Assembly: GCF_008520305.1 (NCBI RefSeq)
Contig: NZ_ML703254.1
Location: forward strand, 102,482-166,481
DNA length: 64,000 nt
DNA from: Mesorhizobium sp. SARCC-RB16n
Lineage (GTDB): Bacteria; Pseudomonadota; Alphaproteobacteria; Rhizobiales; Rhizobiaceae
Reading direction: 5' to 3'
Part shown: one piece after another, positions 1-64,000 of the stretch
How the letters are laid out: the number at the start of each line of letters is the position of its first letter
How positions within the stretch are numbered: position 1 is the stretch's first letter
Position numbers and translations under genes: made by a program
The notes under the pieces: generated by a model
What the model was told of the DNA's origin: nothing
What the model saw: the letters and a program-made list of their open reading frames with translations, nothing else
Databases searched by the model: none

Positions 1-204
1 TCGGCAGCAAGTTCGAACGCCATCGAAACAACAGGCACGCAGTAGATGGGCGCCAAGATCAATCACTTCGTGAAGGATATCCTTGTGGAGGTCTCTGAAA
101 TGCTTCCGGCCGGGACTCAAAGAGAAAAGACGTCAACTGACACACTACCCATCGAGGCGCCGAACTTTCCCCATGATCTGGAACCGGTGATCCGAGCGAC
201 CCCA

Positions 205-3200
205 TCATCCTTGGCGCCGGCTCGGCTGGGCCGCACGCAAGGCGCCGAGCACCGAGCGGACGGCATCGACGTCTGAGCCGCGGGGCTGGGTCGCTGACCT
301 GAAAATCAACCGACCGTGGCGGAACTCGAATCTCGGTGCGTTCTCGAAGCGCCATTCCGATGCCACCGATTTCTTACGGAAGGTGATCGCGATGGCTTCG
401 GGTCCCACATCGATCTTGCTGACGCCCAGTTCCGCCGCGACTATGCGCAACCTACTGAGTTCCAGCAAATCCGCGACTTCGCCGGGCATATCTCCAAACC
501 GGTCCTCGAGCTCTTCGCCGAATGCGTCGACATCCGCCTCGGAGGTCATGCGAGACAGCCTGGCATAAAGACCGACACGCACCGTGGGCTCGCTAACGTA
601 GCTTTCAGGAAAGGCCCCATTTCCCGTGCCGTTGATGTCGGCAAGCTGCTTGTCGGGATCGGCCGTTCCCCCTGCTAACGAGACCGCCCGCTCCAGCAAA
701 TGCTGATAGAGATCCGTTCCGATCAGCTTCATGTGCCCGGCTTGATCTTCGCCGAAGAGGTCTCCTGCCCCGCGCAGGTCGAGGTCCCTTTGGCTGATCG
801 CCAGTCCGGAGCCAAGTCGATCGAGCGCAATCATGGTTGAAAGTCGAGCTTTTGTGCCTTCGGCCAGTTCGACGCCAGGCTCGGTCAGAAGAAAGGCAAT
901 GGCCTGCACCGCTCCCCTTCCGACCCGACCGCGAAGCTGGTGCAACTGCGCCAGACCGAATCTGTCCGCCCGCCAGATCACAATGGTGTTGGCGCGGGGT
1001 ACGTCGAGGCCGCTCTCGATGATGTCTGTGCTCAACAGGACGTCGCCGTCGCCGTCACCGAATCCCACCATGATCTCGTCCAGCTGTTTCCCTTTCATTT
1101 CGCCATGCGCCGTCACAACCGCGAGTTCCGGCACCAGTCTGTCTAGCTGCTCGCCAACCGGATATATGTCCTCGATGCGAGGAACCACCACGAAGCTCTG
1201 CCCGCCCCGGCGAAATTCGCGCAAAAGGGCGGCTCTTACCGAAGCTGGATGGAAAGGCGCCAGGATCGTGCGGACGGGACGTCTTTTGGCGGGGGGAGAG
1301 TTGAGCACACTGACCTCCTGGACACCCGACATCACCGATTGCAGCGTCCGGGGTATCGGCGTGGCGCTCATGCTCAGTGTATGAAGGCGGGGCGCCATGT
1401 TCCGCAGCGCCCGCTTAAACTTGACGCCGAACCGGTGCTCTTCGTCTATCACCAGCAGTCCGAGATTGGCGAAGCTGACGCTTTTGGCCGCCAGGGCCTG
1501 GGTACCCACAACCACCGCGACCTGACCGCTCCGCAGCCGCTCTTTGACCGTTCTCGCCTCCGCCACTCCGATCATTCTTGAAAGGTGGGCGACCTCGAGG
1601 CCAGTTTCCGCAAACCGGCGGCTGAACGTCTCATGGTGCTGCCGTGCCAGCACTGTTGTCGGCGCTATGACCGCAACCTGCTTTCCGCAGAGGGCGGCGG
1701 CGGCGGCGGCACGCAGGGCCACCTCAGTCTTGCCGAAGCCGACGTCGCCGCAGACAAGCCGGTTCATTGTTCTTCCGGACGACAAGTCGTCGAGCACGTC
1801 GCGGATGGCGGCAGCCTGGTCGGGAGTCTCAGTATAGGGAAATTTCGCGGCAAACCGCGCCAGGTCCGAGCGGGAGGGTTTCATGATCTCGGCTGGCTGG
1901 CTGGATCTGGCTTTGGCAAGGCCCACCAGGCGCCTGGCTAGCCTGTCGATCTCGCGCAGCGCAGCCTTGCGTCGGCTGAGCCACCCGTCGCTGTTCAAGC
2001 GATCGAGCGGCACGGCATCGGGTTCCGAGCCGTAGCGCCATATCCGCCCAAATTCATCGACCGGAACCAGCAACGACGCCCCGTCATGATATTCTAGCCT
2101 GACGATATCCCGTTGCTGGCCGGCCAAATCGACCTGTTCGACCGCCGCCAAGACAGCCAGGCCATGATCCTCATGCGCGACGACATCGCCAATGCGCAAC
2201 TCGGGTTCGAGCAGGCTGGTGGCCGCGCTGCCATTTGCCTTCAAGGCAGGACCAAATAGGTCGGTCGCGGTCACGACCGCGATCCAGGATTGCTCGTCGA
2301 CAAACCCGTCATCGAGAACGATTTCGGCCTTGAGAAGAGAGCCCCTTGCGGCCGAACGGATTTGCGGCCAGTCCGCCGCGGCTTCCATCCGCCGACCAAG
2401 CTTCCGATCGAGCAGAAGATCCGCTCGCTTCAGTTCAGGAGCCTCTCCCGTGAACACCACACTGACGCCAGACCTTGTCTGCCTTTCCACAAACTCGGCG
2501 AATTGATCTCGGGATCGCACTTGCTGATAGAATTTGGGAACTCGGGTGGCGGAAACAGTAGGACTTGTTCTGCAGCGTTTACGAACTGCAGCGTCCCATT
2601 CCTCACGCGACAGGTAAAATTGTTCCGGCAAGCGTTTTGCTGGCCCGGCAACCTCCTGCCTGCCGCGATGTGCGTCTTCGATCAGGTCCAGGAACCGGTC
2701 GAGCGGCGGGCCTTCGAGCCCTTCTGGCAAGGAGACCGAGGCGCTGGATGCAAGATCGAAGAACGATGGCATACTGCCATACAAGGCGACAAGGCGTTCT
2801 TCCATCGAGGTCGCGCGCACGGCCGCCAACTCGGGATGGTTCCCCGTTTCAAAGATCAGTTCGGACGCGGGTCCAACCGTGATTGACTCACGCGATTGTT
2901 CGCTAAGCTGGCTGACCGGGTCGTATGTCCTGAGTTCTCGGATACAGCTATCCGGACCGAGGACAACACGAACCGGATGGTCGGCCCCGGCAGGGAAGAT
3001 ATCCATGAGATCGCCCCGAAAGGCTATCTCTCCGGGTTCATCGACTCTCTCATCGACACCGTATCCAACCGCCTCGGCTCTCGTTCGGAAATCATCCGGG
3101 TCGAACTTTTGTCCGGGCTCCAGAATTGTGAAGCCGCTGGCAACGACTGATGCAGGGGGCACCCGCTGCAGAGTTGTCTCGATCGACAGAACCACGACGC

Positions 3201-3546
3201 GCGGACGTTGGGGCTGGATTGCGATCTCCCTCAACGCGAGGAGCCTTTTCCCCATATTGGCGCGTGTCGGCCATACCCTGTCGTAGGGCAGGCAGTCCCA
3301 GGTGGGCAGGAAGATGATCTCCGCGCCCGGCAGAAACTGACGCAGAGCTCCAGCGATATCTTCAGCACTTCGTTCCGAGGCGGCTATGTGAACAATGTAT
3401 TTGTTCGGATTGTCCTCCAGCGAGTCGGCCAGAGCCGCCGCGATTGCCGCAGAAGGCGAGACGCCCTGTTCTCTCGGAAGATCTCTGTCATTCGACGGGT
3501 GGTCGGTCTGCTCGATAATTTTCGTCCGCGAAATAGGTCTGTTCAC
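205..3546 (-). CDS. Mfd-like transcription-repair coupling helicase (GSR-promoted paralogue)
   Basis: SF2 DNA translocase of the Mfd type, expected to release stalled RNA polymerase and recruit nucleotide-excision repair. Of 1113 residues, the first third is UvrB-homology-like, followed by a CarD/RID-like segment (RIGDVVAHEDHGLAVL), a helicase core with Walker A (GDVGFGKTE) and a DEEH box (DEEHRFGV), and a C-terminal TRCF domain. The length is normal for the family. I place the start at GTG 3546 because AAGGTGAG lies 6 nt upstream; an open frame runs on to 3669 but crosses the promoter. An exact EcfG promoter ends about 25 nt upstream. It is probably a stress-specific second copy beside a housekeeping mfd elsewhere, which cannot be checked from this window. 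Confidence 0.9.
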   Translation of the reverse strand: MNRPISRTKIIEQTDHPSNDRDLPREQGVSPSAAIAAALADSLEDNPNKYIVHIAASERSAEDIAGALRQFLPGAEIIFLPTWDCLPYDRVWPTRANMGKRLLALREIAIQPQRPRVVVLSIETTLQRVPPASVVASGFTILEPGQKFDPDDFRTRAEAVGYGVDERVDEPGEIAFRGDLMDIFPAGADHPVRVVLGPDSCIRELRTYDPVSQLSEQSRESITVGPASELIFETGNHPELAAVRATSMEERLVALYGSMPSFFDLASSASVSLPEGLEGPPLDRFLDLIEDAHRGRQEVAGPAKRLPEQFYLSREEWDAAVRKRCRTSPTVSATRVPKFYQQVRSRDQFAEFVERQTRSGVSVVFTGEAPELKRADLLLDRKLGRRMEAAADWPQIRSAARGSLLKAEIVLDDGFVDEQSWIAVVTATDLFGPALKANGSAATSLLEPELRIGDVVAHEDHGLAVLAAVEQVDLAGQQRDIVRLEYHDGASLLVPVDEFGRIWRYGSEPDAVPLDRLNSDGWLSRRKAALREIDRLARRLVGLAKARSSQPAEIMKPSRSDLARFAAKFPYTETPDQAAAIRDVLDDLSSGRTMNRLVCGDVGFGKTEVALRAAAAAALCGKQVAVIAPTTVLARQHHETFSRRFAETGLEVAHLSRMIGVAEARTVKERLRSGQVAVVVGTQALAAKSVSFANLGLLVIDEEHRFGVKFKRALRNMAPRLHTLSMSATPIPRTLQSVMSGVQEVSVLNSPPAKRRPVRTILAPFHPASVRAALLREFRRGGQSFVVVPRIEDIYPVGEQLDRLVPELAVVTAHGEMKGKQLDEIMVGFGDGDGDVLLSTDIIESGLDVPRANTIVIWRADRFGLAQLHQLRGRVGRGAVQAIAFLLTEPGVELAEGTKARLSTMIALDRLGSGLAISQRDLDLRGAGDLFGEDQAGHMKLIGTDLYQHLLERAVSLAGGTADPDKQLADINGTGNGAFPESYVSEPTVRVGLYARLSRMTSEADVDAFGEELEDRFGDMPGEVADLLELSRLRIVAAELGVSKIDVGPEAIAITFRKKSVASEWRFENAPRFEFRHGRLIFRSATQPRGSDVDAVRSVLGALRAAQPSRRQG

Positions 3547-3572
3547 TGAAATCTCACCTTGCACCAGCGGGG

Positions 3573-3597
3573 AACGTGCGCGGAGCAACCCTGTTCC
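3573..3597 (-). promoter_or_regulatory. EcfG-type promoter of the mfd-like gene
   Basis: The minus strand reads GGAAC (3597-3593), 17 nt, then GTT (3575-3573). The expected start of transcription, near 3566, leaves a leader of about 20 nt before GTG 3546. Confidence 0.8.
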
Positions 3598-3828
3598 TGT
3601 GGTGTGCGCTAAAGTGCTCAGGCTAATGCATCTCGCCCGGAAGGGTCCTCGGTTGCGGGATGACGACATGCATAAAATCAGAAGCTTACAGCAGGTCGGG
3701 CGAATCCTATTCGCCGCGACATGCTGTAGTGGCCCCGCCTGCCCTCGGCGGCCGAGTCTGGCGCTCTTAGGACTTGAATCTCGTAGCGCCCAATTACGAC
3801 GGCAGCCAATTCGGATCCCTTCACCGCT

Positions 3829-3853
3829 GGAACTTTTGGCGCGAATAAAAGTT
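3829..3853 (+). promoter_or_regulatory. EcfG-type promoter of the Crp/Fnr regulator
   Basis: GGAAC (3829-3833), 17 nt, GTT (3851-3853). The short distance to TTG 3883 supports that unusual start codon. Confidence 0.8.
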
Positions 3854-3882
3854 CGGTACGCAACACCAGCTAGGTAGCCGTT

Positions 3883-4617
3883 TTGCCCCCCACCTCATCC
3901 TCGGATACACTTATCCGTAAGCTTCAGACCATCTCGGATATTCGAGAGGCTGATATCGCGGTTTTGAAGACCATACCGATTCAGGAGAAGGATTTTTCGG
4001 CCAGCCACGACCTGGTGCGTGAGGGCGACCGTCCCGTTTACTCGTTTGTCGTTCTGGATGGTTTGGTCGGTTCGACCAAATACACCGGCGATGGAAAGCG
4101 ACAGATCACATCCTTCTTCGTCGCCGGGGACATTCCGGATCTGCATGGGCTGCATCTGTCGGTCATGGATTGTAATTTCTCGACCCTGACGCCAGCCCGA
4201 ATGGGGTTCATGCGACACGACGTTCTACGCAACCTTTGCTACCAGCACCCTCGCATCGCTACCGCGTTCTGGCGGTCGACGCTGATCGACGCCGCAATAT
4301 ACAGGGAGTGGGTCACCAATGTTGGAAGACGTGAGGCCTATACCCGCATGGCTCACATTTTGTGCGAACTCATATTTCGCTTGAAATCGGTCGGACGCAT
4401 TCAGGATCACGTCGCGGATATTCCCATAACGCAGGCAGCACTTGGCGACGCGTTGGGTCTGTCAACGGTCCACGTCAACCGGACGCTTCAGGAACTACGA
4501 CGTGAAGGCCTCATCGCCACCACGGGGTCGAGAGTGCATGCAATCGACTGGCCGGGCCTCACTCACGCAGGAGACTTCGACACGACCTACCTGCACCAAG
4601 GGAACCCCGCAGCTTAG
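3883..4617 (+). CDS. Crp/Fnr-family transcriptional regulator
   Basis: A 244-residue regulator with an N-terminal cyclic-nucleotide-type beta barrel (about residues 30-130, including DGLVGSTKYTGDGKRQITSFF) and a C-terminal Crp-type winged helix (about 160-225, with ALGDALGLSTVHVNRTLQELRR). It has none of the Fnr cysteine cluster, so an oxygen-sensing Fe-S role is unlikely; the ligand is unknown. The start is TTG 3883, since no ATG precedes the effector domain and the promoter ends 30 nt upstream. The DUF6894 gene follows 18 nt downstream, probably in the same transcript. Placing a Crp-type factor under EcfG would extend the stress response to a second tier of genes. Confidence 0.88.
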   Translation: MPPTSSSDTLIRKLQTISDIREADIAVLKTIPIQEKDFSASHDLVREGDRPVYSFVVLDGLVGSTKYTGDGKRQITSFFVAGDIPDLHGLHLSVMDCNFSTLTPARMGFMRHDVLRNLCYQHPRIATAFWRSTLIDAAIYREWVTNVGRREAYTRMAHILCELIFRLKSVGRIQDHVADIPITQAALGDALGLSTVHVNRTLQELRREGLIATTGSRVHAIDWPGLTHAGDFDTTYLHQGNPAA

Positions 4618-4635
4618 CGGTGACGGAAGCTCTCG

Positions 4636-4872
4636 ATGGCACGTTTTTTCTTCGACAGCGGCGATCGCGATTTGGTTTTGCAGGATGAGATAGGTGTCGA
4701 ATGCGCTGGCATCGAAGAGGTGCGACGTGCCGGATTCGAGGGCCTTGTCGATCTCACGAGAGACGCACTGAAAAGCGTCGACGGGCAGCAATTGTTCGTC
4801 GAGGTGCGTGATGAAAATGGCGACAAGATCCTGCGGTTGAGCCTCTCACTTCAGATCAGATCGTTGAGATAG
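4636..4872 (+). CDS. Small DUF6894-like protein
   Basis: A 78-residue protein starting MARFFFDSGD with an acidic core and no membrane segment. It resembles the small rhizobial proteins I recall as DUF6894, whose function is unknown. GGAAG lies 6 nt before ATG 4636. A relative is encoded at 51297-51572. It follows the Crp-type gene closely and is probably cotranscribed from its EcfG promoter. Confidence 0.7.
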   Translation: MARFFFDSGDRDLVLQDEIGVECAGIEEVRRAGFEGLVDLTRDALKSVDGQQLFVEVRDENGDKILRLSLSLQIRSLR

Positions 4873-5215
4873 ATTCAAACGCCGATTTCGCTCCAGCCGA
4901 CTGCAGCGTCGATGCGAAGAAAGTTGCTTCAGCGCGGCGCCCGCACCTCCGTTTGGCCAACGCGCCTGTCATCGGACGGCAGGGAGACGACACATCTCAT
5001 CCTGTGACACCGTGTGATGCCTCGGGTGAACTTGGGTCTGGAAGTGGGTCGATCGTTTCAAGCAGGCGGATGCTTTAATCTATGTAAGTGCGCCAAACCG
5101 GCGACCTGATTAGTTGGATCGGTGCCGGGGGAGACACATCCGTCGGTTGTGGTCCCTTCACTGCGCCAGATCAGACCGACGGGAAGAGGGCCCACCTCTC
5201 GGAAGGATCGGTGTG
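4873..5215. other. Intergenic region without a recognised gene
   Basis: No convincing coding frame, terminator or EcfG promoter was found in these 343 bases. They must carry the promoter of the ECF sigma gene at 5216, which therefore does not appear to use the GGAAC-N17-GTT form. Confidence 0.5.
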
Positions 5216-5809
5216 ATGGCTGAACACCGTCGCAAGCTCAACATATCGGGTCACGCTCTTGCGGAGCCGACACAGTCCCCTACCCCTCCTGGCAGTTCAT
5301 CGCCACTAGCTCTTGGGGAACAGACGAGTCTGGTCGACCTTGTTCCGGCATTGCGGGCGTTCGCACGCTCGCTCTGCGGCAGCATCGACGAAGCTGACGA
5401 CCTTGTCCGAGAAACGCTGATCAAAGCGATTGCGGGCCTCGAGGGCCTTGATGGAAGCCGAGTGAGGCCCTGGATCTTCGCAACCATGCGCAGGGTTTCT
5501 TTGGCCAGGCATGGAGGCGCGGCCCCTCAACCTCACGCGTCGTTTGGCTGCCTGTCGGAATCCTCTGCGACCAGCACCCCGGCCTATATGCAAGCCGGTC
5601 CAAAGATAGCTTGTGCCATTGACCGCCTGCCTGGCCCGGAGCGCGAGGCCACAGTTCTGGTTTGCATGCTCGGACTGTCGCATGAAGACGCCGCCGACAT
5701 CTGCGATTGCGACACGGCCACGATCAAAGCCCGGATACGTGATGCAAGGACAAGTATGGCTGTCCTGTTGGGTGCCGAGACGAGCGCCGCGCCGGAGAAA
5801 CCGAATTGA
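5216..5809 (+). CDS. ECF sigma factor (EcfG-like, second copy)
   Basis: A 197-residue sigma-70 family protein with region 2 at about residues 40-95 (LVPALRAFARSLCG then DDLVRETLIKAI) and region 4 at about 140-190 (IDRLPGPEREATVL then DAADICDCDTATIKARI). It would direct RNA polymerase to stress promoters. I chose ATG 5216 because GGAAGGA lies 8 nt upstream; the frame extends back to 5114 without a ribosome-binding site. It is divergent from the EcfG at 45233-45796, with a Pro/Ser-rich N-terminus and a weakly conserved linker, so promoter preference may differ. No GGAAC-N17-GTT precedes it. Confidence 0.82.
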   Translation: MAEHRRKLNISGHALAEPTQSPTPPGSSSPLALGEQTSLVDLVPALRAFARSLCGSIDEADDLVRETLIKAIAGLEGLDGSRVRPWIFATMRRVSLARHGGAAPQPHASFGCLSESSATSTPAYMQAGPKIACAIDRLPGPEREATVLVCMLGLSHEDAADICDCDTATIKARIRDARTSMAVLLGAETSAAPEKPN

Positions 5810-5948
5810 GGGGGCAACTGTGGTGTTTCAAGCCGGCTTCTTGGCAGTTTTTCATATGTCGGCAAATTAGGGAAAGCAGTCACGCAACCGTCCATCACTG
5901 GTGCAGGTAGCCGGTAGCTCGACCGCTGCGGTTTGTTATGCATGACGG

Positions 5949-5973
5949 GGAACCATGATGGAGCCGCCAAGTT
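5949..5973 (+). promoter_or_regulatory. EcfG-type promoter of small gene at 6003
   Basis: GGAAC (5949-5953), 17 nt, GTT (5971-5973), 29 nt before ATG 6003. This is the main reason to accept that ORF as a gene. Confidence 0.78.
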
Positions 5974-6002
5974 CGACCCACGGATAAGCGCGAGTTCTCA
6001 AC

Positions 6003-6257
6003 ATGGAAGAAATCGGCAAGACGCAACAGAAGGCCATTGCCCGTCTCATACCTGAGTGGATTTCATCGGACGCCAGCCGTCGCCAGCTTCGCCAGTTGCT
6101 GGATCTGCCGACTGATGCGGACATGCCCCGCCAGCATCGGTCATTGCTTGACGAACTTGACCGCAGGCTCGACGAGCTTGCCTGCACGAAGACAAATCCG
6201 ACAGGCACCCTATCGGGACGTGTATATTCCAGGACGGTCACGAGGCGGAAGCTCTGA
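6003..6257 (+). CDS. Small stress-promoted protein of unknown function
   Basis: An 84-residue, charged, helix-rich protein with no signal peptide or membrane segment. The middle (RRQLRQLLDLP and LLDELDRRLDELA) could form an amphipathic helix pair. It sits just after the ECF sigma gene and has its own EcfG promoter, so a NepR-like or other regulatory role is conceivable, but the PDR motif of NepR-like proteins is missing. It converges on the small gene at 6275-6463. Confidence 0.6.
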   Translation: MEEIGKTQQKAIARLIPEWISSDASRRQLRQLLDLPTDADMPRQHRSLLDELDRRLDELACTKTNPTGTLSGRVYSRTVTRRKL

Positions 6258-6274
6258 AGACGGAAGACTAGTCG

Positions 6275-6463
6275 TCACCTTCCCAGCGGTTGTCGGGAAA
6301 GCTGTTCAAGTTCGTTCTCGTCCGTGATCCCGGCTTGATAATAAGCCAAGATGCGCGATGCGCGCTGTTCTCGCTCAGTTTCGGTCTCGTTTTTGAGATT
6401 GCTGCGTGCAAGGACGCGGCTCAGTACGGCAAGTTCTGATGGTATGAAGGCATCTCTATGCAT
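6275..6463 (-). CDS. Small conserved rhizobial-type hypothetical protein
   Basis: A 62-residue soluble protein. Its pattern (IPSELAVLSRVLARS, then RASRILAYYQAGITDENEL) matches a type of small helical protein common in rhizobia, with unknown function. The gene at 10733-10978 has a comparable layout. GGGAG precedes ATG 6463 by 10 nt. The EcfG promoter at 6582-6606 gives a leader of about 110 nt containing a potential CCGAGGC/GCCTCGG hairpin. Confidence 0.65.
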   Translation of the reverse strand: MHRDAFIPSELAVLSRVLARSNLKNETETEREQRASRILAYYQAGITDENELEQLSRQPLGR

Positions 6464-6581
6464 CGCATCTCAACTCCCGCGCCATCCGCTTCGGAAGGGG
6501 CCGAGGCGGCCTGAAGCTGCAGATCCCAGCCTCGGGGCCGGAGAGCAAGGATTGTACAACAAGCATTGTCCGGCGCGCCCT

Positions 6582-6606
6582 AACGCTGGACAGGAAAGAA
6601 TGTTCC
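6582..6606 (-). promoter_or_regulatory. EcfG-type promoter of small gene at 6275-6463
   Basis: The minus strand reads GGAAC (6606-6602), 17 nt, GTT (6584-6582). The leader to ATG 6463 is unusually long, about 110 nt. Confidence 0.75.
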
Positions 6607-6799
6607 GCAGGTCTTCGTAGAACGAAGCACAAGGCCAGATCGAACGGAGTAAGCTGCCCTGGTGAACAAGTCCGAGCCAAGCTCCGATCCGTAGATGGAC
6701 GTTCCAGACCTTGGTGCGCGTTTAAACGTTGAGAAACCGGGGTGATGATCCTGTTGCTGCCAAGCACTGCGCCACCGCAACTTCGCGGCGGAGTCATGA

Positions 6800-6880
6800 A
6801 GGCCCGCCTCGACAAAGCCGAGACGGGCCGAAGCTGCTTGACAGCCTCCAGGCCAGACACGAGGGAGGAATGCAGGCCTG
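6800..6880 (-). ncRNA. Candidate stress small RNA A with C-rich loop
   Basis: Transcription from the EcfG promoter at 6887-6911 should start near 6880 and meet a strong hairpin at 6801-6829 after about 80 nt, with no credible coding frame in between. The 5' end can fold as CAGGCC (6880-6875) with GGCCTG (6854-6849), exposing a loop that contains UUCCUCCCUCG. A 5' stem-loop with a CU-rich loop followed by a terminator hairpin recalls the sigma-T-dependent sRNA GsrN of Caulobacter and the anti-Shine-Dalgarno loops of rhizobial sRNAs. The call rests on promoter, fold and terminator only. Confidence 0.5.
6801..6829 (-). terminator. Hairpin ending candidate sRNA A
   Basis: An 11-bp GC-rich inverted repeat (GGCCCGCCTCG with CGAGACGGGCC, one mismatch) with a 7-nt loop. 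The following U run on the minus strand is short, so termination efficiency is uncertain. Confidence 0.5.
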
Positions 6881-6886
6881 CAACCG

Positions 6887-6911
6887 AACCTTGAATTGCA
6901 GCGAATGTTCC
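6887..6911 (-). promoter_or_regulatory. EcfG-type promoter of candidate sRNA A
   Basis: The minus strand reads GGAAC (6911-6907), 17 nt, GTT (6889-6887). No good coding sequence follows before the hairpin at 6801-6829. Confidence 0.72.
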
Positions 6912-6964
6912 TGGGGCTTAAGGAACACTCTTTGCGGCGGCCCGACGGGGCATCGTCTTTTAGC

Positions 6965-7495
6965 TCAAGGTTTCTCCCTATCCCCAGAAGCTTGCTGGAT
7001 CTGCGTCATCACCTGACGGGGATCGACGTTCTCGGCCAGTTGCGACAGTTCCTCGTCGGCCGGTGTCGAGACGTCCAATCGCTCTGTCAAAGCAGCCACC
7101 ATTTCGATGAGCCGCGTGGTTTCGTGCTCATTGAGAAGGCTGATCTGCAAATCCAGCTCCGCTCGGCGCTCGCTGTGTTCAGACATTCTGTTCTGATTGA
7201 TGAGCACGAAAGTGGACAGGAAGATTGCCTCGACCGAGGCGGCCATGGCCAGGATGACGAAGGTCGGATCCCAAGCTGGGACGGCGGGAATGGCGCCAAG
7301 GTTTGCAACAATCCAGGCGACAAGAATTGCAAGGTGCAAATAGACAAAGGTCATGCTTCCCGCAAAGCGCGAAATCGCGCCTGCAATTCGCACCTGAAGG
7401 CCTTCATGCTCCTCCTGTTGTCGCCTGTGGTCGACCAGCGCCTGGATGTTCTGGTGAAGCACCGACTGCATGTCGGCTGAAGGTTGATCGGCCAT
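6965..7495 (-). CDS. DUF1003 family membrane protein
   Basis: A 176-residue inner-membrane protein with two hydrophobic segments at about residues 48-70 (TFVYLHLAILVAWIVANLGA) and 80-100, then a charged helical cytoplasmic tail. This matches the DUF1003 family, whose function is unknown. It lies 29 nt downstream of the hydrolase gene on the same strand and is probably expressed from that gene's EcfG promoter. Confidence 0.82.
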   Translation of the reverse strand: MADQPSADMQSVLHQNIQALVDHRRQQEEHEGLQVRIAGAISRFAGSMTFVYLHLAILVAWIVANLGAIPAVPAWDPTFVILAMAASVEAIFLSTFVLINQNRMSEHSERRAELDLQISLLNEHETTRLIEMVAALTERLDVSTPADEELSQLAENVDPRQVMTQIQQASGDREKP

Positions 7496-7524
7496 ATCAA
7501 AAGCCCGGATGTACCCGTCACTCG

Positions 7525-8496
7525 CTAAGTCGCGGCCGGCGGCCCCAAGGAGTGCCGCCCTGCAATCGTGTGCACCATGGCGACCACCGCCTGCGGAGCA
7601 GTCTGGTGAACCATATGGCCGGCGCCCGGAACCACTTCGAGGAGAGAGCCATCGACCTCCGCGTGCAGACGTCGTGCCTCCCCTTCCGCGTCGAACAGCT
7701 GGTCTTCAGATCCCGCGAGGATGCCGGTCGGCACGGCAATGTGCCCATAGCTGGCCTTCGTCAACAGGGCCGCAGCCAGCATCGAGGCCGACTCCGAACA
7801 AACCGCGCGCAGTTGGGAAGGGCGGCTGGCGATATCTTTTGCGACAGCGGCGAAGTCGGCCGCGACAGCCGCCGGATGAAAGATTTTCTGCATCGCCCAA
7901 GGCCAGGCAAACCTCACAAGCAGCGGCAGCAAGGTGTGGCGAAACGCGGTGCCGACGACCGGCAGAGCCGGAAGCGAGGCCAGCGCAAGATCGAGCCGGG
8001 GCGGCGGATAGTAATAGCCGGAGACCAGCACGATGCCGGCAATCGAAGGAGAATGCCTGCGCGCCAGTTCGAGGCCGATCCAAGCGCCCCACGAATGTCC
8101 AAGGACGAGATATTTCTCTATCCCCAGCCTGCCGGCGGCGGCATGTATAAGGTCGGCTTGCTCGCCAGCAGACCATCGCCTGCCGCGCGACCGTGAGCTT
8201 CGCCCGAAGCCCGGCCGATCAAATGCGAGTACATGGTGGGTCTTTGCCAGCTGATCGAAGATGCCGCTCGACTTGAAATCCTGCGCCATGGATCCGTTGC
8301 CATGCAGCAGAATGAGCGGCATGCCGGTGCCGGCTTCGATAAAATGAAGGCACAGGCCGTCAATCTCCATCACACGCCCATGTGCCGGGCCGGCAAGCGC
8401 CCGTTTGGCGCGAACGTGATTGTATCCGGCAAGTGCCGACAATGCGGCGACAATCAGAACGGTCGAGAGCTTCGGTCCATCCCTGTCGAACGCCAT
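7525..8496 (-). CDS. Membrane-anchored alpha/beta hydrolase
   Basis: A 323-residue alpha/beta-hydrolase-fold enzyme. An N-terminal hydrophobic stretch (VLIVAALSALAGY) likely anchors it in the membrane. The oxyanion-hole motif is LLHGNGSM, the nucleophile elbow is LGHSWGAW, and the catalytic His is in GAGHMVHQ, so the triad looks intact. The substrate cannot be named. I chose ATG 8496 over the longer frame (to 8574) because the EcfG promoter at 8541-8565 would otherwise lie inside the gene. Confidence 0.82.
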   Translation of the reverse strand: MAFDRDGPKLSTVLIVAALSALAGYNHVRAKRALAGPAHGRVMEIDGLCLHFIEAGTGMPLILLHGNGSMAQDFKSSGIFDQLAKTHHVLAFDRPGFGRSSRSRGRRWSAGEQADLIHAAAGRLGIEKYLVLGHSWGAWIGLELARRHSPSIAGIVLVSGYYYPPPRLDLALASLPALPVVGTAFRHTLLPLLVRFAWPWAMQKIFHPAAVAADFAAVAKDIASRPSQLRAVCSESASMLAAALLTKASYGHIAVPTGILAGSEDQLFDAEGEARRLHAEVDGSLLEVVPGAGHMVHQTAPQAVVAMVHTIAGRHSLGPPAAT

Positions 8497-8540
8497 ACCA
8501 ATGCCTGTCAGGAACTGTCTTGTTCGGGTGCCGCCGACCC

Positions 8541-8565
8541 AACCTTCGGAGTGGCAGCTTGTTCC
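8541..8565 (-). promoter_or_regulatory. EcfG-type promoter of hydrolase-DUF1003 operon
   Basis: The minus strand reads GGAAC (8565-8561), 17 nt, GTT (8543-8541), giving a leader of about 38 nt to ATG 8496. Confidence 0.8.
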
Positions 8566-8583
8566 GCTAGGCAAAGATAATGC

Positions 8584-9531
8584 TTATAACCGGTTCAACC
8601 GGCTCGGAAGGGTAAGCTTTCCATGCGCGTTGGACGCGGCGATGGCAGCCTGTCCAAACGCGACGGCTATCTGGTTCAGCGCTTTTACAACGTCACCCAT
8701 GGCGTACATGCCGTGGACGGAAGTCTGCTGGTGCTCACCGACTGTGACGTAGCCCTCCTCGCAACATCTCGCACCGACGGCCAGGGCGAGTTGGGAGCGC
8801 ACCTTGCACCCCAATGCCGCGTAGACTGCATCGAAGCGGCATTTCGCTCCATCTTTCAAAATCGCCAGACAACCGTCCGCAGCCGGGCTCAGCCTGGCGA
8901 GAGTGTCACGAATGACTATCCCTCTTTCGCCAGCCGCACGGCGCGTGCTGGTTGAGAAGTCCGATGCCAGGGTTCCCAGTATCGTTACGCGTGATGTGAA
9001 TCGAGTGAGGAAAACGGCCTCTTGGAAGGCTCTGTCACCTTGCCCGACGACCGCTATATTCCGGTCGATCACTTCATATCCGTCGCAGACCGGGCAAAGC
9101 CGGACAACACCTGCAGCAAGTGCCTCCCGCAGGCGAGGCAAGACGGGCGCCGTGTCGACAATTCCGGTGGCCAGGAAGACCTTGCGTGCGCGGATTGCCC
9201 CGATCGAGGTCTCAGCATCAAAGCCTCGGTCGCTGAGGGTCAGAGAAAAGACTTCACCCCGCATCAGGGTCGCTCCGTACAAGCTCGCGTGGCGTCGAAG
9301 CCGATCCAAAAGATCGGGACCACTTATCCCTTCGGGAAAGCCCGGACAGTTATGGCTGGTTGCGATCAGGGCGGCACGGGGATCGCCGGCATCGATCACC
9401 AGCACGCGATGGCGAAAACGGGCAAGATACTGAGCCGCGGTCAGCCCTGCCGGCCCGCCTCCGACGATCAGGACATCTTCGGCCTCCGCTGCCGGTCGAC
9501 TGTGGTGGCTTTCACCTCTGGCTGGACGCAT
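8584..9531 (-). CDS. Thioredoxin-reductase-like FAD/NAD(P) oxidoreductase
   Basis: A 315-residue flavoprotein with an N-terminal FAD site (VLIVGGGPAGLTAA), a redox CxxC (RLCPVCDGYEV, residues about 142-152), a second nucleotide-binding Rossmann segment (IAVVGQGDRAF) and the C-terminal FAD motif (GMYAMGDVV). This is the TrxB-like layout, so disulfide reduction with NADPH is likely, though the partner could be other than thioredoxin. The EcfG promoter predicts initiation at or within 2-3 nt of ATG 9531, so the mRNA may be leaderless. Confidence 0.85.
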   Translation of the reverse strand: MRPARGESHHSRPAAEAEDVLIVGGGPAGLTAAQYLARFRHRVLVIDAGDPRAALIATSHNCPGFPEGISGPDLLDRLRRHASLYGATLMRGEVFSLTLSDRGFDAETSIGAIRARKVFLATGIVDTAPVLPRLREALAAGVVRLCPVCDGYEVIDRNIAVVGQGDRAFQEAVFLTRFTSRVTILGTLASDFSTSTRRAAGERGIVIRDTLARLSPAADGCLAILKDGAKCRFDAVYAALGCKVRSQLALAVGARCCEEGYVTVGEHQQTSVHGMYAMGDVVKALNQIAVAFGQAAIAASNAHGKLTLPSRLNRL

Positions 9532-9539
9532 CAGGTGCG

Positions 9540-9564
9540 AACTGTTTGGTTCGTCCGATGTTCC
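9540..9564 (-). promoter_or_regulatory. EcfG-type promoter of TrxB-like gene
   Basis: The minus strand reads GGAAC (9564-9560), 17 nt, GTT (9542-9540). It ends only 8 nt before ATG 9531. Confidence 0.75.
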
Positions 9565-9816
9565 AGTGCGGCCCGCGGACAGACCAAATTTGTACGGTTG
9601 CCTTCAGCCACCACCAAAAGACCTTCGACCCCGTTGTCTGTCACAGCTGTCTTTGCCCGGCGTCGAAACCTTCTTCGCTGTTGACGGTTAATTCTCATAG
9701 GCAAGATCAGTCCCCGACGACGGAGGGACGGGCCGCAGGCAATGCCGTGCAACACGGGCATTGCTGAGTTCGCCAACGGAGAGCGCCATCATGAACAGGT
9801 CGGATCAAAGCCGCAG

Positions 9817-10600
9817 ATGATCCGGATCGCGACCTTCAATGTGAACGGTGTCAACGGTCGATTGCCGGTTCTGCTCAAATGGCTGGGTGAAACGCATTAC
9901 GACATCGTTTGCCTTCAGGAATTGAAGACCTCGGACGAAAAGTTTCCAGCCGATGCCATCAGGAACGCCGGCTACGGAGCGATATGGCACGGGCAGAAGT
10001 CGTACAACGGCGTAGCCATTCTCGCTCGGGGCAGGCAGCCGCATGAACGCCGGCGCGGGTTGCCCGGTGACGCCGATGACACGCATAGCCGTTACATCGA
10101 GGCGGAGATCGACGGCATCGTCGTCGGTTGTCTGTATCTGCCCAACGGCAACCCGGCGCCTGGTCCCAAGTTCGACTACAAGCTCCGCTGGTTCGAGCGG
10201 CTGATCGATTACGGACGGCTCCTGATCAAGGAAACGCCCGCCAGCGTCCTCTGCGGCGACTATAACGTCGTGCCCGCGCCGATCGATGCCGCGATTCCGG
10301 CACGATGGCTGGGTGATGCCGTCTACTTCCCAGAGAGCCGGCGAGCTTACGCAGACATGCTTGCCGAGGGCTGGCTGGACGCCGTCAGGCTGATCCATCC
10401 CGAACGAGGCGTCTTACTGGCATTTTTCCTATCGTGGCGGTTACGACCGCAGCTCCGGCCTTCGGATGGATCATCTGCTCGTGAGCCCATCACTCATCAG
10501 CAGGCTGGGCGGGGCGGGCGTGGACGTACCGTTACGAGGATGGACCAAGCCAAGCGACCATGCGCCGGTCTGGATCGAACTTGACTGGCCCGCGAGCTGA
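9817..10600 (+). pseudogene. Exonuclease III (XthA-like) with a C-terminal frameshift
   Basis: An AP endonuclease/exonuclease III homologue with IATFNVNGVNGR at the start, the metal-binding glutamate in CLQELK, and GDYNVVP in the middle. After about residue 198 (HPERG) the reading frame breaks near 10411-10417. One extra base, or two missing, moves the conserved end (YWHF, then LRMDHLLVS and PSDHAPVWIEL) into the next frame, ending at TGA 10598-10600. The C-terminal part holds the catalytic Asp/His (SDHAP), so the unshifted product would be inactive. It could be a sequencing error, a true pseudogene or a recoded gene. Confidence 0.78.
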
Positions 10601-10732
10601 GGAATCTGGACTTCAGCCCGCCCGCATGACGCCAGCCTCGTCTACTTCTTTGAACCGTGCCGAAACCTCCGACGTGGCGATCAGGCACCCGTTTCGAAAG
10701 GCTCGCGATGCTGCGCATCTGACCGTCCCAAG

Positions 10733-10978
10733 TCAGGCGGCGTTGCTGGCTTCCGTTTTCCAATCGCGCTGCCAACGCGCGCGCACGGCAATCATCAACA
10801 TGGCGGATTCCATCATTCCGGTCTGGAAAAGCCTGATCAGCTCGCTGGCGATAGATTGGGCCGCCGCCGTTTCCGGCAGAATGGCAAACTCCTGGCAAAT
10901 CGCGTCGAAAACCGTGCGAAGTGTCGCTAGATCATTCGGGTAGAGGGCATCGGTGCGAATGGGGCGGTCCAGCATCAA
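10733..10978 (-). CDS. Small hypothetical protein
   Basis: An 81-residue, mostly helical protein (LYPNDLATLRTVFDAI, then ASELIRLFQTGM). It resembles in layout the small rhizobial protein at 6275-6463: a short N-terminal segment, a helix, and a helix ending in a TG motif. There is no clear EcfG promoter. The function is unknown, and two adjacent ATG codons (10978, 10975) could serve as start. Confidence 0.55.
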   Translation of the reverse strand: MMLDRPIRTDALYPNDLATLRTVFDAICQEFAILPETAAAQSIASELIRLFQTGMMESAMLMIAVRARWQRDWKTEASNAA

Positions 10979-11171
10979 GCGTCTCCAAACAAGCGAGAGT
11001 GACGGTCTCCCGAGCAGCGGAACTCGTGCCCGCTGACCTCGCGCTTATGCGGCACCGCGCAACAGGTGTCGCTAACCTATGATGTACCGAGGGCAAATTT
11101 GTTGCACAAAAAGTCCAGTTTCGCATAGCCAACGTCGGCCGGCGCTGCGCGCCCCAAGGGCTGAAACTTCC

Positions 11172-11267
11172 TTAGTCAGCACGGGGAGCGCCGAAACGGG
11201 CAAGTGTCGCGCCTGCGAACGCGTTTGGTGGACGCAACAACACGATTGCAAATAGAATGATGCGCAT
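11172..11267 (-). CDS. Possible 31-residue hydrophobic peptide
   Basis: A short frame beginning with a signal-peptide-like run (MRIILFAIVLL, then NAFAGA) just downstream of the ArsR-type gene. It could be a small secreted peptide or the truncated 5' end of a lost gene. Nothing but the hydrophobic start supports it. Confidence 0.2.
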   Translation of the reverse strand: MRIILFAIVLLRPPNAFAGATLARFGAPRAD

Positions 11268-11313
11268 GCAACGCCTCGTCGTGTGCCGCCCGGAGCCTGC
11301 TGGGAGTGTTCGA

Positions 11314-11772
11314 TCATCCGGGGCGCCAGGAAGACGACCCGCTTCCCGATCTGAGCCCAGACCGCGATTTGCGGATCGGAAGTTTGTCGTTCTCAGCAAG
11401 GTCGCTGAGCAAGCGAACGACCGTTTTCGAGTGTTCCAACGTACAGGCATAATACCGCCATTTGGCTTCCGTGCGGTATTGGACGATCCCCAGTTTGGCC
11501 ATACCGCTCAAATGCCGGGATAGGGCAGTCCGATTCCCGCCCACCAGAGAGACCAGGTCCGACACCGTTCTCTCACCTTCCATTAGTTGAATTACAATTA
11601 GCAACCGCTTGCTGAAGCCCATGGCTGCAAATAGCTTCGAAGCATCGGATAGCTGCCTTCGCGAAGGCCGGCCCTTAGATCGCGGGCGGCCGCGAAGGGC
11701 AGGACCTGCTTTGATTTCAGCGAGTCGCTGTCTCAGGTAAGTACTCAAGCCCGCCTCTCGGTATTCAGCCAA
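11314..11772 (-). CDS. ArsR-family winged-helix regulator
   Basis: A protein of up to 152 residues with an ArsR-type DNA-binding domain at about residues 45-125 (TVSDLVSLVGGNRTALSRHL, then LGIVQYRTEAKWRYYAC). No cysteine metal site of the classical ArsR type (ELCVCDL) is present, so the inducer is unknown. The N-terminus is basic and the TTG start at 11772 lies in the U tract of an upstream terminator; a TTG near 11751 is an alternative. No recognisable target operon is adjacent. Confidence 0.7.
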   Translation of the reverse strand: MAEYREAGLSTYLRQRLAEIKAGPALRGRPRSKGRPSRRQLSDASKLFAAMGFSKRLLIVIQLMEGERTVSDLVSLVGGNRTALSRHLSGMAKLGIVQYRTEAKWRYYACTLEHSKTVVRLLSDLAENDKLPIRKSRSGLRSGSGSSSWRPG

Positions 11773-11803
11773 ACGAAAAGCCCGCCGCTAAGGGTGGCGG
11801 GCT
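11771..11803 (-). terminator. Rho-independent terminator of candidate sRNA B
   Basis: A perfect 8-bp stem, AGCCCGCC/GGCGGGCT (11779-11786 with 11796-11803), is followed on the minus strand by TTTCGTTT. Confidence 0.75.
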
Positions 11804-11865
11804 CTAAGTGAAAGCTGCTCGAACAACTCTCGGGCGCCTCCTAACAGGTAGCGTCGAGAGGCGCT
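11774..11865 (-). ncRNA. Candidate stress small RNA B
   Basis: The EcfG promoter at 11872-11896 should initiate near 11865, and a good intrinsic terminator ends the unit about 90 nt later with no open frame between. The 5' half can pair GCGCCTC with GAGGCGC, with an alternative CTCTCG/CGAGAG pairing, and carries a Shine-Dalgarno-like AGGAGG within the stem. This is a promoter-hairpin-terminator unit like candidates A and C, but without a C-rich loop. The 3' part may instead act as the leader of the ArsR-type gene. Confidence 0.5.
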
Positions 11866-11871
11866 CACCTG

Positions 11872-11896
11872 AACTTGGATGGCCTCAATACGTTCC
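11872..11896 (-). promoter_or_regulatory. EcfG-type promoter of candidate sRNA B
   Basis: The minus strand reads GGAAC (11896-11892), 17 nt, GTT (11874-11872). The bases from 11897 to 12105 hold nothing else I recognise. Confidence 0.75.
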
Positions 11897-12105
11897 ACCG
11901 GTGATGCAAAAAACGCCGGACGGCGACGCTGGCACCTTCCGACCGAGCCTTTGACGATCAGCAAGCCGATTCACTGCCCAGAAGCCACACGGTGGCTTGC
12001 TGGGTAGGACTTATCCGAGCATTCCAATTAGCGATCTGGTCGATGCTTTGTAGGCCTCGTCCGCCACGCTTGTCGGAGTGTGGCGGCTAGGGGCGGGACT
12101 CGCTT

Positions 12106-12708
12106 TCAAGGCCGGTTGATTGAGCGGCCGCCGTCGCGATCCACGTCCCCCGGCACGTATTCGCCTGCATTGGCATCGAAGCCGGTCCAGCCGTCGGCCT
12201 CGTACATCCTGCGGCGTTCAGTCAGGTCGACCGATCGGGACTGGCCCAAAATCTCCTCGGCATTCGGGACGAGTTCGTCCTCCACCTTGGCCGTCACCAA
12301 GGTGCCGCCGCGGCGTACACCTTCCGCATAGACGTGTGCATCGCGCTCGGGCACGCCCGACTCCGTCAGAGCGCCGATGATACCGCCGGCCGCTCCACCG
12401 GCCACGGCACCAGCAACCGCCCCTGCGGCGGTGGCGGCGAGCCAACCGGCCGCGACCACCGGGCCGACACCGGGGATGGCCATCACGCCCAGTCCCGTGA
12501 GCAAGCCTCCGGCGCCGCCGATCACGGCTCCGATTCCCGCACCGCTGCCCGCGTCTTCGGCGGCCTCGGAATGGTTTGCGTCATACCAGTCATCCGAGTT
12601 GTTGGCGACGATGCTGATATTGGCACGTGGGACGCCCGTCGCCTCGAGCTCGCCGACCGCATCGGCCGCGTCGTCATAATTGTCGAACAGTCCGGTTACC
12701 GTCTTCAT
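12106..12708 (-). CDS. General-stress glycine-zipper protein (GSP17M-like)
   Basis: A 200-residue protein. The N-terminus (VTGLFDNYDDAADAVGELEATGVP) is the ferredoxin-like segment of heat-induced YflT/GSP17M-type proteins. The middle (about residues 55-120) is a glycine-rich hydrophobic zipper (GAGIGAVIGGAGG, then GAVAGAVAGGAAGG), suggesting membrane insertion or oligomerisation. The C-terminus is acidic. It starts 21 nt after the DUF4142 stop and is probably in that EcfG-driven operon. Confidence 0.8.
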   Translation of the reverse strand: MKTVTGLFDNYDDAADAVGELEATGVPRANISIVANNSDDWYDANHSEAAEDAGSGAGIGAVIGGAGGLLTGLGVMAIPGVGPVVAAGWLAATAAGAVAGAVAGGAAGGIIGALTESGVPERDAHVYAEGVRRGGTLVTAKVEDELVPNAEEILGQSRSVDLTERRRMYEADGWTGFDANAGEYVPGDVDRDGGRSINRP

Positions 12709-12729
12709 GTGATTTCTCCTGATCCATGC

Positions 12730-13473
12730 TCACTTGCTCGAGGCAACGACGTTGCCCTGGTAGTCGACCCCGACGTTGAGGTTTTCGCCTCCCTTGGCCG
12801 CCTGGCCACGCCAAATGCCCTGATCGTCCTTGGTAAGCTTCGACACGTTTGAATACCCCGCACCCTCGATCCGGCTCTTGGCCTGGGCTTCGGTGAAGCT
12901 GTTTGCGCCTGGCACGAGAGCGGCGGCATTGGGAGTATTGTCGGTCTTCACCGCCGGCGTTGTCGCCCCGGTGACGCCATCTTGCCCGGCGGCGATCTTT
13001 TCGATCGTCTGCTGGTGCATCTTCAAAGTACCGACCGTTTGCTGGGCGAAAGTCTTGAGCGCCGCGTTGTCACCTCCGCTGGCATAATCCTCAAACAGCT
13101 TGACGGCGTCGTCATGCGCCTTGCGCTGCATGTCGACATAGGCTGGATCGATCGGCGCCTGCGCGTTCTTGAGTTTGTCCAGGTCCGCTTGGTGCTGGGC
13201 GTCGAGCGCTGTCGGTACTTTCAATTTCTGTTGGCCGGCGACCGTTTCCAGCTTGGCGTTGGCCGCGCCGTGGTCACGGATCATCATCTGGGCAAAATCC
13301 TTGATGCGCTGGTCCTGGACCTTGTCAAGCGCAACCTGGCTAGACTCGACTTCGAACTTGCCGCCGACAGCGGCCTTGTCGACAAAGTCCTGGGCGCTGT
13401 CGGCAGCAAAGGCTGGCATTGCGAGAACAATCGAAGCAGCAGCGAGGGATGCAAGAAGATGTCGTGTTTTCAT
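12730..13473 (-). CDS. Secreted DUF4142 protein
   Basis: A 247-residue envelope protein. A Sec signal peptide (MKTRHLLASLAAASIVLAMP, cut near AFA-AD) precedes a helical DUF4142 domain (about 25-165, with QDFVDKAAVGGKFEVESSQ and MIRDHGAANAKL). The C-terminal 65 residues, with NVGVDYQGNVV, look PepSY/BON-like. The family is linked to stress in rhizobia, but the molecular role is unknown. I use ATG 13473 rather than the frame start at 14061 because of the signal peptide and the promoter position. Confidence 0.82.
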   Translation of the reverse strand: MKTRHLLASLAAASIVLAMPAFAADSAQDFVDKAAVGGKFEVESSQVALDKVQDQRIKDFAQMMIRDHGAANAKLETVAGQQKLKVPTALDAQHQADLDKLKNAQAPIDPAYVDMQRKAHDDAVKLFEDYASGGDNAALKTFAQQTVGTLKMHQQTIEKIAAGQDGVTGATTPAVKTDNTPNAAALVPGANSFTEAQAKSRIEGAGYSNVSKLTKDDQGIWRGQAAKGGENLNVGVDYQGNVVASSK

Positions 13474-13512
13474 GGGCTTTGTCCTTGTCAGTGAGCGAAT
13501 CCGCGCTCCCCT

Positions 13513-13537
13513 AACAAGCCAGGATGCGCTTTGTTCC
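13513..13537 (-). promoter_or_regulatory. EcfG-type promoter of DUF4142 operon
   Basis: The minus strand reads GGAAC (13537-13533), 17 nt, GTT (13515-13513), about 40 nt before ATG 13473. Confidence 0.82.
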
Positions 13538-13617
13538 GCTCGTGACGACGGGCCAGGCAGTGGCAAAAACCGTCGTGATGGCGCCTGGTTCCAGGCGCTG
13601 CTATTCGCCAGCCCTCT

Positions 13618-13642
13618 GGAACAAATCGACGATCGCCGAGTT
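13618..13642 (+). promoter_or_regulatory. EcfG-type promoter of DUF982 gene
   Basis: GGAAC (13618-13622), 17 nt, GTT (13640-13642). It lies back to back with the DUF4142 promoter about 80 bp away. Confidence 0.8.
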
Positions 13643-13710
13643 GGAGGATCTGCGCGCTTCGTCCTCGTTGGGCAGGCTTTGTAGAGCAACAGGGCAGGTT
13701 GTAGGGGTAC

Positions 13711-14004
13711 GTGCGTAAAGGCCAATTCAGAAAGCCGATCGTCATTCAGCTTGGCCGCATAGATCGCGATAGGGTTGTGGTCTCTGTGTCCGATGCCGCC
13801 GAAGTGCTGCTGCGGGACTGGCCAGAGCCGGCGTCCGAAATGCGTCTCGCAGCGATCAGGGCGTGTCTTGCGGTGATACGCGGAGAAAAGCCTCCAAGGA
13901 CCGCACGGCAGGCGTTCATCGTTGCGGCCAAAGACGCCAGGATCCTGCTTGGCGAACAAATCGGACCTTTGACGCGGTGCGTTACGCAGCCGCGGATTCG
14001 ATAG
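13711..14004 (+). CDS. DUF982 family protein
   Basis: A 97-residue soluble protein with the DUF982 pattern (SVSDAAEVLLRDWP, then RLAAIRACLAVIRGE and ARQAFIVAAKDA). The family is a rhizobial speciality of unknown function. The start is GTG 13711, preceded by GTAGGGG. The next gene begins 22 nt downstream, so the pair is likely an EcfG-driven operon. Confidence 0.78.
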   Translation: MRKGQFRKPIVIQLGRIDRDRVVVSVSDAAEVLLRDWPEPASEMRLAAIRACLAVIRGEKPPRTARQAFIVAAKDARILLGEQIGPLTRCVTQPRIR

Positions 14005-14026
14005 GGTCCCGTTTGAAGGAGAGGTC

Positions 14027-14356
14027 ATGGCCAAGATGTCAAAACCCACGCCTGCCGCCACCAGAGGCGAGGTTCAGTCAGGAGCGACGCAGGACAAAAC
14101 CCCGGGATTCGATCCCGCCATTGCTCCGCTGGAGACCGATGCCGAGGCGGCCGATACGCAAAATCCGATTGCCGGGGCAGAGCCACCACGTACCGGCCGG
14201 CCAAAATTCGAGAACGACACCAGCTTCGCCAATGCCATGCGGCCGGTCGAAAGCGAACCGGAACTGCGGCCCGGCAGCAACTGGCCGCTGTTGGTCATTG
14301 CAGCTGTCGTTTTGGTAGCGGCCGCGGTCTTTCTGGCCGCGAGCCTGATGCGCTGA
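14027..14356 (+). CDS. Tail-anchored small membrane protein
   Basis: A 109-residue protein. The first 80 residues are polar, Pro/Ala/Glu-rich and probably disordered. A single hydrophobic segment (WPLLVIAAVVLVAAAVFLAA) ends three residues before the C-terminus, suggesting a tail anchor with the bulk in the cytoplasm. AGGAGAGG precedes ATG 14027. The function is unknown. Confidence 0.68.
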   Translation: MAKMSKPTPAATRGEVQSGATQDKTPGFDPAIAPLETDAEAADTQNPIAGAEPPRTGRPKFENDTSFANAMRPVESEPELRPGSNWPLLVIAAVVLVAAAVFLAASLMR

Positions 14357-14380
14357 GACACTGCGAGGCGCGTTGGGCCG

Positions 14381-14548
14381 TCAGTCCGTCCTGATCACCG
14401 CACCGACGTGATGGATTGCTGGCACCGAGGATTCCGTAATGATCTCATAGCCTGGATAGCGGTCCTGCCAGTCGCGATCATCGCGGCTTGGTTGTGGGTC
14501 GGCAGCCGTAGACCGGGCAACGAACGCGGGACTCAGCCCGCGCCCCAC
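14381..14548 (-). CDS. Possible 55-residue protein
   Basis: An open frame from GTG 14548 to TGA 14381. The C-terminal half (RDWQDRYPGYEIITESSVPA) has protein-like composition. It lies 22 nt after the gene at 14571-14798 and could share its EcfG promoter. There is no clear ribosome-binding site, and a GC-rich inverted repeat (GCGGG/CCCGC) near the start could be a terminator instead. Confidence 0.3.
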   Translation of the reverse strand: MGRGLSPAFVARSTAADPQPSRDDRDWQDRYPGYEIITESSVPAIHHVGAVIRTD

Positions 14549-14570
14549 GCGATAGACCAGAACGGCTAGT

Positions 14571-14798
14571 TTAATCCTGCTCGGCTGGGCCTGCAGGGTT
14601 GTCGTTCCTGTATTCGCGGATCAGCCCGAGCACCTGACTTCTCACTGTCTCGCGCGCTTCGGGCTGAATGAAAGGCATCAGCCGGTCTACGGTTTCTACC
14701 ACCGCCGGCGGCAGATCCGCAACCGCGTCGGTGAGCTCGCTACCATGTTCATACATGTTGTCCGTCAGCGTTTTGTCCAGATCGGAAAGGATGCCCAT
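14571..14798 (-). CDS. Small stress-promoted hypothetical protein
   Basis: A 75-residue acidic soluble protein (MGILSDLDKTLTDNMYEHG, later RLMPFIQPEARETVRSQVL). I use ATG 14798, because the upstream GTG at 14825 would leave almost no leader after the predicted transcription start near 14827. The function is unknown. Confidence 0.62.
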   Translation of the reverse strand: MGILSDLDKTLTDNMYEHGSELTDAVADLPPAVVETVDRLMPFIQPEARETVRSQVLGLIREYRNDNPAGPAEQD

Positions 14799-14833
14799 CA
14801 GCACACCCCAGGTCCGTGTTCTCACCCTCTAAT

Positions 14834-14858
14834 AACGGCCATCCGGCAGAGATGTTCC
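14834..14858 (-). promoter_or_regulatory. EcfG-type promoter of gene 14571-14798
   Basis: The minus strand reads GGAAC (14858-14854), 17 nt ending in C, GTT (14836-14834), so the full CGTT -10 form is present. Confidence 0.8.
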
Positions 14859-15013
14859 GACGCAAGCGTTACGGACGGCTGAGACATCGCTTCCGATGAG
14901 CCTTCTTACCTGATCGGCGTTCTCGTGCTGGTAGCCCTTTCGATCCGGTTGTCCGTCTCCGGTTCCTGCTGCTGCAGGGGCCCCGATTCCTGCTGCTGTT
15001 TTGGGGCCGTCAA

Positions 15014-15232
15014 TCACTGCTGCCCCGGCATCTCAGTATTTTCCTTAGGATTTTTCTGGACGCCTGCGGCCGGTGAAGTATCCGCCGGCGCATTGCCGCC
15101 CTGGTTCTGCTCAGGGGCTCGTTTCAGGGGCGAAGTGCGCCAGCCCATATCAACGTAGTGAAAGCCGATCAGGAAACCGACGATAATGACCGCGGCTATC
15201 ACCAGCGAGATTACTGCGTTGCGTCGCTCCAT
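15014..15232 (-). CDS. Small single-pass membrane protein
   Basis: A 72-residue protein with an N-terminal membrane helix (AVISLVIAAVIIVGFLIGF) after a short basic start (MERRN). A polar Pro/Gln/Asn-rich tail probably lies in the periplasm. AGGGAG is upstream of ATG 15232 and the EcfG promoter ends 24 nt before it. The function is unknown. Confidence 0.68.
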   Translation of the reverse strand: MERRNAVISLVIAAVIIVGFLIGFHYVDMGWRTSPLKRAPEQNQGGNAPADTSPAAGVQKNPKENTEMPGQQ

Positions 15233-15255
15233 CCTGCTGCTCCCTTCGCCTGCCG

Positions 15256-15280
15256 AACAGCCAATGACGAAAATGGTTCC
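15256..15280 (-). promoter_or_regulatory. EcfG-type promoter of gene 15014-15232
   Basis: The minus strand reads GGAAC (15280-15276), 17 nt, GTT (15258-15256). Confidence 0.8.
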
Positions 15281-15388
15281 ACACGCGGGTGCGAACCGAT
15301 GTCGAAGCACCGTAATCGCCCGTGCCAGCCTGGCAAGTCAGCATTGAGCGCGGTCGGATACGCAACCGACACTGGCTTCGCTGTCTCG

Positions 15389-15413
15389 GGAACAATCAAG
15401 GAGAGGCGAGGTT
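15389..15413 (+). promoter_or_regulatory. EcfG-type promoter of FdhF/YdeP-type oxidoreductase
   Basis: GGAAC (15389-15393), 17 nt, GTT (15411-15413), 30 nt before ATG 15444. Confidence 0.82.
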
Positions 15414-15443
15414 TGGTATTCGCATTCGCAAGGACGAGCTGGC

Positions 15444-17744
15444 ATGAAACCTGCCGTTACCGACCACGTCGAAATCAAGAAATACGATCATCCGACGGGT
15501 GGATGGGGATCCTTGTCCTCCTTGATCCGCAAGGCATACGGCGAAGGCCTGCTGATGTCAGGAATATGGAGCACGCTGCTCAAGCAGAACAAGGCAGACG
15601 GCTACATGTGCGTTTCCTGCTCATGGGCCAAGCCAGCGGAGCCGCGGCCCTTCGAGTTCTGTGAAAACGGCGCCAAGGCCACCCTCTGGGACCAGACCAA
15701 GCTGCGCTGTGGCCCCGACTTCTTCGCACGACATTCGGTTACCGAACTGCTCGATTGGCCGGATCGCGACCTGGAAAAGCAAGGCAGGCTCACCGATCCG
15801 CTGCGCTACAACGCCGTCACCGATCGCTACGAGCCGATTTCCTGGGATGAAGCCTTTGCCGAGATCGGCATGGAACTCCGGCGCCTCGATCCGAAGTCGG
15901 TCGTCTTCTACACATCCGGCCGGGCCTCGCTGGAAGCTTCATTCATGTATCAGCTCTTCGCACGCGTCTACGGTTCGTCGAACCTGCCCGATTCTTCCAA
16001 TATGTGTCACGAATCGACCTCCGTCGGACTTCCCGAGTCGATCGGCTCGCCGGTTGGGACAGTGCAGCTCGAAGACTTCTCCAAATGCGACATGATGTTC
16101 TTCTTCGGCCACAACACCGGCGTAACGGCGCCGCGGCTGTTGCACCCGCTGCAGGAAGCCCGCCAACGTAACGTGCCGGTGTTTACCTTCAACCCCTTAC
16201 CGGAGCGAGGGCTCGAGCGCTTCAAGAACCCGCAGGATCCCGTCGAGATGTTGTCGCCGGGGCCTGGCACCAAGATGTCCAGCGACTTCTTCCAAGTCCG
16301 CAGCGGCGGCGACATCGCCGCAATGACCGGCATCGCCAAGGCGGTGCTGGCACTCGACGACGCCGCTCGGCAGCATGTAAATTCACGCGTCCTCGACGTC
16401 GAGTTCCTCGCCGAACACACGCACGGTTTTGCCGAATTCGAAGCCTATTTGCGCGCGGCCGAGTGGAAAGACATCGTCGCACGGTCGGGCATCGCGCGAG
16501 CGGATCTGGAGCGTGTTGCGGAAGTCTACAGCCGCTCCGACGCGGTAATCGGCAATTATGGGATGGGTCTGACGCAACACAGGCACGGGACCGAGAATGT
16601 CCAGATGCTATGCAATCTGCTGCTGATGCGCGGCAACATGGGAAAGCCCGGCGCCGGCATCTCGCCGCTTCGTGGTCACTCCAACGTCCAGGGCCAGCGC
16701 ACGGTGGGCATATCCGAAAAGCCAGAGCTCGTTCCACTCGACAAGATCGCCGAATTCTATGCCTTCGAACCTCCGCGCGAGAAGGGCCTCGATACGGTCG
16801 AGACCTGCGAAGGCGTCATTGCCGGCTCGGTGAAGGGCTTCATCGGCCTGGGAGGCAATTTCGTCCGCGCGGTGCCCGAAACCGGCTTGGTCGAGAAAGC
16901 CTGGCGGCGACTCGGCCTGCATGTCGAAATCGCGACCAAGCTCAACCGCAGCCATCTCATCCCTGGGGCGGTAACTTATCTGTTGCCTTGCCTTTCGCGG
17001 CTCGAGAGAGACCGGCAGGCAAGCGGCGATCAAACCGTTTCCATGGAGGATTCCACGGCCTGTATCCATGGCTCATTTGGATCACGCCCCCCAGCTTCGC
17101 CAAATCTGCTTTCAGAGCCGAAGATAGTGGCCGAGTTGGCCAAGGCCACCGTACCGGGGTTGAGTTCAATCCCTTGGGACGAGTGGGTTGCCGATTACTC
17201 GCGCATTCGCGATGATATCGAGCGCTGCTTTCCCCAACATTTTCGCCAGTTCAACAAACGGTTCCTGACGCCGGGAGGATTTCATCGCGACATCAAGGCA
17301 TCGAAGCGAATTTGGGAGACGCCGAACAAGAAGGCCAATTTCAAGCTGCCGACGACGCTCGAGACAAACCCCGACATCGATATATCGGGGCGCAAGGTCC
17401 TGACGCTGATGACGGTGCGTTCCAATGACCAGTTCAACACGACTGTCTACGGTTACGATGACAGGCTGCGCGGCATCCATGGCACACGCATGGTCTTGCT
17501 GATGAACGAGGCCGACATCCAGCGGTTCGGATTGAGTGCGGGGCAGCAGGTCGATCTTGAAACCCATGCGGATGACGGCGTGGAGCGGCGCGTGCGTGGC
17601 TTGCGGGTGACACCCTATTCCGTGCCTGAAGGCAACTGCGCCGGCTATTACCCAGAGCTCAATCCCCTGGTGCCTCTCTGGCATCGCGCCAAGACGGCTC
17701 ACGTGCCGGCCGCGAAGTCGGTTCCGGTAAGAATTATTGGCTAA
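15444..17744 (+). CDS. FdhF/YdeP-family molybdopterin oxidoreductase
   Basis: A 766-residue molybdopterin-guanine-dinucleotide enzyme of the formate-dehydrogenase-like YdeP family. An N-terminal cysteine group (Cys56, Cys59, Cys73, in MCVSCSW and EFCENGAK) may bind an Fe-S cluster. Central segments (FYTSGRASLEASFMYQ and SNMCHESTSVGLP) match the cofactor-binding core, and the C-terminal molydop-binding domain includes LTLMTVRSNDQFNTT. Members are linked to acid or oxidative stress; the physiological substrate is not established. No fdhD or electron-transfer subunit is adjacent. Confidence 0.88.
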   Translation: MKPAVTDHVEIKKYDHPTGGWGSLSSLIRKAYGEGLLMSGIWSTLLKQNKADGYMCVSCSWAKPAEPRPFEFCENGAKATLWDQTKLRCGPDFFARHSVTELLDWPDRDLEKQGRLTDPLRYNAVTDRYEPISWDEAFAEIGMELRRLDPKSVVFYTSGRASLEASFMYQLFARVYGSSNLPDSSNMCHESTSVGLPESIGSPVGTVQLEDFSKCDMMFFFGHNTGVTAPRLLHPLQEARQRNVPVFTFNPLPERGLERFKNPQDPVEMLSPGPGTKMSSDFFQVRSGGDIAAMTGIAKAVLALDDAARQHVNSRVLDVEFLAEHTHGFAEFEAYLRAAEWKDIVARSGIARADLERVAEVYSRSDAVIGNYGMGLTQHRHGTENVQMLCNLLLMRGNMGKPGAGISPLRGHSNVQGQRTVGISEKPELVPLDKIAEFYAFEPPREKGLDTVETCEGVIAGSVKGFIGLGGNFVRAVPETGLVEKAWRRLGLHVEIATKLNRSHLIPGAVTYLLPCLSRLERDRQASGDQTVSMEDSTACIHGSFGSRPPASPNLLSEPKIVAELAKATVPGLSSIPWDEWVADYSRIRDDIERCFPQHFRQFNKRFLTPGGFHRDIKASKRIWETPNKKANFKLPTTLETNPDIDISGRKVLTLMTVRSNDQFNTTVYGYDDRLRGIHGTRMVLLMNEADIQRFGLSAGQQVDLETHADDGVERRVRGLRVTPYSVPEGNCAGYYPELNPLVPLWHRAKTAHVPAAKSVPVRIIG

Positions 17745-17840
17745 GCCAGAGCGGGCGTCCCCTTTGCAGCTTGGCTACGATGCGCGCCGACGGCATGAAC
17801 CTGGGCAGGCAGCGGAGCCAACCCTGACCGCGGCTAGCCT

Positions 17841-18065
17841 CTAACCGCCAGATGGCTTTGGCGATGCCGGCTGGGTCGGCTGCGTGCCCTGCTGGTCCCC
17901 GCCCGTACTGGACTGGGCCGTCGGATTGGTATCCGTCGTCGGGTTTTTGTCGACCGGCTGGCTGTTCATCGTGTCCGTCTTGGATTTGACGGGGTCGGCA
18001 TTGTTGTTGCAGGCCACCAAGCCGAGCAACGCCGCTACCGCACACAGTGACAACATCGCTCTCAT
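17841..18065 (-). CDS. Small lipoprotein
   Basis: A 74-residue precursor with a lipoprotein signal peptide (MRAMLSLCAVAALLGLVAC, lipobox LVAC). The mature part is Asn/Gln/Thr/Pro-rich and probably disordered. It overlaps the stop of the upstream gene by 4 nt (ATGA), so translation is likely coupled and driven by the EcfG promoter at 18354-18378. Confidence 0.7.
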   Translation of the reverse strand: MRAMLSLCAVAALLGLVACNNNADPVKSKTDTMNSQPVDKNPTTDTNPTAQSSTGGDQQGTQPTQPASPKPSGG

Positions 18066-18328
18066 GCCGGCTTTTCCTGGCTGAATTCGGGTGAAGCTGC
18101 CTCCAGGTGACCTATCCGGTCGAAGCGCACGGAAAGCCCCTGCTTGACGGCGCTTCTGGCCAGCAAATGATCCAGTTCGGTGTCTTCAATCGGGCTCCGA
18201 ACAACCTGACGAATGGCTTTGCACGCGAGCTCGGTGGAGACAAAATCATACCTCCTGCTTCTGGCGAGAACATATTGTTCGACCAGCATCTTCACGCGCC
18301 TGAGCGCGATCTCATCGGCATAATGCAT
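18062..18328 (-). CDS. Small stress-promoted hypothetical protein
   Basis: An 88-residue helical protein (MHYADEIALRRVKMLVEQYV, later IEDTELDHLLARSAV) without signal or membrane segments. AGGAGGAACGAA precedes ATG 18328. First gene of a two-gene EcfG operon with the lipoprotein. Its function is unknown. Confidence 0.68.
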   Translation of the reverse strand: MHYADEIALRRVKMLVEQYVLARSRRYDFVSTELACKAIRQVVRSPIEDTELDHLLARSAVKQGLSVRFDRIGHLEAASPEFSQEKPA

Positions 18329-18353
18329 TTCGTTTCGTTCCTCCTGCGGGCCG

Positions 18354-18378
18354 AACTGCCGAACCGGTGCGTTGTTCC
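18354..18378 (-). promoter_or_regulatory. EcfG-type promoter of 18328/lipoprotein operon
   Basis: The minus strand reads GGAAC (18378-18374), 17 nt, GTT (18356-18354). Confidence 0.8.
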
Positions 18379-18409
18379 ACCTCAATTCGAAACATGACCG
18401 CTAACCCAA

Positions 18410-18509
18410 CTGAAAGCCCGCGCCTCCCACCAGGGAGTTGCGCGGGCTGATCAGGCTGAAGGGAACCCGATCGTGCCGCGTCAAACAAGGGGAGCGACGA
18501 CGCCGCACG
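18410..18509 (-). ncRNA. Candidate stress small RNA C with C-rich loop
   Basis: The EcfG promoter at 18516-18540 should start transcription near 18509, and a very strong two-part hairpin terminator ends the unit after about 95 nt. The 5' end can form a 10-bp stem (GUGCGGCGUC with GACGCGGCAC, one mismatch) that exposes a loop containing GCUCCCCUUG. Layout and C-rich loop parallel candidate A and the Caulobacter sRNA GsrN. No convincing reading frame covers it, although weak minus-strand frames pass through. Confidence 0.55.
18415..18448 (-). terminator. Strong terminator hairpin of candidate sRNA C
   Basis: A perfect 9-bp outer stem (AGCCCGCGC/GCGCGGGCT) plus an inner CTCCC/GGGAG stem, followed on the minus strand by TTTCAGTTGG. 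Confidence 0.72.
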
Positions 18510-18515
18510 ACACCG

Positions 18516-18540
18516 AACTTGCATCGACCGCAGTTGTTCC
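18516..18540 (-). promoter_or_regulatory. EcfG-type promoter of candidate sRNA C
   Basis: The minus strand reads GGAAC (18540-18536), 17 nt, GTT (18518-18516). From 18541 to 19019 I see no gene; short minus-strand frames there look like decayed coding sequence. Confidence 0.75.
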
Positions 18541-19019
18541 ACTTTGCCCTCTTCGGGTTGTCGCGGCTGAAGGGAAAACCCACCTTTGGCCAAGGTCCGG
18601 AAGAGTGAGATCGACCCGTCCTTTGTGATCACGCAACCGATTTCGAAGCGGGACCCGCCCTCTGCAAGACGTCTCGCGACAGCAGGACGGCCGCGTCAAG
18701 GTGGTCATGCGAACGCATGACTGATCCACCATACGGGCCCTCGAGGCGCTCGTGCGGCTCTCGGCAGCGTGGTGTCGCTGCGGTCTCGGAACTTTCAATC
18801 GTGCTCGCGATTGACCTGCCTGCCGCACCCAAGGGGCGATGCCAACGACACGGACCTGGTGCAAGCCGGTGACGCCTAAGACCGCCGGCGCATCCCCGTC
18901 ATCGAGCGTTCCGCTGGATAACCCGGTCCAATCGAAATGCCGACGGGCCACGCCAGGCGAGCACCCCGCCTAGGCCCACCGACAAACCGCTGGATTGTCC
19001 GCAACGGGCTGGCTTTAGG

Positions 19020-19397
19020 TCACGACCGTTTCCTGGCTGCGCGAAGCGACGCAAGGTCGGCCACGGCGGTGAGGATGGTCGCCTCGCTTGCGGGTTTTGC
19101 CACGAATTTGCAGTTTCGAAACGAGGCTGGAACGTCGCGCTCCCCAAATCCCGTTACGAACGCGAACGGAGTATCGCGAGCCAGCAAGACTTCCGCGACC
19201 GGCAGGCTGGACTCAGCGTTGAGTTGAATATCCAGCAACGCCACGTCGACCTTGTCCGCCTCGACAAGTTGAAGCGCGGCGGCAACGGTCGAAACAGGGC
19301 CGACCACCGGATAGCCCGCAGTACGTAGCACAGACGCGACGTCCACCGCGATCAGCCACTCGTCCTCCACCACCAGAACGCGAGGTCTATCGCTCAC
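19020..19397 (-). CDS. Single-domain response regulator
   Basis: A 125-residue CheY-like receiver: acidic pair in VVEDEWLIA, phospho-acceptor Asp in VALLDIQLN, Thr in FAFVTGFG and the conserved Lys in VAKPAS. No output domain. Its start overlaps the stop of the large kinase gene by 4 nt, so it is probably the kinase's direct partner or a phosphate sink, as with the single-domain regulators paired with HWE kinases in GSR systems. Confidence 0.88.
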   Translation of the reverse strand: MSDRPRVLVVEDEWLIAVDVASVLRTAGYPVVGPVSTVAAALQLVEADKVDVALLDIQLNAESSLPVAEVLLARDTPFAFVTGFGERDVPASFRNCKFVAKPASEATILTAVADLASLRAARKRS

Positions 19398-22300
19398 GGC
19401 GCGTTCCCATGGTTTGCCGAAAAGGCGATTTGGACCTCGAGACCGTCCTTGCGGAAGTAGGTCTCGACATGACCGCCGAGTCTGTAGCCGATTTCCCCCT
19501 TCAACAGGTTCAGGCCAAAGCCTTCGTTCAACGGCTCCTTGACAGGAGGGCCGTCCTTTTCGCGCCAGGCAAGCCTGAAACTGTCACCATCGACCGCCCA
19601 TTTGACGCCGATCCTGCCTCGGGGCTTGGACAAGGCGCCATACTTGGCCGCATTGGTGGCCAGTTCATGGATGGCCATACTGAGGGAAAGCCCCTGTTGC
19701 GGGGCGAGCTTTACGTCGTCGCCATCAAGTTCGACCCGTTCGATGCCGAACGGTTCGAGTTCCTGATGGAGCAATTCCATGACCGACGCCTCCTTCCACC
19801 TTTCGCGGGTCAGCAGTCCGTAGGCCCGGGACATAGCATGCAGCCGACCGATCAATGCGTCCGCGAACGCTTCCTTCGTATCCGAACTGTCCCGCGTGCG
19901 GCTGGCGATGCTGGCGATCACCGCCAGCATATTCTTGACGCGATGGTTGAGCTCCGAGATGAGCACTTGCTGATGCTCTTCCGCGCGCGCCAGGGTGGTA
20001 ACGTCCACCAGTGTCACCACGACGCCCTGTATCCTGTTGCCCTTGTCCCTGTAGGGGTTGATGCGGACCAAGTGAAACAGGCCTCTGGCATCGCGCGCAA
20101 GATGGTGGTTCAGGGTCTCGCCTGTCTCGAACACTTTGTCGATGTGCAGCTTCAACTCGGGATAATCGAGTTGGCTCGACAGATCCGTCAGCGGCCGGCC
20201 GACGTCGGAGGGGCGGAGACTGAAGAAGGACGAGGCCGCCGGCGTGAAGGTCCGCACCACAAGACTGCGGTCGAGAAAAATGGTTGCGATATCAGTGCTT
20301 TCGAACAGATTCCGCAAATCGCTGTTGGCGTGATCGAGCTCTTCTATCTTGCTGGTCAACTCCGCGTTGATCGTGTTGAGCTCTTCATTGAGCGACTGCA
20401 TCTCTTCCTTGGAAGCTTCAAGTTCCTCATTGGTGGATTGCGCCTCTTCATTGACGGAGACAAGTTCCTCGTTCGAGGATTTCACCTCTTCGAGGGCCGT
20501 CTCGTATTCCTCTATGGTGGATTGAAGACGCTCTCTTGTGTCGCGCAGTTCCCGCTCGAGATCGGCGGTGCTGTCGCTGTCACGACTGCCGCCGTCCTCA
20601 TCGGATCGGGCCTGCGCCGGTCCCGACGGCTCGAACAGGACAAGATAAAGCGGCTCACCATTGCCCTTCTCGGCAAGCGGTTCGATCGTCAGCCTGATCG
20701 GTTGCACGCGTTCGTCGTCTTCCTCGACGGCGAGGTTGTCCCGCACAACCGTGCGGCGTGTCGTCGTCGCCTCCCTCAATGCGGCGCGCAGGTCCAGCCG
20801 GAGCCCGCGGCGCGCCATCGTCAGCAACTGCCGGCTGGGGATACCTTGCGGCGCTTCGAGGTATCTGCCGGTCCTCGCCGAATAGTAGACGACGTCGCCT
20901 TCGGCGTTGACGAGGACATGCGGCGGCGCGAATCGCTCCAACACCTGCGCCTCGACAGCCTGACGCAGCGGATAGCCGACAGTTCCCTTCTTCAAGCCAG
21001 CGGTTTCGGCGGGAAAAACGCCGGAAGGAACATCGCCGATCAGGGCCGGCAGCCTGATGTGCGGCGAGATATGCTCCCGTGCCTGGAAGAGGCGATGTTT
21101 CTTGTCGACCGTGGCAAACAGACTTTCGTGCTGCCCGACGCTCTCAGACGTGCCGAGGAAAAGATAACCACCGGGCTTCAGCGCATAGTGGAAGACAGGA
21201 AGAACGCGGCTTTGAATGGCTGGGCCGAAATAGATCAGCAGGTTACGGCACGAAACCAAGTCCATGCGCGAGAAGGGCGGATCGCGGATGACGCTGTGTG
21301 GCGAGAAGATGCACAGTTCCCGGATTTCGTTGCTGAGGACGTAGCTTTCGCCATCGCCGTTGAAAAACCGCTGTTTGCGTTGCGGGGAAAGTCCTTGCAT
21401 CAACGCTTCGGGATAGCGTGCCGCGCGCGCCACCGCCAGCGCCGGCTCATCTATGTCGGTGGCGAAAATCTGGACGCGAGGCACGGCCGAAAGCGTTTCC
21501 ATGTGTTCACGCAGCAAGATGCCGATGGAGAACACCTCCTCACCCGTGGCGCAGCCGGGAACCCAGACCCTGACGGTATCGCTCGCCGTCTTGCCGTCGA
21601 ACAGCCGTGGGATGATCTTTTGTTCGAGCAATTCGAAGGCGTCAGGATCGCGGAAGAAGTTGGTGACATTGATCAGCAGATCGCGAAACAGGTCCATCAC
21701 CTCGCGAGGGTCCTTCTTCAGCCAATCGATATAGGCGCCGATGGATTGAATCTGGGCGATCTGCATGCGCCGCTTGATCCGGCGCAGGAATGTCTTGGTT
21801 TTATAACCTGAAAAGTCGTGACCGGAGTGGCTGCGCAAGATTCCGTATATCTGTTCGCGGACCTGATCCATGTCGGCCGTATGGACGTCCTCTTCATTCG
21901 CCAGCCCGTTTAGCGTGTCGAAGCCGCGGGTGTAAGCCTCCAGCTTCGCCCCAATCTCCTCGGCGGGCACGGCGACGTCGATGAGCCCGCTGGCAATGGC
22001 GCTCTGCGGCATATCGGGATTGCGCGGACCGTACCCGTCAGGCGCTTGCGCCACGGTGAGCCCGCCCCGCTCCTTGATGGCCTTGACGCCCAAGGTTCCA
22101 TCGGAGTCACCGCCCGACAGAATTACGCCGACCGCGTATTCGCCCTGGTCGTCGGCCAGTGCGCTGAAGAAGATATCGACGGGTTTACGCTCCTGGGTGA
22201 GCCCATTGGGCCGCCTCAGGTGCAGCACGCCGTTTTCGATGACCAGAGTGACGTTTTCCGGCATCACATAGACGTGGTCGGGTTCAACAACCACGCCATC

Positions 22301-22504
22301 CTCCACCACCACGACAGGCATGTCGGTGTAGCGGTCGATAACCTCATGCAGCAGGCTGTTGCGCTTGGGGCTGAGGTGCGTGATGATCACGAACGCCATG
22401 CCGGGTTGGCTGGTGAGGCCCTTGAACAGCCCCTCCATCGCGGGGATGCCGCCTGCGGAGGCACCAATGCCAACGACGGGGAACTTGATCGGTCGGGCTA
22501 TCAC
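19394..22504 (-). CDS. CheB-CheR-PAS-HWE hybrid histidine kinase
   Basis: A 1036-residue cytoplasmic sensor. In order: a CheB methylesterase-like domain (GIGASAGGIPAM, ILSGGDSDG), a CheR methyltransferase domain (VPGCATGEEVFSIG, NLLIYFGP), a PAS-like segment, a long Glu-rich coiled coil (about residues 620-715), a second PAS, and an HWE/HisKA2 kinase with phospho-acceptor His854 (ELNHRVKN) and ATPase N box (ELATNAAKYGA). GTG 22504 is preceded by AGGGGAAG; the frame upstream to 22786 has no such signal. HWE kinases of this type feed PhyR/NepR/EcfG pathways, and the divergent NepR-like gene supports that. Confidence 0.9.
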   Translation of the reverse strand: MIARPIKFPVVGIGASAGGIPAMEGLFKGLTSQPGMAFVIITHLSPKRNSLLHEVIDRYTDMPVVVVEDGVVVEPDHVYVMPENVTLVIENGVLHLRRPNGLTQERKPVDIFFSALADDQGEYAVGVILSGGDSDGTLGVKAIKERGGLTVAQAPDGYGPRNPDMPQSAIASGLIDVAVPAEEIGAKLEAYTRGFDTLNGLANEEDVHTADMDQVREQIYGILRSHSGHDFSGYKTKTFLRRIKRRMQIAQIQSIGAYIDWLKKDPREVMDLFRDLLINVTNFFRDPDAFELLEQKIIPRLFDGKTASDTVRVWVPGCATGEEVFSIGILLREHMETLSAVPRVQIFATDIDEPALAVARAARYPEALMQGLSPQRKQRFFNGDGESYVLSNEIRELCIFSPHSVIRDPPFSRMDLVSCRNLLIYFGPAIQSRVLPVFHYALKPGGYLFLGTSESVGQHESLFATVDKKHRLFQAREHISPHIRLPALIGDVPSGVFPAETAGLKKGTVGYPLRQAVEAQVLERFAPPHVLVNAEGDVVYYSARTGRYLEAPQGIPSRQLLTMARRGLRLDLRAALREATTTRRTVVRDNLAVEEDDERVQPIRLTIEPLAEKGNGEPLYLVLFEPSGPAQARSDEDGGSRDSDSTADLERELRDTRERLQSTIEEYETALEEVKSSNEELVSVNEEAQSTNEELEASKEEMQSLNEELNTINAELTSKIEELDHANSDLRNLFESTDIATIFLDRSLVVRTFTPAASSFFSLRPSDVGRPLTDLSSQLDYPELKLHIDKVFETGETLNHHLARDARGLFHLVRINPYRDKGNRIQGVVVTLVDVTTLARAEEHQQVLISELNHRVKNMLAVIASIASRTRDSSDTKEAFADALIGRLHAMSRAYGLLTRERWKEASVMELLHQELEPFGIERVELDGDDVKLAPQQGLSLSMAIHELATNAAKYGALSKPRGRIGVKWAVDGDSFRLAWREKDGPPVKEPLNEGFGLNLLKGEIGYRLGGHVETYFRKDGLEVQIAFSANHGNAP

Positions 22505-22583
22505 GGCATCTTCCCCTTTCGCCCGACCGATATGAATCCATTCTGATCCGACAGAGCACGACCATATAACGCGCAAGGACGGT

Positions 22584-22608
22584 GGAACAAGACGGCGGGG
22601 ATGACGTT
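22584..22608 (+). promoter_or_regulatory. EcfG-type promoter of NepR-like/receiver operon
   Basis: GGAAC (22584-22588), 17 nt ending in C, GTT (22606-22608), 25 nt before ATG 22633. It would give feedback control of the signalling genes by EcfG. Confidence 0.82.
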
Positions 22609-22632
22609 GACGCCAATATCCGTGGTGGTTCA

Positions 22633-22824
22633 ATGACAAAACGATCTGCTGACTTGAAACTCCTGGCACCGACCGTGCCGGGAGCGCCTCAATTAATCGA
22701 AGGTCTCGACAGGCCCATCCCAGACCGCATGCTGGTGCTTGCGAAACGATTGCAGGCGGCCCTGGATGACAGAAGATGGGAAACACCCTGTCTGCATCCT
22801 AAACTCCGTTCGAAGAAGGGATGA
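22633..22824 (+). CDS. NepR-like anti-sigma factor (copy 1)
   Basis: A 63-residue protein whose core (LIEGLDRPIPDRMLVLAKRL) matches the NepR pattern of a helix, a P-x-PDR turn and a second amphipathic helix. NepR proteins bind and hold EcfG until a PhyR-type protein displaces them. The second copy at 45050-45232 shares the PDR-x-x-x-LA-x-x-LQ-x-AL pattern. Its stop lies 4 nt before the receiver gene, so the two are probably translated together. The assignment is by motif only. Confidence 0.62.
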   Translation: MTKRSADLKLLAPTVPGAPQLIEGLDRPIPDRMLVLAKRLQAALDDRRWETPCLHPKLRSKKG

Positions 22825-22828
22825 CGGC

Positions 22829-23422
22829 GTGCGCGAACTGCGGGGGCTGCATATTCTGATCGTCGAAGACGAATGGTCGATGGCGGGAGATCTCGCACGG
22901 TTTTTCAGCAACATGGGCGCTATCATCCTGGGCCCCGCGGCAACCGTCGAGCAGGCGTCTGAACATACCGATCGGGCTGAAGCTGCAATCCTGGATGTCA
23001 ATCTCAACGGCCGACGTGTGTTTCCGATCGCGGACAAGTTGATGCGCCGCGGTATCCCCTTCGTGTTCTTCAGCGGCGACAACGACATCGCCATTCCCGA
23101 ACATCTCCGCTATGTCAGCAATTTGCGAAAATCCTCGGGCAGCCAAGCCGTGTTCAATGCCCTTTTTCCGCAGGCGTCCGAGCGGCCGGGCATCTCCGTT
23201 CCATCCTCGCCCGACGATATCTTCGCGCTTTTGCCCAAACTGCGGCTTGCGGCACGTCTTCTGCTGGGAGACGTCAACGCATCGGACCGGCTGGTCGAAC
23301 AGACCCTCGAGCAAGCGATCCGGGACGTCGACCACAGGCAGCTTGGCCAGTCCACCGAAAATTGGCTCAACGGCATCATGCGAGAGGTGGCGAAAGCCCG
23401 TGGCGCAAACCTCATGCATTGA
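22829..23422 (+). CDS. Receiver domain fused to a sigma-2-like domain (inverted PhyR-like)
   Basis: A 197-residue protein. Residues 7-115 form a receiver (LIVEDEW with Glu13/Asp14, phospho-acceptor Asp56 in AILDVNL, Ser82 in FFSGD, Lys101). Residues about 134-192 (LLPKLRLAARLLLGD, then LVEQTLEQAI and WLNGIMREVAKAR) resemble ECF sigma region 2, aligning with LVPALRAFARSLCG and LVRETLIKAI of the sigma at 5216-5809. PhyR has the opposite order (sigma-like domain then receiver) and also a sigma-4-like part, absent here. It may titrate the adjacent NepR-like protein. The start is GTG 22829, with AAGGG upstream. Confidence 0.72.
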   Translation: MRELRGLHILIVEDEWSMAGDLARFFSNMGAIILGPAATVEQASEHTDRAEAAILDVNLNGRRVFPIADKLMRRGIPFVFFSGDNDIAIPEHLRYVSNLRKSSGSQAVFNALFPQASERPGISVPSSPDDIFALLPKLRLAARLLLGDVNASDRLVEQTLEQAIRDVDHRQLGQSTENWLNGIMREVAKARGANLMH

Positions 23423-23458
23423 AATTGTCCTCCTGGCCCGAAGTTTTGACCAACCCGG

Positions 23459-24487
23459 TCAAGGCCCGCCGCGCCCGCCCACTGCTCCGTAGACCTGGCC
23501 CGTGGCGTAGCTGTCTTCCTGCGAGGCCAGCAGCACGTAGATCGAAGCCAGTTCGCCGGGTTGTCCCGGCCTGCCCATCGGCGTATCGGACCCGAAGTGC
23601 GGCAGCTTGTCGGGAAATTGCCCGCCGCTCGGCTGCAACGGCGTCCAGATCGGGCCTGGGGCCACCGCATTGACACGAATGCCCTTCTTGGCCACCTGCT
23701 TGGCAAGGCTCTTGGTGAAATTCATGCCGCACGCCTTGGTCATGGCATAGTCGACGAGTGACTCGTCCGGATCATATGCATTGACCGAACTGGTGATAAT
23801 GATCGAGGACCCCGCGTCCATGTGGCTGAGCGCAGCCTTGGTGATCCAGAACATGGCATAGACATTGGTCTTGAAAGTCCAGTCGAACGCTTCGGTGGTT
23901 ACGTCGGCAAGATCCTTCTGAGGATGCTGGCGCGCTGCATTGCTGACCAATATGTCGAGGCCGCCGAGTTGCGCTGCGGCGTCATCGACCAGCTTCTTGC
24001 AAAACGCCTCGTCGCGAATATCGCCCGGCAGCGGCACCGCCTTTTGCCCGGCCGCCTCAATCAATTGGACAACTTCCCTGGCATCGGGCTCTTCAGCCGG
24101 CAAATAACCGAATGCAACGTCGGCTCCCTCGCGGGCAAACGCAATAGCCGCCGCTCGCCCCATGCCGGAATCGCCGCCTGTAATGAGGGCCTTGCGACCG
24201 GCGAGCCGGCCTGACCCTTTGTAGCTTTTTTCGCCATGATCGGGCCGTGGATCCATCTTGCCGGCAAGCCCCGGCCATTGCTGCAGCTGAGGCTTGAAGG
24301 GCGGTTGCGGGTACTGCGTCGTCGGATCCTGCTTCAGAGGCGACGAGGCCACGGCGGCGTTGCTCGCGGCACTGGCCTGTTGCACCTGGGTGGGCATTGC
24401 AAAAGCCGCCAGCGCACCGGTCGCCATCCCGCCAACCAGCCTCCGCCGGGATGTGCCCGCTGGGCGTGGGCTGCGATCGTCCGTCAT
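23459..24487 (-). CDS. Tat-exported short-chain dehydrogenase/reductase
   Basis: A 342-residue SDR of the stress-linked YghA/glucose-ribitol-dehydrogenase-like group. A twin-arginine signal (SRRRLVGGMATGALAAFA) suggests folded export. The NAD(P) site is TGGDSGMGRA, the catalytic Ser is in IIITSSVNAYD, and YAMTK supplies Tyr and Lys. The natural substrate is uncertain. ATG 24487 has AGGAG 6 nt upstream. A GGAAC-N17-CTT element at 24546-24570 fits the looser GGAAC-N18-TT RpoE2 form. Confidence 0.86.
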   Translation of the reverse strand: MTDDRSPRPAGTSRRRLVGGMATGALAAFAMPTQVQQASAASNAAVASSPLKQDPTTQYPQPPFKPQLQQWPGLAGKMDPRPDHGEKSYKGSGRLAGRKALITGGDSGMGRAAAIAFAREGADVAFGYLPAEEPDAREVVQLIEAAGQKAVPLPGDIRDEAFCKKLVDDAAAQLGGLDILVSNAARQHPQKDLADVTTEAFDWTFKTNVYAMFWITKAALSHMDAGSSIIITSSVNAYDPDESLVDYAMTKACGMNFTKSLAKQVAKKGIRVNAVAPGPIWTPLQPSGGQFPDKLPHFGSDTPMGRPGQPGELASIYVLLASQEDSYATGQVYGAVGGRGGP

Positions 24488-24545
24488 ATGCAACTCCTGT
24501 GTTCCGGCGCCTGATCCTGCGGATCGAGTCCTAGCTCAGTGCCCG

Positions 24546-24570
24546 AAGCAACGGGGTCATCGATTGTTCC
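24546..24570 (-). promoter_or_regulatory. Near-consensus EcfG promoter of the SDR gene
   Basis: The minus strand reads GGAAC (24570-24566), 17 nt, CTT. One base differs from GTT, and the leader would be about 55 nt. Confidence 0.4.
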
Positions 24571-24624
24571 AGCGAATTTCAAGATTTTCTGGGGTCCGAC
24601 AGGGTCGGACCCAGGCCAGCCTTC

Positions 24625-24897
24625 TCAACCCTTGCGATCACGCTCGACGAATTTGTTGAAGCGGCTGGCCTTTCCGTCCCTGGTCTTTGCCTGATACAGG
24701 AAGGCCAGATCGTTTTCGTCGAATATCCGGAAGAACTCGTCCCAATCGACGGGGTCGAATGCTTCCTCGGGCTCGCCGAAGTCGATCCGCAGTATGCCGC
24801 CCTCGCCCTTGGTGCGAACCACCGCCGGCCGGCCCTGCCGCTCCTCGGCCCATTTGCGAATTTCGTCGTGATTGGTGGTCGTTTGAGACTGAGACAT
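24625..24897 (-). CDS. Small conserved stress-promoted hypothetical protein
   Basis: A 90-residue soluble protein of a type widespread in bacteria but without known function (DEIRKWAEERQGRP, then GGILRIDFGEPEE, WDEFFRIFDENDLAFLYQ and SRFNKFVERD). AAGGGAG precedes ATG 24897. Confidence 0.75.
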   Translation of the reverse strand: MSQSQTTTNHDEIRKWAEERQGRPAVVRTKGEGGILRIDFGEPEEAFDPVDWDEFFRIFDENDLAFLYQAKTRDGKASRFNKFVERDRKG

Positions 24898-24957
24898 TGA
24901 AATCTCCCTTGATGATTGGCTTCGCCGTAGGGGCGTCATGGCGGCTTCGAGCGCTCT

Positions 24958-24982
24958 AACAGCTTACCGGCGGCAATGTTCC
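24958..24982 (-). promoter_or_regulatory. EcfG-type promoter of gene 24625-24897
   Basis: The minus strand reads GGAAC (24982-24978), 17 nt, GTT (24960-24958). It is divergent from the glycan-cluster promoter about 60 bp away. Confidence 0.8.
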
Positions 24983-25042
24983 AGCATCGCGGGCCGATGG
25001 CGATGCGCTCGCTTCCGCGAAAGGAAGTTTGTTGAAGCACGG

Positions 25043-25067
25043 GGAACAAACCTTTTGCCCAGAAGTT
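25043..25067 (+). promoter_or_regulatory. EcfG-type promoter of the glycan cluster
   Basis: GGAAC (25043-25047), 17 nt, GTT (25065-25067), 34 nt before GTG 25102. It would drive at least the tightly overlapping genes up to 34052. Confidence 0.82.
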
Positions 25068-25101
25068 CGGGGCGCCAAGGTCACTTGTCCGAGGAGTCGT
25101 C

Positions 25102-26208
25102 GTGAAACGCATATTGGTTACAGGAGGCTGCGGCTTCATTGGTCGACACGTCACACAAGAACTCATCGCTCACCATTTTTCGGTTCGCATTCTTGACGCC
25201 CTGCTGGAGCAGGTGCATGCGGGCGAGGCGGTTGCGCTTCCTGCCGGAGCCGAACTGATCAAGGGCGACATCCGCGACCGCGAGGCCCTTGCCGAGGCGC
25301 TGGAAGGCGTCGACGCGGTCATTCATCTGGCGTCGGAAGTCGGCGTCGGGCAATCGATGTACGAGATCGCGCGCTATGTCGGCACAAACGATCTCGGCAC
25401 GGCGACGCTGCTCGAGGCGCTGATCAAACATCCAGTCGAGCGGATCGTCGTCGCCTCCTCGATGAGCGTCTATGGCGAAGGCCTCTATGCCACGCCCGAT
25501 GGACGGCGCATCGACAATGCCAGGCGCAAGGCAAGCGACATCAAAAGCGGACAGTGGAATCCGTTGTCGCCAGAAGGCGAGCCCCTTTCGCCAGTGCCGA
25601 CGGACGAAGAAAAACCGGTCGACCTCGCCTCGATCTATGCGCTGACAAAATACGCGCAGGAACGCGCCGTGCTGATCTTCGGCGAAGCGTACGGCATCGA
25701 TGCGGTTGCGTTGCGCCTGTTCAATGTTTTCGGCGCCGGCCAGGCGCTGTCGAATCCCTATACCGGCGTGCTGGCCAACTTCGCTTCACGTCTGGCCAAT
25801 GGGCAACGTCCGATGATCTTCGAGGACGGCGAACAGAAGCGCGATTTCGTTCATGTGCAGGACGTCGCCCGCGCCTTTCGCCTTGCGCTGCAGCAACGGC
25901 AGGCAAAGGGGCACGTCATCAATATCGGCAGCGGCCGGGCTTATACGATCAGCGAAGTCGCGCGATTGCTGGCGGAGGCCATGGGGATCCCGAACCGATC
26001 GCCCGAGCTGCTCGGCAAGGCGCGCTCCGGCGACATCCGCAACTGTTTCGCCGATATTTCCAAGGCACGTGAGCTGCTGGGTCTCGAACCGGGGCGCCGA
26101 TTGGAGAATTCTCTCGGCGATTTCGTCTCCTGGGTGCGCAACACGACCGCCGTCGACCGCGGCGCCGAAATGAAGCGCGAGCTCGAAGAGCGCGGGTTGG
26201 TGTCATGA
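25102..26208 (+). CDS. NAD-dependent sugar epimerase/dehydratase (extended SDR)
   Basis: A 368-residue extended SDR with nucleotide motif TGGCGFIGRH, catalytic Ser-Met-Ser region (VASSMSVYGEG) and YALTKYAQE for Tyr/Lys. It probably acts on a nucleotide-linked sugar, as a 4-epimerase or related enzyme. The start is GTG 25102 with GAGG 7-8 nt upstream. First gene of the cluster; its stop overlaps the next start by 4 nt. Confidence 0.87.
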   Translation: MKRILVTGGCGFIGRHVTQELIAHHFSVRILDALLEQVHAGEAVALPAGAELIKGDIRDREALAEALEGVDAVIHLASEVGVGQSMYEIARYVGTNDLGTATLLEALIKHPVERIVVASSMSVYGEGLYATPDGRRIDNARRKASDIKSGQWNPLSPEGEPLSPVPTDEEKPVDLASIYALTKYAQERAVLIFGEAYGIDAVALRLFNVFGAGQALSNPYTGVLANFASRLANGQRPMIFEDGEQKRDFVHVQDVARAFRLALQQRQAKGHVINIGSGRAYTISEVARLLAEAMGIPNRSPELLGKARSGDIRNCFADISKARELLGLEPGRRLENSLGDFVSWVRNTTAVDRGAEMKRELEERGLVS

Positions 26209-27284
26209 GCCCGGGCGCACGCAACCGTCGCGACGCCCCGGTCGCCATAGTCGGCGGCAGCGGCTTCATAGGATCAAACCTGGCCGACAGCCTGTTGTCG
26301 GACGGCGAGCCGGTGCTGGTGGTCGACAATTTCAGCCGTCCCGGCGTCGAACAGAACCTTGAATGGCTGACCCAGAAACACGGTGATCGCGTTACCGTCG
26401 AGACAATCGATGTGCGGGACGCCAACACGTTGGCACCCGTCTTGATGAGATCGAAGGCGATTTTCCATCTGGCCGCGCAAACGGCCGTCACCACCAGCCT
26501 GGTCCGGCCGGACGAGGATTTCGACATTAATCTTCGGGGAACGTTCAACGTGCTGGAAGCGGCGCGGCTGAGCGGCGAGCACATCCCGGTTGTTTTTGCC
26601 AGCACCAACAAGGTCTACGGCAGCCTTCCCGACGTCGCGGTTCGCGAGGACGGCGACCGCTACATAGCGTGCGACAGCGCCATCCAGGCCGGCGGCATCG
26701 ATGAAGCCCGCCACCTGGATTTCTGCACACCCTATGGCTGCTCCAAGGGAGCGGCGGACCAGTATGTGCTCGACTATGCCAAATCCTACGGCATGCCCAC
26801 GGCGGTGCTGCGGATGAGCTGCATCTACGGACCCCGCCAGTTTGGAACCGAGGACCAGGGCTGGGTAGCGCACTTCCTGCTCAGCGCCCTGGCAGGACGG
26901 CAAATCACCATCTACGGCGACGGCAGGCAGGTGCGAGACATCCTGCATGTCGCCGATGCGGTCGCCGCCTACAGGGCCGTGCTGGACCGGATCGACATCA
27001 CCAAGGCCCAGGCATTCAATCTTGGCGGTGGGCCCGAAAATGCGCTCAGCCTGCGTATGCTGTTGAGTGAAATCGGCAGTCTGACTGGCCGCGAGCTCTC
27101 GGTTCGCCACGACGGGGAACGGACCGGCGACCAGCCGTTCTTCGTCGCCGATACCCGCAAGATCGAGACCGCGCTTGGCTGGAAGGCACACGTCGCTTGG
27201 CGCGAGGGCATTCGCGATCTCGCCGACTGGCTGCAGCACCACCGGCTCGAGGCCCGACCCGAAGCCGTGAGGTACGTCGCATGA
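26205..27284 (+). CDS. CDP-paratose-2-epimerase-like extended SDR
   Basis: A 359-residue extended SDR with VGGSGFIGSN, Ser/Thr region FASTNKVYG and YGCSKGAADQY supplying Tyr and Lys. The segment MSCIYGPRQFGTEDQGWV is the hallmark of tyvelose/CDP-paratose 2-epimerases, so it likely inverts a sugar at C2 or handles a related nucleotide sugar. It overlaps both neighbours by 4 nt. Confidence 0.86.
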   Translation: MSPGARNRRDAPVAIVGGSGFIGSNLADSLLSDGEPVLVVDNFSRPGVEQNLEWLTQKHGDRVTVETIDVRDANTLAPVLMRSKAIFHLAAQTAVTTSLVRPDEDFDINLRGTFNVLEAARLSGEHIPVVFASTNKVYGSLPDVAVREDGDRYIACDSAIQAGGIDEARHLDFCTPYGCSKGAADQYVLDYAKSYGMPTAVLRMSCIYGPRQFGTEDQGWVAHFLLSALAGRQITIYGDGRQVRDILHVADAVAAYRAVLDRIDITKAQAFNLGGGPENALSLRMLLSEIGSLTGRELSVRHDGERTGDQPFFVADTRKIETALGWKAHVAWREGIRDLADWLQHHRLEARPEAVRYVA

Positions 27285-28573
27285 GGATCGCGCTGGTCAA
27301 CCCGTCCTGGATGTACGAAGACAGCATCTATTTCGGCTGCCGCCAGCCGCATCTGCCGCTGGAGTTCGGCTATTCGAAAGCCCTGCTCGAAGCGGCCGGC
27401 CATGAGGTGCTGCTGCTGGACGGCCAGTTGCAGAAGCTTGACAACGCAGGGCTCTGCGAACGTGTGGCTGATTTCGCGCCGGCAATGACGGTCGTCAGCA
27501 CCGCGCCGACCTATCTGTTCTGGCGCTGCGCACCGCCGGAGTTGCGCGTGCCGGCCGATTTCCTCAATCGTCTCGCCGGGCGCGGCGGACGCACGGTCGC
27601 CGTCGGGCCGCATGGTTCGGCCACGCCGGCGCCGACTTTGCGCAAGCTTGGCGTCGACATTGTCGTGCGCGGCGAATGCGAGGAAGTCGTCGCGGATCTT
27701 GCCCGGCGCGACGATTGGAACGCGGTGCCTTCGACCGCTTACCTGCGGGACGCCAAGCTGGTTTCGACCGGCGGCGTCCATGCCAGCTTGTTTGTCGATC
27801 ATCCGCCGCTTGAATGGCCATCCGACTGGATCGCCGCCCATTCGCATCACCATCACAGGTTCGATGACCAACAGCATGGGTTCGGGGCCGAGGTCGAGGC
27901 ATCCCGCGGCTGTCCGTACAATTGCAGCTTCTGCGCCAAGATCGATTTCCGCGATGCCTATCGCCGCCGAAACCACGAAGCGGTGGTGGCCGAAATCGAT
28001 CGTCTGATTGCCCAAGGCGTCGGCTACATCTACTTCATCGACGAAATCTTCCTACCGCAAAAAGCGTTGCTGGACGCGTTGGTCGCGCGCGATGTGAAAT
28101 TTGGCGTACAGACCCGCATCGATCTGTGGAAACCCGAGCTCCTGGAATTGCTGGGCGCGGCGGGCTGCGTCTCCATCGAAGCCGGCCTCGAAAGCCTGAC
28201 GGTGGAAGGGCGGGCGATGTTGGCCAAGCGCTGCCGGCTGGACACCGAGGAACTGGCCGCGCTGCTGGTCAAGGCCAGGCGCCACGTTCCCTTCGTTCAG
28301 GCAAATCTAATCGGTGTCGTCGAGGACGATCCTGCCCTTGTCGATTACTGGCGAGCCCATCTGATCGACAATGGCGTGTGGGCCAATGAACCCGTACCGC
28401 TTTATCCTTATCCGAGTTCGCCCAGCTATCGCGAGCTTTGGGGCGAACCCGATGATCTGGCCTGGGAGCGCGCCCATGACCATTACCTCGCATCGTTCCA
28501 GAAGTTCAGCGACATCCAGGAAAAGCGCCCGCGTCCGCTGGCGGAACTGGAGGCGGCATGTTGCGGACACTGA
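27281..28573 (+). CDS. B12-binding radical SAM enzyme
   Basis: A 430-residue protein with an N-terminal cobalamin-binding-type Rossmann domain (about 1-135) and a radical SAM core with CxxxCxxC at Cys211, Cys215 and Cys218 (CPYNCSFC). B12-dependent radical SAM enzymes methylate unactivated carbons or phosphinates, or rearrange rings, so it could put a C-methyl or other unusual mark on the glycan. NCBI has a named family for this type that I recall as co-occurring with CgeB-like glycosyltransferases. It overlaps both neighbours. Confidence 0.86.
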   Translation: MRIALVNPSWMYEDSIYFGCRQPHLPLEFGYSKALLEAAGHEVLLLDGQLQKLDNAGLCERVADFAPAMTVVSTAPTYLFWRCAPPELRVPADFLNRLAGRGGRTVAVGPHGSATPAPTLRKLGVDIVVRGECEEVVADLARRDDWNAVPSTAYLRDAKLVSTGGVHASLFVDHPPLEWPSDWIAAHSHHHHRFDDQQHGFGAEVEASRGCPYNCSFCAKIDFRDAYRRRNHEAVVAEIDRLIAQGVGYIYFIDEIFLPQKALLDALVARDVKFGVQTRIDLWKPELLELLGAAGCVSIEAGLESLTVEGRAMLAKRCRLDTEELAALLVKARRHVPFVQANLIGVVEDDPALVDYWRAHLIDNGVWANEPVPLYPYPSSPSYRELWGEPDDLAWERAHDHYLASFQKFSDIQEKRPRPLAELEAACCGH

Positions 28574-29658
28574 GGCCGCGCAGGCGCCGCATCCTGATGA
28601 CCGTCGATGCCATGGGCGGAGTATGGCGCTATGCGCTTGATCTCGGCCGGGAGCTGGTCAAGGGCGGCGACAGCATCGTGTTCGCCGGCCTGGGGCCGCG
28701 ACCATCCAGGCAACAGGCCGATGAGGCGCGGTCGTTCGCGACGCTCATCTGGCTGAACACTCCGCTGGATTGGATGACCCATGACGCCGGTGATCTCGAC
28801 GCTCTCCCGGGGGAATTGCATGCGCCGCTACGTGACCACGCCATCGACCTCGTCCATCTCAACGCGCCGACGCAGGCAGTTGGGTTGGATGCTCCCTGCC
28901 CTGTCATAGTGGTCTCGCATTCATGCGTGACGACATGGTTTCGCGCCGTCAGGGGACAGGCATTGGATAGCGCATGGACCTGGCAGAAAGAGCGCAACAA
29001 GCGCGGCTTCGACAGCGCCGATGCCGTCATCGCGCCGAGCCGCAGCCATGCAGAGCTGCTCGAGACCTGCTATGGCCCGATCGCATGCCTCCACGTCGTT
29101 GGAAATGGCGCGCGTCCGGTCCCAGGTGTCGAACACCGCCAACTGCTGGTCTTTGCCGCCGGCCGCTGGTGGGACGAGGGAAAGAACGTGGTGGCGCTCG
29201 ATCAGGCCGCCTCGTTGACGCAATGGCCCGTCTTTGCAGCCGGTTCGCTTCACGGCCCGAACAGCGAGCGCACCACCGTCAACAATGCCGTTCCTCTCGG
29301 AGCACTGCCGCATGACGAGGTGCGCTCCCTGATGGCCCGCGCCGGTATTTTCGTGTCTCCCTCGCTCTACGAACCGTTCGGCCTGGCGGCGCTGGAAGCG
29401 GCTATGTCGGCAACGCCCCTGGTGCTCTCTGACATCCCGACCTATCGTGAATTATGGGACAAGGCCGCGATGTTCTTCGATGCGCGCGACCCGCATGATC
29501 TCGCTGCCTGCATCAATCGTCTTTCCAGCGATACCGAGCATAGGCACGAGCTCGGCCGGGCAGCCCTTCGCCGAAGCCGCAGGTACACGTTGGGGAGGCA
29601 GGCAGCGGCGATGCGCGATGTCTATGAAAAGGCGGCGCTAGCCGCGGCGGAGCGCTGA
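28558..29658 (+). CDS. Family 4 glycosyltransferase
   Basis: A 366-residue GT-B enzyme. The N-terminal acceptor domain includes MTVDAMGGVWRYALDL, and the donor-binding EX7E-type motif is SPSLYEPFGLAALEAAMSA (about residues 258-276). There are no membrane segments. It overlaps the radical SAM gene by 16 nt and the next gene begins 2 nt after its stop. The linkage formed cannot be predicted. Confidence 0.86.
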   Translation: MLRTLRPRRRRILMTVDAMGGVWRYALDLGRELVKGGDSIVFAGLGPRPSRQQADEARSFATLIWLNTPLDWMTHDAGDLDALPGELHAPLRDHAIDLVHLNAPTQAVGLDAPCPVIVVSHSCVTTWFRAVRGQALDSAWTWQKERNKRGFDSADAVIAPSRSHAELLETCYGPIACLHVVGNGARPVPGVEHRQLLVFAAGRWWDEGKNVVALDQAASLTQWPVFAAGSLHGPNSERTTVNNAVPLGALPHDEVRSLMARAGIFVSPSLYEPFGLAALEAAMSATPLVLSDIPTYRELWDKAAMFFDARDPHDLAACINRLSSDTEHRHELGRAALRRSRRYTLGRQAAAMRDVYEKAALAAAER

Positions 29659-29660
29659 TC

Positions 29661-30791
29661 ATGCGCTTTTTGTTCTACACTCACTCGCTCGTCTCCGACT
29701 GGAACCACGGCAATGCCCATTTCCTTCGGGGTGTCATCCGGGAGCTGGTGGGGCGTCGGCATCAGGCCATTGCTCTTGAGCCGGCGGACGGCTGGAGCCG
29801 GTCGAACCTGCTGGCCGAGAAGGGATCCTACGCGATCGAACGCTTCCGCAAGGACTTCCCCGAATTGATGCCGGTGACCTATGATACCGGGTTCGATCAC
29901 GAGGCCTGGATCGCCGAGGCCGACGTGGTGATCGTCCACGAATGGACCGACCCGCAGCTTGTCGCTCGCATCGGCCGTGCCCGGGCGGGTGGCGGCAACT
30001 TCATCCTGCTGTTTCATGACACCCATCATCGGGCCGTGTCGGCCACGGAGGCCATTTCGGCGCTTCATCTGGAACATTATGACGGCATTCTCGCTTTTGG
30101 CGAAGCATTGCGCGAAAGCTACCTGCGCGCCGGCTGGGGTAAGCGTGTCTTCACCTGGCATGAAGCGGCTGATGATCGGCTTTTCAAGCCGCACCCGGAA
30201 ATCCATCGCACTTCCGATCTGGTCTGGATCGGAAACTGGGGCGACGACGAGAGGACGGCCGAAATCCGGGAGTTCCTGATCGAACCGGTGCGCGATCTCG
30301 GTCTTCAGGCCACTGTTCACGGTGTCCGCTATCCCAACCCGGCACTAGCCGATTTGGCAGCCGCCGGTCTGCGCTACGAAGGGTGGATCGCCAATGCCGA
30401 CGTGCCGAAGGCGTTCGCCGCGTATCGTGTCACGGTGCACATTCCGCGGCGCCCCTATCGTGAATACTTGCCCGGAATTCCGACAATCCGCATGTTCGAG
30501 GCACTCGCCTGCGGCATCCCGTTGATCTCGGCGCCATGGTCCGATGTCGAGCAGCTTTTCAGGCCCGGCGTCGACTTCCTGTTTGCCGAGGATGGCTCGC
30601 AAATGCGGCAACACCTTCGGGCGGTGCTGGCCGATCCCGATTTCGCGGCCTGCCTGGTGGCCTCGGGTCTTGAGACCATCCGCTCGCGGCACACCTGCCG
30701 TCACCGCGTCGACGAGTTGTTCGACGTGCTCTCGCACTGCACGAACCGGCATACCGCCCACACGACCGCCGCAAAGGAAGCCGCCGCATGA
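29661..30791 (+). CDS. CgeB-like glycosyltransferase 1
   Basis: A 376-residue GT-B-type protein of the CgeB/spore-maturation-like group (start YTHSLVSDWNHGNAHFLRGV; C-terminal donor site PTIRMFEALACGIPLISAPW). One of four paralogues in the cluster (29661, 30788, 31879, 37948), which suggests stepwise extension of one glycan. It overlaps the next gene by 4 nt. Confidence 0.83.
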   Translation: MRFLFYTHSLVSDWNHGNAHFLRGVIRELVGRRHQAIALEPADGWSRSNLLAEKGSYAIERFRKDFPELMPVTYDTGFDHEAWIAEADVVIVHEWTDPQLVARIGRARAGGGNFILLFHDTHHRAVSATEAISALHLEHYDGILAFGEALRESYLRAGWGKRVFTWHEAADDRLFKPHPEIHRTSDLVWIGNWGDDERTAEIREFLIEPVRDLGLQATVHGVRYPNPALADLAAAGLRYEGWIANADVPKAFAAYRVTVHIPRRPYREYLPGIPTIRMFEALACGIPLISAPWSDVEQLFRPGVDFLFAEDGSQMRQHLRAVLADPDFAACLVASGLETIRSRHTCRHRVDELFDVLSHCTNRHTAHTTAAKEAAA

Positions 30792-31882
30792 AGATCGCAT
30801 TCTATGGATCGAGCCTTTTGTCGTCCTATTGGAACGGTGCCGCGACCTATTATCGTGGCTTGCTGAAGGCGCTTTCCAAACTGGGCTACGAAATCACCTT
30901 CTATGAGCCCGACGTTTATGACAGGCAGAAGAACCGGGACATCGAGGCGCCGGAATGGTGCACCGTCGTTGTTTACGAGGCGACCGGGCATGCGATGATG
31001 CAGGTGGCGGCGCGTGCCGCCGAAGCCGACATCGTCGTCAAGGCGAGCGGTGTCGGCTTCGAGGACGAGGCGCTGCTGCGCGCCGTGCTCAACCACGCCC
31101 GGAGCGACGCGCTGATCGTTTTCTGGGACGTGGACGCGCCGGCCACGCTCGCCCAGTTGCGCAACGAGCCGGACCACCCGCTGCATCGTGCGCTGCAAGA
31201 AATCGATCTTGTGTTGACCTATGGCGGCGGCGATCCCGTGGTCTGGGCCTATCGTGCCATGGCCGCGACCGAGTGCGTGCCAATCTACAATGCCCTCGAT
31301 CCCGGAACGCACCACCCGGTCGCCAGCAATGCGCGTTTTGCTTGCGACCTGGCGTTCCTGGGAAACAGGCTGCCGGATCGTGAAGCGCGTGTCGAATCGT
31401 TCTTCCTCGATCCCGCGAGCCAACTGCCCCAACAACGTTTTCTGCTCGGCGGATCTGGCTGGGGCGACAAGCCGCTCCCCGCCAATGTCGACTGGCTCGG
31501 CCATGTCGGCACTCGCGATCACAATGCCTTCAATGTCACGCCGAAGGCCGTGCTGAACATCAGCCGCGACAGCATGGCCGCGAACGGGTTTTCACCAGCC
31601 ACGCGTATCTTCGAGGCGGCAGGCGCCGGCGCTTGCCTGATCACCGATGCCTGGCTGGGCGTCGAGCAGTTCCTGAAACCCGGCGAGGAAATCCTTGTGG
31701 CGCGCGACGGCGGCGACGTCGCGGAGATCATGCAGGCGCTGACCCCTAGTCGGGCAAAGGCAATTGGCCAGGCCGCACTTCGCCGCGTTCTTGCTGAACA
31801 TACCTATGCACTGCGGGCGGCCGTGGCCGATACCGTCTTCAAGCGGCATTTGACGCGCGGGACCGTGGAGGCGGCCGAATGA
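30788..31882 (+). CDS. CgeB-like glycosyltransferase 2
   Basis: A 364-residue paralogue (YGSSLLSSYWNGAATYYRGL at the start; TRIFEAAGAGACLITDAWLG donor site). Unlike the others, the central region carries DVDAPATLAQL, a variant of the DIDTPVTLAKL motif of copies 3 and 4. It overlaps both neighbours by 4 nt. Confidence 0.83.
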   Translation: MKIAFYGSSLLSSYWNGAATYYRGLLKALSKLGYEITFYEPDVYDRQKNRDIEAPEWCTVVVYEATGHAMMQVAARAAEADIVVKASGVGFEDEALLRAVLNHARSDALIVFWDVDAPATLAQLRNEPDHPLHRALQEIDLVLTYGGGDPVVWAYRAMAATECVPIYNALDPGTHHPVASNARFACDLAFLGNRLPDREARVESFFLDPASQLPQQRFLLGGSGWGDKPLPANVDWLGHVGTRDHNAFNVTPKAVLNISRDSMAANGFSPATRIFEAAGAGACLITDAWLGVEQFLKPGEEILVARDGGDVAEIMQALTPSRAKAIGQAALRRVLAEHTYALRAAVADTVFKRHLTRGTVEAAE

Positions 31883-32982
31883 CCAAGAAGCTGGACATCG
31901 TCTTTCTCGGCCTGTCGCTGTCCTCGTCCTGGGGAAACGGCCATGCCACCACTTTTCGAGGTCTGCTGAAAGGCCTCCACCAACTCGGCCACCGCGTGAC
32001 TTTTCTGGAGCGCGATGTGCCGTGGTACGCCAACCACCGCGATTTGCGCGATCCAGATTTCTGTGCCTTGCGCTACTATGAAACCGTACAGGAACTGCAA
32101 GGCGACTATGCACGGTGCCTGCAACAGGCCGATGTCGTGGTGATCGGTTCTTTCGTGCCGGAAGGGCGCGCGGTCATCGACATCGTCGCTTCCCTTTGCA
32201 AAGGACAACTCTGCTTTTACGACATCGACACGCCTGTGACCCTGGCAAAGCTGTCGGCAGACGATTGCGACTATTTGAGATGGCGCCAGATCCCTTACTT
32301 CGACATCTATTTCTCTTTCACCGGCGGCCCGATGCTTACCGATCTGGCGCAGACCTTCGGCGCACGCCGCGCCGAACCGCTCTACTGTTCGGTCGATCCG
32401 GAACGGCACTACCGCACCCCGGATCCGATCCGCTGGGACCTCGGCTATCTCGGTACTTACAGCATGGACCGACAGGCCACGCTAAATGCGCTCCTGCTCG
32501 AGCCTGCACGGCGCATGCCGGATCGGCGTTTCATCGTGGCCGGCTCGCAATATCCCTCCGACATCGAGTGGCCCGACAATGTCGAGCGCATCGAACACTT
32601 GCCGCCGGCCGATCATGCCGCATTCTACAGCCGTCAGCGCTACACGCTGAACGTTACACGTAGTTCCATGATTGCCGCGGGATGGTCGCCCAGCGTGCGC
32701 CTTTTCGAAGCCGCCGCTTGTGGCACGCCGATCATTAGCGACCGCTGGCCAGGGCTCGACAGTTTCTTTCCCGCATCAACGATCCACACGGCCAAGAAGC
32801 CGGATGATGTCGTCGCCATCCTGGCTCGGGAATCGGCTCGGACACGTCTCGCCATGGCCGACCGGGCATGCAAACTCGTCCTTTCCTCCCACACCGGTGT
32901 GGCCCGGGCTCGCGAATTCATCACGGCGCTTACGCAAAAGGGGGCGGTGGTCCTCGATCTCGATATCGGAAGTGCAGCATGA
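31879..32982 (+). CDS. CgeB-like glycosyltransferase 3
   Basis: A 367-residue paralogue (LSLSSSWGNGHATTFRGLL start, FYDIDTPVTLAKL centre, VRLFEAAACGTPIISDRWPG donor site). It is most similar to copy 4 at 37948, which shares LPPADH and YLGTY blocks, so a duplication within the cluster is likely. Confidence 0.83.
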   Translation: MTKKLDIVFLGLSLSSSWGNGHATTFRGLLKGLHQLGHRVTFLERDVPWYANHRDLRDPDFCALRYYETVQELQGDYARCLQQADVVVIGSFVPEGRAVIDIVASLCKGQLCFYDIDTPVTLAKLSADDCDYLRWRQIPYFDIYFSFTGGPMLTDLAQTFGARRAEPLYCSVDPERHYRTPDPIRWDLGYLGTYSMDRQATLNALLLEPARRMPDRRFIVAGSQYPSDIEWPDNVERIEHLPPADHAAFYSRQRYTLNVTRSSMIAAGWSPSVRLFEAAACGTPIISDRWPGLDSFFPASTIHTAKKPDDVVAILARESARTRLAMADRACKLVLSSHTGVARAREFITALTQKGAVVLDLDIGSAA

Positions 32983-33005
32983 CTGGCAGACAGGAGAAAA
33001 TCGCG

Positions 33006-34052
33006 ATGCGACAAACAAAAAAAGCGCAAAGGGCAAAGACGGTGCTCGTCGCTGGTGGCGCGGGCTTCCTCGGTTCGCATCTTTGCGAAGCATTGTTACG
33101 CGATGGCTGGCGCGTGATCTGCGCCGACAATTTTCTTACCGGTCGCATGGAGAACCTCAACGCGATCATGGACCAGCCGGGTTTCCGGTTGATCGAGCAG
33201 GATATCTGCCGGCCATTGGACCTTGGTGAGCCAGTGGACCGCATCTTCAACCTGGCATGCGCCGCCTCGCCTCCGCGATACCAGGCCGATCCGATCCACA
33301 CCACGCGAACCTGCGTCATCGGAACGTTGAACCTGCTCGAACTCGCCGCCCGGTACGATGCCCGATTGCTGCAGGCCTCCACGAGTGAAGTGTATGGCGA
33401 TCCGGAACAACATCCGCAGAGGGAGGATTACGTCGGGCACGTGAACTGCACCGGCCCGCGCGCCTGCTACGACGAGGGCAAGCGCACCGCCGAAACACTT
33501 TGCTTCGACTATCTGAGAGCCGGCAAGGCCGACGTTCGCGTCGCGCGTATCTTCAACACCTACGGGCCGAGAATGGACCCGGCGGACGGTCGCATCGTAT
33601 CGAACCTGATCATGCAGGCCCTTGAGAGACGCCCCCTGACGATCTTCGGTGACGGCCTGCAGACGCGATCTTTCTGCTACGTCTCCGATCTGATCGGTGG
33701 ATTGATGCGTCTGATGGATATCGATCCCAATCCGGGCAAGCCGATCAATCTGGGCAATCCTGGAGAATTCACCATCATGCGACTGGCGGCATTGGTGAAG
33801 GCGATGACCGGCACCAAATCGGAGATGACGTTTCTGCCGCTGCCGCAAGACGATCCTCGACGCCGGCAGCCAGACATCTCGCGCGCAAAAGCGCTTCTCG
33901 GCTGGGTGCCGAGAGTGCCTCTCAACGAGGGGCTCGCGCAGACGATCGACTATTTCGCGTCGCTTGAGGGCGGACCGATCGGCGGTGAAATAGCAGGTCG
34001 CGCCACAAGGGCGATGCCCACGTCAGGCGGGCTGCAGAACCTCCCTGCCTGA
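33006..34052 (+). CDS. UDP-glucuronate decarboxylase-like SDR
   Basis: A 348-residue extended SDR of the UXS type: VAGGAGFLGSHLCE, then NLACAASPPRYQADPIHT and the long motif ending ARIFNTYGPRMDP. UXS enzymes convert UDP-glucuronate to UDP-xylose, so a pentose in the glycan is suggested. ATG 33006 has AGGAG 9 nt upstream; ATG 32979, overlapping the previous stop, is an alternative. The catalytic Tyr/Lys pair appears as CYDEGKRTAE. Confidence 0.86.
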   Translation: MRQTKKAQRAKTVLVAGGAGFLGSHLCEALLRDGWRVICADNFLTGRMENLNAIMDQPGFRLIEQDICRPLDLGEPVDRIFNLACAASPPRYQADPIHTTRTCVIGTLNLLELAARYDARLLQASTSEVYGDPEQHPQREDYVGHVNCTGPRACYDEGKRTAETLCFDYLRAGKADVRVARIFNTYGPRMDPADGRIVSNLIMQALERRPLTIFGDGLQTRSFCYVSDLIGGLMRLMDIDPNPGKPINLGNPGEFTIMRLAALVKAMTGTKSEMTFLPLPQDDPRRRQPDISRAKALLGWVPRVPLNEGLAQTIDYFASLEGGPIGGEIAGRATRAMPTSGGLQNLPA

Positions 34053-34122
34053 CGGCGGACCGCGGTCGTTTCGATATCCTGCGAAACATCCGCTCAGGCT
34101 TTCAGACATGGAGGACGTCCTC

Positions 34123-34308
34123 ATGCAACCCAAGCGATCCTCTGCCGATATCGACAAGATGGCGGAACGGGAGACGGCTGCCTATTTGCGGCGAGCCTCG
34201 ATCACCTATCTGGAGTGCTGCATCAGCCTGATGATGACGCATCTGCAGCGGGAAGAAGTGGTCACTATTCTCGAGCAGGAAGCAGACATGCTGCGAAGGC
34301 TGGATTGA
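34123..34308 (+). CDS. Small hypothetical protein
   Basis: A 61-residue helical protein (RASITYLECCISLMMTHLQR, then EADMLRRLD). GGAGGA 7 nt before ATG 34123 favours this start over ATG 34108. It follows the decarboxylase-like gene on the same strand and is the last gene before a convergent neighbour. The function is unknown. Confidence 0.6.
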   Translation: MQPKRSSADIDKMAERETAAYLRRASITYLECCISLMMTHLQREEVVTILEQEADMLRRLD

Positions 34309-34317
34309 TGGGCACTG

Positions 34318-36060
34318 TCATGCCCCGGCCTTGTCCAGGAACCGTCTCAGTCCTGCCTGGTACCGGTTTGCCGTCTTCGTCAGCCTTGCTTTCTCCCCTC
34401 CACTCTCGGCTTGGGCAGCCAAGCTCCACAGCCCGAGCTGGAAGGCCAGGTAGCAAGGTTCGAAATAGCCGATAAGTCCGGCGTCGACGCGGTCAGGCAT
34501 ACCGCCGATCAAGGTCGCCGCTTCGCTCTCCGACAAACCATATTCGGCGCAGGTGCCGGCAATGTCCCATTCTATCGGCTGGCAGCCGATCAGATCGTGT
34601 CCTCGGCAGTGGTCGACAGCATCCGTCTTGATCAGCGCGCCATCGGAACCTACCAGAAACTCCCAAGGGTGAAGCCTGCCGTCGATCTCGACCCGTTCCA
34701 GCACCTGCGGGGGCGTCGGCTTCGAGAACCAGGTTCGCAGCCTCGCCGCCTGGTTTTCGCCCAAAGCCTCGGATGCATTGTGAACGGCCATCCGCGCGAG
34801 AGCGGACAATGATGCACCCGGTTCGTGGGTTCGCAGATTGGTCGCACGCCAGGCCAGGTAGCGTGTGAGCTCCGCGACAAGTCTCTGTCTGGGCAGCGGC
34901 CGCTGATCCATCGTGGTGCCGTCGTTCCACCGCTCAACCAGGAAACCGTGGCAGAGGCCGACGACTTGCGATCCGAATCCGGCCTGATGCAACATCGTGG
35001 CGGCTCGTATCTTGCGCATCCCGGTTTCGCCGAGGCCAACAAACTTGACATACCAGCGATCTTGACCCGCGGAGGCAAGGAACTTTCGCCGCTCGGTACA
35101 GCGTGCGCTCGGTGGCCAGCGCCTGTCGTCGGTGTAATGAAAGGTCCGCCACGCGCCGCCAGATATTTCGGTCAAACGCAATTCCGGTCTGCCGACCGCC
35201 TCGGCCACCCAATCGCGCAGCGCTGGAATTCGCGTGCTTTCGGGGAAGGTGCGGTCAAACGTCAACGCCACATGTTTGCGGCAGCGTGCCCATGTCTCCC
35301 GAATGTCCTGCGACGCTTCGGCGCCCGGCTCGCCCGAATGGCTGGGGAACAGGTGAATGCAGCCCGTTTCGATCCCCAGGTCCCGCAGCCAGGTGACGAC
35401 TGCGTGGATCGAACTTCCCGACAGGCCGGGACCTTCGTCGACGACAGCGAAACGAGCCGACGGCTCGTTCCTCCAGGCATCGATCAACCGTGGATCGGCC
35501 TTGACGTGCCGACGGAAAGGATGGCCGATCGGACGCAGGCTGATCGGCGCCGGCGCACCGAGCGCGGCGGCCACCATGGCCGCAAGCCCCAGGCCGATGC
35601 TTCGGATGCCGATCACGCATGTGTTCGCATCAAGACCCGATCCCTGCGCCGCGCCCAGATAGCTCTCTGGATAAAGCGCATAATGCGCGTAACCCTCGGC
35701 AGATCCGGTCAAAACCTCTGCCTTGCAATCGAGAGCGGCCAGCATCTGGAGAAGTCGCGGGGCAATGTCACCGTCCACGCCGAAACCGCTTCGCCATGAC
35801 TTCGCCACCTCTGCCGCAAGCCCGACCAACAAGTTGGCGCCTTGCTGTTGCGACGGCGAATTGGTGTCGACGCCCCGGGCCTTGAAGTCGGCATCGGCGA
35901 GCCCCTGAACCAGTTCCGACACGCTGACGAACAGCCCGACCAACGCAGCATGGCGCTGGATGCCGCGAGACATACGACCGAGGCTTTGGGCCAGTTGGAT
36001 CGTTGCCTCTTGAAGCTGTTGCGCACTCTCGCTTCGCTTGTGGTCGCCGTAAACGATCAT
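34318..36060 (-). CDS. Phosphoribosyltransferase-like/aminoglycoside-kinase-like fusion
   Basis: A 580-residue protein that I do not recognise as a whole. Residues about 145-235 look like a type I PRTase, with a PRPP-loop-like motif FAVVDEGPGLSGSS (204-217). The C-terminal half resembles an APH/choline-kinase fold: YVKF (possible ATP-Lys339), DGRLHPWEFLV (460-470, catalytic-loop position) and LIKTDAVDH (477-485). It could phosphorylate or transfer a ribosyl-phosphate to a cluster intermediate. It lies inside the glycan cluster on the opposite strand and has a one-mismatch EcfG promoter (36091-36115). Confidence 0.6.
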   Translation of the reverse strand: MIVYGDHKRSESAQQLQEATIQLAQSLGRMSRGIQRHAALVGLFVSVSELVQGLADADFKARGVDTNSPSQQQGANLLVGLAAEVAKSWRSGFGVDGDIAPRLLQMLAALDCKAEVLTGSAEGYAHYALYPESYLGAAQGSGLDANTCVIGIRSIGLGLAAMVAAALGAPAPISLRPIGHPFRRHVKADPRLIDAWRNEPSARFAVVDEGPGLSGSSIHAVVTWLRDLGIETGCIHLFPSHSGEPGAEASQDIRETWARCRKHVALTFDRTFPESTRIPALRDWVAEAVGRPELRLTEISGGAWRTFHYTDDRRWPPSARCTERRKFLASAGQDRWYVKFVGLGETGMRKIRAATMLHQAGFGSQVVGLCHGFLVERWNDGTTMDQRPLPRQRLVAELTRYLAWRATNLRTHEPGASLSALARMAVHNASEALGENQAARLRTWFSKPTPPQVLERVEIDGRLHPWEFLVGSDGALIKTDAVDHCRGHDLIGCQPIEWDIAGTCAEYGLSESEAATLIGGMPDRVDAGLIGYFEPCYLAFQLGLWSLAAQAESGGEKARLTKTANRYQAGLRRFLDKAGA

Positions 36061-36090
36061 CTATCGATTCCCAATGCTTGCCGTGCAGCC

Positions 36091-36115
36091 AACGTGGCGG
36101 GTGCAGCTTCGATCC
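36091..36115 (-). promoter_or_regulatory. One-mismatch EcfG promoter of the PRTase-kinase gene
   Basis: The minus strand reads GGATC (36115-36111), 17 nt ending in C, GTT (36093-36091). Only the fourth base... of the -35 box region deviates from GGAAC, and the CGTT box is complete. It lies 30 nt before ATG 36060. Confidence 0.45.
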
Positions 36116-36167
36116 AGGCCGCCCCATGCAATCTCTCGGCCAGCCCCGCAATTTTTCGACGGCCAAA

Positions 36168-36192
36168 GGAACATTCCGGCACGGTGGCGGTT
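36168..36192 (+). promoter_or_regulatory. EcfG-type promoter of inositol-phosphate synthase gene
   Basis: GGAAC (36168-36172), 17 nt, GTT (36190-36192), 44 nt before GTG 36237. Confidence 0.8.
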
Positions 36193-36236
36193 CGGCGCAA
36201 GGAACTTACCTTTGAGCAGCATAGGACGGCAGTTTC

Positions 36237-37340
36237 GTGGGATCGAAAAAAGTTCGTGTTGGTATCGTCGGAGTCGGCAATTGCGCATCCTCCCTGGTGC
36301 AGGGCCTCTCCTATTATCGCCACGCAAAAAGCAACGAGCCGATCCCGGGGCTGATGCATGCCGACCTGGGTGGCTATCACGTCGACGACATCGAAATTGT
36401 CTGCGCGTTCGATGTCGCCAAAAGCAAGGTTGGCCGCGACGTCGCGGAGGCGATCTACGCCGCTCCGAACAACACCTTCCGCTTTGCCGAGGCACCGACG
36501 ACCGGCGTTCGCGTCGAACGTGGACCGACGCTTGACGGGATCGGCAAATATTTGCGCGACGAGATCGAAGAGGCACCCGAACCGGTTGCCAATGTCAGCG
36601 AGATCCTGCGCGACAGCGGAGCCGATGTGCTGGTGTCCTACTTGCCGGTGGGTTCGGAGGAGGCGACGCGCTTCTATGCCGAATGCGCGCTCGAGGCCGG
36701 CTGCGCCTTCGTCAATTGCATACCGGTTTTCATCGCCTCGCGTCCGGAATGGCGCCGGCGCTTCGAACAACGCGGGCTGCCGCTGGTCGGCGACGACATT
36801 AAGAGCCAGGTCGGCGCGACAATCGTGCACCGGCTGCTGGCCAATCTCTTTCGCGAGCGCGGCGTGCGCATCGATCGCACCTATCAGCTGAATTTCGGCG
36901 GCAACACCGATTTTCTCAACATGCTGGAACGCGAGCGGCTGGAATCGAAGAAGATCTCCAAGACGCAATCGGTGACCAGCCAGCTCGATGTTCCCCTCGA
37001 GCCGGGCAACATTCATGTCGGACCGAGCGATCATGTGCCTTGGCTCACCGACCGAAAATGGGCCTACATCCGCGTCGAAGGAACGACCTTCGGCGGCGTG
37101 CCGCTGAATGCTGAGCTCAAGCTGGAAGTGTGGGATTCGCCAAATTCAGCCGGCGTCGTAATCGACGCGGTGCGCTGCGCCAAGCTGGCGCTCGACCGCG
37201 GCATCGCCGGCGCGCTGACAGGCCCTTGCAGCTATTTCATGAAGTCGCCTCCCGAACAGTTCACCGACGCCGCGGCCCGACAGCGCACGCTCGCCTTCAT
37301 CGCCGGCAAGGACGATCCTTTGCTGGATGCCGCGGAATGA
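36237..37340 (+). CDS. ino1: myo-Inositol-1-phosphate synthase
   Basis: A 367-residue enzyme that converts glucose 6-phosphate to inositol 1-phosphate using NAD. Motifs: [13 protein letters not shown] (NAD binding), [13 protein letters not shown] (active site) and [16 protein letters not shown] (C-terminal). Its compact size matches the actinobacterial/archaeal type rather than the larger eukaryotic one. The start is GTG 36237. It overlaps the next gene by 4 nt and has its own EcfG promoter, which points to an inositol-containing product of the cluster. Confidence 0.92.
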
Positions 37341-37933
37341 CGACGACATTCTTTTTGATCCGCCATGCGGCGCACGACAATGTCGGCTCCTATCTTGCCG
37401 GGCGCATGGCCGGTGTCTGCCTCGGCGAGGCCGGCAAGGCTCAAGCCGAGCACCTTGGAGGCCGCATGGCCCGAGAGACGATCGCGGCGATTCTATGCAG
37501 CCCGCGCGAGCGCACGCAGGAGACGGCGCTGCCAATCGCTCTCGCTTGCGGTGTCGGTGAAATCGCGATCTGCGCCGAACTCGACGAGATCGACTTCGGC
37601 GACTGGTCGGGCAAGACCTTCGATGAACTGAACGAGGACGCCGGTTGGCGTGCTTGGAACGACCAGCGGCAGGAGGCCAGGACGCCCAGCGGCGAGACCA
37701 TGCTGGATGTCCAGCAGCGCATCGTCTCGCTGATGAACCGCGTGCGCGAGCTGCATCAGCACCAATGCGTCGCCCTGATTAGCCACGCCGATGTGATCAA
37801 GGCCGCCGTCTGCAAGGTGCTTGGCTTACCAGTCGGCGAGTGCTTTCGCTTCGACATCGATCCCGCCTCGATCACGACGATCGCGTCGGGCGACTGGGGC
37901 TCAAAGCTTCTGCGATTGAATGAAGCTGCCTGA
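37337..37933 (+). CDS. Histidine phosphatase family protein
   Basis: A 198-residue phosphoglycerate-mutase-like phosphatase: FLIRHAAHD with the phospho-His, [10 protein letters not shown] with conserved Arg, and [11 protein letters not shown] with the second His. Translationally coupled to ino1, so it may remove phosphate from inositol phosphate or from a sugar phosphate made by the cluster. Confidence 0.87.
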
Positions 37934-37947
37934 CGAGGAAATTCCCG

Positions 37948-39048
37948 ATGCGGATGGTCATTTTCGGTCTCACCGTTACATCTTCATGGGGGAACGGCCA
38001 TGCCACGCTGTGGCGCGGGTTGATCCGCGCCCTCGCCCAGCTGGGCTGGTCCATCACCTTTTTCGAACGCGACACTCCCTATTATGCGGGGACCCGTGAT
38101 CTGGATCAGCTCGACGGCGGCAACGTCGTGATCTATCCGGACTGGGAGGACATCCGCCGCGTTGCCGAGCGGGCGATGTCGCAAGCGGATGTCGTCGTCG
38201 TCACCTCCTACTGCCCTGACGCCGTTGAGGCTTCGCGCCTGGCCCAGCAGGCAAGTCGCGGGCTGCGCGTCTTCTACGATCTCGATACTCCAGTCACGCT
38301 TGCCCGCGTCGAGCACGGTGAGCGCCCGCCCTATTTCGGGCCAGAGGGTCTTGCCGACTACGACCTCGTCCTGAGCTACACCGGCGGACCGGCGCTCGAG
38401 GCGCTGAAGACGGTGCTGAGCGCGCGCCGCGTGATGCCGCTCTACGGGCATGTCGATCCGGACCGGCACCGGCCGGCAGAGAAGCGAGCCGAATTCGCCG
38501 GTGATTTGTCCTATCTCGGGACCTATGCGGCGGATCGCCAGGCCGGCGTCGAAAAGCTGCTGGTCCGCCCGGCCGTGCGCCTGCCTGATCAGCGCTTCAT
38601 CATTGGCGGCGCACAATATCCGCAGGAATTCCCGTGGAGCGAGAACATCTTTTTCGTCAGGCATCTGCCGCCCGCCGATCATCCGGCGTTCTTCTCGTCG
38701 TCACGGCTGACGCTGAACGTCACCCGGGAAGCCATGGCACAAAAGGGCTGGTGCCCGTCGGGACGGCTCTTCGAAGCGGCCGCGTGTGGGGCTGCCATCG
38801 TCACCGACGCATGGCCAGGCCTCGCGGACTTCTTCGAACCCGGCCGCGAAGTCCTGCTTGCGCATGACACGGATGACGTGGTCGCCGCGCTGCAATTGCC
38901 GGAGCTCGAGCTCGACGGCATCCGAAGGCGTGCTCGCGAACGGGTCTTGAGCGAGCACACTTCCGCCAGGCGCGCAGCGGTTCTGGATAAAATTCTGGCC
39001 GATGCCTCGCAAAATCCGGTCGGCGAACCGATGAGGGAAGCAGTCTGA
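37948..39048 (+). CDS. CgeB-like glycosyltransferase 4
   Basis: A 366-residue GT-B-type paralogue (TVTSSWGNGHATLWRGLI start; VFYDLDTPVTLARV is the centre; GRLFEAAACGAAIVTDAWPG is the donor site). Close to copy 3. Overlaps the nucleotidyltransferase gene by one base. Confidence 0.84.
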   Translation: MRMVIFGLTVTSSWGNGHATLWRGLIRALAQLGWSITFFERDTPYYAGTRDLDQLDGGNVVIYPDWEDIRRVAERAMSQADVVVVTSYCPDAVEASRLAQQASRGLRVFYDLDTPVTLARVEHGERPPYFGPEGLADYDLVLSYTGGPALEALKTVLSARRVMPLYGHVDPDRHRPAEKRAEFAGDLSYLGTYAADRQAGVEKLLVRPAVRLPDQRFIIGGAQYPQEFPWSENIFFVRHLPPADHPAFFSSSRLTLNVTREAMAQKGWCPSGRLFEAAACGAAIVTDAWPGLADFFEPGREVLLAHDTDDVVAALQLPELELDGIRRRARERVLSEHTSARRAAVLDKILADASQNPVGEPMREAV

Positions 39049-39851
39049 TGTTGGGCATCGTGCCCGCTGCCGGACGTGGCAGCCGCATCCAACCGCTCGG
39101 CTTCTCGAAGGAGCTGCTGCCGGTTGGCAGCCGAATCGACGGCCAGACCGAACGTCCCTGCGCGGTAAGCGAGTATCTGGTGCGGCGCATGGTCCAGGCC
39201 GGCGTCGATAAGATTTGCTTCATCATCGGATCGGGCAAATCCGACATTCTCGAATACTATGCTGCCGGCTATGGTGAGGCGGCAGCGCTCTTTGTGGTGC
39301 AGCCCAACCCCGTCGGTCTCTGCGATGCGATTTTCCGGGCAGCGCCGCTCGTGGCGCCCGACGAGGTCGTCCTGGTCGGCCTCCCAGATACGATCTGGTT
39401 TCCCGAGGACGGGTTCTGTTATTTGCCTGACGATCAGCTTTCATTTCTACTCTTCCCGGTTGATCGCCCGGAATTCTTCGACGCCGTCGTCACCGAGGAT
39501 GACGAGCGCGTTATCGAAATCCAGGTCAAGCGACAGGATGCCTCCACGAACTGGGTTTGGGGCGCGTTCAAGATGCCCGGCCAGATCCTGCATCGGCTTG
39601 CGGTACTCTGGCGCGAGCGGGAAGGCCGTGACGAATACATCGGCACATTGATCAATGCCTACCTTGCGGCCGGCGGTGTGGCCTACGGTATTAAAGCAGG
39701 GTCCGCCTATGTCGATGTCGGCACTTTCAACGGCTATCGCACAGCCCTGCGGTTGCTTGAAAACGGCGTTCCATCCGCTCATCACCAGCCCCCAACGATA
39801 ATGCCCGGCGCGCATTCGCATGTACCCGTCGTTCCGGGCGAAGGAGCGTGA
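39048..39851 (+). CDS. Sugar nucleotidyltransferase (RmlA-like)
   Basis: A 267-residue GT-A-fold nucleotidyltransferase with the NTP-binding signature PAAGRGSRIQPLGFSKELLP and sugar-binding segments VLVGLPDTIWFP and VDVGTFNGYRTAL. It would activate a sugar 1-phosphate (or, less usually, inositol phosphate) for the cluster's transferases. Confidence 0.88.
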   Translation: MLGIVPAAGRGSRIQPLGFSKELLPVGSRIDGQTERPCAVSEYLVRRMVQAGVDKICFIIGSGKSDILEYYAAGYGEAAALFVVQPNPVGLCDAIFRAAPLVAPDEVVLVGLPDTIWFPEDGFCYLPDDQLSFLLFPVDRPEFFDAVVTEDDERVIEIQVKRQDASTNWVWGAFKMPGQILHRLAVLWREREGRDEYIGTLINAYLAAGGVAYGIKAGSAYVDVGTFNGYRTALRLLENGVPSAHHQPPTIMPGAHSHVPVVPGEGA

Positions 39852-39853
39852 CC

Positions 39854-40612
39854 ATGTTGCATTCCCATGCCGAAATCCGCCGGCGCATCGACGCGCTCGG
39901 CCCGTGGTTCCACAACATGGAACTGGCCGGCGTCGAAACCGCTCCCGACCACTTTCTCGGCAATTATCCACTGATCAAATGGCGCAAATTCGCCGATGCG
40001 ATACCCGCCGATCTGGCCGGCATGACTGTGCTGGATATCGGCTGCAATGCCGGTTTCTATTCGATCGAGATGAAACGGCGAGGGGCCGCCCGCGTTCTCG
40101 GCATCGATTTCGACGAGGCCTATCTGGCGCAAGCCCGCTTTGCCGCCGAGATCGCGGACTGCGAGATCGAATTCCAGAAACTGTCGGTCTACGACGTTGG
40201 TGCCCTGCGCGAGACATTCGATGTCGTGCTGTTCATGGGGGTGCTTTACCATCTGCGCCACCCCTTGCTCGCGCTCGATCTGATCCGTGAGCATGTCGCC
40301 GGTGACCTGATGATCTTTCAGTCCATGCAACGCGGCAGCAAGGATCTGCCCGAGCTGGAAGAGAACTATCATTTCTGGACGCATGACCTGTTCGACCGGC
40401 CGGAATTTCCCAAGCTGCATTTCATCGAACACCGCTATGCCGACGACCCGACCAACTGGTGGATCCCGAACCGGGCTTGCACCGAAGCAATGCTGCGCAG
40501 CGCGGGTTTCGAGATCGTTCTGCATCCCGAGCAGGAGGTCTATTTCTGCCGTGCTGCTGGCGACCCGGTCGGCGGCGCGATTTATCCGTCGAAAGGAAAG
40601 CTCCATGATTGA
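39854..40612 (+). CDS. SAM-dependent methyltransferase
   Basis: A 252-residue class I methyltransferase with SAM motif VLDIGCNAGFYSIEM, acidic motif GIDFDEAYL and MGVLYHLRHPL. It resembles a family I recall under an NCBI TIGR name that co-occurs with B12 radical SAM and CgeB-like genes. AAGGAG lies 7 nt before ATG 39854; GTG 39848 is an alternative. Likely O-methylation of the glycan. Confidence 0.86.
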   Translation: MLHSHAEIRRRIDALGPWFHNMELAGVETAPDHFLGNYPLIKWRKFADAIPADLAGMTVLDIGCNAGFYSIEMKRRGAARVLGIDFDEAYLAQARFAAEIADCEIEFQKLSVYDVGALRETFDVVLFMGVLYHLRHPLLALDLIREHVAGDLMIFQSMQRGSKDLPELEENYHFWTHDLFDRPEFPKLHFIEHRYADDPTNWWIPNRACTEAMLRSAGFEIVLHPEQEVYFCRAAGDPVGGAIYPSKGKLHD

Positions 40613-41537
40613 AGCCGCGATGATCTGGAACGAGCCCAACAACAAATCGCATTGGGACCCAGAGCTCGACCCCGATTGGAGCCGCTTTGCCAGGATGGCA
40701 GTCCTGTCGGCGGGCGCGATCGCTTCGGAGAACCCGGCTCTGACAAAAGTGCTTGGCGGCATTTCGCCGATAGACCCCGGCTTTATCACGCGCATGAAGG
40801 AATACGGCGTGCTGGACCATGTCGACGCCGTCGCGGTGCACGGCTTTCCTCTCGACTGGAACCTGTGGCAAATCCAGGAATGGCCGCAGAAGATCGGCGA
40901 GATCGCCACCGTTACCGACCTCCCCATATGGGTCAGCGAGGTCGGCGTATCGACCTTCGGGGCCGAGGAAATACAGGTCTGGGGACTCAAGCGAACGGCC
41001 GAATTGCTGCTCGGCAGTGCACCACGCATCCAGTGGTACAGCCTCTATGACCTTCCGCGTGAATGGGAAGCAACGACGCGGCATCGCGAAGCGGAGGGAT
41101 CCTCCTATTATCGTCACTTCCACATGGGGCTGCTGCGCCAGGACGGCACGCCGAAGCCGGCGCTCGAAGAATTCCTGCGCTACACACCCGCAATGGGGCT
41201 GGTGCAGTGGTTTCATTTCGAGGACCCGCGACTTGACGACGCCGTCGCCTGGATGAAGCGGCTCGGCGTCACCAACATGCGCACGGGCCTTTCCTGGGCC
41301 GACAGCTTCAGGCCGAATGCATTGAACTGGTTTGATCGACAGATGGAGGCACTCGCCGATTTCGATGTCACAGTCACTTTCTGCTTCACGCCTGAACATC
41401 GCGGAATGATGCCTCACCACACCAGCCCTCCACTGGTGCCCGAGGAATTCGCCGAGTTCTGTGCAGCGATGGTCCGCCGCTACGCGCCCGGTATGACGTC
41501 CACCTCGCTCCCGACCCAGCGGGCCTCGGCTGCGTGA
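40605..41537 (+). CDS. Glycosidase-like protein with swapped half-barrels
   Basis: A 310-residue protein resembling GH39/GH5-type TIM-barrel glycosidases. It begins with what is normally the second half: IWNEPN (acid/base Glu10) and WVSEVGVS (nucleophile Glu112). It then continues with a segment typical of the first half of a barrel (RLGVTNMRTGLSWADSF, then VTVTFCFTPEHRGMM and FCAAMVRRYAPG). Both catalytic Glu are present. The order suggests a circular permutation or a two-module protein. There is no signal peptide, so it acts in the cytoplasm. AAAGGAAAG precedes ATG 40605. Confidence 0.72.
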   Translation: MIEAAMIWNEPNNKSHWDPELDPDWSRFARMAVLSAGAIASENPALTKVLGGISPIDPGFITRMKEYGVLDHVDAVAVHGFPLDWNLWQIQEWPQKIGEIATVTDLPIWVSEVGVSTFGAEEIQVWGLKRTAELLLGSAPRIQWYSLYDLPREWEATTRHREAEGSSYYRHFHMGLLRQDGTPKPALEEFLRYTPAMGLVQWFHFEDPRLDDAVAWMKRLGVTNMRTGLSWADSFRPNALNWFDRQMEALADFDVTVTFCFTPEHRGMMPHHTSPPLVPEEFAEFCAAMVRRYAPGMTSTSLPTQRASAA

Positions 41538-41642
41538 GGCTTTGATGCGACCAGGTCCGCGATCATTGGATGCACCGGCCGGAGTGGAAGCTCACGGGCC
41601 CGCCGCCAATTCACTGCCTCTGGCACCGTGGCTCGGCCGGCC

Positions 41643-42704
41643 ATGACACTCACTATCCTCAATGTCGCCTATTCCCTCGCGCCCGTCGGACCGGATGCGG
41701 TCGGCGGGGCCGAACAGGTTCTGTCGATGCTCGACCGGGCACTGGTCCGCGCGGGTCATCGGTCCATCGTCGTCGGCTGTCGGGGCTCCAGCGCAAGCGG
41801 CATCCTTGTGGAAACACCGGCGGAAAGCGGCGTGCTCGACGAGGCCGCCAAGAGCCGTGCGCAACAGGCTCATCGCGTCGCGATCGCTTCTGCCCGCGCC
41901 AGCTGGCCGATCGATGTGGTTCATCTGCATGGCATCGATTTCGACGCCTATCTGCCGGACGATGGCCCGACCTTGGTGACCCTTCACCTGCCTCTGGACT
42001 GGTATCGGACCGAGGCACTGTGCCCGACGCGCAACGACCTGTGGCTTCATGCGGTTTCGGCCGCCCAAGAGAAAACAGCGCCACCAGGCGCCAGACTGGC
42101 ACCGCCCATTCCGAATGGCGTCGACATAGAGGCGTTCAGCCTGCTGCAACCGAAGCGCGACTTCGCACTGCTTCTTAGCCGGATCTGCCCGGAAAAGGGC
42201 ATCCACCTGGCGCTGGACGCGGCCAAGCAAGCAGGTGTGCCGCTGGTTGTCGGCGGCAAGGTCTATCCTTATGAAACGCACACACGCTACTTTCGCGAAG
42301 AAGTCCAACCTCGCCTCGATGGGCGCCGCCGCTTCCTCGGTCCGCTCGGTTTCACTGCCAAGCGGCGCTTTCTCAGCGCAGCGCGCTGTCTGGTCATTCC
42401 TAGCCTTGCCGCCGAGACCAGCTCACTTGTCGCCATGGAGGCGCTGGCCTGCGGCACACCGGTGGTCGCCTTTCCGAATGGCGCGCTTCCCGATGTGATC
42501 GAGCACGGCAGGACCGGTTTTCTCGTCAACACGGTCGACGAGATGGCCCAGGCCATCGTTGCGGCGTCCAGCCTGGACGGCGAGACATGCCGGGCGGAGG
42601 CGCGGCGACGGTTTTCGCTGGAACGGATGATCTCGTCTTATATGGACGCCTATCAAGCGCTGGCGCGATTTGGCACCGATGCCGGCCGCCTCGCCTTCAC
42701 ATGA
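41643..42704 (+). CDS. Family 4 glycosyltransferase
   Basis: A 353-residue GT-B glycosyltransferase: glycine-rich start (AYSLAPVGPDAVGGAEQVLS), IPNGVDIEAF, and donor-site block AETSSLVAMEALACGTPVVAF. The intergenic gap of 105 bp before it is the largest on this strand of the cluster after ino1 and shows no EcfG promoter. It overlaps the acetyltransferase gene by 4 nt. Confidence 0.86.
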   Translation: MTLTILNVAYSLAPVGPDAVGGAEQVLSMLDRALVRAGHRSIVVGCRGSSASGILVETPAESGVLDEAAKSRAQQAHRVAIASARASWPIDVVHLHGIDFDAYLPDDGPTLVTLHLPLDWYRTEALCPTRNDLWLHAVSAAQEKTAPPGARLAPPIPNGVDIEAFSLLQPKRDFALLLSRICPEKGIHLALDAAKQAGVPLVVGGKVYPYETHTRYFREEVQPRLDGRRRFLGPLGFTAKRRFLSAARCLVIPSLAAETSSLVAMEALACGTPVVAFPNGALPDVIEHGRTGFLVNTVDEMAQAIVAASSLDGETCRAEARRRFSLERMISSYMDAYQALARFGTDAGRLAFT

Positions 42705-43693
42705 GCCAACTGGTGTTGCGCAGCGAGATCATCGATGACCCGGGGCAATTCGATACCCTTGCGCCACACTGGTGGAAACTGTGGGAGCAGAGTTCCTCGG
42801 CGACGCCGTTTCAGTCTCCCGCCTGGCTGGTGCCATGGTGGCGCACATTCGCGCCCGGCGACCTGGCGACGGTCGCGGTCTGGCGCGGAGGCGATCTGAT
42901 AGGGCTGGCGCCGCTCTATCTCGAGCACGGGATCGCCGGCTCGAAATTGCTTCCGGTCGGCATTTCGCTCAGCGACTATCTGGACATCCTGTGCGTTCCC
43001 GGTACCGAAGCAACGGTCGTCGCCGCTATTGCCGAAAAGATCCTTTCAGTTGAATGGTCTCAATGGACCTTGTCGGATTTGCCGGAAGGCGGCGCCGGTC
43101 TTGCGATTTCACATCCCGATCTGAAGGCAGGGCGGCCAGCCGCTCATAGCGCTTGCCCCGTGCTTGCCATTGCCGGCGACGAAACCCTTGCGGGCTGCGT
43201 GCCTTCCCGACGCAGGCGCCAGCTGCGACGGGCGCGACAGGCTGCGTCCAGACGCGGCCGGATCGCGCTGTCGTCGGCACGAGGCAATCCGCAAACCTTC
43301 CTCGATCAGTTGATCCGCCTGCATGACGCACGCTGGGCAGGACGCGGAGGTGGCTTGTTGGCCGACGTCCCCGTAGAGCAATTCCACAGGCGCTCGCTTC
43401 CCTTGCTCGACGCTCGCGGTCTGGTCAGGTGCTGGCTGTTCGCGATCAACGGAAGGACGGTCGGCGCCTATTACGGCCTTCATCATCGCGGTCGTGCCTA
43501 TGCCTATCTCGGCGGCTTCGACCCTGACTATGCCGAAGAGAGCCCAGGCGCGATCCTGATCGGCCACGCGATCGCGGAGTCGATCCGCGAAGGTGCGCGC
43601 GAGTTCGACTTCCTGCGCGGTCAGGAGGCCTACAAATATGGTTGGGGCGCCATCGATAAGTGGACCATGCGCAGGGTCTGGACGCGGAGCTGA
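42701..43693 (+). CDS. BioF2/FemAB-like GNAT acetyltransferase
   Basis: A 330-residue double-GNAT-fold protein of the Acetyltransf_6 type (ATPFQSPAWLVPWW at the start; C-terminal GAREFDFLRGQEAYKYGWG). Such proteins transfer acyl or aminoacyl groups in polysaccharide loci. Overlaps the preceding glycosyltransferase gene by 4 nt. Confidence 0.82.
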   Translation: MSQLVLRSEIIDDPGQFDTLAPHWWKLWEQSSSATPFQSPAWLVPWWRTFAPGDLATVAVWRGGDLIGLAPLYLEHGIAGSKLLPVGISLSDYLDILCVPGTEATVVAAIAEKILSVEWSQWTLSDLPEGGAGLAISHPDLKAGRPAAHSACPVLAIAGDETLAGCVPSRRRRQLRRARQAASRRGRIALSSARGNPQTFLDQLIRLHDARWAGRGGGLLADVPVEQFHRRSLPLLDARGLVRCWLFAINGRTVGAYYGLHHRGRAYAYLGGFDPDYAEESPGAILIGHAIAESIREGAREFDFLRGQEAYKYGWGAIDKWTMRRVWTRS

Positions 43694-43697
43694 CGTC

Positions 43698-44696
43698 ATG
43701 AGTGCAACCTGGCCGGAATCCGCCCAGCGCCGGAGAGCGATTAAATTAGCCGTCGAAGACTGCATGGCGGATGGCGTTTGCGCCGAAGCCGTCGTCGCCA
43801 GGCTGGCGCTTCATCCGCAGACGGGGATCAGGGCGGGGGAGCTGGCGGAGATCGTGCTGGATATCGTTCCGTCGGATTGGCGAGATGGGGAAAGACTGCA
43901 AGAGGTAGCCGGGCTGCTTCGCCGCAAACCAGGCTCCTTTGCCACGTTGCGAGCGACAGGCGCTGCCGTTCGGCACGCTCGCGACGACAACGAGACGGAT
44001 GCCGCCGTCGTCATGCGGCTGGCCTCGAGCTTCGATGCGGCGGCAGCGATTTCGGGGACAGCAAGTGTCCAGCTCGCATCGCTTGGCGATGAGGACAGGC
44101 TGTCAGCCACGACCGACGAAATCGTTGCCTGGCTCGAGGAGCAGAACTTCACCGGCACCAGCCGGAATATTCTGGACATTGGTTGCGGCATCGGCCGTTT
44201 CGAGCATGCGCTTTCCAAATCCTTCAATCGGATGGTCGGCATCGATATATCCTCGCGGATGATATCCATTGCCTCCGAGCGGTGCGTCGCGCTGCGCAAC
44301 GTCGAATTGCGGCAAACCTCCGGCCTCGATTTGGCCGAATTCGATGACAGCAGTTTCGATTGCGTGCTGGCGGTCGACAGCTTTCCTTATCTGGTTTTGG
44401 CCGGCATGGCTGAGCGGCATTTCGATGAGATTGCGCGCGTTCTGAAACGGCCAGGCTGGCTGGCCGTGCTGAACTATTCCTATCGCGGATCGTTTTTTTT
44501 GGACAGCGCCGATGTCAGTCGTCTGGCGGAAGCTCACCAATTGCGGGTTGTGATCAATGGCGAGAAGCCGTTTCGGTCATGGGATGGCGACGCTTTCCTG
44601 CTTACTCGTGGCGGCGGAACATTACTGCGCGACGCCAGTTCGGACACCGAACCAGAGGCACTGAAAAATGCCCTAATCCGAAGGAGGAAATCATGA
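43698..44696 (+). CDS. SAM-dependent methyltransferase with N-terminal helical extension
   Basis: A 332-residue protein. The first 130 residues are helical and unrecognised; the methyltransferase domain follows (NILDIGCGIGRFEHAL, GIDISSRMISIA, FDCVLAVDSFPYLV). It is 4 nt downstream of the acetyltransferase gene and is the last clear gene of the glycan cluster. Confidence 0.83.
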   Translation: MSATWPESAQRRRAIKLAVEDCMADGVCAEAVVARLALHPQTGIRAGELAEIVLDIVPSDWRDGERLQEVAGLLRRKPGSFATLRATGAAVRHARDDNETDAAVVMRLASSFDAAAAISGTASVQLASLGDEDRLSATTDEIVAWLEEQNFTGTSRNILDIGCGIGRFEHALSKSFNRMVGIDISSRMISIASERCVALRNVELRQTSGLDLAEFDDSSFDCVLAVDSFPYLVLAGMAERHFDEIARVLKRPGWLAVLNYSYRGSFFLDSADVSRLAEAHQLRVVINGEKPFRSWDGDAFLLTRGGGTLLRDASSDTEPEALKNALIRRRKS

Positions 44697-44994
44697 CATC
44701 CGGCTGCAAAAACATTTTGATCTGGGCGGCCAGGGCAAGGGTACCGGCGCCGGCGCGATGAAACCTGACCAAAAGATCGGAGAAAACGCCGTTCTCTCCA
44801 ATCGTGACAAGAAACAGCACAGCGATGAGCGCGGACTGGACGGAGTGCGATCAATATCAGGATCATGTCGCGAACCAATTGCCGAAGGATTGAACGCCGC
44901 ACCGCATTCTTGGCCCGCGCCACCGCAAGGCCAGGAAATAAACCTGTGCAAGCGCCGCTGGCAACCGTGCCAGGCGGTGGACATCGGCTTGTAA
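44693..44994 (+). pseudogene. Possible frameshifted small gene after the glycan cluster
   Basis: An ideal ribosome-binding site (AAGGAGGAAATC) precedes ATG 44693, which overlaps the methyltransferase stop, but the frame ends after 22 codons. Moving frame near 44722 joins a glycine-rich stretch to an open frame that runs to 44994 (KPDQKIGENAVLSNRDKK). The strong start signal against a broken frame suggests a damaged gene; a genuine 22-residue peptide plus a second ORF from 44758 is the alternative. Confidence 0.25.
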
Positions 44995-45049
44995 TGTCGG
45001 GCATTTATCACCACACATAGATTAAGGGGCCGCTGTCTATCAAGGGAAC

Positions 45050-45232
45050 ATGATGTCTCGTTCGAGCGATGATACCGTGGTAGACCCGCGTGTCGGTTTG
45101 GCGATGGATCAGGAGATACATTCTCTCCTGTCTGCGATAGAGCAGGAGAAAATTCCGGACCGGCTGATGAAGCTGGCAATAGATCTGCAAAACGCGCTGG
45201 TCGAGAAGCGTCGGCGTGACGTGAAGAACTAA
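45050..45232 (+). CDS. NepR-like anti-sigma factor (copy 2)
   Basis: A 60-residue acidic-then-basic protein. The helix-PDR-helix core (SLLSAIEQEKIPDRLMKLAI, then LQNALVEKRR) fits the NepR pattern and parallels copy 1 at 22633-22824. AAGGGA precedes ATG 45050. It runs tail to tail with ecfG, with adjacent stop codons at 45232/45233, instead of preceding ecfG on the same strand as in most rhizobia. Motif-based call. Confidence 0.65.
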   Translation: MMSRSSDDTVVDPRVGLAMDQEIHSLLSAIEQEKIPDRLMKLAIDLQNALVEKRRRDVKN

Positions 45233-45796
45233 CTATCCGCGCCTATCACCCTCGATGTCGAGTTGACCATCAGACAGATGATTTCGCCTTTCCATCAATG
45301 TCTGCAGCGAACTCTCCCCGAGCAATTCGAGGATGTTGGCGCGGGCACGGTTCAGTCGGCTTTTGACCGTCCCTACCGCGCAACCGCATATCTCGGCCGT
45401 TTCCTCATAGCTCACTCCCAGAACGCCGATCAGCATCAGAACCTCGCGTTGATGTTCGGGTAGCTTTTGAATGGCGCCGTGAACTTCCTTGCTCTGGACG
45501 CTCCATTCCTGCGTGGCTTCCGAAATCGGTCTGGAAGATGCACAGTCGAGCAGGCCTGGCGCTTCCCGGGCGGCGATCTTGATCCGCGTGTAGTAAGTAT
45601 TGCGCATAATGGTGAAGAGCCACGACTTCATGCGTGTGCCAGGTTCGAACTTCTCGATGTTGGCGAGACCCTTGGTCAGTGTCTCCTGCACCAGATCGTC
45701 GGCATCGTCGGGGACACGGCAGAAAGTACGGGCGAAAGCCCGCAGGGCCGGTATCAGCTCAACGATGGAAACTTCATTTGTTTCCTGGTCGGCCAA
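45233..45796 (-). CDS. ecfG: EcfG-type general stress sigma factor
   Basis: A 187-residue ECF sigma factor with region 2 (IVELIPALRAFARTFCR, DDLVQETLTKGL, WLFTIMRNTYY) and region 4 (LPEHQREVLMLIGVLGVSYEE, GTVKSRLNRARANILELL). It is the likely reader of the GGAAC-N17-GTT promoters in this window. I propose TTG 45796 (GGAGG 7 nt upstream) over TTG 45817. A GGAAC-N17-ATT element at 45864-45888 could mediate autoregulation. No phyR of normal architecture is in the window. Confidence 0.88.
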   Translation of the reverse strand: MADQETNEVSIVELIPALRAFARTFCRVPDDADDLVQETLTKGLANIEKFEPGTRMKSWLFTIMRNTYYTRIKIAAREAPGLLDCASSRPISEATQEWSVQSKEVHGAIQKLPEHQREVLMLIGVLGVSYEETAEICGCAVGTVKSRLNRARANILELLGESSLQTLMERRNHLSDGQLDIEGDRRG

Positions 45797-45863
45797 GATG
45801 TAGCCTCCGGATGACAATGGTCCAGCTCCGAGAAGAATGACTATATGAACGCAGCCCCTGCTA

Positions 45864-45888
45864 AATGCATGGAAGTTTGGTTCGTTCC
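45864..45888 (-). promoter_or_regulatory. Near-consensus EcfG promoter upstream of ecfG
   Basis: The minus strand reads GGAAC (45888-45884), 17 nt, ATT (45866-45864). It differs from GTT at one base but fits the looser GGAAC-N18-TT form recalled for RpoE2. Confidence 0.4.
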
Positions 45889-46007
45889 TCTCGCTGGAGA
45901 CAACTGTTCAGAAATTCCGCGCAGGTCGAAATAGCTGTCATTCCTCGGCGGATGCCATCTCCACAGATGACGCCTTTTTCGGTGCGCGCGCACCGGTTCT
46001 TTTTATG

Positions 46008-46032
46008 GGAACAAAGCCGCGCACCGCCAGTT
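46008..46032 (+). promoter_or_regulatory. EcfG-type promoter of katE
   Basis: GGAAC (46008-46012), 17 nt, GTT (46030-46032), 47 nt before ATG 46080. Confidence 0.85.
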
Positions 46033-46079
46033 TGATGCCCTGAGTACTTCTTTCCAGCATCAAATCGAGGATTCTGTTC

Positions 46080-48191
46080 ATGGCCAAATCCGCCCGTCGC
46101 TCCGCTCGCCAATCGGCAAGTGGACTGGAACAGGATAGCGCGCGGGGAAACGGCGGGGAACTGCATCAGATCGCGGGGGGTGAGACGCCCACCTTGACCA
46201 CGGCGCTCGGAATTCCTGTCTCCGATGATCAAAACACATTACGGGTCGGCGAACGCGGACCATCGCTGATCGAGGACTCTCATTTTCGCGAGAAGATTTT
46301 CCACTTTGACCATGAGCGCATCCCGGAAAGGGTGGTCCACGCCCGCGGCTATGGCGCCCATGGCTATTTCGAGACCTACGAGTCACTGGCCAAATACACA
46401 CATGCCGATATTTTCCAGAGGGCCGGCGAAAAGACGCCAGCCTTCGTGCGGTTCTCGACGGTCGCGGGCAACAAAGGCTCGTTCGATCTCGCACGCGACG
46501 TGCGCGGCTTTGCGGTCAAACTCTATACCAAGGAGGGCAATTGGGATTTGGTCGGCAACAATATTCCGGTCTTCTTCATCCAGGACGCGATCAAGTTTCC
46601 CGATCTGATCCATGCCGCCAAACAGGAGCCGGACCGGGCCTTCCCTCAAGCCCAGACAGCGCACGATAATTTCTGGGACTTCATCAGCCTTATGCCGGAA
46701 TCGATGCACATGGTGATGTGGATCATGTCGGATCGGGCGATCCCGCGCTCCTTCCGCTTCATGCAGGGCTTTGGCGTGCACACGTTCCGCTTCGTCAACG
46801 CGAAAGAGGAATCCACCTTCGTCAAATTCATCTGGAAGCCAAAGCTCGGCATGCAATCGGTGGTCTGGAACGAAGCGGTCAAGATCAATGGCGCCGATCC
46901 CGACTTTCATCGTCGCGATCTGTGGGACGCCATCCAGTCCGGCAATTTCCCGGAATGGGAGTTGACGGTGCAACTGTTCGATCAGGCATTTGCCGACAGC
47001 TTCGATTTCGACATTCTTGATGCAACAAAGATCATTCCGGAAGAGGTACTCAAACCCGTCCCGGTCGGGCGGCTGGTGCTCGACCGGATGCCGGATAATT
47101 TCTTCGCCGAGACCGAGCAGGTTGCCTTCATGACGCAGAACGTGCCGCCCGGAATCGACTTCTCCAACGATCCGCTTCTGCAGGGCCGCAACTTCTCCTA
47201 CCTCGACACACAGTTGAAACGGCTGGGCAGCCCGAACTTTACCCATCTCCCGATCAATGCGCCGAAGTGCCCGTTCGCCCATTTCCAACAGGATGGGCAC
47301 ATGGCCATGCGCAATCCGGTCGGTCGCGCCAACTATGAACCGAATTCATGGAGGCTAGGACCGCGCGAGGATCCGCAACGCGGCTTCCGTTCCTTCGCCG
47401 TTGCCGAAGAAGGGCAGAAGGTGCGCCTGCGGGCGGAAAGCTTCGCCGATCACTACAGCCAGGCCCGGCAATTTTTCAACAGCCAGACACCACCGGAGCA
47501 ACGTCACATCGCGATGGCGCTGACGTTCGAATTAAGCAAGGTCCAGGCACCCGCGATTCGCGAACGCATGGTTTCGCATCTGCTGAACATCGACGAAACC
47601 CTGGCGACCACCGTGGCTGGCAAGCTCGGCATTCGCGATATGCCCGAACCCGCGGAGGCACCCGTTCCGACGCGCGACGACCTGCCGCCGTCGCCGGCGC
47701 TCAGCATCATTGAAAACGGGCCGGACAGTTTCAAAGGCCGCAAAGTCGGCGTCTTGCTCAGCAACGGAGCCGACGCTGCACTGTTTGAACAACTCCGCTG
47801 CGCTATCGAAGCGGAAGGCGCGGTGATGGAGGTGGTTGCGCCCAAGGTGGGTGGCGTCGACGCGGCTGACGGCACCCACATCGAGGCCAGGCACATGATC
47901 GACGGCGGCCCGTCTGTCTTGTTCGACGCCGTGGTGCTGCTCCTCTCCGAGGAAGGTGCCGAGATGCTGCTCAACGAGGCGGCCGCGAAGGACTTTGTGT
48001 CCGATGCCTTCGCGCATTGCAAGTTCATCGGCTTCACACCGGCAGCCGAGCCTCTCCTGGCCAAGACGGGCGTCGCTCCCGATGCCGATGAGGGCCTGAT
48101 AGGGCTTGATACCGCAGCTTCCGTGAAGACATTTGTGCAGGCCTGCCGCAAACTGCGGCTTTGGGCGCGGGAGGCGGCCGTCAAGCTTTGA
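46080..48191 (+). CDS. katE: Large-subunit (clade II) catalase KatE
   Basis: A 703-residue monofunctional haem catalase. The distal His lies in [14 protein letters not shown], the Asn region is [13 protein letters not shown], and the proximal haem Tyr is in [13 protein letters not shown]. After about residue 530 a flavodoxin/DJ-1-like C-terminal domain ([20 protein letters not shown]) is present, as in E. coli HPII. It destroys hydrogen peroxide in the cytoplasm and is a classic GSR target. Confidence 0.95.
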
Positions 48192-48263
48192 TGGCACGGA
48201 ATGAACTGACGCCGCCGCGCGTCTGCGGCCTCGGTCACCGTCAAGCCTCAATTGGGAAGCGAC

Positions 48264-48758
48264 CTATGATTGGCTGTCGTTCCCAGCCGCCTGTCGTCGC
48301 TGCTTTTGCAGGACCTCGTCGGTCCCGACCAGCTTCTTTGCTCGGCCCGGAATGGTGGTGGACACCACCGCGGGCGGGTCGCTTGCCGGAAAAGAATCCT
48401 CCAATCCTGCCTGCAGTTGATCCTCGAGCGTCTGAGGTTCTTCCGAGCGGCCGTGCGTTCTGCGCGTGTCCATCTTCTCCAGGGGCTGTTTCTTCTTTGG
48501 CGAATCGTTCGCTTCCCGGATCAAGGCATAAAGCTGCTCGATCGCGAATTCCTTCATCGTTTCGAAATCGGGCCGATCGTCCTTCGTCGCCTCGATCTGA
48601 ACGACCATGGCCTTCTCGAACCGCTCAAGGCTTTCACCGCCACCGGCGTGGGAAAGCCGCAGCAATGCTTCGTGCAGCATTATCGGGGTGAAGTGAGCTG
48701 CCGCTTCCAGTTTGAGCTGCCGCAGACGGTCCGCAGTGGCGGCCTGGAATTTTGACAT
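48264..48758 (-). CDS. Stress-promoted hypothetical protein
   Basis: A 164-residue soluble protein. The N-terminal half is helical (FTPIMLHEALLRLSHAGGGE, EFAIEQLYALIREA). The C-terminal part carries LEDQLQAGLEDSFPASDPPA, a segment seen at the end of many small rhizobial stress proteins. The function is unknown. The EcfG promoter ends 30 nt upstream. Confidence 0.7.
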   Translation of the reverse strand: MSKFQAATADRLRQLKLEAAAHFTPIMLHEALLRLSHAGGGESLERFEKAMVVQIEATKDDRPDFETMKEFAIEQLYALIREANDSPKKKQPLEKMDTRRTHGRSEEPQTLEDQLQAGLEDSFPASDPPAVVSTTIPGRAKKLVGTDEVLQKQRRQAAGNDSQS

Positions 48759-48787
48759 GGCGGTGTCCTCTCTCTCACAATCGTCTT

Positions 48788-48812
48788 AACGACGGCTGAT
48801 CGCCGATGTTCC
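48788..48812 (-). promoter_or_regulatory. EcfG-type promoter of gene 48264-48758
   Basis: The minus strand reads GGAAC (48812-48808), 17 nt ending in C, GTT (48790-48788): full CGTT form. Confidence 0.82.
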
Positions 48813-48978
48813 CCCACACCTGAACACACTTCGTATCCAGCGAACTATGGACCAAGCTTGGTGCCAGACCGGCCGACGCCTCCCATGATGTTGCGGTTGC
48901 TGGTCATGATGAGCGGGGGGTTCCCGGCAAGGTACCCGGCGGCCGCTTTCCAACATGTCACGATTTTCTTGTGACGAA

Positions 48979-49003
48979 GGAACCAACTCGGGATTCACCG
49001 GTT
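48979..49003 (+). promoter_or_regulatory. Orphan EcfG-type promoter
   Basis: GGAAC (48979-48983), 17 nt, GTT (49001-49003) pointing right. No convincing gene or terminator follows before 49486, so it may drive an unannotated RNA or be a chance match. Confidence 0.5.
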
Positions 49004-49223
49004 CGGCCCAATCCACCGGAGCTTTCCTGACAGGCCCTGCCGGAGACGCCGGGTCACGAACGCATTGAGGATCGCGCGTGAGCCGGCCAAATCGATGATG
49101 GATGCATAGGACAGCGAAATCCATCCAGGAGGGCCAGGACACCGAGGGCGTGCCATGAGCTTCGACGCACTCTTCTCGACCTCTATCCGGGAATTTCGTG
49201 ACATCCGCCACAGCCATTGCGGA

Positions 49224-49409
49224 TCATCGCCGGGACGCGCGGTCAGTCCGCACCAACGCCTGCAGGATGGTGGTTTCTCGTAGACTGTTGCTGTGAACGA
49301 AGCCGGCGGCATAGACTGCCGAGGCAACGACCACAGCCGCCGATACGCCTGCCACCCATAGAAGGCGAACGGCGCCTGCCTGACGGCCTGTCGGCTTATC
49401 TGCGCCTAC
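49224..49409 (-). pseudogene. Remnant of a small membrane protein gene
   Basis: A 61-codon open frame encoding a basic start and a membrane helix (LLWVAGVSAAVVVASAVYAAG) but no usable start codon; TGA directly precedes it. An ATG-AGT in another frame just upstream would join to the same protein if 4 bases were removed. This looks like a frameshifted small gene. Confidence 0.35.
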
Positions 49410-49486
49410 TCATTCCAGTAAGAACGCCGCCCGATTAGTCGCCCCGGGGACAAGGACGACTTGGGGCGGCGCTCCGAGCCAACGGC

Positions 49487-49807
49487 TCATTTGTTGCAGT
49501 TCTGCATGTTCGACGTTGTCGCACCCGAGGCGGTGTTGTTGTCGATGTCGTTGCCCGCGGCATCCTTGCAGCGGTCCGCCATGCCGTTCGGCGCGGTTGT
49601 CGAATTGGTTGCGTTCGGGTCAGTGGGCGTTACCGATCCACCAGAGCCAGTGCCGGTGCCAGTGCCGGTCCCATTGCCGCCATTCATGCCACTGGAGGTG
49701 CCGGACGTCGAGCCTGAACCGTTGGATCCGGTACCGTTCGACTGAGCCATGGCCGAGGTAGCCAGAGCGGCCGCAAGCACCGTGGCGGAGAGAAGTTTTG
49801 CAATCAT
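49487..49807 (-). CDS. Secreted Gly/Ser/Thr-rich low-complexity protein
   Basis: A 106-residue precursor with a Sec signal peptide (MIAKLLSATVLAAALATSAMA). The mature chain is almost entirely Gly, Ser, Thr and Asn with short repeats (GTGTGTGTGSGG), then a Cys-containing tail (ADRCKDAAGND, MQNCNK) that could form one disulfide. AAAGGAG precedes ATG 49807. Probable periplasmic or surface protein of unknown role. Confidence 0.7.
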   Translation of the reverse strand: MIAKLLSATVLAAALATSAMAQSNGTGSNGSGSTSGTSSGMNGGNGTGTGTGTGSGGSVTPTDPNATNSTTAPNGMADRCKDAAGNDIDNNTASGATTSNMQNCNK

Positions 49808-49845
49808 GGAGAATCTCCTTTGGTTGTGGTGTACTGCCTCCACCA

Positions 49846-49870
49846 AACCAGTCGTTCCCTGATATGTTCC
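49846..49870 (-). promoter_or_regulatory. EcfG-type promoter of gene 49487-49807
   Basis: The minus strand reads GGAAC (49870-49866), 17 nt, GTT (49848-49846). A second GGAAC lies inside the spacer but has no matching -10. Confidence 0.8.
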
Positions 49871-50630
49871 GGATGAAACATGTCTTCGGCGGGATTCTTA
49901 TGGTTTTTGGCGATCGATTGATGATGGTCCTCGCACCCACTACGCGTTGACGCCGGCGCCGGATCAGGGCACCAGTGGTGATGCCCAACGCGGCCGAGGC
50001 CTCAAATCAGGCGCGGCTTCAACGGCTTGTGAGTGCGCGAAATTTATGTTGCCTGGGAAACCAGGTTCCGCGGCAAACAGGACGCTACGGCGGACAAGGC
50101 GCGCGGCTTATTTTCTCAACATCGGCTCTGTTCGTGCCTGGGGCAGCCATTGAGCTTAGCCGAAGCCATTCCATTCTCTGTAAACCGACAACACCGGAGC
50201 ACAGGCGTCGTCGTGACTTTCGTCCGGAAAATAAGGGACAGGCGTGACGAGTATGCCCGATTGCGGTGACCAACACCTTGCTTGGATCGGTCATCATCCG
50301 TTCATCTCGGATTTCGACGCCTATTCGCGCTTGAGGACGGGCGGCAGCTCTAGATGAAGCATCGAAGGCGATTGGGATTCGGCCTGAGGCGGGCTGATGA
50401 TCAACGCCGCAGGCGATCTCAATCTATTTACCTGCGATTGGGGTTGTCCAAGCGCTCGCCCTTCTGCCTTCCTGAGACGGCAGGTCGAATAAGTTTCGAG
50501 TGTGGCGCGGCAAGCGTCGGCGGTTGCGCAATTGAGGGGGTGAGTTTCCGGTGACACTTGGGCGCCCGAAGTTGTGTCTATCTTCGGGACGTCTGTCGCG
50601 GCTTTCCCCACCGCTTCGTCAGCCCGGCGT
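49871..50630. other. Intergenic region without a recognised gene
   Basis: About 760 bases with only short frames of non-protein-like composition on both strands. I find no promoter match, terminator or repeat here. Confidence 0.5.
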
Positions 50631-50813
50631 TCAATCCTTCAAAGCGTCCCGAACCGCGTCCTTTGCCTTGCCAACCCCTTTTTGCAGGCTCCCTTCAGCC
50701 TTGTCGGCAGCTCCGTCAGCGCGAAGTTTGTCGTCGCCCGTGGCCTTTCCGACCTTATCCTTTATCTCGCCGCGCAGCTTCTTAGCTGAGCCCTTGATTT
50801 CATCCTTGTGCAT
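50631..50813 (-). CDS. CsbD family stress protein
   Basis: A 60-residue highly charged, helical protein with the CsbD pattern (DEIKGSAKKLRGEIKDKVGK, then GAADKAEGSLQKGVGKAKDA). The family is induced by stress in many bacteria; its mechanism is unknown. AGGAG precedes ATG 50813. Confidence 0.88.
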   Translation of the reverse strand: MHKDEIKGSAKKLRGEIKDKVGKATGDDKLRADGAADKAEGSLQKGVGKAKDAVRDALKD

Positions 50814-50839
50814 GATCTTCTCCTCTTTGGTCAAAACCA

Positions 50840-50864
50840 AACTATGCGCTACCTGAAAAGTTCC
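50840..50864 (-). promoter_or_regulatory. EcfG-type promoter of csbD-like gene
   Basis: The minus strand reads GGAAC (50864-50860), 17 nt, GTT (50842-50840). Confidence 0.82.
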
Positions 50865-50881
50865 AGAGGAGCAGGATCGGA

Positions 50882-51052
50882 ATAGCCACGCGCTCGCGCG
50901 ACAAGGAAAAGAGGCAAGTTGAGTAGTTCCGCGATCTGGCGCGGCAGATCGAAACGGTCAATTCCGAAAAGCCGTTGAATGAGGCACTTAAGAAAGTGGC
51001 GAAGGCGCCGCCGCCAAAAGGCGACAATTCGAAAAAGGCTGGTGATCGGTAA
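50882..51052 (+). pseudogene. Decayed small gene with lost start and in-frame TAG
   Basis: The frame encodes ATRSRDKEKRQVE, a TAG at 50924-50926, then FRDLARQIETVNSEKPLNEA and KKVAKAPPPKGDNSKKAGDR before TAA 51050. Composition is protein-like on both sides of the stop, a GAGGAGCAGG site precedes the expected start, and that start reads ATA. Two lesions suggest a recently inactivated small gene. Confidence 0.5.
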
Positions 51053-51098
51053 TGTGACCCTACGTTATCGACAGGCTGTTAACAGGATAGAGCCTCCC

Positions 51099-51275
51099 TT
51101 ACGGCTCGATAGCGCCTGACTTGCCGGCAAGCCGATCTAGGAGCTTGCGGGATTCCTCGATTACGCGGCGCGTCTCTTCTATGTCTGAGCGCAATTCCTC
51201 AACATGTGCAACCGCCCGTTGCTGATAGAGACGCGCGCTCACATTGAAGTAATCGTGAGGCTCCCACGGTTCCAT
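51099..51275 (-). CDS. 58-residue helical hypothetical protein
   Basis: Starts MEPWEPHDYFNVSARLYQQR and continues with a predicted coiled-coil helix (HVEELRSDIEETRRVIEESR). The helix resembles a segment of the protein at 63399-63767 (SIRGDIAQTRRAIAASHELL). It lies 21 nt downstream of the DUF6894-like gene and is likely cotranscribed. Confidence 0.6.
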   Translation of the reverse strand: MEPWEPHDYFNVSARLYQQRAVAHVEELRSDIEETRRVIEESRKLLDRLAGKSGAIEP

Positions 51276-51296
51276 GGCTCCAGTCTATGCCGTTGT

Positions 51297-51572
51297 TCAG
51301 GCGTGGCTGTCCGGCGATGATAGCGAAGCACACGACGAACGTTCCGCCTCGACATTGAAAACGATGCTCGCTCGAAAAACCGAATCGCCGCCCTCATCGC
51401 GCACCACAATCACCATTTTGTGGTGATCGCCATCTGGAAGCGCATCCCTTGTCATCTCTGCGAGGGCTCTAATCGCTTCATACCTGACAGCGGGAATGTG
51501 CTGACACCCCTTGCCCTCATAGTCGTGGAAAATGGTTCCGTTGTCATCGACGTCGAAACCATAGAGCGCCAT
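51297..51572 (-). CDS. DUF6894-like protein with C-terminal extension
   Basis: A 91-residue protein (MALYGFDVDDNGTIFHDYEG, then AIRALAEMTRDALPD) related in pattern to the protein at 4636-4872. GGAG lies 7 nt before ATG 51572; the frame upstream to 51770 lacks a start signal. No EcfG promoter was found. Confidence 0.68.
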   Translation of the reverse strand: MALYGFDVDDNGTIFHDYEGKGCQHIPAVRYEAIRALAEMTRDALPDGDHHKMVIVVRDEGGDSVFRASIVFNVEAERSSCASLSSPDSHA

Positions 51573-51799
51573 CGCGGAACTCCAGGAGAATAGTCCGGCC
51601 TGCTCGCGAGTGACGCAGGAGTTCGCAGGCCGGACCATCTGCCGGCTTTTGAGGGACTGGCCGGTGACTGTTAGAACGTGCGCCCTAGCGGGCCTGGGCG
51701 CAATGGCATGTCCGAAGGCGTACAAATTCCGTGCCGACCTGTCATCGACAGAATCCGGTTGAGTATACAATCGCCGGCCTTAACGTCCTCTACGGATGA

Positions 51800-52738
51800 T
51801 TAAGAAAGGTTGATTGCGACGTTGCGCAGCAGCGCAACGGATTTCCGCATTCCTTCCATCGGGGTCAGCATCATGTCCTCGTGCTCGATTGACAAGACGT
51901 CGTCGTAGCCGACCTGCTTGAGCGCGGTACAGAACTGCCGCCACCAGGTCTCACCGTGACCGTAACCGAGTGTGATGTAATTCCAGGCTCGTTCGGCATA
52001 TAGGTTTGGTGGACGTGGATCCAGCGTGCCGTCGATGGCCGCGGCGATGGGCTCGATCCGTGTATCCTTGGCGTGGACATAGTAGATTGCCGAGGCGAGC
52101 GTGCGAACGGCGGCAATCGGATCCGCCCCCATCCACAGCGGGTGACTGGGATCATAGTTGGCGCCGACCGTCTCTCCGACAGCGTTACGCAGCTTGAACA
52201 AAGTCTGGACATTGTACACGGCCTGATGTCCATGCAGTTCCAGGCATAGTTTGTGAATGCCGAGGTTGTTGGAAAACGCGACGAGGTCGCGCCAGTAGGG
52301 AATTATCCGCTCTTCCCACTGGTAGCGCTGGATCTCGAGGCATTCCGGTGGCCAATCGGTGATGATCCAGTTCGGGTGAGCGTCACCTGGTCCGCCCGGC
52401 AGGCCCGACATCATGACTACACGATCGATCTCCATCAGGCCGGCCAGCCGAATGGTGTCCTGTGTCACGCCATGATGGACCTTCCCATGCGGACCCGGGT
52501 GCAGCGGATTGCCCGAGCAGTTGAGCGCTGCAATCGTCAGCCCGTGATCCCGGATCTTGGCGACGAACTCCTTGCGCGTGGCAGCGCTCGCGAGCATGGC
52601 CTGCAGATTGATGTGGGGCGCCGACGACCAGTTGCCGCAGGCGAACTCCAATGTCTGAAGTCCAAGTTCGGCCGCGGCGGCTAACATCTGGTCGAATGAG
52701 AGGTCGCCGAGGCTGTCCGTAATCATCCCGATCTTCAT
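51800..52738 (-). CDS. Sugar phosphate isomerase/epimerase (TIM barrel)
   Basis: A 312-residue xylose-isomerase-like TIM barrel. Metal-binding side chains are expected in LCLELHGHQ, NYDPSHPLWMG, YYVHAKDTR and LSIEHEDMM. Together with the Gfo/Idh dehydrogenase 25 nt upstream and the IolE-like gene at 58015, it suggests isomerisation or dehydration of an inositol or inosose derivative. AGGAG precedes ATG 52738. Last gene of the operon. Confidence 0.86.
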   Translation of the reverse strand: MKIGMITDSLGDLSFDQMLAAAAELGLQTLEFACGNWSSAPHINLQAMLASAATRKEFVAKIRDHGLTIAALNCSGNPLHPGPHGKVHHGVTQDTIRLAGLMEIDRVVMMSGLPGGPGDAHPNWIITDWPPECLEIQRYQWEERIIPYWRDLVAFSNNLGIHKLCLELHGHQAVYNVQTLFKLRNAVGETVGANYDPSHPLWMGADPIAAVRTLASAIYYVHAKDTRIEPIAAAIDGTLDPRPPNLYAERAWNYITLGYGHGETWWRQFCTALKQVGYDDVLSIEHEDMMLTPMEGMRKSVALLRNVAINLS

Positions 52739-52763
52739 CTGGAAGCTCCTCCTGTCGATTGTA

Positions 52764-53756
52764 CTAAAATCTGACGGTCTCGAACCTGCCCGACTTGGCG
52801 GAGGCAAGCGCTGCCTCGCACAGGATCATGGCCTTGCGGCCGTCGCTTGCCGTGACGTCGGGCCGTCGCCCTGTTTCGACGCAGCTGATGAAATGATCGA
52901 TCTCGGCGGCATAGGACTCGGCATAGCGCTCAACGAAGAAGTAATAGGGCTTGTCGCGCGATGTCGCCTTTGCGCCTGATATCTCGACCGATGTCGGCAG
53001 TCTGTTGCCGGCCCGCAGCATCCCATCCGCGCCATGTACCTCGATGCGCTGGTCGTAGCCGTAGGCCGCCCTGACGCTGTTGTTGATGTGACATTGCCGG
53101 CCGGACGCGGTGCGCAGCACGAACATCGCGGTGTCATAGTCCCCCAGCTTGGCATATTGCGGCGCGACAAGTGACGACCCGGTCGCGAAGAGCTTGACCG
53201 GCTCCTCGCCCAACAGGTTTCGTGCCATGTCGAAGTCGTGGATGGTCATCTCCCGGAAGACGCCCCCTCCTCCAGCCAGCGCTTCCTCGGTTTCCGGTTC
53301 GGGATCCCGGCTGGTGATGATGACCTGTTCAACGGCGCCGATCTCGCCTTGCGCCAGGCGCGCCTTCAGCGCCCGAAAACTCGGGTCGAACCGACGGTTG
53401 AACCCGATCTGAAACGGCACACCTGCCTTCTCGACAGCCGCCAGGCATTGGTCCGTGCGCTCGAGATCAAGATCGATCGGCTTTTCGCAGAAGATCGCCT
53501 TGCCGTTGGCGGCCGCGGCCATGGCCAGATCCGCATGCGTTCTCGTTGCCGAAGCGATGAACACCATGCGGATCGATGGGTCATTCATCACGATCTGGGT
53601 ATCGGCGATCTCGGCTCCTGTCAGGGCAGAGACCTTCGAGGCCGCCTCGGTGTTCGGATCGACGATGTAGCGCAGGCGCACGCGGGGATGGCGCGCCAGA
53701 TTGCCTGCGTGCACCTGGCCGATGAGGCCCGCTCCAAATAGACAGACATCGATCAT
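52764..53756 (-). CDS. Gfo/Idh/MocA dehydrogenase (inositol 2-dehydrogenase-like)
   Basis: A 330-residue NAD-dependent oxidoreductase. The N-terminal Rossmann motif is LFGAGLIGQVHAGN, EKPIDLDLE contains the conserved Lys, and the C-terminal catalytic region includes GGGVFREMTIHDFDMAR. Very close to IolG/IdhA; MocA of rhizopine catabolism belongs to the same superfamily. It would oxidise the imported cyclitol. Confidence 0.88.
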   Translation of the reverse strand: MIDVCLFGAGLIGQVHAGNLARHPRVRLRYIVDPNTEAASKVSALTGAEIADTQIVMNDPSIRMVFIASATRTHADLAMAAAANGKAIFCEKPIDLDLERTDQCLAAVEKAGVPFQIGFNRRFDPSFRALKARLAQGEIGAVEQVIITSRDPEPETEEALAGGGGVFREMTIHDFDMARNLLGEEPVKLFATGSSLVAPQYAKLGDYDTAMFVLRTASGRQCHINNSVRAAYGYDQRIEVHGADGMLRAGNRLPTSVEISGAKATSRDKPYYFFVERYAESYAAEIDHFISCVETGRRPDVTASDGRKAMILCEAALASAKSGRFETVRF

Positions 53757-53850
53757 GCGTTTGATTTCCCTGAAACGCCACGTGGTGCCGAGCTGCCATG
53801 TTCGTGGCCGAGGCGACTTGATTGAGGTGGGTGGCTGCCGGGTCGCGTCG

Positions 53851-54669
53851 TCATTTCACGGCTCCCATGGTCAGCCCGCGAACCAGATGGCGCTGCACCA
53901 GCAGCGCGAAGAAGACGATCGGCAACGCGCCGATGACGCCGGCCGCCGACATCGAGGCCCAGTCGGTGTCAATGCGGCCGATCAGCGTGGCGGTGCCGCG
54001 CGGCATCGTCATCGCCCGGGGCGTGGCCGTCAGAGCCAGCGCGAACAGGAATTCATTGAAGGTGACCAGCACGGCAAAGATGGCGGTCGCGGCGAGGCCG
54101 GGTGCCGCCAGCGGTAAGGTGATGCGCCGGAACGCACCGAAACGGGAATCGCCGTCGACCATGGCGGCTTCCTCGAGATCCACGGGGATCTCCCGAAAGA
54201 AGCTCTCCATCATCCAGACGCAGAAGGTGATGTTGAACGCGGTGTAGGTGGCGATCAAACCCACCCAGCTGTCGAGCAGGCCGAGCTTGAGCATCAGCAG
54301 GTAGACCGGGATCAGGATGACGACCGGCGGCACGATGCGCAGCGTCAGCAGGAACAATCCGATCTTGCGCTCCATCGCGAAAGGCAGGCGAAAGCGCGCG
54401 ATCGCATAGGCGCCCATCGCGCCGGCCACCAGGGCGATCGCAACGGAGAAGAACGTCACCACCAGCGAGTTGGTCAGATAGGCGCCAAACTGCTTCTGCG
54501 TGAACAGCTTGACGTAATTGTCCAGTGTCGGAACATGCGGATAAAGCGTGCCTTCCTGGGTGATTTCGCGATTGGACTTCAGCGATGTCGAGACCAGCCA
54601 GTAGATGGGCAACAGCACGATGGCCAGCACCGCGCTCATCACCCCGATGCGGGTCAGATGACTGTTCAT
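53851..54669 (-). CDS. CUT1 ABC sugar transporter permease (MalG-type)
   Basis: A 272-residue inner-membrane protein with about six membrane segments and the EAA loop (EIPVDLEEAAMVDGDSRFGAF) that contacts the ATPase. Overlaps the other permease by 4 nt (54666-54669). A TMPRGTATLIG segment near the end is typical of MalG. Confidence 0.9.
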   Translation of the reverse strand: MNSHLTRIGVMSAVLAIVLLPIYWLVSTSLKSNREITQEGTLYPHVPTLDNYVKLFTQKQFGAYLTNSLVVTFFSVAIALVAGAMGAYAIARFRLPFAMERKIGLFLLTLRIVPPVVILIPVYLLMLKLGLLDSWVGLIATYTAFNITFCVWMMESFFREIPVDLEEAAMVDGDSRFGAFRRITLPLAAPGLAATAIFAVLVTFNEFLFALALTATPRAMTMPRGTATLIGRIDTDWASMSAAGVIGALPIVFFALLVQRHLVRGLTMGAVK

Positions 54670-55559
54670 GATGCGTCCACCCTGCGCAAAAGCCTCACGG
54701 CGCTGAAGGCCAGCGCAAGCACGACCAGTCCGATCGTGACGAAAAGTGCTGCCGCATAGCCCGTCTGCTGGAACTTGAAGGCAGTGTCGTAGCCATAGAT
54801 CGAGACCAGCCGCGTCGCCTCGCCCGGTCCGCCCCGGGTGAGCACGAACACCTGGTCGAACGTGCCGAAGGCGTCGATCGTTCGAAGCACGATCGCGATC
54901 GCCAGCACGGGCCGCATCATCGGAAAGGTCAAGTCGGCAAACACCCGCCAGTTGCCGGCGCCGTCGACGCGGGCGGCCTCGAAGGGTTCGTGCGGCAGCG
55001 ACTGCAGGCCGGCCAGGAGGATCAGGAACATCAATGGCGTCCATTCCCAGACATCGAGAACGACAAGGCCGAAGAAGGCCTTGACGGGGCTGCCGAGGAT
55101 TTGCACCTGGCCGCCGCCCGTCCACTCAGAGATTGCCGTCAGCATACCGGCGTCGCTGGCATAGATCAGCCTGAAGACGATGGCGACGACGACCGGCGTG
55201 ATCACCATCGGGATGATCAGAATCGTCCTGAGCAAGCGGATGCCACGAAATTCGCGCAGGCAGAAGAGCGCCAGGGCAAAGCCCAGGATCGCCTCGAAGG
55301 TGACCGACAGGGCGACGAATTCGATCGTCACCCAGAGCGCGTTCAGAAACTGCGGATCGCTCCATAGCTTGATGTAGTTCTGCATGCCGACATCGGCGAC
55401 GACCGACCCATAGCGATAGGCCTTGGTGCTGGCGCGCAGGCCGTCCCACAAGGGATAGACGAGCACGCCGAGCACGATCAACAGGCCCGGCGCCAGCATC
55501 AGATAAGGGAGGGCGAGGTCGAGCCCCGCCCCCTGCAGACGGTATTTGCGGCTCCGCAT
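54666..55559 (-). CDS. CUT1 ABC sugar transporter permease (MalF-type)
   Basis: A 297-residue inner-membrane protein with six predicted membrane segments and an EAA loop (SLPHEPFEAARVDGAGNWRVF). It pairs with the MalG-type permease. ATG 55559 lies 14 nt after the stop of the binding-protein gene. Confidence 0.9.
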   Translation of the reverse strand: MRSRKYRLQGAGLDLALPYLMLAPGLLIVLGVLVYPLWDGLRASTKAYRYGSVVADVGMQNYIKLWSDPQFLNALWVTIEFVALSVTFEAILGFALALFCLREFRGIRLLRTILIIPMVITPVVVAIVFRLIYASDAGMLTAISEWTGGGQVQILGSPVKAFFGLVVLDVWEWTPLMFLILLAGLQSLPHEPFEAARVDGAGNWRVFADLTFPMMRPVLAIAIVLRTIDAFGTFDQVFVLTRGGPGEATRLVSIYGYDTAFKFQQTGYAAALFVTIGLVVLALAFSAVRLLRRVDAS

Positions 55560-55573
55560 CCCGCCATTTCCCA

Positions 55574-56893
55574 CTAGTAGTAGCCGACCGAAGACAAGTA
55601 GTCCTTGACCTGCTTGGCGGCATTGTCCAATGCCGCGCCGCCACCCGAGCCGGCCTGCAGCGCCTTGTTGAGTTCGATGCCGAGTAGTTCCTCGACCTTG
55701 GCCCAGTCGGGCGTGCGCGGGCGCGGCAGCGCGCCGGCGTCGAGCTGCTGCAAGGCAACAGGGATCAGCCGGTTGCCTGGCTTGGCAATGCCGAAGGCGC
55801 TGCGCTTGACCGGAATGGAACCTGCTTCCGAGAGCTTGGCCTGGATGTCGGCGCTGACATACCACTTCAGGAATTCGACCGAATTGGCCTTGTTGGGCGC
55901 CGATTTCGGAATGCCGGCGATGAAGATGCCCATCTGGGCGATCGCCGCGGTCTGCTTCGGCACGATGCCGAAATCGAGCTTGCCCGCCACCTTGGTCTGT
56001 GTCGGATCGTCGGCCTTCAGCGCATTGCCGGAATACTGGATGATGGCGCCTGCTTCGCCGCCCAGGATCGCCGCACCTTCCTGGTCCGAGTCGAATTCGA
56101 CGACGCCGCTCGGCGCGTTCTGCTTCATGGTGCCGACGAAGAATTCGGCGGAGGCCTTGCCTTCGGCGGAATTGAAGACCGGGTTCCATTTGTCGTCGAA
56201 GAAGGAGCCACCAAATGACAGGAAGACCGGGTACCAGCTGGTCACGATCGGATTCCCGGAAACGCCGCGGAACACGACCGGATATTTGATCTTGCCCGCT
56301 GCCACGCCTTCCTTGCCCTTGGCGATGACCTCGTCCCAGGTTTTCGGCGCGCCGCTCGTGTAGACATCGTTGCGGTAGGTCAGCGTCTGCAGATCGCCGA
56401 CGAACGGCACGCAGATCAGCGTCGGCGCGGCAGTTTCAAAACCCTTCACGCGCGGCCCTTTCTGGGGCGGCCAGTAGCCCATGTCGATCATCGAGCCGAT
56501 CCAATCCTTGTCGCCGCCGTCGATGCCGGCCGCGCCGAGATTCTCAAGCACATTGGCCGCGCCGAACTGCGGCACCCATGGATCGTCGAGAAGGTAGAGA
56601 TCGTACTGGCCGGCGCTGTTCTTGGCGTCGGCGAACCACTTCTCCAGCGTCACGCCGTATTCATCCTCCAGGAATTCGATATCGAAGCCGGCATCCTTGG
56701 CCAGCGGGATGATCTTCTGCTTGAACGGCGTCAGGCCGCCATCGGCGAAAGCGCCGATGATCACCTTCTTGCCGGCCGCGCTCGCCGGGACGGGCAGGCC
56801 GATTGCGGTAAGGGCGGTGGTGGCAAGCGCCAGGCCAAGTCCTCCCTTGAGTACGGAGCGGCGAGTAAGTCTGCTTCTGCTGGACTGCGTCAT
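55574..56893 (-). CDS. Extracellular solute-binding protein (Tat-exported, family 1)
   Basis: A 439-residue periplasmic substrate-binding protein. A twin-arginine-type signal (LTRRSVLKGGLGLALATTAL) and cut site near ASAAG precede a type I-family sugar-binding fold. Some relatives bind cyclitols or oligosaccharides; the ligand here is inferred from the operon to be an inositol-like sugar. The start is ATG 56893 with GGAG upstream. Confidence 0.9.
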   Translation of the reverse strand: MTQSSRSRLTRRSVLKGGLGLALATTALTAIGLPVPASAAGKKVIIGAFADGGLTPFKQKIIPLAKDAGFDIEFLEDEYGVTLEKWFADAKNSAGQYDLYLLDDPWVPQFGAANVLENLGAAGIDGGDKDWIGSMIDMGYWPPQKGPRVKGFETAAPTLICVPFVGDLQTLTYRNDVYTSGAPKTWDEVIAKGKEGVAAGKIKYPVVFRGVSGNPIVTSWYPVFLSFGGSFFDDKWNPVFNSAEGKASAEFFVGTMKQNAPSGVVEFDSDQEGAAILGGEAGAIIQYSGNALKADDPTQTKVAGKLDFGIVPKQTAAIAQMGIFIAGIPKSAPNKANSVEFLKWYVSADIQAKLSEAGSIPVKRSAFGIAKPGNRLIPVALQQLDAGALPRPRTPDWAKVEELLGIELNKALQAGSGGGAALDNAAKQVKDYLSSVGYY

Positions 56894-56894
56894 T

Positions 56895-57986
56895 TCACTC
56901 TCCATCACTGTTGACCCTGTGGACGGCCGTCAGGCCGGCCGAATTGAAGAAGCATGCGTTCGACACATCAAAAGTGACCGCGATGTTGGCGCCGACCGCG
57001 CCCCTGAAGTCGCGGCCAGCGCGGACAGAGACATTGCCGCCGCCAAGGCGGACGTTGACCAACGTCTCGTTGCCCATGGGTTCGACGACATAGATCTCGC
57101 CGGGCAGTGCGTTGGGCGCGCCTGGCTCTGAAACGCTCATGTCTTCCGGCCGCAGGCCGGTCTCGACCACTTGCGCCGCGCGGCACGCCGCAAGCCGGGC
57201 GGCGGGAATCGCAACCGGAGTTCCGCCGATCGCGATGCCTTGGTCGGCCAGTATGACTGGAAGGATGTTCATCGGTGGATTGCCGACGAAGGTGGCGACG
57301 AAACGGTTGGCCGGGCGGTCGTATATGTCGGTTGGCGCCGCCATCTGCTGCAGCTCCCCGCCGTGCATCACCGCGACGAAGTCCGCCATGGTCAAGGCCT
57401 CGACCTGGTCGTGGGTGACATAGAGGGTGGTTGCGCCGAGCCGCTGGCAAAGCCGCTTGATCTCGCCGCGCATGGTCAAGCGCAACCTTGCGTCCAGGTT
57501 CGACAGCGGCTCGTCCATGAGGAAGGCCGCGGGATCGCGAACGATTGCGCGCGCTAGCGCCACGCGCTGCCTCTGGCCACCGGAGAGCTGGCGCGGCAGG
57601 CGATCAAGCAGGTGCCCGATCTCGAGAACCGCCGCGACCTCGTCGATCTTGACGCGACGCTCGGCATCCGGCATGCCGCGGATCCACAAGGGATAGCCGA
57701 TGTTCTCGCCGACCGTCATTTGCGGATAGAGCGCGTAACTCTGGAAGACCATGGCGATATCGCGGTCGCGCGGCTGCAGCCGGGTAACGTCACGCTCGCC
57801 GATGAAGAGCTTGCCGGCGCTCGGCATGTCGAGACCGGCAAGGACGCGCAACGCCGTCGTCTTGCCGCAACCCGAAGGACCGAGCAGGGCCAGGAACATG
57901 TGGTCGGGGACGGCAAGGTCAAGTGAACGCAAGACGTTCAGCGCGCCATAGTTCTTGACCACACTTTGGTAAAGGACAGAACTCAT
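56895..57986 (-). CDS. ABC sugar transporter ATP-binding protein (UgpC/MalK type)
   Basis: A 363-residue ATPase: Walker [14 protein letters not shown] loop [11 protein letters not shown], signature [14 protein letters not shown], Walker [14 protein letters not shown] and the switch His in YVTHDQVEA. The C-terminal TOBE/MalK regulatory domain is complete. Immediately upstream (1 nt gap) of the binding-protein gene. Confidence 0.93.
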
Positions 57987-58014
57987 TGCCGCTCCCCGGC
58001 GCGCCGTAAGTGTA

Positions 58015-58923
58015 TCAGGTCTCCCGTTCCTTGACCTCGAAACCGGCATTGAGGGCCAGATCGCGCAGGTTGCGATAGCCCATCGTCGCATAGGTGAGCG
58101 GGTGGGCCTTGGCCGGATCCTGTTCGGCCTCGACCACCAGCCAGCCGGCATAGCCATTGTCGGCGAGCAGCCGCAAAAGCGTCAAATAGTCGATGGACCC
58201 ATCTCCGGGCACGGTGAAGATGCCTTCCATCACCGCGCCCATGAAGCTCATATCCAGGGCGCGAGCGCGCTTCAGCACATCCGGTCGCACATCCTTGCAG
58301 TGCACGTGGACGACGCGGCCGACATGCCGCCGCAGCAACGTCTCGGGATCGCCGCCGGAAAACACGCAATGGCCGGTGTCATAGAGGAGGCCGACGGCTT
58401 GCCCTGAGCCGGCCATCAGCCTGCCGATCTCGTGATCCGTCTCGACGATGGTGCCCATGTGGTGGTGAAAGGCCATGCCAACGCCAAAATCGGCGAACCG
58501 TTCAGCCAGTCGCGTTATCTTGTTGCCGTAGGACTTCCACTCGTCGTCGGCAAGCTTGGGACGCTGCGAGATCGGATCGTGAATGGCGCCATGGCGGCCG
58601 CGCGACGTATCGGCGTAGACGACGTGTTTGGCGCCTAGGTCGCGCAGCAGCGTCAAATGCGGCAGGATGGCGTCGAATTCCTCCTCGACTTCCTTTTCGC
58701 AGATCCGACCATCGTACCAGCCCGAGACCAGTTCAAGGCCATGGGTCGCGAGAACCGCGGCCAGCGCCTTGCTGGCACGCGGGAACTTGCCGCCGAGTTC
58801 CGTTCCCGCGTAGCCGGCTTCGGCCGTTTCGGAAAGGCAGACCTCGAGTGGCGTATCCCCGCCGAGTTCGGGCACGTCGTCATTGCTCCAGGTAATCGGA
58901 TTTATGCCTATGCGGACAGCCAT
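58015..58923 (-). CDS. IolE/MocC-like inosose dehydratase
   Basis: A 302-residue TIM-barrel protein (GINPITWSNDDVPELGG start, AFHHHMGTIVET, LLYDTGHCVFSGG, VHCKDVRPDV) very like 2-keto-myo-inositol dehydratase IolE, and MocC of rhizopine catabolism. GAGG places the start at ATG 58923. First gene of the operon, divergent from the MocR-type regulator. Confidence 0.88.
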   Translation of the reverse strand: MAVRIGINPITWSNDDVPELGGDTPLEVCLSETAEAGYAGTELGGKFPRASKALAAVLATHGLELVSGWYDGRICEKEVEEEFDAILPHLTLLRDLGAKHVVYADTSRGRHGAIHDPISQRPKLADDEWKSYGNKITRLAERFADFGVGMAFHHHMGTIVETDHEIGRLMAGSGQAVGLLYDTGHCVFSGGDPETLLRRHVGRVVHVHCKDVRPDVLKRARALDMSFMGAVMEGIFTVPGDGSIDYLTLLRLLADNGYAGWLVVEAEQDPAKAHPLTYATMGYRNLRDLALNAGFEVKERET

Positions 58924-59148
58924 CATCGTTCCTCATCGGACAGGCCGGACCAGTTGCTGGCGCGCCTCCGAAGCCACTCAGGTCGGTGAAGGCGCTTGTG
59001 GTCTGTCTGGGCCCGTTGTCCCCTCTTTCATTTAAGCGCCGATCTGTCTCCATCGCGAGAGCCAGTTCGGTGAGAAGTGAAGGTGCCAGTTTCACTTCGC
59101 GCGCCGCTCATCTAAGCTCGATCCGCTCTCATAGCGCGAGGCTTGTCC

Positions 59149-60627
59149 ATGCAGGTATCGAGGCGAAAGCGCCAAGGCTTTCCGATGGATGCGCTGATCA
59201 TCGATCGGACAATCGATGAACCCATCCATCGCCAGCTCTACAGGCAGATTGCCGCGATGATCCGTGGGCGTCGCCTGGCGCCCGGATCGGAATTGCCATC
59301 GACGCGCGCGCTGGCCGAGGATCTGGGCCTCGCCCGTAATACTATCGTCGGTGCGTATGACCAGTTGGCGACGGAAGGCTATCTTGCAAGCCGGCAGGGC
59401 GCGCGCCCGGTGGTCGTCGACCTGCCCGTGAACTCGACCGATCAAGGCAGCAAACCCGTGGCCACGGCAATCCATCGCCCGCTTTCCAGGCGTGGCGAAA
59501 GCCTGATGCAGCAACCCTTCCATCACGGATCGCCGGGACGCTTTGCCTTTCATCCGGGCATGCCGGACCCGCAAAACTTCCCGTTTGGCGTCTGGGGCAG
59601 GCTGCTCGCACGCCGGGCAACGTTTGGCGCCGACATGTTGTTCGGCACCTATCATGTGACCGGCCTGCCGGCGCTCAAGGAAGCGATTGCCGGCTACCTG
59701 ATCTCGGCCAGGGGGGTGCGGTGTTCTCCCGAACAGATCGTCGTAACGACAGGGGCGCAGGCCGCGTTCGATCTGCTGGCGCGTCTGCTGCTCGATCCCG
59801 GCGACACGGTCTGGCTGGAGGAACCGGGTTATTACGCGGCCAAGGCGACCTTCACCGTCGCTGGCGCCAAAATTGTGCCGCTTGTGGTCGACCGCGATGG
59901 CTGGCAGATGAGCCAGCCCGAGATTTCACCGCGCCTGATCTATGTGACGCCCGCCTGCCAGCATCCCTTGGGGATCACGATGCGCATGGACCAGCGGCTG
60001 CGGTTGTTTGAAATCGCCGAGCGCAACAATTCCTGGATCATCGAAGATGATTTCGACGGCGAGTACAGATTTCAGGGAAGGCCGGTCCCAGCCATACAGA
60101 GCATGGATTACGCTGACCGGGTCATCTATGTCGGCACTTTTGCCAAGTTGCTGTTTCCGGCGCTCAGGCTGGGGTTCATGGTCTTGCCCGCCGCCTTGTG
60201 CGAGGGCATTCCGCATGCGCTGAGCACCACTGGGCAGTTCGCACCCCTCCTGCTGCAGGCGGCGCTGGCCGATTTCATCGATGAAGGCCACATGACCCGC
60301 CACCTCAAGCGCATGCGGCGCATCTACGCCGAGCGCCGGAAGTTTTTCTACGAATTGTGCCAGACCGAACTGGCCGATCACATGACCCTTTCGGCGGCGG
60401 AAGCCGGAATCCAGGTCGTTGCTTCGCTTCACGTAAGTTGCGACGATCGGGCGGTTGTGCAATGCGCCGACAAATTCGGTGTCAACGCATCGCCGCTTTC
60501 GAAATATTACTGGGCATCGTCCGGCAATGGTCTGGTGCTTGGCTATGCCGCCTGCAACAGGGCCGAGAGCGAAGCGGGTATCCGACGCCTGCGCCAGGCT
60601 ATCGAGCACGTGCGGAGTTTGTCATGA
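59149..60627 (+). CDS. MocR/PdxR-type transcriptional regulator (GntR-aminotransferase fusion)
   Basis: A 492-residue regulator. The N-terminal GntR winged helix (PSTRALAEDLGLARNTIVGAY) is joined to a fold-type I aminotransferase-like domain with the PLP Lys in GTFAKLLFPALRLG. ATG 59149 has GAGG 7 nt upstream. It is divergent from the sugar operon across 225 bp and probably controls it. MocR itself was named from a rhizopine locus. Confidence 0.9.
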   Translation: MQVSRRKRQGFPMDALIIDRTIDEPIHRQLYRQIAAMIRGRRLAPGSELPSTRALAEDLGLARNTIVGAYDQLATEGYLASRQGARPVVVDLPVNSTDQGSKPVATAIHRPLSRRGESLMQQPFHHGSPGRFAFHPGMPDPQNFPFGVWGRLLARRATFGADMLFGTYHVTGLPALKEAIAGYLISARGVRCSPEQIVVTTGAQAAFDLLARLLLDPGDTVWLEEPGYYAAKATFTVAGAKIVPLVVDRDGWQMSQPEISPRLIYVTPACQHPLGITMRMDQRLRLFEIAERNNSWIIEDDFDGEYRFQGRPVPAIQSMDYADRVIYVGTFAKLLFPALRLGFMVLPAALCEGIPHALSTTGQFAPLLLQAALADFIDEGHMTRHLKRMRRIYAERRKFFYELCQTELADHMTLSAAEAGIQVVASLHVSCDDRAVVQCADKFGVNASPLSKYYWASSGNGLVLGYAACNRAESEAGIRRLRQAIEHVRSLS

Positions 60628-60839
60628 GCCCGACTGCCTGCCATAAAGCGGTGGTTGCCCCTCGACATCGGCATCGAGCAAGCATCACCTCGAAATCCTC
60701 AGCCGTGGTTGCCGAACTTGGCTACGACTTGAGTATCATCTGAGAACCATCCTTGAGGCCGCGGGCCGATCGCGCCAAGCTGCGGCATTGCGACGGAACG
60801 GCGGCAGAGCAAATGCCGAGCGGCGGATTACGCAGCATT

Positions 60840-61661
60840 CTACGCCGACTTTCGGCCCTTGGAATTGGCGCTGCCCTTAATGCCCTCCTTGGCCAGGCTC
60901 TTGCGAAGCACCGAGGCCAGGTCGATGACGTTCTCTTTTGGCGCCGGCGCCGGCTTGGGCAGGGCTTTGCCTTTGCGCTTGGCGTCGATCATGGCGATCA
61001 AGGCGTCCTCATATGTGTCTTCGAACTTCGATGGATCGAACTTGGTGACCTTCTTGTCGATCAGCAGCCCGGCGATCTCAAGAAGGTCTTCGTCGTATTT
61101 GGGGCTTTCCAAGCCATTGAACACGGACTTTTCCGACGTCATCTCGTTGTGAGTGCGCAGCTCGGTCAGCAGCATCCCGTTTTGGAAGGGTTGGATCAGC
61201 ACCTCCCGGCCGCGCTGGTAGAGCACCACGCAAGAGCGCGCAGCCACGCGCTTGCTGGCCATCGCGTCGCGAAGAACGCAAAAGGCTTCGAGGGAAGCGC
61301 CGTCCGCCGGGATCAGGTAATAGGGCTTTTCCAGATATCGGGTGTCGACGTCTTCGATGGCGACAAATGAATCGACCTCGAGGGTGTGGGCCGATGTCAG
61401 CTTGAGTTTCTTGATCTCGTCCGGTTCGACCTTGATGAAATGGTCCTTGTCCACCTCGTAACCCTTGACCTGGTGTTCGCTCTCAACGACATCGCCGGTC
61501 TCTTCATCCACATACGCGCTTTTGACAGGCAGGCCATCTTTACGGTTCAAAATCTTGAAATGGATTTTGGAGGCCTCGCTGGTCGCACCGACAATCTTCA
61601 CGCCGCACGAAACCGACCCGACCTTCAGGAAACCCTTCCAAACTGCTCGAGGTGCCACCAT
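60840..61661 (-). CDS. ku: Bacterial Ku protein (non-homologous end joining)
   Basis: A 273-residue Ku homodimer subunit. The core beta-barrel bridge carries VWKGFLKVGSVSCGVK and KPYYLIPADGASLEAF, and the basic tail (LRKSLAKEGIKGSANSKGRK) likely recruits LigD and binds DNA. LigD is not in this window. I use ATG 61661 because the upstream extension to 61805 spans the promoter. Confidence 0.92.
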   Translation of the reverse strand: MVAPRAVWKGFLKVGSVSCGVKIVGATSEASKIHFKILNRKDGLPVKSAYVDEETGDVVESEHQVKGYEVDKDHFIKVEPDEIKKLKLTSAHTLEVDSFVAIEDVDTRYLEKPYYLIPADGASLEAFCVLRDAMASKRVAARSCVVLYQRGREVLIQPFQNGMLLTELRTHNEMTSEKSVFNGLESPKYDEDLLEIAGLLIDKKVTKFDPSKFEDTYEDALIAMIDAKRKGKALPKPAPAPKENVIDLASVLRKSLAKEGIKGSANSKGRKSA

Positions 61662-61691
61662 GAACCTTGCTCCCTGCCTCCAGTCAGTAAG

Positions 61692-61716
61692 AACACACGA
61701 AACCACCACCCGTTCC
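61692..61716 (-). promoter_or_regulatory. EcfG-type promoter of ku
   Basis: The minus strand reads GGAAC (61716-61712), 17 nt, GTT (61694-61692), 31 nt before ATG 61661. Confidence 0.82.
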
Positions 61717-62217
61717 GCCGGCACACCAGGGCTCCGCCACGCGGTCGCCATCGGGCTGGTTTTAGCGACAGCGGTGGCATTGCTGCCAATCACGCCGCGG
61801 GGCATGGTCCGAATGAAGTGTTATTAGGCACTCTATCAGGCAAAGGCGAAAGGCCGAGGAAGTTGGACGGCGTATGAACCTGAAGCGGCTGCGGTCGCTA
61901 CGAGGCGCAGGTGAGCTCCGTGGTTCGAATGCCCTCAAAGCGCCTTCTGTTGGAATACGCTGCCATCATCGCGATGATCGAATTTGCGGTATGGCTCACG
62001 ACCAGAATTGAACTGACCATAATGGTTTGACGCAGTTCAAGCAGAGGTCATCGAGCGGGTCAGCGGCCAGCTTAGGCTTTTGGTAGTCTTCTTCATAGGC
62101 ATTCCGCCGGTTGGCTACTTTGTTTAGGTTATCGTGGGCGGGCTTTCTGGACCGCGTCGCCGATCGAAAGACCGAACGTATGGGCGCCCTCCTCCAGGCC
62201 GGTCTAACGATGGGGCC
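61717..62217. other. Intergenic region without a recognised gene
   Basis: About 500 bases with no protein-like frame, promoter match or terminator that I can support. Confidence 0.45.
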
Positions 62218-62367
62218 TTATAGATTTGGGCGGCTCGTCGCCATAACATTTAAAAGCAGCAAGCAAGCCGCCACCGATACGACGCCGACGAGAAGTTCGT
62301 TCGGGGTCAGTCCAAGAAAATGGACGAAATCAAAAGCCAACACCACTTCCATCGCGATACCGATCAT
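62218..62367 (-). CDS. 49-residue stress-promoted membrane protein
   Basis: A short frame from ATG 62367 to TAA 62218. It encodes MIGIAMEVVLAFDFVHFLGL, then a hydrophobic helix (LLVGVVSVAACLLLLNVMA) and a short basic end. An exact EcfG promoter ends 27 nt upstream. Promoter, hydrophobic pattern and clean stop make it a likely small membrane protein; function unknown. Confidence 0.6.
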   Translation of the reverse strand: MIGIAMEVVLAFDFVHFLGLTPNELLVGVVSVAACLLLLNVMATSRPNL

Positions 62368-62393
62368 GGATTTGGAAACATCGCCTGAGAGAG

Positions 62394-62418
62394 AACCCTT
62401 AGAGAACCCTAATGTTCC
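62394..62418 (-). promoter_or_regulatory. EcfG-type promoter of 49-residue membrane protein gene
   Basis: The minus strand reads GGAAC (62418-62414), 17 nt, GTT (62396-62394). Confidence 0.78.
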
Positions 62419-62736
62419 GATATTGACTCTCTGCCCCCCTGTGGGGCGCTCACGCAGAGCGATACACCGGGTGGGCTGTGGCGTAGTTTCGAGGGGATCG
62501 GCAGCTCATGGTTTCACGCCTTCGGCTTCAGCGGACACGGCTTCCAGCTCAGCCGGCGCGGGCTCATGCCATGGCCGAACTCAATCATTAACCGCTTCAG
62601 CCGCATCGCCAGAAGGTCAGTGGGCTCTGATAGGTCCAGATGACTAGGGCCGGCAACATAAATCACCCCGCCCTCGTAGTCATTGCGACCAGCATCTCGA
62701 TTAGGAGCGGGTGCTTTCCAGAGAGCACACAGTCCA

Positions 62737-62961
62737 TCACAACCATAAGTGTCTGTCAGGCAGGCCAGGGGTCATACCCGGCAAAGCGCCTGCAAAAGCA
62801 GCTGCTTGCCCGGCGGAAAGACGGCCGCCCCACCCTCGCTCCAACGCGGAAAGCGCCTCATTCACAATCGCCCTAACACCGCGCAACGGATGGTCGCGCC
62901 GCACCCGAGCCCCGAGAGCGACGTAGCTGAACAGTTCGCCCGTCTGTCCGTCCCCCTGCAC
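62737..62961 (-). pseudogene. IS5-family transposase 5' remnant
   Basis: The frame starts GDGQTGELFSYVALGARVRR and DHPLRGVRAIVNEALSALER, the N-terminus of IS5-type transposases. It then shifts frame: PPGKQLLLQALCR in another frame matches the next conserved block before a stop. The DDE catalytic part is missing, so this is dead mobile-element debris. Confidence 0.7.
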
Positions 62962-63342
62962 GATTCACTCCGACCTCTTCATGGTCTGAGCGAATCGCGA
63001 ACCTGAGACTGTGGCGAGCCCCTTTTTCGGGCAGGACGCTATGATAGTATGCTTTTGCAGCCTTGATCTAGGTGATCAGGCGGGCCTTCTGCCCACGTCA
63101 GTGGCAAGTCACTAACTCGCAACTCGGGAGAGCGCGCGATTGGTTCTGCTGCTGGTGAGGTTCTCGGCTCGTCTATTCGAATGAAGCCAGCCCGACGCTT
63201 ACAATGCTATTGTTCTGTAAGCTGGCGACGATTCCAAGTCGGCGGTGTCGCCACCAGCCAGGCTCGGCAATGAGTCCCCCTCAACCCGCCGGGCCTCCTA
63301 TTGTATATGCCTGACATGCTGAGTAGCTCGTACATGTCAAAG
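62962..63342. other. Intergenic region without a recognised gene
   Basis: About 380 bases between the transposase remnant and a terminator. No protein-like frame or promoter match was found. Confidence 0.45.
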
Positions 63343-63370
63343 GCCCCGGTGCAGACTAAAGCGCCGGGGC
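63343..63370 (-). terminator. Probable terminator after hypothetical gene 63399-63767
   Basis: A 7-bp GCCCCGG/CCGGGGC stem with a 14-nt loop, 29 nt past the stop codon. The minus-strand tail is CTTTGACA, so the U run is short. Confidence 0.5.
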
Positions 63371-63398
63371 TTCGTTCGTTCCATGCTGTGGAAGCGCG

Positions 63399-63767
63399 TT
63401 ACCTCTTAATGATCCAATCGACCAAGGCACTTTCAACCCGCTCGCAGTCGGTAAACTCGTAGACGAGGCTCGTAGCCAGATTGCGCCATTCGCTTTTGGA
63501 CACGCTCCCTTCCGAGACCAAATCCTTAAAGACGTTGCGCAGAATGTCCGCGTCGAACGCGGATACCCGGTGCCACTCAGCCTCTCTGACAGCCTCGTCT
63601 ATGTTACGCTGGCGAAAACGCTTTAGAAGCTCATGCGACGCGGCGATTGCACGCCGGGTTTGAGCTATGTCACCACGAATTGAGGCAATGTAGGCCCTAG
63701 AGCGGTGCTGAGACTGGAAGCTGGCGTCAACCACCGCCTGCGCCAAGGCTGTACGACCTTCGATCAT
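63399..63767 (-). CDS. Hypothetical helical protein
   Basis: A 122-residue soluble protein, mostly helical. SIRGDIAQTRRAIAASHELL resembles the helix of the 58-residue protein at 51099-51275. The C-terminal half (ILRNVFKDLVSEG, LATSLVYEFTDCERVESALV) is unrecognised. GGGAGGTAGCT precedes ATG 63767. No EcfG promoter. Confidence 0.65.
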   Translation of the reverse strand: MIEGRTALAQAVVDASFQSQHRSRAYIASIRGDIAQTRRAIAASHELLKRFRQRNIDEAVREAEWHRVSAFDADILRNVFKDLVSEGSVSKSEWRNLATSLVYEFTDCERVESALVDWIIKR

Positions 63768-64000
63768 AGCTACCTCCCAATGGCTAAGAGTTTAGGTACC
63801 TATGTAAATCGGCTCTCCAAGCTGTTCAACGTCGGTTTGATGCGAGGAAAGCGGTGCCAGTCTGTCTATGGCTGGCTATCGTCAGGCGGATAGAGCTGTC
63901 GGGCCTCAACCGGCGACTGCCGGCAGGCAGTCCGCCCAAGACCTGCTTTAGGCTCATCGGGCATCAACGGGCACTGTATGGTTTGCGTCGAGGGTACAGA

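Follow-up and report, generated by a model that had tools for sequence, protein, structure and literature searches.

Gene content, promoter motifs and distribution of the cluster

The window, that is, the whole 64-kb stretch of DNA that was analyzed, contains a cluster of genes for sugar metabolism in which many adjoining genes overlap, laid out as follows.

25043..25067, + strand: EcfG-type motif GGAAC-N17-GTT, 34 nt ahead of the start of SDR1
25102..26208, + strand: SDR1, GalE-like NDP-sugar epimerase (PF01370, 186.5 bits; best PDB match 6wjb, E 4.4e-43, with further GalE-like matches)
26205..27284, + strand: SDR2, NDP-sugar 2-epimerase-like (CDP-tyvelose 2-epimerase 9rl0, E 3.2e-78; 1orr, E 3.2e-76)
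27281..28573, + strand: B12-binding-domain radical SAM protein, TIGR04295 (684.2 bits; curated cut-off 400)
28558..29658, + strand: GT4a, family 4 glycosyltransferase (PF00534, PF13439)
29661..30791, + strand: GTa, PF13524 glycosyltransferase (126.1 bits)
30788..31882, + strand: GTb, PF13524 glycosyltransferase (126.6 bits)
31879..32982, + strand: GTc, PF13524 glycosyltransferase (124.2 bits)
32979..34052, + strand: UXS, relative of UDP-glucuronate decarboxylase (UDP-xylose synthase)
34318..36060, - strand: 580-aa protein without assigned function (no Pfam family above cut-off)
36168..36192, + strand: EcfG-type motif GGAAC-N17-GTT, 44 nt ahead of the start of ino1
36237..37340, + strand: Ino1, inositol-3-phosphate synthase (PF01658, 120.9 bits; cut-off 27)
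37337..37933, + strand: histidine-family phosphatase (PF00300, 149.6 bits)
37948..39048, + strand: GTd, PF13524 glycosyltransferase (134.4 bits)
39048..39851, + strand: nucleotidyltransferase (PF00483, 38.7 bits; cut-off 21.2)
39848..40612, + strand: methyltransferase TIGR04290 (384.5 bits; curated cut-off 300)
40605..41537, + strand: PslG/GH39-like glycosidase by profile matches, circularly permuted relative to a domain that other clusters have fused to SDR2
41628..42704, + strand: GT4b, family 4 glycosyltransferase (PF13692, 74.6 bits)
42701..43693, + strand: GNAT-type acyltransferase (PF13480, 123.4 bits)
43698..44696, + strand: MT2, second methyltransferase (PF08241, 66.3 bits)

Every gene type named in the original prediction is present, together with two genes absent from it, the divergent gene for the 580-aa protein and the glycosidase-like gene. 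As a whole that prediction stands in part: EcfG-type motifs, oligosaccharide synthesis, a UDP-xylose route and the lack of export families in the cluster have support from sequence analysis, inositol as a constant part is weakened, and a glycolipid product is unsupported. The radical SAM protein and the first methyltransferase are members, above the curated cut-offs, of TIGR04295 (B12_rSAM_oligo) and TIGR04290 (meth_Rta_06860), two families that have been named but not functionally characterized.

The motifs expected at the two operon heads are present and follow the EcfG consensus of Sphingomonas, GGAAC-N17-20-GTT (PMC6599016). GGAAC-N17-GTT occurs 30 times on both strands of the window, against 4.75 occurrences expected from first-order resampling and a maximum of 11 in 60 resamples. 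Related clusters share the motif: 21 of 46 carry it no more than 300 bp from SDR1 and 23 of 41 carry it ahead of ino1, and it is far rarer upstream of internal genes (14 of 405 regions). Operon heads that lack it are numerous, including both of those in Azospirillum. The cluster is apparently under stress control and a candidate member of the EcfG general stress regulon. Not every one of the 30 matches is a promoter: two of them, at 27116 and 44616, fall within SDR2 and MT2, respectively.

Among alphaproteobacteria, the marker TIGR04290 was present in 14 of 289 genomes of the class and in 37 of 397 genomes of the order, so that about 9% of the sampled order, including Mesorhizobium and Sinorhizobium, carries the cluster. 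The set used for comparison comprises 50 places in 49 genomes and 8 plasmid loci, and Fisher values are uncorrected for relatedness. The neighborhood is conserved, with gene order kept in 80 radical SAM loci. The names of the two families are not mentioned in searchable papers. Many soil and plant bacteria carry this unstudied gene set, which is apparently under stress control and whose product appears to be a soluble intracellular sugar chain.

The radical SAM protein and its exchange for a dehydrogenase pair

The radical SAM protein matches PF04055 with 45.9 bits (cut-off 29.5) and the B12-binding family PF02310 barely above its cut-off (32.3 versus 32.1 bits). Each of 84 radical SAM proteins compared keeps all three cysteines of the CxxxCxxC motif and likewise C83, C296, and C318. 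The conserved cysteine that serves radical SAM epimerases as hydrogen donor could be one of the latter three. The solved structure closest to the profile of these proteins is AprD4 (E 6.8e-10, residues 170 to 355), a diol dehydratase that acts with a reductase (PMC5461906). The methylases TsrM-type 6wte and TokK are almost as close as AprD4, which leaves room for methylation by TIGR04295.

In other clusters the radical SAM gene is replaced by two genes, for a zinc-dependent dehydrogenase (ZnDH) and a Gfo/Idh/MocA oxidoreductase. Among 52 genomes with TIGR04290, whose completeness is not stated, 29 carry the radical SAM gene, 21 carry the pair, none carries both, and 2 carry neither; for three genomes added later, G002 and G003 (Mesorhizobium) and G295 (match at a contig end), the state comes from TIGR04295 and ZnDH searches only. 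SDR1 is absent as well from the two genomes with neither, and this, with the lack of any genome with both, suggests a single obligatory step. Outside the clusters, ZnDH was found in 0 of 360 cluster-negative genomes of the order, with at most five candidates per genome scored at E 1e-90, and TIGR04295 in 0 of 275 cluster-negative genomes of the class. On a tree from a quick search with SH-aLRT support only, from which G074, G538, and G499 were left out and in which G263 and L004 have identical rows, at least nine changes of state are forced on well-supported branches and parsimony gives 10; eight of nine independent pairs go in opposite directions. A description of this exchange was not found in the searchable literature, and the mutual exclusion is new, as are the motif enrichment and the circularly permuted glycosidase.

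The gene sets of the two states are otherwise nearly identical, and we infer that the radical SAM protein and the pair perform the same step. Replacement of one radical enzyme by enzymes that oxidize and then reduce suggests inversion of one stereocenter in a sugar or cyclitol, and the shared step is probably such a stereo-inversion. The alternative is that TIGR04295 is an ordinary cobalamin-dependent C-methyltransferase and that the pair makes another modification, the two states being variants of the product. The B12-binding domain and the methylases among the closest structures fit this, and some tailoring genes were seen only alongside the pair, but the indication of one obligatory step and a switch that recurred at least nine times count against it. 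The exchange with dehydrogenases also speaks against methyl transfer to carbon, and we regard a methyltransferase role as unlikely. Genes for a pyruvyltransferase and an F420-hydrogenase-like protein (at least 45% identity) were observed only in pair-type clusters (G409, G589, G573, G566, G672, and L006), so that products may differ between the states.

At the step that the radical SAM enzyme BtrN performs in butirosin synthesis, other producers have an NAD(P)-dependent dehydrogenase; unlike that case, two dehydrogenases stand in for one enzyme in this cluster. BtrN oxidizes a cyclitol in butirosin synthesis by alcohol-dehydrogenase chemistry and so offers a precedent for a dehydrogenase role on a cyclitol, but it has a twitch domain (PMC9012708), in place of which the TIGR04295 protein has a B12-binding domain. 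NeoN and HygY, radical SAM epimerases that invert a stereocenter of a sugar (PMC10991966), resemble the proposed enzyme by their described reaction. Because the swap recurred, the function of this unassigned family is open to a direct test: gene transfer between strains should show whether the reaction is shared.

A circularly permuted glycosidase and two cluster types

The glycosidase of the window matches the profile of PslG (GH39) with E 3.8e-6. Standalone proteins of this kind carry catalytic-type glutamate motifs, WNEPN in all 65 and W[VI][ST]E[AVT]G in 61 of them. In other clusters a glycosidase-like domain is fused to SDR2. The annotation shows the fusion as a single gene in L001, L004, and L009; for the remaining genomes with this arrangement, the fusion is deduced from the position of the match and 32 to 37% identity. 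The standalone glycosidase is a circular permutant of the fused form, and the order of its barrel strands is not canonical, unlike that of PslG. Fused and permuted forms are a natural pair for the study of how a catalytic barrel is rewired.

The two arrangements differ in ino1. Search at E 1e-20 found no ino1 in any of the 10 genomes whose only cluster is of the fused type, among which G645 and G140, of ambiguous cluster type, are not counted, whereas ino1 is present in 8 of 8 tested genomes without the fused form. An inositol-containing product may thus apply to clusters with ino1, but inositol is not a constant part of the product because the fused-only genomes lack the gene. The Ino1 of the window is closest to 1gr0 (E 1.8e-146), the enzyme of M. 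tuberculosis. Mycothiol synthesis (MshA) likewise brings together Ino1, GT4 enzymes, and a phosphatase; with 39.4 and 47.2 bits, the GT4 proteins of the cluster stay below the cut-off for MshA, 462.5 bits.

The proposed pathway and its product

The gene content of the cluster supports oligosaccharide synthesis, and the pentose part of the prediction gains from the match of UXS to human UDP-glucuronate decarboxylase (2b69, E 3e-112), which would provide UDP-xylose. Nucleotide sugars would be epimerized by SDR1 and SDR2, and a chain would be built by GT4a and GTa to GTc, plus GTd and GT4b where these are present. In clusters of the ino1 type, the acceptor or cap may be inositol provided by Ino1 and the phosphatase, or an inositol-phosphate glycoside that they release. 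The chain would be modified by methyl- and acyltransferases and may be trimmed or recycled by the GH39-like enzyme. The obligatory step would be that of the B12-domain radical SAM protein or of the zinc dehydrogenase with the Gfo/Idh/MocA oxidoreductase. On this evidence, drawn from sequence comparison, we lean towards a stress-controlled cytoplasmic pathway that makes a soluble, modified oligosaccharide, with one obligatory step done by the radical SAM protein or the pair. The best reading of the product is a soluble, UDP-xylose-derived, methylated stress oligosaccharide, linked to inositol in one of the two cluster types; the reaction and the product, with its location in the cell and protective role, are inferred. 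More tentatively, TIGR04295 may be a radical SAM enzyme with a B12 domain that epimerizes a sugar or cyclitol and is freely exchanged for a two-enzyme oxidize-and-reduce pair, in a widespread, unstudied cytoplasmic stress-oligosaccharide pathway that includes a naturally circularly permuted glycosidase.

The cluster could instead make a surface polysaccharide or glycolipid, with genes for flippase, polymerase, or exporter elsewhere in the genome. Six glycosyltransferases and a PslG-like glycosidase would suit this, given that PslG comes from an exopolysaccharide locus, and the search for export genes was confined to the cluster. However, in line with the original prediction, the cluster has no Pfam or NCBIfam family of flippase, polymerase, or exporter, unlike a Wzx/Wzy or ABC-exported polysaccharide locus, and no transport, polymerase, or lipid-carrier family is annotated among the core genes of relatives L001 to L006, L008, and L009. 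A crude hydropathy scan of the cluster found no multi-pass membrane protein; the mean over 19 residues reaches 1.60 to 1.98 in four proteins, namely GTc, Ino1, the phosphatase, and the 580-aa protein. The glycolipid of the original prediction is left unsupported because lipid-carrier and membrane enzyme families were not found in the cluster, and a surface product of either kind is doubtful. Very improbable is an aminoglycoside-like pseudo-oligosaccharide, a secondary metabolite built on a cyclitol, which would draw on the joint occurrence of a radical SAM enzyme or dehydrogenases with a phosphatase and an enzyme of cyclitol synthesis, on AprD4 as the closest structure, and on the likeness of a loop in the 580-aa protein to a PRPP loop, but is opposed by the lack of any aminotransferase family among the cluster proteins, by the absence of ino1 from the fused-type genomes, and by EcfG-type motifs at the operon heads.

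The 580-aa protein has relatives in 90 plasmid records; its DEGPGLSGSS loop, which resembles a PRPP loop, is invariant in an alignment of 15 sequences.

Gene content and distribution of the cluster

The cluster (25043..44696) and its flank are composed as follows:
25102 onward, first block, in order: SDR1, SDR2, the radical SAM protein with a B12-binding domain (TIGR04295), glycosyltransferase GT4a, three tandem PF13524 glycosyltransferases (GTa, GTb, and GTc), and a UDP-xylose-synthase-like SDR (UXS)
34123-34308, 61-amino-acid open reading frame, in the gap between UXS and the next gene
34318-36060, divergent gene for a 580-amino-acid protein, before ino1
36237 onward, second block: ino1, histidine-family phosphatase, glycosyltransferase GTd, nucleotidyltransferase, methyltransferase TIGR04290, glycosidase-like gene (40605-41537), and, at its end, glycosyltransferase GT4b, GNAT acyltransferase, and a second methyltransferase
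45233-45817, beyond the cluster: sigma gene with a PhyR_sigma2 match
next, likewise beyond the cluster: long catalase gene

Every gene of the original prediction was found and its observation was confirmed as a whole, and its interpretation as a stress-induced, possibly inositol-containing glycan cluster is supported in part. The nearest relatives of SDR1 are GalE-like proteins, and those of SDR2 are CDP-tyvelose 2-epimerases (9rl0, E 3.2e-78; 1orr, E 3.2e-76). UXS is closely related to UDP-glucuronate decarboxylase (2b69, E 3e-112), and the nearest match of Ino1 is the inositol-3-phosphate synthase 1gr0 (E 1.8e-146). As had been noted for flippase, polymerase, and exporter, the cluster shows no matches to transport, polymerase, or lipid-carrier families. 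A crude hydropathy scan gave one notable hydrophobic stretch per protein at most, with stretch means of 1.60 for GTc, 1.67 for Ino1, 1.77 for the phosphatase, and 1.98 for the 580-residue protein.

The window is from a Mesorhizobium-like genome: over almost its full length, the 19.65-kb cluster region shares 84, 89, and 91% DNA identity with three genomes of Mesorhizobium. The methyltransferase TIGR04290, used as cluster marker, scored above cut-off in 14/289 class, 37/397 order, and 14/398 phylum genomes; these samples overlap and yield 52 different positive genomes. Around 80 radical SAM loci, counting those with enough flank, the neighbors are SDR1 (74/74), SDR2 (77/77), GT4a (78/79), GTa (77/77), GTb and GTc (73/75 each), and UXS (57/69). 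The NCBI-named families TIGR04295 and TIGR04290 are used in no paper of the literature searched, which leaves most subscription journals outside.

The 580-residue protein has no Pfam family above cut-off. Its relatives occur in 90 plasmid records, 89 of them with at least 80% coverage, and in the related clusters L003, L006, and L008. Its invariant DEGPGLSGSS stretch is similar to a PRPP loop, and the C-terminal part may be kinase-like. The 61-residue reading frame is matched in many Mesorhizobium loci, with no match in the other clusters compared.

Radical SAM protein and dehydrogenase pair

The clusters of Sinorhizobium meliloti, Roseomonas mucosa, and Rhizobium acidisoli contain a zinc dehydrogenase (ZnDH) and a Gfo/Idh/MocA oxidoreductase (Gfo) and have no radical SAM gene. 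Among the 52 TIGR04290 genomes, 29 carry TIGR04295, 21 carry the pair, none carries both, and two (G140 and G295) carry neither, a mutual exclusion with a Fisher value of 1.3e-12, kinship ignored. In the two exceptions, assembly gaps are the likely explanation, because the SDR1 match is also absent (E 1e-60, a search without positive control) and the contigs that carry their matches measure 21 and 8 kb. ZnDH and Gfo co-occur in the same 21 of 49 genomes searched for both. ZnDH (E 1e-90) was found in 19/397 order genomes and TIGR04295 in 13/289 class genomes, every one TIGR04290 positive, and the flanks of the 80 radical SAM loci gave no ZnDH or Gfo match at 50% identity. A tree built from four core proteins with 55 rows (32 radical SAM, 22 pair, and 1 neither) requires 10 state changes, and starred branches force at least nine. 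Nine independent pairs on starred branches comprised eight opposite, none the same way, and one not differing (p 0.0078).

The other gene content is nearly identical between the two states. Two genomes with the pair (G345 and G381) and two with the radical SAM gene (G565 and G443) all have ino1, phosphatase, GTd, nucleotidyltransferase, standalone glycosidase, and GT4b, with a phosphopentomutase-like gene additionally in G345 and G381. Pyruvyltransferase and F420-hydrogenase-like genes were observed together in pair-type clusters only, which counts against full equivalence of the two states. These two genes, at 511-2986 of L006, join six clusters, all of the pair type.

In our reading, two unrelated enzymes have repeatedly taken the place of a single one and carry out the same obligatory step. 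Together with a Gfo/Idh/MocA reductase, a zinc alcohol dehydrogenase could invert a stereocentre through a ketone, which would be the most natural role of the pair. A precedent for cyclitol oxidation by a radical SAM enzyme is BtrN (PMC9012708). Outside the CxxxCxxC motif, C83, C296, and C318 are invariant in 84/84 radical SAM proteins and would suit a hydrogen-donor role. Among solved structures, AprD4 and two methylases come closest, and they do not discriminate between the candidate chemistries.

The glycosidase and the inositol question

The protein encoded at 40605-41537 is annotated as beta-xylosidase in relatives, and its residues 3 to 185 match residues 132 to 320 of PslG (profile E 3.8e-6). 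L001, L004, and L009 carry a related domain as an N-terminal fusion to SDR2. Residues 7 to 184 of the window protein match these fused domains at about 122 to 299 (E 5e-25 to 1e-29), and its C-terminal part, to residue 293, matches about 1 to 115 (E 8e-9 to 1e-13). This swapped order of the matching parts indicates that the standalone glycosidase is a circular permutant of the SDR2-fused domain. The predicted structure (pLDDT 84.1, pTM 0.84) contains eight strands and can be aligned with complete barrels. The WNEPN motif is present in 65/65 standalone and 19/19 fused sequences, and the second glutamate motif in 61/65 and 19/19, respectively. Neither the enzyme swap nor the permuted glycosidase is described in the portions of literature covered by our search, outside which most subscription journals fall.

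A search for ino1 at E 1e-20 in 21 genomes found it in 8/8 genomes without the fused form and in G672, which has both types. It was absent at this threshold from 10/10 genomes carrying the fused type only and from G645 and G140, whose cluster type is ambiguous. Inositol is thus an optional part of the proposed product.

EcfG-type motifs and neighboring genes

The motifs of the EcfG promoters claimed originally are present, with GGAAC-N17-GTT preceding both SDR1 (25043) and ino1 (36168). This motif matches the Sphingomonas EcfG consensus GGAAC-N17-20-GTT (PMC6599016). Among related clusters, 21/46 have the motif no more than 300 bp upstream of SDR1 and 23/41 upstream of ino1, compared with 14/405 for the regions ahead of eight other genes of the clusters (Fisher 1e-14 and 4e-18, respectively, kinship ignored). 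It is missing from many operon heads of related clusters, those of the two Azospirillum clusters (L002 and L003) among them. Because the whole window holds 30 motifs (N16-18) versus 4.75 expected, it looks like a general stress island, but part of the matches fall within genes.

A motif of this type also lies directly upstream of the long catalase gene (46008). The EcfG-type sigma gene adjoins the cluster, and like genes are found near several related clusters, in Tistrella immediately upstream of SDR1. The window further contains a CheB-CheR-PAS-HWE kinase gene (19394-22786), and CheB- or CheR-type genes are annotated near L001, L005, and L009. A sugar-type ABC import operon spans 52764-58926 and includes one Gfo/Idh/MocA gene and one gene resembling xylose isomerase; a sugar ABC operon adjoins the S. 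meliloti cluster as well. A Ku gene is located at 60840-61805; the Tistrella cluster also has Ku, together with LigD, downstream.
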